Source: a virus. From it: 25,372 nt of DNA. Positions within the stretch are counted from its first letter, which is position 1. Each line of letters begins with the position of its first letter. The DNA lies in the IMG/VR virus record IMGVR_UViG_3300042507_004436, positions 1 through 25,372 of that record. One strand, given 5' to 3'. A model generated the notes under the pieces. That model made no database searches, had not been told where the DNA came from, and saw nothing but the letters and a program-made list of their open reading frames with translations. Below, piece after piece: positions 1 through 25,372 of this stretch. A program made the position numbers and the translations under genes.

Positions 1-1639
1 TACCACTAGTTGTTTGTGAACTACTAGATGTATAAGTAAACGTATTTTCTGTTGGCACTGTTTGTATAGTAAAAGTACCTGTAGCCGTTGTGCCACTAGC
101 AACAGATGTAACGACTATTGATTGACCTTGACTTAATCCATGCAATGGTAAATCAACAGTAACTGTAGCATTGCCGTTTTGTTGGTATGTGCCTGTTTGA
201 ATTTGTGTGTATGTACCAGTTACAGGAGGTATAACAATAGCTTTACGCAAATCAAATATTGGCTCATCATCAACATAACAAACGTTACTCATTACAATAT
301 AGCGTTTATTGGCAAATCTTTCTCTAAATGGCGTTTTATTCCCAACTTCATCGAAAGCGGTATCCATTTTTTTACCAATACCGTTACCGTGAACAGTTGT
401 AACGCTTGTAATTTCTGCTAAGTTACCAGCAATGTTAAGATATTTAACGCCGTCTGAATCGGTCAATATCTCAATTTTACTGTTAGGATTCGTATCTGTG
501 TTTTTTAATGGCGTAGCAAAGCCTGCTTTATTAGTTACTAAATTACATAATGGATTAGTAAAAATAGTATGGGTACCAGTGCCGCCATTTGCCAACATGA
601 TTTTTTTAGCACCTGCATACAAAAATACACAAGGCAATAACTTTTTAAATGGTACATATCTATGTAATCCATCTACATAAGTACCGCTAGCCTCTGGATA
701 TAATTCAAGCTGTGTATTAGTGGCATTATTAATTGCATAATACCGAGTGTTAGGCTGTAATGTGCCACCACCAACAATACTAGGCATTGTTCCTGTAGAA
801 CTAAAATAAACAGGTACGCCAACTCTGGAAACGCCTGCAGTTTCAATATCTGGTACGGCGTAAGTAAACCCTAGGTTTAGGTTAATGTTCCCTGTGCCTG
901 TATCCACATTAGCACTGGTAAACGTTTGATTAACTTGAGTTGTTACCGTATCGGATGCGTCTACATCGTGGTATGTAATTAACCCTGTTAAACCTGTTAT
1001 AGTAGTAACAGTTAAATCCGCGAACGCATCCAAACTTAATAAACCAGAACCACCTAGCCCACGGTTAATAGCAACTTGCCCAAATGCTTCGAGCATAATA
1101 TGGGTGTTTTGCGTTAAGCCTATTAACACACCCACCATTGCATGGGCGGTAATGATAAAATTAGCTTGCCCTGCTATTGCTTGAGATAATAACACACTAG
1201 CGTACGCATCTAACAACAAGTTTTGAGCTACACTAATACGGTAATCAATCGATAGCATCGCCTGTGCGTCAAACATCAACGCACTTTCAGCCTTTAACCT
1301 GTAAATAACAGGGGAACTGTAAATAAACTGTGAATCGTCTATTACCTCAACTACAATAAACTCACGCCATGTTAATAGCTCGTTATTGGCATATTTTGCA
1401 GTTGCTACAAACCGAACCACATCATCAAATAAAACAGTAGAAGATAAAAGGTTAAAAGTTGCCAACCCTGTTACGTCGTCATAATCAATAGCACCAATAC
1501 CAAACCCAGCCGTATTATGTAAAAATACAGGCGGTTCAATAGGATAGCCACCGTTGTTTAAAGGAAATTGAACTTGTACTTTTCGTACTTCATTTTTCCC
1601 CTTAATAATCTCAAAAACGTCCGAGGATTGGCAACTCAT
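1..1639 (-). CDS. Large tail fibre/appendage protein, 3' end outside window
   Basis: The frame is open from an ATG at 1639 (start MSCQSSDVF) to the left edge, giving 546 residues with no stop, so the C-terminus is missing. AAAGG lies 9 bases before the ATG, and the previous gene stops 5 bases upstream. No enzymatic motif is visible. The first ~110 residues look beta-rich; residues ~130-200 are Ala/Leu-rich with recurring short helical patterns; the rest is Thr/Asn/Gly-rich as in fibres. From ~475 to the edge there is a segment with an HGL motif followed by a T-x-NTFTY motif, matching the FCCH-like (ubiquitin-E1 FCCH fold) repeats common in phage appendages; the neighbouring 209-residue protein carries the same segment. 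Position after J and the fibre gene suggests a distal tail or receptor-binding component. The structural role is inferred from context; I do not recognise the whole protein. Confidence 0.75.
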   Translation of the reverse strand, partial: MSCQSSDVFEIIKGKNEVRKVQVQFPLNNGGYPIEPPVFLHNTAGFGIGAIDYDDVTGLATFNLLSSTVLFDDVVRFVATAKYANNELLTWREFIVVEVIDDSQFIYSSPVIYRLKAESALMFDAQAMLSIDYRISVAQNLLLDAYASVLLSQAIAGQANFIITAHAMVGVLIGLTQNTHIMLEAFGQVAINRGLGGSGLLSLDAFADLTVTTITGLTGLITYHDVDASDTVTTQVNQTFTSANVDTGTGNINLNLGFTYAVPDIETAGVSRVGVPVYFSSTGTMPSIVGGGTLQPNTRYYAINNATNTQLELYPEASGTYVDGLHRYVPFKKLLPCVFLYAGAKKIMLANGGTGTHTIFTNPLCNLVTNKAGFATPLKNTDTNPNSKIEILTDSDGVKYLNIAGNLAEITSVTTVHGNGIGKKMDTAFDEVGNKTPFRERFANKRYIVMSNVCYVDDEPIFDLRKAIVIPPVTGTYTQIQTGTYQQNGNATVTVDLPLHGLSQGQSIVVTSVASGTTATGTFTIQTVPTENTFTYTSSSSQTTSG

Positions 1640-1644
1640 TTTAT

Positions 1645-2274
1645 CTAACCTTTCACACCAAACGTTAAAGCGGATACAGGGAAAGACAAACCACTGTTTG
1701 CATCAACGGTATAGCTTTTGGTTTTGCCATAACGAATATCTGCGTTAGTAATAGTTGCAGAACCAACTACCGCAAACGTAAACGTATTGGTTGTTACGGA
1801 TGCTACTGCGTAGGTCTTATCTGCATTGCCTGTATTAAAGAACCGCACATAAACACTATCAGAGGTCGTTAATCCGTGGGCAGGGCTATTAACAGTAACT
1901 GTTGTACCGCTTTGGCTATAAGTAATCCCATCTACAGGTGTATCAGTGAATGGGAAAGCCATTGCACAAGTACCACCAGTTAATGCAGAAAATAACCCCC
2001 AACCTACAACCGTACCCCAGTTAGCACTAGCCGTTGGGAAGTTTAACGCACCGTTATTAGCTAACTGTGTGAACCCTCTACCAGTTACTGTAGTGTTGCC
2101 ACTAGCTGTTGGGAAACCTGCATCGGATGCTAACCGTGCGTAAGAACCACCTGTTACTTCCGTACCGTTTGAATTTTCAGCGTTCGTTGGCAAGGTAGTA
2201 AATAAGCCTAAATGATAACCAGCATTAACCAGCATATCTAAAATGGTTACATATAAATTTGCAGAAACTGCCAT
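1645..2274 (-). CDS. gp80-like tail structural protein with FCCH-like domain
   Basis: This 209-residue protein starts at an ATG that shares one base with the stop of the 43-residue gene before it (TAATG). The segment at residues 39-46 (EVTGGSYA) and the following FPTAS and WGTVVGWGLF strings fit the phage gp80/tail-fibre-like structural family, in which a TG-EV-GGSYAR motif is followed by a F-PxA and W-G-V pattern. Residues about 117-175 form an FCCH-like segment (HGL at 133-135, TNTFTF at 162-167) that is repeated in the next gene. There is an internal near-duplication around residues 45-62 and 70-85. It is probably a minor tail or fibre-attachment protein; the exact place in the virion is unknown. 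Confidence 0.7.
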   Translation of the reverse strand: MAVSANLYVTILDMLVNAGYHLGLFTTLPTNAENSNGTEVTGGSYARLASDAGFPTASGNTTVTGRGFTQLANNGALNFPTASANWGTVVGWGLFSALTGGTCAMAFPFTDTPVDGITYSQSGTTVTVNSPAHGLTTSDSVYVRFFNTGNADKTYAVASVTTNTFTFAVVGSATITNADIRYGKTKSYTVDANSGLSFPVSALTFGVKG

Positions 2275-2405
2275 TATGTAATCTCTCCCTCTGTAAATGA
2301 TAAAGTAATTAAATTAACAGGTAGTTCAAGTGCTATTACCTCCTGTTCTAGTGGTAATGCAATCGTCGTATCTGGTAATTCAAGTGTGATAACGTCTGTT
2401 GCCAT
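2274..2405 (-). CDS. 43-residue beta-repeat protein
   Basis: A short gene of 43 residues plus stop: ATG at 2405, TAA at 2276-2274 overlapping the next ATG by one base. AAAGG sits 7 bases upstream of the ATG. The protein begins MATDVITLELPDTTIALPLE and then repeats the same alternating pattern (VIALELPVNLITL), so it contains about four short hydrophobic beta-like strings of the form I-x-L-x-L-P. The tight coupling to the gp80-like gene and the good ribosome binding site argue for real translation. I do not recognise a family. A small tail-fibre or tail-tip accessory that adds a beta strand to a partner is a plausible but unproven role. Confidence 0.65.
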   Translation of the reverse strand: MATDVITLELPDTTIALPLEQEVIALELPVNLITLSFTEGEIT

Positions 2406-2461
2406 AGTAATACCTTTAACTGTTTTTAGTATACATTATTTAAAATATATTTTATTTTTAC
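2406..2461 (-). other. AT-rich spacer with a palindrome and a weak -10-like box
   Basis: This 56-base gap is the largest between tail genes. It is almost pure A/T and contains a perfect 12-base palindrome at 2442-2453 (AAAATATATTTT). A TATACT hexamer on the minus strand at 2433-2428 resembles a -10 box, but I see no convincing -35 at 16-18 bases. It could hold a weak promoter for the distal fibre genes, or be a recombination seam between fibre modules. Neither is shown. Confidence 0.25.
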
Positions 2462-3955
2462 CTACAACCAGAAGTTAGTAAAACTACATCTAAATTCTCT
2501 AACGCCAATATGTGCAGAAGTTACGTTATTTGCAAATCGCATACGCCGAGATGTTACAGGAAATAACGGTGTTTGCGATGTATCTGAACTGTTTGTCGCC
2601 CAAGGGAAACTTTCAGTTGTATAAGCACCCGAGCCGTTAAAGGTTTCAACCCCTATAATCATGTTTGAACTACTTGCTCCTTTAATGTGTAAACCTACCG
2701 CTTCCACTTCAGGAGGGACTAACCACATTGGTTGACCACTTAGAGTAACATTCATACAAGCAAGATTTTCAATATAGAAAGAAGAACTATAACCTTTGTT
2801 ATACGAAACTAACGTAGGGGCATTTGTGCCATTATTTGACCCAGCCCCAAGGTTGATGTTATTCGGGAAACGGCTAATGTAGGTAATAATTGGATTATTC
2901 CCACCATCACGCCCCCAATTACTAACCAAATGCTCAATAAATGCACCTTCTCTGCCACTGCCCGTAATATCTGTTATGCTTCCAGAACCATTTGTATAAG
3001 TAGCATTTGGCGGATACGTTGCACACGACCACGGTAACAATCTACGCCATGTGTAACCTGTAGGCATCGTTGGAGCGGTGTTGCTTGCACTAAACAAACC
3101 AGCCAAAGTGCCGTCGTTTTTTCCAATCAGCCATAAATAATACATCTGACCACTTACTCGTGTTGCATCAATACTACCAGCTACGCCTACTGTGCCATTA
3201 TTAGCAATGGTTAGGTTGCTACCATAAAACTGTTGATAAGCACTTGTTGTAGGGTTAAATAACGTTGCTTGTATTGTTCCGTTTATCTTAACTTCAAACA
3301 AATTGCTAGCTGTTTGTACAGGCTTAGGAATTGACTCATACCCAAACGGTTTACCGCCCTGTAATGCTAAAAACCCATCATTAACAGTAACAGAATCATC
3401 AAAGGTTTTGTTGCCTGTAAACGTATAAGTACCTGTAAAGGGTGCTGTGGTACTTTCTAAAACAATTCTATCTGTCCATAACGTACCATTATTTAACGTT
3501 GTTCTTGCTCTTAACTTTTGGTTGGTATAAGAATAAATTAGTTGGTCAAACGTACTAGCATCTCTTTTTACCATTAACACAAACCCATTACCGTTTAATG
3601 AGTTATTGCTAGTAGACGTTGTAATTCTATAAATACCTGTATTACCTGTGCTGTTTAAATTATCACTTGGTAACAAAGGGGCTGTTGTGCCAATGCCTGT
3701 ACCCGATAATATCTCGTTTACAAACGTGGTTAATGAACGGTCTAATGGAAACAAGTCAATCCATGCTGTGTTAGCACCATTGCGTAACTTTAATAGGCTT
3801 GTATTAGTATCTGCCCATACCTGTAATGCTACAGGTGATGCAGGAGCGGTGTTGCCACTACTCATAGTTGCTAAGGCTTGTACAATAGCGTTAATATCAA
3901 TGGTATAATCTATACCACTCTGACTTGCACTTAAGTTTAAATCTGCTTGAGCCAT
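2462..3955 (-). CDS. Tail fibre protein
   Basis: This is a 497-residue protein with a strong ribosome binding site (AAAGGAGGG, 6 bases before ATG). The N-terminal ~75 residues contain the fibre-head pattern with IDINAIVQAL near 20-30 and LQVWADT followed by LKLRNGANTAWIDL near 44-68, which is seen at the start of many phage fibre proteins. The middle contains TGTYTFTGNKTF-type text common in trimeric fibre shafts, and the C-terminal half is Gly/Asn/Ser/Thr-rich. It lies directly behind J, the usual place for side or central fibre genes, and is likely to contact the host surface. Family recognition rests on the N-terminus; the receptor-binding half is not assignable by eye. Confidence 0.75.
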   Translation of the reverse strand: MAQADLNLSASQSGIDYTIDINAIVQALATMSSGNTAPASPVALQVWADTNTSLLKLRNGANTAWIDLFPLDRSLTTFVNEILSGTGIGTTAPLLPSDNLNSTGNTGIYRITTSTSNNSLNGNGFVLMVKRDASTFDQLIYSYTNQKLRARTTLNNGTLWTDRIVLESTTAPFTGTYTFTGNKTFDDSVTVNDGFLALQGGKPFGYESIPKPVQTASNLFEVKINGTIQATLFNPTTSAYQQFYGSNLTIANNGTVGVAGSIDATRVSGQMYYLWLIGKNDGTLAGLFSASNTAPTMPTGYTWRRLLPWSCATYPPNATYTNGSGSITDITGSGREGAFIEHLVSNWGRDGGNNPIITYISRFPNNINLGAGSNNGTNAPTLVSYNKGYSSSFYIENLACMNVTLSGQPMWLVPPEVEAVGLHIKGASSSNMIIGVETFNGSGAYTTESFPWATNSSDTSQTPLFPVTSRRMRFANNVTSAHIGVREFRCSFTNFWL

Positions 3956-3977
3956 AATAAGCCCTCCTTTAAAATTA

Positions 3978-6900
3978 TTATAACTGCTTGCCGTAACCCC
4001 TTGCTATCCAGTTAATTGTTCTAGCAACCGACACATTACTTGCATCAAATACTTGAACGTCAAAACTGCTAGACGTTTGGTTTTGTATCTTAATATATTC
4101 CCCAGCTTGTAAGTTTGAGCCTGTTACGTTGACCGCAGGCGTTGCTTTAAACGGTGTTCCATAAGTGATAGTATTCCACCCTGTAGTCAAACTAACACTT
4201 TGTTTAGACTCAAACCTATCTGGCATATCACACGTTACACTTAATTTAGTAACCCGTGGTATTTTACTTTGCAAGAAAGAACGCAATACTAATCTAAACT
4301 TAAACGCCCTTGCCCGATACTCTCCCACAATAAATGTTTTCCACGGTGAATAAGATACCGCATCTTCACTAGTAGAGAATTGCAATTCTAGCATCCCTTC
4401 GGTGTATTCAATAAAACCTACAGATGCAATAGAATCTACTGTATCAATGCTTGTAACATTGCCCATTATATCTGATTCTGCCGTTGCTAATGTTGTTTCG
4501 GCACTAACATCTGGTATAAAGGCAACCCAGCTATCAATATCACCCATGATGTATTCAAGTACACTGGTTAAACGGCTTACATAAATATCGCCTAAATCTA
4601 TTGCATTATCAAATTCATAAAACGCCGTATCTTCTACTAATGGGTTACTCATGTATAAAATATCACCAGTTGCCGTAACACCTGTTTTAACACCATCGAA
4701 TGTAGGGCTTTCTGTGATGATTTCAACAATGTTAATATTTACGTCGGGGGCTTCAAACGTGATTCTAGTTGCAGGAATATTGCTATACGCACCGTAAAAA
4801 TCAATCGCTTTTATGAAAAATGTACCATCTAAATATGGAATGGTTATTTCATTTAATGTAGGGTCAACCGTTGTGTATAATTGAGTTAATGCCCACTGTG
4901 TATTAGTTTTAGATTGACTAAACCGTATTTCATACCCAGCTAAATCGGTATCTTCTACTTTATCCCATGTAAAGGTTAATTCTGTACCTTTTAAAATGTA
5001 GTTAAAATTCTGCACGTTTGCAGGAGCAACGTTATTAGCGGAAAAATCTAATGTTGCAAAAACGCTACCACCCGATACAAAATTACCTAAAATAACCTGT
5101 TCTGCATCTACTTGTATTTTTAAAACATCCTCGGGGATATTCTCAATGGTAAAGCTAGATGTGCTAGTACGCCCAGCTAATGTATACGCAATCGAACTAG
5201 CCGTTTTGTAATAAACACTATACTGCCTAACTCGACTATCGGGGCTTGGTGTCCATGAGACAAGCAAGTTTTTAATCAAGATATTGTTTACCTTGGTAAA
5301 GAACCCATTACCTGTGATATTGCTATGTAAAATAATATCTTGCCCTTGCAACGTCGTTAATGTTTTTTGGCTAACAATACCCTTATCGATTCTATCGTAC
5401 TTCCCAGCGTCATACTCAATACCTGTTATTTTGTATTGAAATTTTGCATCCCCTGTTAATTCTGTTTTGCTTGTAACGTAAAATTCCCTAGGAGCAATGT
5501 TACTAGCAATAATGCCCCATACGTTATTAACCACTGGCTGATTAACCGTAATTTTAGATGGTAACTTAACCCATTCTTGCAAACCATAGGCTAATACCCC
5601 GTCTGCATCACATGGCGTACAGTCATAGGTTGTAATAGTATTGTCTGGTAGATTAATACTAATTTTGTATGTTTCCGTGTTTAAAAAAGTAATTGGAAAA
5701 TCTAACCGTATTGCACTAAACCCTGTAGCATTAAAGTTTTGTACAAACGCTTTTATTCTGCCACTCATACGGATTTTAGCGTATGCAGGGTCATAGATAC
5801 CGATAACATCGCCTATGACTAAATCTGAACCATCTAAGCCCACTGTAAATTCAACTTGGGTGTACTGATTCTTCAATGAGTCTAACAACCACTTACCAAA
5901 GCGTCTGGCTTGCCCTTCACTGGTAATACCGACACCATCGATAGAACTAACATTGTACCCAAAGATGTTAATTAAATAAGGGTCTTCCACCGTAACAACA
6001 TCTTGTTTATATAGGTTTTTAGGGTCATTATACGTTACACTAACCACGCTATATGCTTCATCTGAACCAGCGGTGGAATAATCAAATATACTCCCTACAA
6101 CGTTAGCCTGTGAAAAAATAGCCGTCATTGTTTTAGGCTTGTCTATGGCTAAACGAATAATGCCATTACTGCTGTATACTGAACCATGAAACACATTTGC
6201 TACCTTACCAAGCGTAGAGTAAAAGCTATCAGTGTTAGCAAACCAATAGTTAAACGTATACCGTGGCTCTAATGCCTTTGTACCAGCTACAGGCACTAGC
6301 TCATCGCAATACTTAGCAATATCGTAAAAATCGAACTTATCCACTTGGCTTTCATCGATGAATTGCCCACCGCCGTACCGTGCGTTAGTTAATAAATCAT
6401 ACAATACCCATGCAGGGTTATTTGTCCACGCTCTTGTAAACGCCCCATCCCAGTAACCTAAACTTTCATCATACGTCCGTTTAATTGGGTCGTAGTTACT
6501 TGGTATTTTAACTTCTAACAAATCTAACAAATACCCACGTTTCGGGATATTATTCCCAAACAAAGAAGCATCTACTTTTAACCCAGCTACTACTGTGTTT
6601 GAATAGTTTATTTTAGTCTCAATGCCTTCAACATAGCTTGTCCAATACGTTTCGTCTTGTTTTGTGCCATTAAACGCATCGTTATTAGCTAGTTTTGTAA
6701 CTCTAATATCCCAAGGGCTACCACCGTTGTTTTTAGGCAATGGCACAAGGTATTCACGTTCAAAAGATGATGCTGTACGTCCATCAATTACTAACGATGA
6801 GTCTACCAGCTCATACACTGCTGATACAACCCATCCTACAGGCGGTATAATCTTATATTGACCTTGTGCTAAGCCTATTATTTCATCGTCAATACCATAA

Positions 6901-7655
6901 TACAAAGCATATTGGTTTTGCGTTGATACGCCGTTGTTTTCCATTTTTAGGTTGCTTGGTATTAGCTGTGGTGTAGCATTATTAAAGCTATACTTGGTTG
7001 GTTGCACATCATAAACAATCGGCGTTACTGTGCCACTTGGTAATAACTGATACGTTACTGTAGCAGACTCAACATTATCTAACATAAAAATATCACTAGG
7101 GTTTGATACTTTTTTAGTTAAAATAACCCTAAAACCAGTACTTGTAGCAGTGGTAACATACCCACCGCTTGATTGTGCTAATCCACGCCATTGTTTAGCA
7201 ATCGTTTTATACCCTGTCCCATTTTCGTTTACTTCAATGTTTAGCCTTACCCAGTTGTTTAGCACATTGCCGTTATTATCCTGTGCCTGTAACCCAGATA
7301 AGCCTATTTTAATTCTAAGATAATCCGCCTCGGGGTTTGTAACCGTTCTAACCACTGGCTCTCTATCGTTTAATAAAACACCCACCTCTTGAATGGTCTC
7401 TACCCCTTGGAAGCCTTGCATTAGCTCTTGGTCGGGTGTGCCTAAGCGGTAATCTACTTCAATCCCTTTGAAATTGAACGTGCCATTATTAGCCTGTAAT
7501 GGTGTTTCATCAAAATAAACACTATTCAAGCCATTAACTAACCCTTTTATTTTGCCTTCACAAATTGCCTCGGTTATCCTAGCCACGTTATTAGAAACAA
7601 GGCTAATAGGAGCGGTTGTAGGCGTGCTTTGTTTTTTTTGTCCACCAAAACCCAT
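3978..7655 (-). CDS. J: Tail tip attachment protein (lambda gpJ-like central fibre)
   Basis: At 1225 residues it is close to lambda gpJ (about 1130). The N-terminus has the J hallmark: ITEAICEGKIKGL (from about residue 27) followed by VYFDETPL. The region RVVT-type 'VVRTVTNPEADYLRIKI' and later 'AWVLYDLLTNARYGGG' (around 410-430) are also J-like. Two fibronectin-III-like segments are visible near 795-880 (LVSWTPSPDSRVRQYSVYY) and 885-980 (FTWDKVEDTDLAGYEI). The last ~75 residues (from SVSLTTGW) resemble a small beta-sandwich tip domain ending in INWIARGYG. It starts 2 bases after the I gene stop. In this family the protein forms the trimeric tip hub and binds the receptor. Identification is firm; receptor specificity cannot be read. 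Confidence 0.93.
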   Translation of the reverse strand: MGFGGQKKQSTPTTAPISLVSNNVARITEAICEGKIKGLVNGLNSVYFDETPLQANNGTFNFKGIEVDYRLGTPDQELMQGFQGVETIQEVGVLLNDREPVVRTVTNPEADYLRIKIGLSGLQAQDNNGNVLNNWVRLNIEVNENGTGYKTIAKQWRGLAQSSGGYVTTATSTGFRVILTKKVSNPSDIFMLDNVESATVTYQLLPSGTVTPIVYDVQPTKYSFNNATPQLIPSNLKMENNGVSTQNQYALYYGIDDEIIGLAQGQYKIIPPVGWVVSAVYELVDSSLVIDGRTASSFEREYLVPLPKNNGGSPWDIRVTKLANNDAFNGTKQDETYWTSYVEGIETKINYSNTVVAGLKVDASLFGNNIPKRGYLLDLLEVKIPSNYDPIKRTYDESLGYWDGAFTRAWTNNPAWVLYDLLTNARYGGGQFIDESQVDKFDFYDIAKYCDELVPVAGTKALEPRYTFNYWFANTDSFYSTLGKVANVFHGSVYSSNGIIRLAIDKPKTMTAIFSQANVVGSIFDYSTAGSDEAYSVVSVTYNDPKNLYKQDVVTVEDPYLINIFGYNVSSIDGVGITSEGQARRFGKWLLDSLKNQYTQVEFTVGLDGSDLVIGDVIGIYDPAYAKIRMSGRIKAFVQNFNATGFSAIRLDFPITFLNTETYKISINLPDNTITTYDCTPCDADGVLAYGLQEWVKLPSKITVNQPVVNNVWGIIASNIAPREFYVTSKTELTGDAKFQYKITGIEYDAGKYDRIDKGIVSQKTLTTLQGQDIILHSNITGNGFFTKVNNILIKNLLVSWTPSPDSRVRQYSVYYKTASSIAYTLAGRTSTSSFTIENIPEDVLKIQVDAEQVILGNFVSGGSVFATLDFSANNVAPANVQNFNYILKGTELTFTWDKVEDTDLAGYEIRFSQSKTNTQWALTQLYTTVDPTLNEITIPYLDGTFFIKAIDFYGAYSNIPATRITFEAPDVNINIVEIITESPTFDGVKTGVTATGDILYMSNPLVEDTAFYEFDNAIDLGDIYVSRLTSVLEYIMGDIDSWVAFIPDVSAETTLATAESDIMGNVTSIDTVDSIASVGFIEYTEGMLELQFSTSEDAVSYSPWKTFIVGEYRARAFKFRLVLRSFLQSKIPRVTKLSVTCDMPDRFESKQSVSLTTGWNTITYGTPFKATPAVNVTGSNLQAGEYIKIQNQTSSSFDVQVFDASNVSVARTINWIARGYGKQL

Positions 7656-7657
7656 TA

Positions 7658-8248
7658 CTATACATCCTCGGCTCTAATTGATTGACTAATAACGTTTGAA
7701 CCGCACATAAACCGCCCATAACCTACAGGTAATGGTATGCCCTTAGCTACACGGTTTGTAGCATTAGAAAATAATGTACTTTGCCTATCTTCTGGCTTAT
7801 CTGACTCATTCTGTTTATTTTTCAATGCTTGTAAATCTGCAAACCCAGAGACTGCTAAGCGAACACCACCCATAATAAATTGAAATCCTAAAGCAGCACC
7901 TGCCCCAGTGGCAATTAAGACAACCCCAACAATCACCATTTGTATACCAGTAATTATTTTAATCCATGCCCCGAATTTACCACCAGCCCCTATACCTTCA
8001 AGGGGTACAATATGTACCTCTGTTGCATCGCTTGGTATTAGTTGTTTAAAATCGCTGTCATTACTAATTAAATCGTGTTTTAATTCATTGGCGTAGGTTA
8101 CATGGTAACATCCTGTTTTAAGAATGCTTTTCATAGCAGGAAACGCTCTTAATAAGTAAGATATGACTTGATGAAATGAATCTACTTCAAGTGTTATACT
8201 CTGCTTAAATTGCTTTAGCTTACCATGTAAAACAACCGTTATTCTCAT
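7658..8248 (-). CDS. I: Tail assembly protein I
   Basis: The 196-residue protein fits lambda gpI in size and layout. The N-terminal ~85 residues look ubiquitin-like (start MRITVVLHGKL, ending VHIVPLEG). Residues about 95-135 are a Gly/Ala-rich hydrophobic stretch (IVGVVLIATGAGAALGF), and the C-terminus has the conserved string NRVAKGIPLPVGYGRFMCGS. Its ATG shares one base with the K stop (TAATG). In lambda, gpI is needed for tail-tip assembly and is not retained in the mature virion. The hydrophobic segment could transiently associate with tape measure or membrane, but that is inference. Confidence 0.9.
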   Translation of the reverse strand: MRITVVLHGKLKQFKQSITLEVDSFHQVISYLLRAFPAMKSILKTGCYHVTYANELKHDLISNDSDFKQLIPSDATEVHIVPLEGIGAGGKFGAWIKIITGIQMVIVGVVLIATGAGAALGFQFIMGGVRLAVSGFADLQALKNKQNESDKPEDRQSTLFSNATNRVAKGIPLPVGYGRFMCGSNVISQSIRAEDV

Positions 8249-8967
8249 TATATTATTACCTCAAGCACCATATGAATAAACGGAATATATCGGCTGACGG
8301 TTTCTACTTTACTAACGCCGTTGCTAGGATGGTGTAGCATCTGACCATTGCCAATATAGATACCCGAATGCTCACCTTGTTTCCCTATCTTAAATACTAG
8401 CACATCTCCAATAGCCAAGGCGTTTAACCGCTCAAACTGCTTTATTCTAGCAATGCCGTTATGCCCTAAGGTGTAGTACAGTCTTTCTTTATCGTAAAAA
8501 TCCCTTGGTACACTTGGTATTACAAACCCTTTATTTAACAAATACCAATCCTTGATAATAGCAAAACAATCGCCCTTGCCATCGCTACCATAATCGCCCC
8601 AACGGTATAACCTACTTTCTAAGCTATCCACTGTAGGAGCAATACTATCATGCCAAAAAACAGGTAAAATCTCATCTTCATAACAACAATAATTCATTAC
8701 CCCTTGTGGTTTATCACTTCCATTAAATACCTGCATATCAAACAAACTAGGTATAACAGGCTCATAAGACCGTACAGGATGCGTGTGTAAGTATGCTTCT
8801 GCCCCTTCAATGATGCCAGCATCTACAAAGTATTCATTACCCACGCCTACCAAGCAAAACACATCATCAAGCAAAGCGAACATATGCTCATTGCCTAAAT
8901 CTTCTACAGGTCTTGCCATAAGTTGTTGATGTATTTGTTGTTTATGTGTATCGGTAAACTGAAACAT
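8248..8967 (-). CDS. K: Tail tip peptidase K (JAMM + NlpC/P60)
   Basis: This 239-residue lambda gpK homologue has two hydrolase domains. The N-terminal half shows a complete JAMM/JAB zinc motif: H61-T-H63, ten residues, then S74-L-F-D77. The C-terminal half is an NlpC/P60 cysteine peptidase with C134 in the GDCFAI motif, H200 in GEHSGIYIG, and H212/H213 as candidates for the third catalytic position. AAGG lies 5 bases before the ATG; the L stop is one base upstream of the start. In this family the protein acts in tail-tip assembly and may locally cut peptidoglycan during entry. All key residues needed for both activities appear present. Confidence 0.92.
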   Translation of the reverse strand: MFQFTDTHKQQIHQQLMARPVEDLGNEHMFALLDDVFCLVGVGNEYFVDAGIIEGAEAYLHTHPVRSYEPVIPSLFDMQVFNGSDKPQGVMNYCCYEDEILPVFWHDSIAPTVDSLESRLYRWGDYGSDGKGDCFAIIKDWYLLNKGFVIPSVPRDFYDKERLYYTLGHNGIARIKQFERLNALAIGDVLVFKIGKQGEHSGIYIGNGQMLHHPSNGVSKVETVSRYIPFIHMVLEVII

Positions 8968-8968
8968 A

Positions 8969-9670
8969 TTAACCTTCTATAAAGCTAGGGAATCCCTGAA
9001 ACGGTAAATCAGTAGCATATCTTGCAGAACATCCGCCCAACGTTTTACTGCAACTGTCATCTTTCATAGCACACGATTGATTAAACTCATCAAAGTAATT
9101 AGCCCCTGTGTACGGACAAGCATTTTTATCTGGGTAGATAAACGTAGTAGTCGTTTCATCAAAGCGTCGGTATTGATGGTTACAATAAGATACCATTGTC
9201 CGCCGTGGGAACGGTTGTTTACTAGCTAATTCTACCTTGGTAATCAACTCAAACTGAATGTACTGTTTATTTTGTGCAGTCATTTTGTTAATGTAAAAAA
9301 CATCATAATTGATAAACTCTGTTGTGATAGCAGGGTTTAAATCGTCTAGTTCTTCACGCCGTACACGCATTCGCAATACAGGGCAGTTTTGCAACCCTCT
9401 ATACTCGTTTATACTAGCCATCATAATAGGCTCTATAGCACTAATTGATAGTTTAGGTCTTGGTGCTTTATCCGATGATATTTCAAAGCCTGTAGCCTCG
9501 ATAGGGAACGGGTAATAGGTGTTTCCATTAAACACTATTGCTTGTCTATCTGGCGTAGATGTATTAGCAACCCGAATAATCCCACCACCGTAGATAGTGG
9601 TATCCAACTCAAACAACGTTATAACAATACCAAAACTTGATTCTTGAAGATTGGTTGAAATACTAGGCAA
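8969..9670 (-). CDS. L: Minor tail protein L (Fe-S tail-tip protein)
   Basis: I favour a TTG start at 9670 (233 residues): AAGAGG ends 9 bases before it. The upstream in-frame TTG at 9679 directly abuts the same AAGAGG, leaving no spacing. The gene overlaps M by 8 bases. The C-terminal third is Cys-rich; in the longer numbering the cysteines are at 166, 188, 203, 210 and 217, with the string NACPYTG at 187 and the C-x6-C pair at 210/217. Lambda gpL carries a [4Fe-4S] cluster on four C-terminal cysteines, and the 210/217 pair has the same spacing. The partner ligands are probably 188 and 166 or 203. It lies between M and K as in lambda, and should join the tube to the tip hub. Confidence 0.9.
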   Translation of the reverse strand: MPSISTNLQESSFGIVITLFELDTTIYGGGIIRVANTSTPDRQAIVFNGNTYYPFPIEATGFEISSDKAPRPKLSISAIEPIMMASINEYRGLQNCPVLRMRVRREELDDLNPAITTEFINYDVFYINKMTAQNKQYIQFELITKVELASKQPFPRRTMVSYCNHQYRRFDETTTTFIYPDKNACPYTGANYFDEFNQSCAMKDDSCSKTLGGCSARYATDLPFQGFPSFIEG

Positions 9671-10019
9671 TGTCGGCAACCTCTTCTAGTTGAAACGTAG
9701 CGTTATATAAATTGGCTTGTGAACCGCTAAACGTAATACCTTTTTTGCACGTCCATAACCGAGGGGTACTTTCATTGACTAGGGTGTAATAAAAAGCATC
9801 CCATCCGCCCCGTGCAAAAAAGAAGGCTTGTAGCGTGTTTTTTTCTGCCACGGTGATGTTGTCTAATGTAATACTAACCACAATTAATATGTTATTAAAC
9901 CCATCTTGCACCCGTTGCTCGTACCCATCGCTAAACTGTGCGATTAAAACCTTTGGCTCTTGTGCTTCACTGTACCCACTCTGGCTAGGGTTTTTAGGTA
10001 ATGTCAATGTTACTGGCAT
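9663..10019 (-). CDS. M: Minor tail protein M
   Basis: The 118-residue protein matches the lambda gpM/Phage_min_tail family in length and in the motif FSDGYEQRVQDGFN (about residues 29-42), followed by a C-terminal WTCKKG string. Its ATG shares one base with the tape measure stop (TAATG). In lambda, M forms part of the distal tail ring that connects the tube to the tip proteins L and J. Position directly after the tape measure and before L confirms the assignment. Confidence 0.9.
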   Translation of the reverse strand: MPVTLTLPKNPSQSGYSEAQEPKVLIAQFSDGYEQRVQDGFNNILIVVSITLDNITVAEKNTLQAFFFARGGWDAFYYTLVNESTPRLWTCKKGITFSGSQANLYNATFQLEEVADIA

Positions 10020-13000
10020 TAAGCATAACTCCCTGTTCTATTAAACATCCCACCTTGGCGTTTTTCGGTATTTAATATCTCGTAAACTTTCATTTTCACC
10101 ATATCGCTAATGGCTTGAGCGGATTGTTTTAATTGGTCGGATGATGACCCACCATCACCATTCATTGTTATATTAACATTGCTTACAACACTTGAGCCAC
10201 CACCTATAGCATGGTTAGGTATCATTGTACCGCTTGTAGCAGGCTTAAATATCTCTGCCCCACGCTCACCTACCACATAGGCTTTATTAGCCTGCATATC
10301 GCCACCAGTGGCTTTAAATCCACCAAAGAAACCACCTATCTTGGAAGCAAAACTAGCTAAACCAGATAATGAACCACCAGCGGAACTTGCACCTAACCCA
10401 CCTGTACCTGCTTTAATAGCTGTTAGCCCAGAACCGATTGTACCAAACAAACCACTACCAAAGCTACCAGTAGGCGTTATACCATTAGCAACAGATGGTG
10501 CTATTTTGCCTAGCAAACCAGATAACCCACCTAAGAAGCTCGTTTGACCGTTGAATTTATCAAAGAACGCTTGTAGCCCACTACTTACTAATGCTCTTAA
10601 CGCATTAACCGCTAACTGACGCATCAATCCTACAAATATCTCTTTAAACGACGATGTGCCATTAACCATATGCTCAATGGTGTTATCAAATGCGGTTTTA
10701 ATAGCATTACCCATTTCTTCATATTGGTTTTTTAGCCGTTGCGTAGTACCCTCTACTTTTTTGGCTACTTCTTCGGCTAAGATTTTTTGTTCTTCTAATT
10801 GTTTAATTCTTTTTTGTTCGTCTTGCGTTAAGCCTATACCGCCAGCCTCTAAACGCTTTTGTTCTTCTTCTCTAATAGCTTTCTTGATTCTCAATTCTTT
10901 TTCAGCAATTTTATAGCCATTTAACCCACCAGCATTTAAGGCATTTTGCAAAAATGTTAAATCACTAAAGGTATTTTTAAGGTTTTCAAATTCCGTTTCA
11001 ATGCTTTTATTTCCTTGGTTAGCAATACCTTTTTCTTTCAAGGCTTGGTCTGCTTTTGCCTTTTCTGTTATTTTAGCAATCTGTTTTTTATCTAATGCAC
11101 CAAACCCACCAGCTTTGCTTTTTTCTTGTTCTTCTCTAATAGCCTTATCTATGGCTAGTTGCTTTTCTTTTGCCCTATAAACAGCCAAAGAACCACTTGC
11201 TAAGGCTTGACTCAATGCAATTTCATCTGATAGCAAGCCTGTTGTTTTTTCAATTTCTATTTTATATTGACTGTAAAATTCTGATAAATGGTTTATTAAC
11301 TTTATTTCAGTTTCTTTATTTACAATCAATTTTGCTGTAGTACTAATTGCTTTGTTTTTCTTGCCGATATAATCGCCCATTAACTGATTGTATCGTGCTA
11401 CTTGTTCATTGTCTTGCTTTTGCTTAGCGTAAGCCTCAACGCTTATATTAGATTGTTGGTACAGTAAATTCGCCTGTGCTAAATCGCTATTCGTTCTAGC
11501 AAGTTCAGCTCTTAGGCTTTCAAGTTTGGATTTTTCTTTCTTGTTTTCTTTTTCAGCACCTGTAAAAGGTTTTTGTTTTGTACCTAAGCCCATGCCAAAT
11601 AATGCATTTGCTTTTGCTTGATTTTGACCTGCATTTTTTAAAAATACATTTTCTGTTTTTTGAGCAGATACCCCAGCATCTTGCCACGCTTTATTGATTG
11701 AGTTAGGAACATTTTTTACCCTATTACTCAAGTCGGTTAAAGAATTAAAATAGCCTTCATAATCTTTGTTTTTGTTTGTAATTTGCAGATTTTGCAATGG
11801 AATAACGATATTAGATATAATTGAATTTTGTACATTATTATTAAAAGCCTTCATAAATTCTGCAAAACCAAGAAATTTAGCCATCAATATATCTAGGTCG
11901 CTAATCATGCCATTTGTTGCTTTATAAACACTCTCTCTTGTTGTTTGCATGCCATCTACAAAATTAGAAACAAAAAAACCAAGTCCTACTGTAGCAACAG
12001 TAATTAAAGCCGTTTGCAATGGAGACAATGCTGTAATAGAAGCACCTATTAACAAAATTCCTGTTTTTAAACTAGCCCACATCGTTGCTAGCATTGGAAT
12101 TAAAGTGCCAATAGCTTTAACTATCCCCACGCCAAAAGAAACAGATAAAATAGTAGCAGTAGTAGCCGTAACAGCTAAAATCTTTTTAATGTTGTCTGTA
12201 TTTTGCCCTAAAAAATCTATTGATTTTGCTAAGCCCTGTATAGCAATAGATAAACCTTGAGAAATACCTATTGAATTATCCAGTTGTGTAAAAGTTTTAG
12301 CAAACGTATTTTGAAGGGCATTAAAACTACGCTCCACACTAACAGGCAACCGATTAAACACATCCTCTGCTAATTGTGTTTTTGCAATAATGGCATTATA
12401 CAAATCGATGGACTTAACAGCACCATCTTTAAACATTTTCTGCAATTCACCTTGGGATATTGCCGCACCCTTTGCACCATTTTTTATCTTACCGTAGTAT
12501 TCAAGTAAAGCGTTTGCAATTAAAGGAGCTTGTTCACGAATTGAACGAAACTCATCCGCTTGTACAACACCACCCAACGACTGCCCTAATTGCGTAAGTG
12601 CCGCATTCATAGACGATACACTAGAAGAACCAATACTACCAAGTTTTACAGTTGTTTCAAAAAACTTGTTTGTTTCAGCATTGTTTTTACCCATCTTAGA
12701 TAATTCAATAGCAAACCTAGAATAAATACTTGCCGATTGATTTATTTTTAATCCTGCTTTTTCAGATGTTTTTGTTATAGATTGTAGGCTTTTTTCGTAC
12801 TCGTTCTGGTCTCTTGTTACTAGCTTAACGTTATTTTGTAATAAACGGTATTCGTCCGCTATGTTGATGAGACGTTTACCAGTATCAATGGTAATATAGA
12901 TTGTAGCCAAATTAGCAAGTTTATTAGTGAATTGCTTAAATTCACTTTCTATTTTGTTTGGTTTTAGTTTTGGTTCAACAACTGGTTGAATTTTAGTATC

Positions 13001-13624
13001 TTTTGCTTTTTTAAATAGCTTCTCAATATCATTACCAGCTTTTTTGATTGATTTAGGTTCAATCTCAACATCAATTTTAGTAGCTTGTTGCTCACGCAAT
13101 AATTGCCCTTTACTTTTTCTGTTGTATTGAGCGTAAGGGTCAGCAATAAGTTTTGGATTTAAAGACTCATTAAATTCTTTGAATGTTTGATAAGGTGTAA
13201 CCTTAGCAGGGGTTTTAATTATTTGTTTAGTAGCTTGTTCAAGTTGCTTTTTACCAAGCTCTATAGATTCTTTTTGTAAAGCTACTTGTTTTCCTATTTC
13301 TTCATATTTACGTTGTTCAGCTTTATATAAAGCATCTTGAAGTGATTGTTCTTCTTTAATTATTTGCTTTGTTTGTGAGCTTTGTTTCTTTTGTGCTGTA
13401 GCAACCTTATTAACTGCTTCAACGGTTGCATTAGCGACTGTAGCTTGCTCTTTAATAGCTTTTGTAGGCTTGCCTTGGTTCTCATTAAGTACTTTAAAAA
13501 AATTAGCCAATGCTTTTTCAGCATTCACTCCAGCAGTTTTAACACTATTTAAAGCCGTTGTAACCGCATTTACACCAGTGGCTGAAACTTCAATACTGAT
13601 TTTTGGGTTGTCTGCCATCATCAT
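10019..13624 (-). CDS. Tape measure protein
   Basis: At 1201 residues this is the second largest gene and lies after the chaperone pair, as expected. Residues ~225-430 fit the tape-measure N-terminal domain, with the string GGVVQADEFRSIREQAPL near 350. Residues ~480-560 are strongly hydrophobic (several candidate membrane-inserting helices). Long Lys/Glu/Gln-rich coiled-coil stretches flank this (15-220 and 690-980). The C-terminus has the conserved GERGAEIFKPA motif near 1130. Three ATGs in a row (MMM) start the gene, the first overlapping the T-frame stop (ATGA); which one is used is unclear. With ~0.15 nm per residue it predicts a tail near 180 nm. The gene is notably AT-rich relative to the terminase end of the window. 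Confidence 0.95.
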   Translation of the reverse strand: MMMADNPKISIEVSATGVNAVTTALNSVKTAGVNAEKALANFFKVLNENQGKPTKAIKEQATVANATVEAVNKVATAQKKQSSQTKQIIKEEQSLQDALYKAEQRKYEEIGKQVALQKESIELGKKQLEQATKQIIKTPAKVTPYQTFKEFNESLNPKLIADPYAQYNRKSKGQLLREQQATKIDVEIEPKSIKKAGNDIEKLFKKAKDTKIQPVVEPKLKPNKIESEFKQFTNKLANLATIYITIDTGKRLINIADEYRLLQNNVKLVTRDQNEYEKSLQSITKTSEKAGLKINQSASIYSRFAIELSKMGKNNAETNKFFETTVKLGSIGSSSVSSMNAALTQLGQSLGGVVQADEFRSIREQAPLIANALLEYYGKIKNGAKGAAISQGELQKMFKDGAVKSIDLYNAIIAKTQLAEDVFNRLPVSVERSFNALQNTFAKTFTQLDNSIGISQGLSIAIQGLAKSIDFLGQNTDNIKKILAVTATTATILSVSFGVGIVKAIGTLIPMLATMWASLKTGILLIGASITALSPLQTALITVATVGLGFFVSNFVDGMQTTRESVYKATNGMISDLDILMAKFLGFAEFMKAFNNNVQNSIISNIVIPLQNLQITNKNKDYEGYFNSLTDLSNRVKNVPNSINKAWQDAGVSAQKTENVFLKNAGQNQAKANALFGMGLGTKQKPFTGAEKENKKEKSKLESLRAELARTNSDLAQANLLYQQSNISVEAYAKQKQDNEQVARYNQLMGDYIGKKNKAISTTAKLIVNKETEIKLINHLSEFYSQYKIEIEKTTGLLSDEIALSQALASGSLAVYRAKEKQLAIDKAIREEQEKSKAGGFGALDKKQIAKITEKAKADQALKEKGIANQGNKSIETEFENLKNTFSDLTFLQNALNAGGLNGYKIAEKELRIKKAIREEEQKRLEAGGIGLTQDEQKRIKQLEEQKILAEEVAKKVEGTTQRLKNQYEEMGNAIKTAFDNTIEHMVNGTSSFKEIFVGLMRQLAVNALRALVSSGLQAFFDKFNGQTSFLGGLSGLLGKIAPSVANGITPTGSFGSGLFGTIGSGLTAIKAGTGGLGASSAGGSLSGLASFASKIGGFFGGFKATGGDMQANKAYVVGERGAEIFKPATSGTMIPNHAIGGGSSVVSNVNITMNGDGGSSSDQLKQSAQAISDMVKMKVYEILNTEKRQGGMFNRTGSYA

Positions 13625-13986
13625 TTTGTTTCATTCTCCAGCTCAAGCATAGTACGGTCTATCTTCATTATAAGGCTTAATTCCAAATGGTTTAATTTAC
13701 CGCCAAACATGGTATTATACGCTAATAGCTCACTCCATTTAATCGGAGCTACTCCCATACCATAATCACGCCCATGTATTGCTATTTCTTCGTGATACTC
13801 AAACAGGTAACTATAAAGGCAGGGGGGAGGGGTTAGCTCTTTCGGCATAACCCCAGACCGTTGCCAAATGGAATGTAACGCTTGCCCAATAGTGTGTGGT
13901 ACTTCAGGGCTAGATTTTTGCCGTAACCCATGCAACCACTTACCGTATTGCGTTATTTCTTTTTCGTAGTTACTGTTGGCTGTTGC
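13621..13986 (-). CDS. T-like C-terminal extension of tail assembly chaperone, reached by -1 frameshift
   Basis: This is the -1 frame downstream of the slippery site. It is closed by a TAA immediately upstream of the TTT TTT codons and then stays open for 121 codons to a TGA that overlaps the tape measure start. It lacks a good start of its own: the only early candidate is TTG at 13935 with no ribosome binding site. A fusion with the G part made at 13986 would be 268 residues (147 + 121). The T part contains WSELLAYNTMFGG and ends in HLELSLIMKIDRTMLELE, a W..L..Y...-[E/L]..-ID pattern typical of T domains, which contact the tape measure. It should be read as the second half of a GT fusion, not as an independent gene. 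Confidence 0.8.
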   Translation of the reverse strand, partial: ATANSNYEKEITQYGKWLHGLRQKSSPEVPHTIGQALHSIWQRSGVMPKELTPPPCLYSYLFEYHEEIAIHGRDYGMGVAPIKWSELLAYNTMFGGKLNHLELSLIMKIDRTMLELENETK

Positions 13987-14426
13987 AAAAAATTAGACTG
14001 TTCACCAACAAAACCGACAAGTTGTGCTAATACAAAGTTAAACGTAGGGTCTTCTACCCATTGTTCTAATAATTCAAAATTAAACCGCTCTACAACAGTT
14101 TTACCTTCCCCATCGAGCGTATCAACTTCTACATATTCTACTACTTCTTTAATAGACTGAAAGTATACCTTGTCTGTATCCAAATCACCAGCAGACGTGC
14201 AGAACTCATCAAACGATAGTTTCTTATCCGCTAGTTGTTCTCTTTGGCTACCTAGGTATTCAGCATATGCACCAACTTGTTTCGTTTTTTTAGCTAAATT
14301 ACCCCACTTAACGGAATCAGTCTTAGGAGCAATCGCAATACGGATACTATTTAAAACAGTACCGTCCTCAAGCGTTGGGGAGAATACAATAGGCTCATTC
14401 TTAAAATTTAATCCAACAATACGCAT
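13953..14426 (-). CDS. Tail assembly chaperone G
   Basis: A 157-residue protein between the tail tube and tape measure genes, the universal position of the G chaperone in long-tailed phages. GAGG lies 8 bases before the ATG. It starts MRIVGLNFKNEPIVF, is acidic and ends PTVTTKKK. Ten codons before its stop it carries a perfect T-TTT-TTG slippery heptamer, and the -1 frame continues into the T-like stretch. G proteins coat the tape measure during assembly, and the rarer GT fusion recruits tail tube subunits; both are absent from the finished virion. Sequence identity to lambda G is not apparent; the call rests on place, size and frameshift. Confidence 0.82.
   Translation of the reverse strand: MRIVGLNFKNEPIVFSPTLEDGTVLNSIRIAIAPKTDSVKWGNLAKKTKQVGAYAEYLGSQREQLADKKLSFDEFCTSAGDLDTDKVYFQSIKEVVEYVEVDTLDGEGKTVVERFNFELLEQWVEDPTFNFVLAQLVGFVGEQSNFLQQPTVTTKKK
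13986..13992 (-). promoter_or_regulatory. Programmed -1 frameshift slippery site (T TTT TTG)
   Basis: In the G frame the codons read AAT TTT TTG, giving an X-XXY-YYZ heptamer TTTTTTG. A -1 slip lets both tRNAs re-pair on TTT TTT. The -1 frame has a TAA directly before these codons and is open for 121 codons after them, so the slip must occur at or after this point. A second, weaker possibility is the A-rich stretch ACG AAA AAG AAA just before the G stop, where the -1 frame is also open. The heptamer is the better fit to known slippery rules. Confidence 0.78.
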
Positions 14427-14437
14427 AAATAGTCCTC

Positions 14438-15337
14438 TTAGGCTTTGGTAATTTTTAATGTAGTGGCTTCGGTTGAATCATAAACAGATTTAAACGAACT
14501 GGTAACCATTATAGCACCTTGCCCACCGACTGGTAATTCACCTGTATTTAACTTTGTTTTTGGCATAGCAAACTGATAAGAAACAGTACCATTGGCTACA
14601 GTAATAACCAAATCGTCTTCAGTTTCATTTAAAAACGCATCAAGGGTTGTTCTGTTTTCAAAGTAAACCTCAAAACTACCCTCAACACTAATAAAGCCTT
14701 TTGAAATACTATCTAACGTATTTGCACCTAATACAAAATTAGAAGCCAAGTTGTTATTAACTGTGATAGTAGCCGTTGTTGCTTTCAAGTTGCTACCATT
14801 CCATGCCACTGTGGCTTCAAAACCAGTGTAAGGAGCATTCTTTGCAGATGCAGTTAAAGAAGCATCAAAAGAAGATGTAGAATACACCACATCCTTTGCA
14901 ATAACACTGCCCGACCCTTTAATAATAGCATCTAAACCAATGTTTAAAGATACTTGGTTAAACACAAGCCCTTTATACAAAGCGTACTGACCAATATCGG
15001 TATAACGCCCTTCTAAATGATAGCTTTTTAATCCTGTGCCGTGTTTTAAAACACCAGAGGAAAAAGCGTTGTTCATTACACCTTGCAAAACCAAATCAAA
15101 ATCAGTAGGGGCAAAATCAAACGCAATCTCCCCAGCAACGTTTTTATTGCCGTGGCGTTGAAACAATCTTTGCCCTGTAACACTAAACGCATCGCTTTCT
15201 AGCAACGTTTTAGTGGGGGAAATGTTGAATGTAGGGGTAACGTTTAATTCAACCAATGCAGGGGATACAGGAGCTACACCGTAAGTAACTTCCTCTTGAA
15301 TCCCGACTGAAAAATTAGAACCTTGAGAAACAGGCAT
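14438..15337 (-). CDS. Tail tube (major tail) protein
   Basis: The 299-residue protein matches the tail tube family found in many siphoviruses: it starts MPVSQGSNFSVGIQEEVTYG and has a two-part layout with 'DFAPTDFDLVLQGVM' near 92-106 and repeated beta-rich segments. A strong GGAGG lies 8 bases before the ATG, inside the end of the preceding gene, which suits a highly expressed virion subunit. It lies between the tail terminator and the chaperone G. It should polymerise around the tape measure to form the tail tube. The residues after ~150 (for example VAWNGSNLKATTATITVNNN) look like the second tube domain or an Ig-like surface part. Confidence 0.88.
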   Translation of the reverse strand: MPVSQGSNFSVGIQEEVTYGVAPVSPALVELNVTPTFNISPTKTLLESDAFSVTGQRLFQRHGNKNVAGEIAFDFAPTDFDLVLQGVMNNAFSSGVLKHGTGLKSYHLEGRYTDIGQYALYKGLVFNQVSLNIGLDAIIKGSGSVIAKDVVYSTSSFDASLTASAKNAPYTGFEATVAWNGSNLKATTATITVNNNLASNFVLGANTLDSISKGFISVEGSFEVYFENRTTLDAFLNETEDDLVITVANGTVSYQFAMPKTKLNTGELPVGGQGAIMVTSSFKSVYDSTEATTLKITKA

Positions 15338-15340
15338 TTT

Positions 15341-15772
15341 TTAAACCTCCATGTATGCGGTAAATGGGATTGATATAGGGGTTAGATAAAAGCCTTCTGC
15401 TTCTAACCCTGTGTCAATGCTTCCAACTCTTAAAATTATATCATTATTACCAAACGACAACTTTTCACCTTTGGGAAAGCCGTCTAGTATCTCCTGTGCA
15501 AAATCTAAACTGCTGTTAATATGGGTGTTTAAGGCATTAAACAGATTAACAAAATAAACGCCGTATACTTCGTTTTTACCATCACGCCCTAAAGTAGCAG
15601 ATTGAACAATACCTGTTTTCAATGTTGCTTTAATAAATGGCGTTGCAAGTGTAGTATTACCATACGACAAGTTAGGGTATTGAATAAACGTTGTTGGCTT
15701 GCTTGAGGCTAAAACGGTTTGTTCTAACCTTAAGTCAAATTGCCGTGTTAGTTCTTTGAAATTAACTGCCAT
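15341..15772 (-). CDS. Tail terminator protein
   Basis: A 143-residue protein immediately upstream of the tail tube gene, in the place of lambda gpU and its analogues. Its ATG shares one base with the stop of the gp10-like gene (TAATG). The sequence has the terminator-like pattern of an N-terminal helix (FKELTRQFDLRL), a central 'ATPFIKATLKTG' strand region and a C-terminal ending in SIPFTAYMEV. Size and content fit the phage tail terminator-like (DUF4128-type) group. It should cap the tube at the correct length and provide the surface that docks on the head stopper. Family assignment is moderate, position strong. Confidence 0.72.
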   Translation of the reverse strand: MAVNFKELTRQFDLRLEQTVLASSKPTTFIQYPNLSYGNTTLATPFIKATLKTGIVQSATLGRDGKNEVYGVYFVNLFNALNTHINSSLDFAQEILDGFPKGEKLSFGNNDIILRVGSIDTGLEAEGFYLTPISIPFTAYMEV

Positions 15773-16194
15773 TATTGAATCCCTTTGTTTTTTACAATAA
15801 CTCTGGACTGTTTAAAGTATGCACCAGCTTGCCCAACAATAACTCGTATCCACCCTGTTTTACCATGCTTCCTAGAGTAACCATATTCGATTTTAGGCAT
15901 ATACTCACACGCCGTGGATAAATAAACCTTGTCTTTAAGTGTAATCTTGGCTAATTGCGTGCCTATCTGTGGGGCTTGTGCAACACTCTCCCCTTTTTCA
16001 ACGGCTATAGGGGGGGAGGGATGACTACCTATTTCGTTGATGCTCTTCCACCATGACGCACGAGCAAACCCTGTATCCACTGGCGTTTCTTCAATGATTT
16101 TGTTAAACATCTCATCAACACCTAGGGCATAAATAGCGTTCGCTTGGTTGAATGTATCCGTAACCTTGGCTTGGAATTGAGCTTTAAAATCCAT
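15772..16194 (-). CDS. HK97 gp10-like head-tail/minor tail protein
   Basis: I place the start at ATG 16194 (140 residues, MDFKAQFQAKV) because GGAG lies 5 bases before it. The longer frame from 16215 (MPPFGVYM) would start inside the loop of a hairpin and has no binding site. The sequence has the gp10 family signature: an N-terminal helix, then IIEETPVDTGFARASWW (about 34-50 in this numbering), where PVDTG-ARxSW is highly typical, followed by YMPKIEYGYSRKHG. Members of this family act at the head-tail interface or tail completion. The gene lies between the capsid and terminator genes as usual. Confidence 0.85.
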   Translation of the reverse strand: MDFKAQFQAKVTDTFNQANAIYALGVDEMFNKIIEETPVDTGFARASWWKSINEIGSHPSPPIAVEKGESVAQAPQIGTQLAKITLKDKVYLSTACEYMPKIEYGYSRKHGKTGWIRVIVGQAGAYFKQSRVIVKNKGIQ

Positions 16195-16199
16195 ATAAA

Positions 16200-16203
16200 C
16201 TCC
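16200..16203 (-). promoter_or_regulatory. Ribosome binding site that fixes the gp10-like start
   Basis: On the minus strand GGAG stands 5 bases before ATG at 16194 and directly after the T-tract of the hairpin. The alternative ATG at 16215 has only the hairpin stem upstream. The site therefore favours the shorter protein. Confidence 0.7.
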
Positions 16204-16228
16204 AAAAGGGGGCATTACACCCCCTTTT
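16204..16228 (-). terminator. Hairpin with T-tract after the major capsid gene
   Basis: A perfect 9-bp stem (AAAAGGGGG / CCCCCTTTT) encloses a 7-base loop and follows the capsid stop by 13 bases. The TTTT arm makes it look like a rho-independent terminator, and since the arms are A4/T4-flanked it could act on both strands. The U-run is short, so partial read-through into the tail genes is likely; it may also protect the 3' end of the capsid message. Confidence 0.75.
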
Positions 16229-16241
16229 ATTTAAGGATAAA

Positions 16242-17294
16242 CTAAACAGTAACAGTGGCTAAATACCCGAACTCTGGGTATACCATTTGGTATCCCATTA
16301 CTGCTTCTGCGATAATAGAATCCACACCATAACCCGTTTTATTAGCGTCGTAAGATTTACGAATACTAATTGGGAATGGAATAGAAATGTTTAACCCATT
16401 GTTATAACCACTATCAATACGGCTACCAGTTAATGCAGGAGGCGTAGTAAACAAACCTAAGCCAAGTGTGTTGGCTACAGTATTACCAATAACTTGTGTG
16501 TCGCTTAAATGTGCTAATAAGAAGTATTGACCACTAGAAACAACGCTAGTATTAGATGCTGTTGCACCTGCTGCCCCTGTATTCCAAGTAGCATCAACAA
16601 CAAGTACATTTTTTAACCCTAACGCAACTGCTAAACGTTGTTCATCAACTAAGCCGTTCATTCCTTCACCACGACCTACAGTACCACCAGCAAAGTTAGA
16701 TTTAACTTCAAGGTTGTTAATAAGCCTGTCAAAAACTTCAGCGGTCATAATTGCAGTGTTTGCATCATAGCCACTTTCTTTTTTAACGGCACGTTTGTAG
16801 GTAATAATGTTAGTAACAGGTGTTGCAGTAGAAACGTTAGACCAATCAATAGCACTCCCTGTTTTATTGCCAGCAGGGTACAAAGAAGGATTTAAAAAAG
16901 TATCACCCATTTTTCGTAGAATTTTTTGGGCAACAATCGTGGCAGATGCACGAGCATAGCCTAATTCTACCTGTTCAGGCGAAGCATTGTTAAACATTAA
17001 ACCACTTAATGCGTTTAACTCAACACCGCCAATATCCATTCTTTTTGTTAATGGATATAATTGATATGCAACAGGGGTTGTATCAGGCACTGAACCTAAA
17101 ATATCCTCCCCGAAGGCTTGTTCTTTTAATTCAACACGCCGTCTTTCAGCAATGTTTTGTTTTAAAAAAGCACCTAATGGAGAAGAAACTTCAACAGTGG
17201 GGATAACCCCTAACACCTTCAAGCTATCTTGCTCAATTAAATAATCGGCAGATGCTTGAGTTAAAATAGGACTATAAGTAAGCGATGCGTTCAT
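16242..17294 (-). CDS. Major capsid protein (HK97 fold)
   Basis: At 350 residues, preceded by AGGGAGAG 5-6 bases from the ATG and followed by a hairpin, this fits a very highly expressed coat gene. It lies after the decoration gene. Recognisable features are an N-terminal arm (MNASLTYSPILTQASADYL), the 'QLYPLTKRMDIGGVE' strand region near 78-92, and the NTAIMTAEVFDRLINN helix near 180-195, where AxMTxExFxxLxxN is typical of HK97-fold coats of the gpE/gpT sort. The C-terminus (AVMGYQMVYPEFGYLATVTV) is a usual P-domain ending. No N-terminal delta domain is visible, in agreement with a separate scaffold from the gene two places upstream. Confidence 0.9.
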   Translation of the reverse strand: MNASLTYSPILTQASADYLIEQDSLKVLGVIPTVEVSSPLGAFLKQNIAERRRVELKEQAFGEDILGSVPDTTPVAYQLYPLTKRMDIGGVELNALSGLMFNNASPEQVELGYARASATIVAQKILRKMGDTFLNPSLYPAGNKTGSAIDWSNVSTATPVTNIITYKRAVKKESGYDANTAIMTAEVFDRLINNLEVKSNFAGGTVGRGEGMNGLVDEQRLAVALGLKNVLVVDATWNTGAAGATASNTSVVSSGQYFLLAHLSDTQVIGNTVANTLGLGLFTTPPALTGSRIDSGYNNGLNISIPFPISIRKSYDANKTGYGVDSIIAEAVMGYQMVYPEFGYLATVTV

Positions 17295-17309
17295 TAAAAC
17301 TCTCCCTTA

Positions 17310-17690
17310 TTAAACTGTGGAGTCTGCAATGCAGTCCAGTAAAATTGTAACTCTACCACCCGAAGCACCAGCCGTTAAAGCTCTGCCTAAGATGCGATGC
17401 CCAGTAGTGGCAACAATCGCTAAACCAGCGTTATTTGAACCGATTCTTTGCCCAGCTGTAATAGTACCACCAGCTTGAACTTCAATAACACCGTTAAGCT
17501 GAACTAAAGCCTGCCCACCAGTTGCCAATGTAGGATGCAACGCAACCCCAACAGCATCTGCACCAGCAGTACCCACTACTGCCACTGCACCACTAGATAG
17601 AACAAGGAATTTACCCACGTCTGCTTCCGCAATAGAAGTAGTAGCAGGAAATGAATAGGTATGCCCACTGCCTTTTAAAATAGGTGCCAT
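17310..17690 (-). CDS. Capsid decoration (cement) protein
   Basis: A 126-residue Gly/Ala/Val-rich protein between protease-scaffold and capsid genes, the usual place of lambda gpD-like or DUF2190-like cement proteins. The pattern VGKFLVLSSGAVAVVGTAGA, then ALHPTLATGGQALVQLNGVI, then 'GQRIGSNNAGLAIVATTG' is that of the small beta-barrel decoration family. Its ribosome binding site, GGAGG, is inside the last codons of the protease gene, so the two are translationally coupled. It should bind the expanded capsid surface and stabilise it. Confidence 0.85.
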   Translation of the reverse strand: MAPILKGSGHTYSFPATTSIAEADVGKFLVLSSGAVAVVGTAGADAVGVALHPTLATGGQALVQLNGVIEVQAGGTITAGQRIGSNNAGLAIVATTGHRILGRALTAGASGGRVTILLDCIADSTV

Positions 17691-17692
17691 AA

Positions 17693-18310
17693 TTAAACGC
17701 CTCCTTGAGCTTTTAATGCTTTTTGTTTTTCAGCTTTTAACGCTTTTTCATAATCAACTTTTTTCTTTTTACCACCAGCTAACGGCATTTCATCTGCATC
17801 AGAATCAGCAGAACAAGCCATCTTACTTTTAGGTTTTGCACCCAAAGAAATAGCCACCTTGTCTACTTTATCCTGCATGGATTTTAAGGCACTAACAATC
17901 ACGTCGTTACCTTTACCGTTAGCCAATAAAACAGGCAATAACTCTGCTTTTACTTCATCCGACAAAGTAATTTCAGAGAGTTGTGTTTCAATTTCTGCCT
18001 TGCGTTGGGATGTTTGGATAGCTTCAAGTTGTACTTTAAGCTCCCCTACTTCACGCTCTGCTTTTACCTTAGCTTCTGCTAATTCCTGTACAATGACCGC
18101 ACTTTTAGCATCTAATGCACTTAATACCGTTTCAACAGTAACAGGCGTTGGCTCTGGTTCTTGCTTTACTTCTGCCTTTTTTTCTAATTCAGAAAGTTGC
18201 AAGGCAATCGCTTCTTTTTCTTTTGCTAGCGTTTCATTGCTAGCTTGCAAAGTGGACAACTTGGCTTCAAGCTCCTCGATGCGTTGTAATTGCTCTTTTG
18301 TTGCCGTCAT
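17693..18310 (-). CDS. Nested in-frame scaffold protein (internal start)
   Basis: An ATG at codon 185 of the protease gene has GGAGG exactly 5 bases upstream, as strong a binding site as any in the window. Translation from here would give a 205-residue protein (MTATKEQLQRIEELEAKL...) made of the coiled coil and Lys-rich tail without protease. The start lies just at the border between the two domains. This is the arrangement of lambda C/Nu3 and other phages, where the free scaffold outnumbers the protease fusion. Expression is inferred from sequence only. Confidence 0.78.
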   Translation of the reverse strand: MTATKEQLQRIEELEAKLSTLQASNETLAKEKEAIALQLSELEKKAEVKQEPEPTPVTVETVLSALDAKSAVIVQELAEAKVKAEREVGELKVQLEAIQTSQRKAEIETQLSEITLSDEVKAELLPVLLANGKGNDVIVSALKSMQDKVDKVAISLGAKPKSKMACSADSDADEMPLAGGKKKKVDYEKALKAEKQKALKAQGGV

Positions 18311-18862
18311 AGTATCCTCCGATGACAGTTGAGTAACTAATGAAACCGTGCTTAATGGGTTTGCAGGAGCAACCACTAAGCTAAGTTCGTTGATAACTAA
18401 ATTGGTTACAAGCCGTACGTCTTGTGGTTCGGCGTTCGGGTCTTCCAATGCACGCTCTAACTCTTGTTCGCTAGATACAATCTGCATTGTTCCGCCAAGG
18501 CTTAATCCGTTAATACATCCTGTTTGCACAACCTCCCATGCTGTTTCGTCTTCTACTTCAATTTCAACCATCCAACCTTCTGTACAGGTATCAATACCCA
18601 TACTCCTAGCAATTTCAGCATTAAGCATAAAGGACTGTACAATTTTGCCACGCACAGGAGCGTCTAACGACTCATGCTGTAATTGCACACGCCCAGATTC
18701 TTCGGTAAATTGCTTAACCGCTTTTGCTAGAACATCAAAAGGGATATATCCGCCTTTGCTATCAATAACAGGAACGCCGTACTGCTTGGTAACATTTCCC
18801 CAGCCGTAAACGGTATTCTTTTTATTGTTTACTGATGCGTTTAATGTAATATCTGTTTGCAT
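17693..18862 (-). CDS. Capsid maturation protease fused to scaffold (XkdF-like)
   Basis: The 389-residue protein has two parts. Residues ~17-170 fit the XkdF-like prohead serine protease: YGWGNVTKQYG at 19-29, H63 in QLQHE, S121 in GLSLGG and E159 in INELSLV, the last three being the likely catalytic set or near it. Residues ~188-330 are a Glu/Lys/Ala-rich coiled coil typical of a scaffold, and the tail is Lys-rich (KKKKVDYEKALKAEKQK), probably binding the coat. GGGAGG is 5 bases before ATG. Such fusions assemble inside the procapsid, then digest the scaffold. An internal start at codon 185 probably makes the scaffold alone. Catalytic roles are inferred from motif position. Confidence 0.86.
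   Translation of the reverse strand: MQTDITLNASVNNKKNTVYGWGNVTKQYGVPVIDSKGGYIPFDVLAKAVKQFTEESGRVQLQHESLDAPVRGKIVQSFMLNAEIARSMGIDTCTEGWMVEIEVEDETAWEVVQTGCINGLSLGGTMQIVSSEQELERALEDPNAEPQDVRLVTNLVINELSLVVAPANPLSTVSLVTQLSSEDTMTATKEQLQRIEELEAKLSTLQASNETLAKEKEAIALQLSELEKKAEVKQEPEPTPVTVETVLSALDAKSAVIVQELAEAKVKAEREVGELKVQLEAIQTSQRKAEIETQLSEITLSDEVKAELLPVLLANGKGNDVIVSALKSMQDKVDKVAISLGAKPKSKMACSADSDADEMPLAGGKKKKVDYEKALKAEKQKALKAQGGV
18316..18320 (-). promoter_or_regulatory. Internal Shine-Dalgarno for the nested scaffold
   Basis: On the minus strand GGAGG is followed by ATACT and then ATG at 18310. It falls in the codons for Ser-Glu-Asp, where other codons could have avoided it, at the protease/scaffold domain border. 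Confidence 0.75.
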
Positions 18863-18888
18863 AGCAACCTCCCATGCTAAAAGTTTAT

Positions 18889-18902
18889 CATTTTTAAAAA
18901 TG
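18889..18902. repeat. 14-base AT palindrome in the gap before the protease gene
   Basis: CATTTTTAAAAATG is a perfect palindrome in the 52-base gap between the gpF-like and protease genes. It has no GC stem and no -35/-10 pair near it. I see no clear function. Confidence 0.3.
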
Positions 18903-18914
18903 GCGTGCTTTTTA

Positions 18915-19895
18915 CTACATAAACGCCTCTGGTTGCAAACGGTAAATTAAACAACATCGGCAATTTACCGTGTTCTTTGCAGGAGCGGATGGGTCATGTG
19001 GATACATGATGTTTCCGTAGATACTTTGGAACGGCTCGTTAATCTGCCTACCATCTTTATTCATGCTTGGTAGGCTTAAATGGGCGTGCCTTGTTCTGCC
19101 GTCTGCTTTTGGCAACCAGAACTTTTTATAATCATTGCGTCCTATTCTACCTTCCGCTATGGCATTTTCGTACAAGTGCTGATTTGCCATATTTACCATG
19201 CGTAAAGATTCGGTTCTAGCGATTGTTTCCGCACGGTACTTAAGCATACGTTGCCTGTACCGCTCCACCATCTTTTCTATTTTGTCATCCGTTAAATCTA
19301 CTTTATTTTTGATGCTGTTTAAAACGCTTGAGTCGTACCTTTTATCACGCAAGGCACGGTTTAACGCTTGACGGCTTCCATCTCTCAAATTCTTCTCATA
19401 ATTAGCTAGTGCGGTTTGTTGTGGTGTCGTTAGTCCGATATTATTTACTATATTTGTAGCTGTAACTCGTGGGTTAATACCAGCAATACTTCCATCTTTT
19501 ACCGCTTTACTGATACCTTCAATAATGGCTTGCGTTTCGTTGGTAATTAACTCATTTGTCCATGTATCGACAATCTTTACCAATTCGGGGTTTACTTGAT
19601 TAAAATAAACGCCTGAAATATCTAGTTTCTTGGCTAATGCGTTGCCAGCCGTGGTGTAGGTATCAATGATGCTATTCTTTACCACCGTTAATTCACTCAA
19701 TAGCTCGCCTTGCTGTAATGCTGTCATGGTTTCTAACGGCAAGCCTTGGGTGATAATCGCCTCAAGTTCTGCAACATTCACGGTACTTTTTATGTTTTTA
19801 ACCGCCAACAAATAAGCCAAAATAATCGCTCGTTCATGCTTATTGGCTGTTTTTAATAGCTCGTCTTGTTGTTCACGGTCTTTTTTGCTAACCAT
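18915..19895 (-). CDS. Head morphogenesis protein (Mu gpF / SPP1 gp7-like)
   Basis: A 326-residue minor head protein. The C-terminal third has the full family signature: YRAETIARTES near 218-228, then DGRTRHAHLSLP near 265-276, and NTVNCRCCL close to the end. AGAGG lies 7 bases upstream of the ATG. In this family the protein binds the portal, is present in few copies in the head and can be involved in early DNA delivery. It usually follows the portal gene directly; here the methyltransferase and a 78-base portal-like remnant lie between. The N-terminal ~210 residues are helical. Confidence 0.9.
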   Translation of the reverse strand: MVSKKDREQQDELLKTANKHERAIILAYLLAVKNIKSTVNVAELEAIITQGLPLETMTALQQGELLSELTVVKNSIIDTYTTAGNALAKKLDISGVYFNQVNPELVKIVDTWTNELITNETQAIIEGISKAVKDGSIAGINPRVTATNIVNNIGLTTPQQTALANYEKNLRDGSRQALNRALRDKRYDSSVLNSIKNKVDLTDDKIEKMVERYRQRMLKYRAETIARTESLRMVNMANQHLYENAIAEGRIGRNDYKKFWLPKADGRTRHAHLSLPSMNKDGRQINEPFQSIYGNIMYPHDPSAPAKNTVNCRCCLIYRLQPEAFM

Positions 19896-19897
19896 GA

Positions 19898-19975
19898 TTA
19901 AACCTCTAATGTTAATTGCTTACGGCTTGCTAAACTTTGTGCGTGTTTAATCCGTGCCTCTGCTATGGTTACATC
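19898..19975 (-). pseudogene. Orphan 25-codon stretch, probably the severed C-terminus of the portal
   Basis: Directly behind the methyltransferase stop, in the same frame, 25 sense codons run to a TAA two bases before the gpF-like ATG. The peptide includes IAEARIKHAQSLASRKQL and ends TLEV, an amphipathic helical tail. There is no start codon or ribosome binding site for it. Mu gp29/DUF935-type portals end in an Ala/Arg-rich helix of this kind, whereas the portal here ends abruptly after TDTERELNNGV at the methyltransferase start. The simplest reading is that insertion of the methyltransferase cut the end off the portal gene and left it behind. It also contains the binding site for the next gene. 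The portal origin is inferred. Confidence 0.55.
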
Positions 19976-20893
19976 CTAAAATTTTATATGTTCTGAAATA
20001 ACACTTATTAGCTGTTTACAATAATCGACATGATTCCACCCCTCCAATTTACATACCAATTCGTCATGGTTTAAATCGCACTTCAATTTGTTAATCATTT
20101 GCTTTCTTGCAAGCAAATGTAGTTCTAATGCGTCAATAGGCGTTTTTTGTGTTTGGTTGGCTTGAACATATAAATTAACTGATAAAACCCCATTATTTTT
20201 TAAAACTTCTTTTATTGATACTGTGGTTTTTTTATTTAAAACTAAGTCTTCAAAAATAATTCCTTCGGCTTGGTTGTGCTTTTCTAAAATTAGAATAGTT
20301 GTTTCTATTGCGGTGTCTGTAAATTGTTTAGCTGGAATCCTAACAACACGCTTGATATAATTTTTCTCTATTAGCCATTTTCTAATTTCCCCCTCTTTAT
20401 TACCTCTGTATAAAATACCAGGGAAACAAACTATTACTGCCGTACCTTCATCATGCAATAAATGAATGCAATGAGCTATAAAAGCGTAATCTGCTTTTGA
20501 AGCAGGAGGCAAACAAGGTAATACTAAAAACCTAGGGTCTTGCATGATAGGTGAAGGAGGTTGCCACCTAATGGAAAACGGATAATTTGCTACAATTGCC
20601 CTAAAACGTTTATCCATAAAGGCAGGAGCTTCTAAAGTATCCCCAGCTATGCCAGTAAAGTTTGAAAGCCGTTTTTCAGCATCTTTCAACTGTTGACAAT
20701 CTAATTCTTGCCCATATTTATTTATTTCATCACCAAAAACTGAAAGTAACCCGCCATTGCCACAAGTTGGGTCGTACACTTCTATTGGTTGTTGGGGTAA
20801 ATAACTTTTAACAAGTTCCGCCAAAGCTGTTTCTGTATAAAAAACACCCTTTTCTTTGAATTGTTGTTTTATTGCCTTTAAATTAAACTCCAT
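19976..20893 (-). CDS. Orphan HsdM-like N6-adenine DNA methyltransferase
   Basis: This 305-residue protein has the gamma-class order of motifs: motif X (KGVFYTETALAELV, 15-28), motif I (DPTCGNGGLL, 41-50) for S-adenosylmethionine, and motif IV (NYPF, 103-106). The later string FPGILYRGNKEGEIRKWLIE and the TAIETTILILEK segment are typical of type I modification subunits. Motif IV normally reads NPPF/Y; the first Pro is Tyr here. No HsdS or HsdR gene is nearby. The start overlaps the portal stop by 11 bases and uses AGAGAG about 7 bases upstream. Sampled lines are ~30% GC against ~47% in flanking genes, which suggests recent transfer. It probably modifies phage DNA against host restriction; target unknown. 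Confidence 0.85.
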   Translation of the reverse strand: MEFNLKAIKQQFKEKGVFYTETALAELVKSYLPQQPIEVYDPTCGNGGLLSVFGDEINKYGQELDCQQLKDAEKRLSNFTGIAGDTLEAPAFMDKRFRAIVANYPFSIRWQPPSPIMQDPRFLVLPCLPPASKADYAFIAHCIHLLHDEGTAVIVCFPGILYRGNKEGEIRKWLIEKNYIKRVVRIPAKQFTDTAIETTILILEKHNQAEGIIFEDLVLNKKTTVSIKEVLKNNGVLSVNLYVQANQTQKTPIDALELHLLARKQMINKLKCDLNHDELVCKLEGWNHVDYCKQLISVISEHIKF

Positions 20894-22184
20894 TATTCAA
20901 CTCTCTTTCAGTGTCGGTCAACTCTGGTAAGCCTGCGTAACTTCTCAAATACTCCTCTGTTTTAGGGTCATTCACCAAAATACCAGAATTGGATAAGGCA
21001 TTGATATAATTAGCCATAGCATCTAGTGATAGGTCTACGTTATCGCTCGTCAACGTGGGTATCATATCAAATGGCATACCGTTCAATTCCCATATAGGCT
21101 TTACAATTTGATGGTAAAACTCGTTGCAGAAATCCTGCTTGATACCATCCATCCAAGACTTAAACGTGGAGCTTTTCTCACGGCTCAAAGCATAACTACC
21201 GCCGTGTGTTCCATTACTTCCCAATAGCAAGAAATCGGCATACAACGCTTGGGCGATTATTTCATTTTCACGCCTGATTAAAGCGGTCGTATCAAATGCC
21301 TTTTGACCGTTGATAGAGGCAATTTCAAAATCATTGGCTTTTGTTGATGTAAAAGTGCCGTCGGGGTCTGAATGGGGAGCAGATGGTAGAACAATACCAC
21401 TCATTCTGTTAAAATCTGCTTGGCTTACAAACGCCTCTGCTGCTTGTTTACGCTTAACCACATCCTCTTTGCTTCCGCTTACGTTGTCATACCGTAGGAT
21501 GTTGACACCTTCCATCGTTCGCCGTAACTGGATGGTTTCACGCCCCATAATCCTGTTTTTGTGGATGTAATTCTTAAAAACGGCTTTCAACATAGAATGC
21601 CCATACACGTTCTGTGAATTGTTGGGCTTGCCTTGTATATAAAAGCATCGGGAAAGCGGTATTTTTTCCGCATACATTTTGCTGTGGAAGCCTTGTAGCT
21701 TCCTATCTTCGTAGTAGGCATCTAGGCTAATTTGTGGGTGGAAAATTAAATCGTCTAATTCATATCCTGTTTCGCCAGCCCTTAACTGCAATTCGTAAAC
21801 AGAAAAACCAACTAGATAGGTGGATACAAACGTTCCCATAATCTGGTTAAACGAGCCATTCTCCCAATCAAGGAACATCTTAGTAGCAATGTCGGCATAT
21901 TCGCCCGTGGTGTCGTTTTCGTTTGGCTTAATTGTAAAAGTAACCTGCTGTAAAACATGGGTTACCAGCGTTTGAAAAGCACGGCTTACATGGCAATCTT
22001 CCAGCATATTGTAGAAGTTAATTACCCATTCTTTCGGTGTAAATTCTGGCAACAAATTAGCGTCGGCAGAAAACCAGTTGGTGCGATTGTACACCATTGA
22101 GTATTCGTTGCCAGTAAATTGTGGGCGTTCAATTTGTGTAGCTTCTTTTAAATCTTTTCGGGTCAACCGTTGTTTTTTCGACAT
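20883..22184 (-). CDS. Portal protein (DUF935/Mu gp29-like)
   Basis: The 433-residue protein lies directly after the large terminase, with the ATG sharing one base with its stop (TAATG). Features are a stem-like middle with WENGSFNQIMGTFVSTYLVG and GFSVYELQ near 110-132, IHKNRIMGRETIQLRRTMEG near 210-228, and a C-terminal helical region with DFCNEFYHQIVKPIWELNG near 355-372, which fits the Mu gp29-like portal group. It forms the dodecameric DNA gate at the capsid vertex. The C-terminus looks short: it stops after TDTERELNNGV exactly at the methyltransferase start, and a helical tail-like stretch lies behind that gene at 19975-19898. Confidence 0.87.
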   Translation of the reverse strand: MSKKQRLTRKDLKEATQIERPQFTGNEYSMVYNRTNWFSADANLLPEFTPKEWVINFYNMLEDCHVSRAFQTLVTHVLQQVTFTIKPNENDTTGEYADIATKMFLDWENGSFNQIMGTFVSTYLVGFSVYELQLRAGETGYELDDLIFHPQISLDAYYEDRKLQGFHSKMYAEKIPLSRCFYIQGKPNNSQNVYGHSMLKAVFKNYIHKNRIMGRETIQLRRTMEGVNILRYDNVSGSKEDVVKRKQAAEAFVSQADFNRMSGIVLPSAPHSDPDGTFTSTKANDFEIASINGQKAFDTTALIRRENEIIAQALYADFLLLGSNGTHGGSYALSREKSSTFKSWMDGIKQDFCNEFYHQIVKPIWELNGMPFDMIPTLTSDNVDLSLDAMANYINALSNSGILVNDPKTEEYLRSYAGLPELTDTERELNNGV

Positions 22185-23698
22185 TAGAAAAATGCTCCTG
22201 TAAAATCTAAATCCCCACTGGTGTAGGTTTGCCGTCTTGATAGCTTGTACTCGACAAATTGCGTCATTGCGTCTACCAAGTCATCGTGTTTAGCCATCGG
22301 GAAACTAAGTGCTTGGGTGATTAAAGTACTGATGACTGGCACGTCTTTACAGAATTGTAGCACGTTTTGTTCAAGGCGATAACTGCACGCCCTCGCACGG
22401 CTCTCTTTGCTTTCTTTTGGTGATATAGCAATGATGTTGTTAAGTGATTCACCGTTTTTCGTGAGGCTGTCTCGCAACACGTTAATAATTGCCGAACCGT
22501 TGGCTTTATCTTCAATCAGAAAATCAGTGGGGCTATGTTTAACAATCATTTCCTTCAGCATCTCAAGCGTTTTAATAAAATCAAGGCGTTTGTTGATACC
22601 GTCCACGCAGTACCATGTTCCCCGATGCTTTGCAAAAACCAAACAAGCTACAAAGTCGCTCGTTACCGTGTCCTTAAACGTGGCATCAAGGCTTATTGTT
22701 ACTTCTGTAGCGTTTAGCATAATCTCCGCTGTGCTAATTTCCGCAAGCCTGAACATATCTTTTTTAAAAATCAAACCTTCCGCAGGGGCAGGGCGTTGTT
22801 GCAGTTGAGCGGAAGCGTCTTGAGTCGATAGCCCATCTTGTGCATCAAATCCGCTTTTTCGCTCCGCTATCCAATCGTGGGAAAACCGTTCCGCCCAGAG
22901 TAGCTCCCCATCTTTTTTCCGTGGGTCAACAAACCCGATGTTGGAAACGCAGGGCGTGGGATGGTCTGATTCATATTCAGCAGGGAAGCATAGTACATTG
23001 TACCGCTCCCTTAATTTTTGCGTGGCTAAAATCTTGCCCACAACATCGTCCTCATGCAGTCGTTGCATCACCAGAATAACCCCAGCCTGTTGTCCAGTTC
23101 CCCTAGTCATAAACGTACCTGTATACCACCGCCACGCTCTATCTCTTTCCGCTTTGCTGTAAACCTTTGTTGCCTGTATGGGGTCGTCGCAAATCAGCAA
23201 ATCAGCATCTTTACCAGTACCACCGCTGGTAGTAATAGCCAACCGCTTACCCTTTCGGGTGTTGTCATATTCCGACTTTGCCCATTGGCTCGTTGACGGC
23301 TTCACGATATGCCCGAAAAGCTCTTGATACTTTTCGCTAGCAATTAACGCTCTGGTTTTCTCTGAAAAACCGTGAGATAGCGTCTCGTCTACCGATGCTG
23401 TTAGTTGCCGTCGGGACGGTGTGGTGAGCCAGTCCCACGCTGGATAGAAAACGTTTACGATGATACTCTTAGCGTGCCTTGGCGGTAACATGATGATTAA
23501 CCGCTCTATTCGCTTATCGCTAACCGCTTCTAAATGCTCGCAAATTGCCTTGATATGCCAGTTGTCCATGAAAGGGGAAGCGTCGACGGTATTCCAGAAG
23601 TACTTTACGAACTCATAGAGGCTTTTTGGCAACCGTTCACGCAGAACTTGCCGTATAGCCTCTTTCCATTCGTCTTTGCTCATGGCTACGCTATTCAA
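22184..23698 (-). CDS. Terminase large subunit
   Basis: The 504-residue packaging motor has all key motifs. The ATPase domain shows the Walker A variant PPRHAKS (72-78), Walker B LLICDDP (168-173, D171/D172) and a VILVMQRLHEDD motif near 207-218. The nuclease domain shows ISLDATFKD near 333, FLIEDKANGSA near 380-390, and HDDLVDA near 472, giving three acidic metal-binding positions. I keep the TTG start at 23698: AGAGGT lies 5 bases upstream and the previous stop is one base before it, whereas the first ATG (23683) has no binding site. It hydrolyses ATP to translocate DNA through the portal and cuts the concatemer. Confidence 0.95.
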   Translation of the reverse strand: MNSVAMSKDEWKEAIRQVLRERLPKSLYEFVKYFWNTVDASPFMDNWHIKAICEHLEAVSDKRIERLIIMLPPRHAKSIIVNVFYPAWDWLTTPSRRQLTASVDETLSHGFSEKTRALIASEKYQELFGHIVKPSTSQWAKSEYDNTRKGKRLAITTSGGTGKDADLLICDDPIQATKVYSKAERDRAWRWYTGTFMTRGTGQQAGVILVMQRLHEDDVVGKILATQKLRERYNVLCFPAEYESDHPTPCVSNIGFVDPRKKDGELLWAERFSHDWIAERKSGFDAQDGLSTQDASAQLQQRPAPAEGLIFKKDMFRLAEISTAEIMLNATEVTISLDATFKDTVTSDFVACLVFAKHRGTWYCVDGINKRLDFIKTLEMLKEMIVKHSPTDFLIEDKANGSAIINVLRDSLTKNGESLNNIIAISPKESKESRARACSYRLEQNVLQFCKDVPVISTLITQALSFPMAKHDDLVDAMTQFVEYKLSRRQTYTSGDLDFTGAFF

Positions 23699-23699
23699 G

Positions 23700-24017
23700 C
23701 TATACCTCTATTAAATAGTAAAGCGTTGGGTTGCCAACCGTTCTAATTGCCAGCACCTTTTCCCAGCCGTTACCGCAGTTTATTTCGTCATTAACCGTTG
23801 GGGCTTTTGAAAACGTAGCAATAATAACTGCTTTTGTAATTGGGCTATACGTTTGACTTAACAAAAACTTGCTTAATGAGCGATAGCCAAGCCCAGCAGT
23901 ATCCTTGCTAGTGCTTTCCACGTCATCACCAGACGGTGAATAGGTCGGCGTTGTAACGCTCCGCAATACCGTTTTTACGCCGTTACGCTTAAGAATTGAA
24001 GCAACATTGCTATTCAT
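23700..24017 (-). CDS. Probable head closure (stopper) protein
   Basis: A 105-residue protein with AAGGA 6 bases before the ATG. An N-terminal helix and TVLRSVTTPTYSPSGDD are followed by a C-terminal beta part: APTVNDEINCGNGWEKVLAI and then YYLIEV. The order 'vtl-r ... tp--gD-i--g---y-v--v ... y-v-v' is that of small head-completion stoppers (SPP1 gp16/HK97-type head-tail connectors). These close the portal channel after packaging and dock the tail terminator. They normally lie after the capsid gene; here it is placed just before the large terminase. No clear sequence family is recognised, so this is a pattern-based call. Confidence 0.5.
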   Translation of the reverse strand: MNSNVASILKRNGVKTVLRSVTTPTYSPSGDDVESTSKDTAGLGYRSLSKFLLSQTYSPITKAVIIATFSKAPTVNDEINCGNGWEKVLAIRTVGNPTLYYLIEV

Positions 24018-24018
24018 G

Positions 24019-24441
24019 TTAAGTCCTTATCCATGCAGAGTAATTGCTAGCGTTGCTACAATCATTTAATCGCCCGACGTGTTCGCTAACGCTTGTCCCA
24101 GTGAATGAGAACGGTATCGGCGTATCGTCCTGTGGCTCGCTTGGGAGCTTTGGCATTGAGCCGTCCCGTTCCATATCTGAAAAAACACGCTGTAACGACT
24201 GGTATTTTTTCGCCATATCGCCCCACGTTACAGTTAGCCCTTCCACTTGCTCGCTTTGGGGCTTTGCGGAAGCCTTGGCAATCAAGGCAACACACAGAAA
24301 ATTAAGCACCTTGCCCATGCTGTCGCCATACAATCGCAGGGCGTTGCTTATCTCAAAATCACTGAAAGTCTCAGGGCATTCAGTGTCCTGTAGCAGAAAA
24401 CGGATTAAATCCTTGTGCGTGCCAAGTGATTCGCTATACAT
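24019..24441 (-). CDS. Probable head-tail adaptor protein
   Basis: I choose the ATG at 24441 (140 residues, MYSESLGTHKDLIRFLL), which overlaps the previous stop by 8 bases; the longer frame from 24468 would overlap by 35. The layout LIRFLLQDTE, FSDFEISNALRLYG, then an Ala-rich helix LNFLCVALIAKASAKPQ and WGDMAKKYQSL matches head-tail adaptors (gp6/gp15-like): helix, 'fsD-eI---L', Ala-rich helix, and a final Y-L helix. These form a ring beneath the portal. The C-terminal third (from about residue 90) is Pro/Ser-rich and probably flexible. The neighbouring probable stopper supports the assignment. The family match is by pattern only. Confidence 0.5.
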   Translation of the reverse strand: MYSESLGTHKDLIRFLLQDTECPETFSDFEISNALRLYGDSMGKVLNFLCVALIAKASAKPQSEQVEGLTVTWGDMAKKYQSLQRVFSDMERDGSMPKLPSEPQDDTPIPFSFTGTSVSEHVGRLNDCSNASNYSAWIRT

Positions 24442-24814
24442 TATCCACCGCCTTAGCAGGTCTTCCACGTTTTTTGGGTGTTTCCGCTTGTTCTTGCTCT
24501 ACAGGGGGTTGCTCTAATACCTGAACGTCCTCTTCCGTGGCTTGTTGGGCTTCCTGTTGCGGTGTTTCTAGGCTCGCCACGCCGTCTTGTTGGTATGGGT
24601 AGGGTAAGCCTTTGGCTCTGCATTCTTCGATAAGCACCCAGTCGTACCCCTCAAGCGGTTCGTTCTGCAAAGCGTCGTGATTTTGCAGGATTCGGAACTG
24701 GTCGTAAAAATAGGGCGTTGCACAGTGGGCAGGCAACCGTTGCCCCTTGTCAAACCCCATCATCGTTTTTTTTAAGTAAACACCCCGAAAAATAAGGGCT
24801 TCAAATCCGTTCAT
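24434..24814 (-). CDS. Unrecognised protein with AT-hook-like C-terminus
   Basis: A 126-residue protein with a folded-looking N-terminal part (to ~80; MNGFEALIFRGVYLKK, then GYDWVLIEECRAKGLPYPYQ), a Gln/Glu-rich linker (about 84-112) and a C-terminal KKRGRPAKAVDNV. GRP flanked by basic residues is the core of the AT-hook, which binds the minor groove of AT-rich DNA. AAGGAG lies about 8 bases before the ATG. It sits between terminase subunit genes and could help packaging or be a neck protein with a flexible tail; the function is not known. Confidence 0.6.
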   Translation of the reverse strand: MNGFEALIFRGVYLKKTMMGFDKGQRLPAHCATPYFYDQFRILQNHDALQNEPLEGYDWVLIEECRAKGLPYPYQQDGVASLETPQQEAQQATEEDVQVLEQPPVEQEQAETPKKRGRPAKAVDNV

Positions 24815-24817
24815 GTT

Positions 24818-25222
24818 TCAATCTCCTTTATGTTGTATAGTGTAATACTCTGGCACGCCTTCAATTATACCACCTTTGTAATGTGCTACAATGCTAACAG
24901 TATTCGGCAGTACACACACCCCATGCTTTTTAAGCTCCACCCGATTAACGGCGGTTAAATCGGCATGAGCCACGGCTGTAGCGATGCTAGCAGTTGGAGC
25001 TGTTACCTGTTTTGCGTAGGCTACTACCATTTGTAGCCCTTCAATGACTTCCTCGGCGTGTTCTGTCAAAAAATCAGCAGTCAGGTATTTGTTGTGTAGC
25101 ACGGTTTCTAACTGCAAAAAATCAGCTGGCAACAGGCGGTATCCACTGTGTACGCCCATTGATAACAAATTTATAGCACTATTCCATTTCTGTAGTAACG
25201 TTTCGTTTTTTATGTACCCCAC
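24818..25222 (-). CDS. Unrecognised 134-residue protein, GTG start
   Basis: The gene starts with GTG at 25222; GGAGGG, made by the last codons of the preceding gene, lies 6 bases upstream. The protein has a mainly helical N-terminal two thirds (LQLETVLHNKYLTADFLTEH, then VIEGLQMVVAYAKQV) and a beta-like C-terminal part ending EYYTIQHKGD. No motif is recognised. It lies between the small terminase and the AT-hook-like gene, with overlapping or very short spacings, so it belongs to the same late unit. Confidence 0.6.
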   Translation of the reverse strand: MGYIKNETLLQKWNSAINLLSMGVHSGYRLLPADFLQLETVLHNKYLTADFLTEHAEEVIEGLQMVVAYAKQVTAPTASIATAVAHADLTAVNRVELKKHGVCVLPNTVSIVAHYKGGIIEGVPEYYTIQHKGD

Positions 25223-25225
25223 AAA

Positions 25226-25372
25226 CTACCCTCCGCTGTGATGGTCGGCGTTTTCCTGCTTCTTGATACTCGCTTCAATTTGTGTAAGTTCTTCAATCGT
25301 TAGTTTTTTCAATGGGGAAGTATCCAGCTGTAGATTGCCCGATACTTCTGTTTTTGCGTCGACCTTGATGTT
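25226..25372 (-). CDS. Probable terminase small subunit, C-terminal end
   Basis: The frame is open from the right edge for 48 codons to a TAG at 25228-25226; the N-terminus is outside the window. The visible end has KVDAKTEVSGNLQLDTSPL, then KKLTIEELTQIEASIKKQEN, in which a 'L-KLT-EEL--IE--I-K' helix at the very C-terminus after a VDAK-x-EV linker is common in phage small terminases (DNA recognition and packaging initiation). The GGAGGG near its stop acts as binding site for the next gene. Position upstream of the large terminase fits, though four genes lie between. The identification is from a short tail and remains moderate. Confidence 0.55.
   Translation of the reverse strand, partial: NIKVDAKTEVSGNLQLDTSPLKKLTIEELTQIEASIKKQENADHHSGG

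Follow-up and report, generated by a model that had tools for sequence, protein, structure and literature searches.

Loss of GATC, GGCC, CCGG, GCGC and further restriction-type words from the head and tail module of an uncultured siphophage

Gene content of the window and words missing from it

The window, that is, the whole stretch of 25,372 nucleotides that was analysed (positions 1-25372 of IMG/VR record IMGVR_UViG_3300042507_004436), carries the head and tail module of a siphophage, with all main genes on the minus strand, and predicted minus-strand genes cover about 98% of it. These include genes for terminase, portal, MuF-like, protease, capsid and lambda-like tail proteins; the window is a fragment of the genome of an uncultured tailed phage, and a comparison with 50,697 phage records rendered no close nucleotide match. 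The terminase large subunit gene (22184-23698, minus strand) was used for finding relatives, and two distal tail/fibre genes (2-2274, minus strand; one at 2-1639, open-ended, the other at 1645-2274) have homologues, likewise ordered, in the lineage that is called C below. Between the portal gene (20883-22184, minus strand) as left neighbour and the MuF-like head morphogenesis gene (18915-19895, minus strand) as right neighbour lies a slot holding a methyltransferase gene, here called alpha (19976-20893, minus strand; N6_Mtase, PF02384; phrog_6380; HsdM-like), and, directly downstream of it, the 3' remnant of another, here called beta (19899-19968, minus strand; PF01555, with the motif DPPY), which is present intact in the same slot of the near-identical contig L002.

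A string search found no copy of GATC, GGCC, CCGG or GCGC in the window, as an earlier note had reported from reading the sequence by eye. That note also gave a single CGCG, which was found again, although at 1019-1022 and not at 1018-1024, and expected about 90 copies of GATC and 35-40 of each GC-only palindrome, in line with zero-order values of 89 for GATC and 38 each for GGCC, CCGG, GCGC and CGCG. The Markov-model check on tetramer palindromes that it had suggested, run at maximal order from trinucleotides, gives 56, 54, 37, 36 and 23 expected copies of GATC, GGCC, CCGG, GCGC and CGCG, respectively. Two shuffles of 300 runs each were also used as null models. In the synonymous codon shuffle, in which codons are swapped between sites encoding the same amino acid and both protein and codon usage are kept, the means for the five words in this order were 47, 33, 40, 35 and 23, and the lowest values 34, 16, 26, 21 and 11. 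In the strict shuffle, in which codons are swapped only among positions that have the same flanking bases too, the means were 24.7, 27.9, 26.6, 32.2 and 15.8, and the lowest values 13, 15, 14, 18 and 7. The absence persists therefore in the strict shuffle, and control palindromes remain near its expectation (observed vs expected: CTAG, 78 vs 66; GTAC, 93 vs 97; CATG, 54 vs 56; TTAA, 272 vs 271), which bears out the earlier argument that low GC alone is insufficient.

The four palindromes singled out in the earlier note are truly missing, but they do not complete the list, since many more words are depleted in the window relative to the strict shuffle. These are CCWGG (1 vs 9.9 expected), GCNGC (6 vs 33), GTSAC (0 vs 17), CTSAG, equivalent to CTCAG on either strand (1 vs 20), GTTAAC (0 vs 15), ATTAAT (3 vs 19), CAATTG (1 vs 17), AAGCTT (0 vs 13) and GGWCC (0 vs 6.8). 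Six-base palindromes that lack the five tetramer cores amount to 197 where 345 are expected, while non-palindromic six-mers occur at expectation. Not all palindromes are affected, CTAG, GTAC, CATG, TTAA, GANTC and GTWAC showing no depletion, and CTCAG is among the depleted words in spite of being non-palindromic. In a direct contrast of S- and W-centred 5-mers, which behave oppositely, GTSAC was observed 0 times for 11 expected and GTWAC 87 times for 76 expected; the loss of the former together with the retention of the latter is the kind of word specificity expected of an enzyme. Thus, with composition and coding controlled, the words lie far below expectation, and the depletion is confined to restriction-type words, generally known as targets of Type II enzymes, other palindromes being spared.

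Avoidance in three phage lineages

Close relatives of the window were found in other metagenomes (L001, L002 and L019), which are 92-97% identical to it in nucleotide sequence over the aligned stretches and show the same avoidance profile; window and close relatives are referred to as lineage A. A sister lineage, B, comprises L017, L018, L020-L031 and L063 as well as the 42-kb G001; L017 and L018, which were compared in full, have the same gene order as the window, with 34-69% amino acid identity in most genes. In lineage B GGCC, CCGG, GCGC and CGCG are nearly gone, whereas GATC is kept at about half its expectation and GTSAC is found at expectation (47/47 and 57/59, observed/expected). The avoidance runs along the whole length of G001, where it is less complete for GCGC (16/96). 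A non-palindromic word, CCATC, is also depleted in lineage B (9/74 in G001 and 10/58 in G002) and is not among the words most depleted in A or C; this suggests an additional host-specific enzyme.

Lineage C (L016, L046-L049, L065 and the 37-kb G007) is largely unrelated. Its terminase, portal, capsid and tail differ from those of the window, and the only matches to window proteins are the methyltransferase (97% identity in L016) and the two distal tail genes, for which the window proteins show 27% and 43% amino acid identity to L051:4554-5180 and L051:3959-4546, respectively. Nevertheless, G007 has 1 GATC for 84 expected and 1 GTSAC for 18 expected, and the other words avoided in the window are gone from it too. 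The correlation with the window of over- and under-representation of 4- and 5-mers is r = 0.89 for lineage C but 0.74-0.77 for lineage B, and between A and C it falls to 0.45 when the avoided words are left out. Removal of GATC and of GTSAC coincide, both having taken place in A and C and neither in B. That C is closer to A than the sister lineage B is implies that ancestry alone does not determine the profile, and the difference of B in GATC and GTSAC within the same gene order indicates that avoidance can shift while gene order is conserved. A shared host environment would be the natural reading of the match between A and C, the hosts being surmised from the shared tail genes and methyltransferase alleles.

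Broad avoidance is not unique to these lineages, since 12 of 108 further sequences not in the listed family, each 4 kb or longer, eliminate at least four tetramer palindromes, in a comparison set that is biased, consisting mostly of carriers of beta-type methyltransferases and including the late-found members L063 and L065. A different fingerprint was seen in L073, L074, L136 and L137, other uncultured phages, which eliminate AGCT, GATC and GGCC plus TCGA or ACGT. L066 is a mosaic, with early genes about 93% identical in amino acid sequence to those of G001 and head genes related to lineage C, and its avoidance is weaker (GGCC, 2/56; GCGC, 9/55).

The avoidance appears to extend to the protein level. 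Codons for Trp-Pro always read TGGCCN and always create GGCC, and this dipeptide is missing from the proteins of the window, G001 and G007, in which 3.0, 4.6 and 4.5 copies are expected (about 12 in total), while the reverse, Pro-Trp, occurs 4, 3 and 6 times. In a phage without GGCC avoidance, Ma-LMM01 of Microcystis, Trp-Pro is found 9 times for 9.0 expected, and two GGCC avoiders, Mic1 and A-4L, also have none. Since the numbers are low and A and B have a common ancestry, the loss of Trp-Pro is taken as supporting an action of GGCC avoidance on protein sequence; no report of such a loss was found in a literature search.

A slot with alternating methyltransferases

The alpha (PF02384) and beta (PF01555) genes alternate in one slot among the head genes across lineages A, B and C. 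L002, which is the same phage as the window (ca. 92% nucleotide identity), carries an intact beta there (L002:2766-3992), and L001 carries beta too, cut by the end of the contig. In lineage C, L016 has alpha fused in frame to a beta remnant (L016:3349-4344), and L048 an intact beta (L048:3397-4758); in lineage B, alpha is found in L017 and L018 and beta in L029 and L063. The alpha gene of L016 is 98.8% identical in nucleotide sequence to that of the window over the gene, within a shared tract at 19899-20894 of the window, and, as judged from these sequences, a methyltransferase gene has demonstrably been exchanged between the lineage of the window and lineage C. In the beta gene of L047 (L047:3061-4062, identical in L046 and L052) a 1-kb in-frame insert, assigned by eye as intein-like, was observed, which begins CLSEDTEI and ends VPTGAFVARRNGKIFITGN before S. 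Another reading frame of this insert runs uninterrupted through about 300 codons and shows similarity to an HNH endonuclease (a weak match to PF13392, just below the cut-off).

The best matches are phrog_6380 for alpha and phrog_67 for beta. Methyltransferase activity of alpha is uncertain: its motif IV is NYPF in L016 and the window but NPPF in L017 and L018, and between the alleles of L016 and the window there are 8 nonsynonymous and 3 synonymous codon differences. Both families comprise adenine-N6 or cytosine-N4 methyltransferases, so that 5-methylcytosine is not an expected product. A comparison of the window (alpha) with L001 (beta) over 4.5 kb revealed no motif that was avoided in the presence of only one of the two alleles, and avoidance is the same whichever allele is present. 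Acquired methyltransferases are also found in lactococcal phages of the 936 type, where they are reported to protect against restriction endonucleases (PMC4190342); what differs here is that the two alternating alleles come from different Pfam families, share one slot among the head genes and do so in three lineages.

Restriction as the probable cause, and the host

We consider it very probable that the palindromes missing from the window, together with at least six further words, have been removed by selection against cleavage by several Type II restriction-modification systems of the host or hosts. Counter-selection by several restriction enzymes, already the interpretation of the earlier note, is now strongly supported by the shuffles, the word specificity, the differences between lineages and the sharing with an unrelated one. 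Each unmodified site would represent a chance of cleavage on entry into a host, and synonymous mutations destroying sites would be favoured until almost none was left; sites beyond the reach of synonymous change, such as TGGCCN for Trp-Pro, would be avoided at the protein level, and the methyltransferase in the exchangeable slot would probably protect a target that avoidance has not removed. The agents would be Type II enzymes whose targets are exactly these words, and we infer a protective role of the methyltransferases and a host shared by lineages A and C.

Among other causes, it is improbable, though less so than for those that follow, that GATC in particular was lost through mismatch repair of the Dam/MutH type and the other words through restriction. 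In phiX174, which completely lacks GATC, the absence has been linked to the avoidance of mismatch repair (PMC5014478), but such repair cannot account for GGCC, CCGG, GCGC, CGCG, CCWGG, GCNGC and GTSAC, and the joint loss of GATC and GTSAC in A and C and not in B fits shared restriction-modification systems better. A nuclease or modification enzyme of the phage itself, as the methyltransferases of the window and its relatives might suggest, is very unlikely to drive the avoidance in place of host restriction: the genes examined in the window and the larger genes of the 42-kb G001 yielded no recognisable restriction-type nuclease, avoidance is independent of the allele, and protection by a methyltransferase would ease the pressure for avoidance instead of bringing it about. 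The sequences of these lineages all come from IMG/VR contigs assembled from metagenomes, so that an artefact of library preparation or assembly, such as the use of four-base cutters or the breaking of contigs at the sites, had to be weighed. It has next to no probability and is ruled out by contigs with other profiles from the same metagenomes, since L074 (3300037189) drops ACGT, AGCT, GATC and GGCC and L016, from the same sample, a different set, and L038 (3300010354) shows no depletion of GATC (61/62) or GCGC (15/14); moreover, GATC is present in lineage B, and six-base words and Trp-Pro are also affected. Rarity due to base composition, codon bias or CpG bias alone, for which the 39.5% GC and the CpG within CCGG, GCGC and CGCG could speak, is scarcely conceivable and is ruled out by both shuffles, the words remaining absent against null models in which protein, codon usage and the bases at codon junctions are fixed, with CpG-containing ACGT (86 vs 100) and TCGA (22 vs 26) near expectation and GGCC and GATC devoid of CpG.

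Restriction by the host remains therefore the preferred cause, and the elimination of short Type II sites is known from the avoidance that Rusinov et al. (2018, PMC6286503) described for phages. The phenomenon is of a known kind, but the case is unusually broad and well controlled; compared with the avoidance described in that work, at least 10 words are nearly gone at once, and the fingerprint is repeated in an otherwise unrelated lineage.

The hosts proposed in the earlier note, Moraxella or Haemophilus, are far less well supported than the restriction part of that interpretation. Haemophilus fits poorly, as judged from one temperate phage, HP1, whose fingerprint is unlike that of the window, only CCGG being dropped (1/57; GCGC, 89/135; GATC, 71/113). 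The Moraxella phage Mcat1 (KR093625) has, as the window does, GGCC, CCGG, GCGC and CGCG depleted, and GATC less so, but it differs in having eliminated ACGT (0/77), a word retained in the window, and largely keeps GTSAC, GCNGC and CTCAG, all three depleted in the window. Depletion of GGCC, CGCG, CCWGG, GGWCC and GATC is common to the window, Mcat1 and the Microcystis phage Mic1 (MN013189), which, unlike the window, does not eliminate GTSAC or CTCAG. Moraxella fits therefore in part, and no better than Mic1 does, the profile correlations with the window being 0.65 for Mcat1, 0.63 for Mic1, 0.54 for HP1 and 0.32 for Psychrobacter phage Psymv2. None of the fingerprints of phages from Microcystis, Planktothrix, Anabaena, Aphanizomenon, Haemophilus, Helicobacter, Psychrobacter and Moraxella was a full match, and scans of genome contigs with the portal and major tail protein found no relative.

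It is about as likely as not that lineages A, B and C have in common a host group with many restriction-modification systems and a single pool of anti-restriction genes, and that they have purged about 10 words independently, to the point of losing Trp-Pro, while swapping two methyltransferases through one slot. If this were true, hosts shared by uncultured phages could be recognised from the fingerprint alone. Restriction-site avoidance is well known, yet it has seldom been seen with this breadth and with such clean controls. The methyltransferase slot suggests that avoidance and modification are used side by side, and the missing Trp-Pro is a sign that restriction can act on the sequence of proteins as well as on codon choice. 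Moreover, to judge by the contrast of A and C with B in GATC and GTSAC, avoidance would seem to reflect the particular enzymes encountered and not ancestry; the fingerprint could help to assign hosts to uncultured phages.
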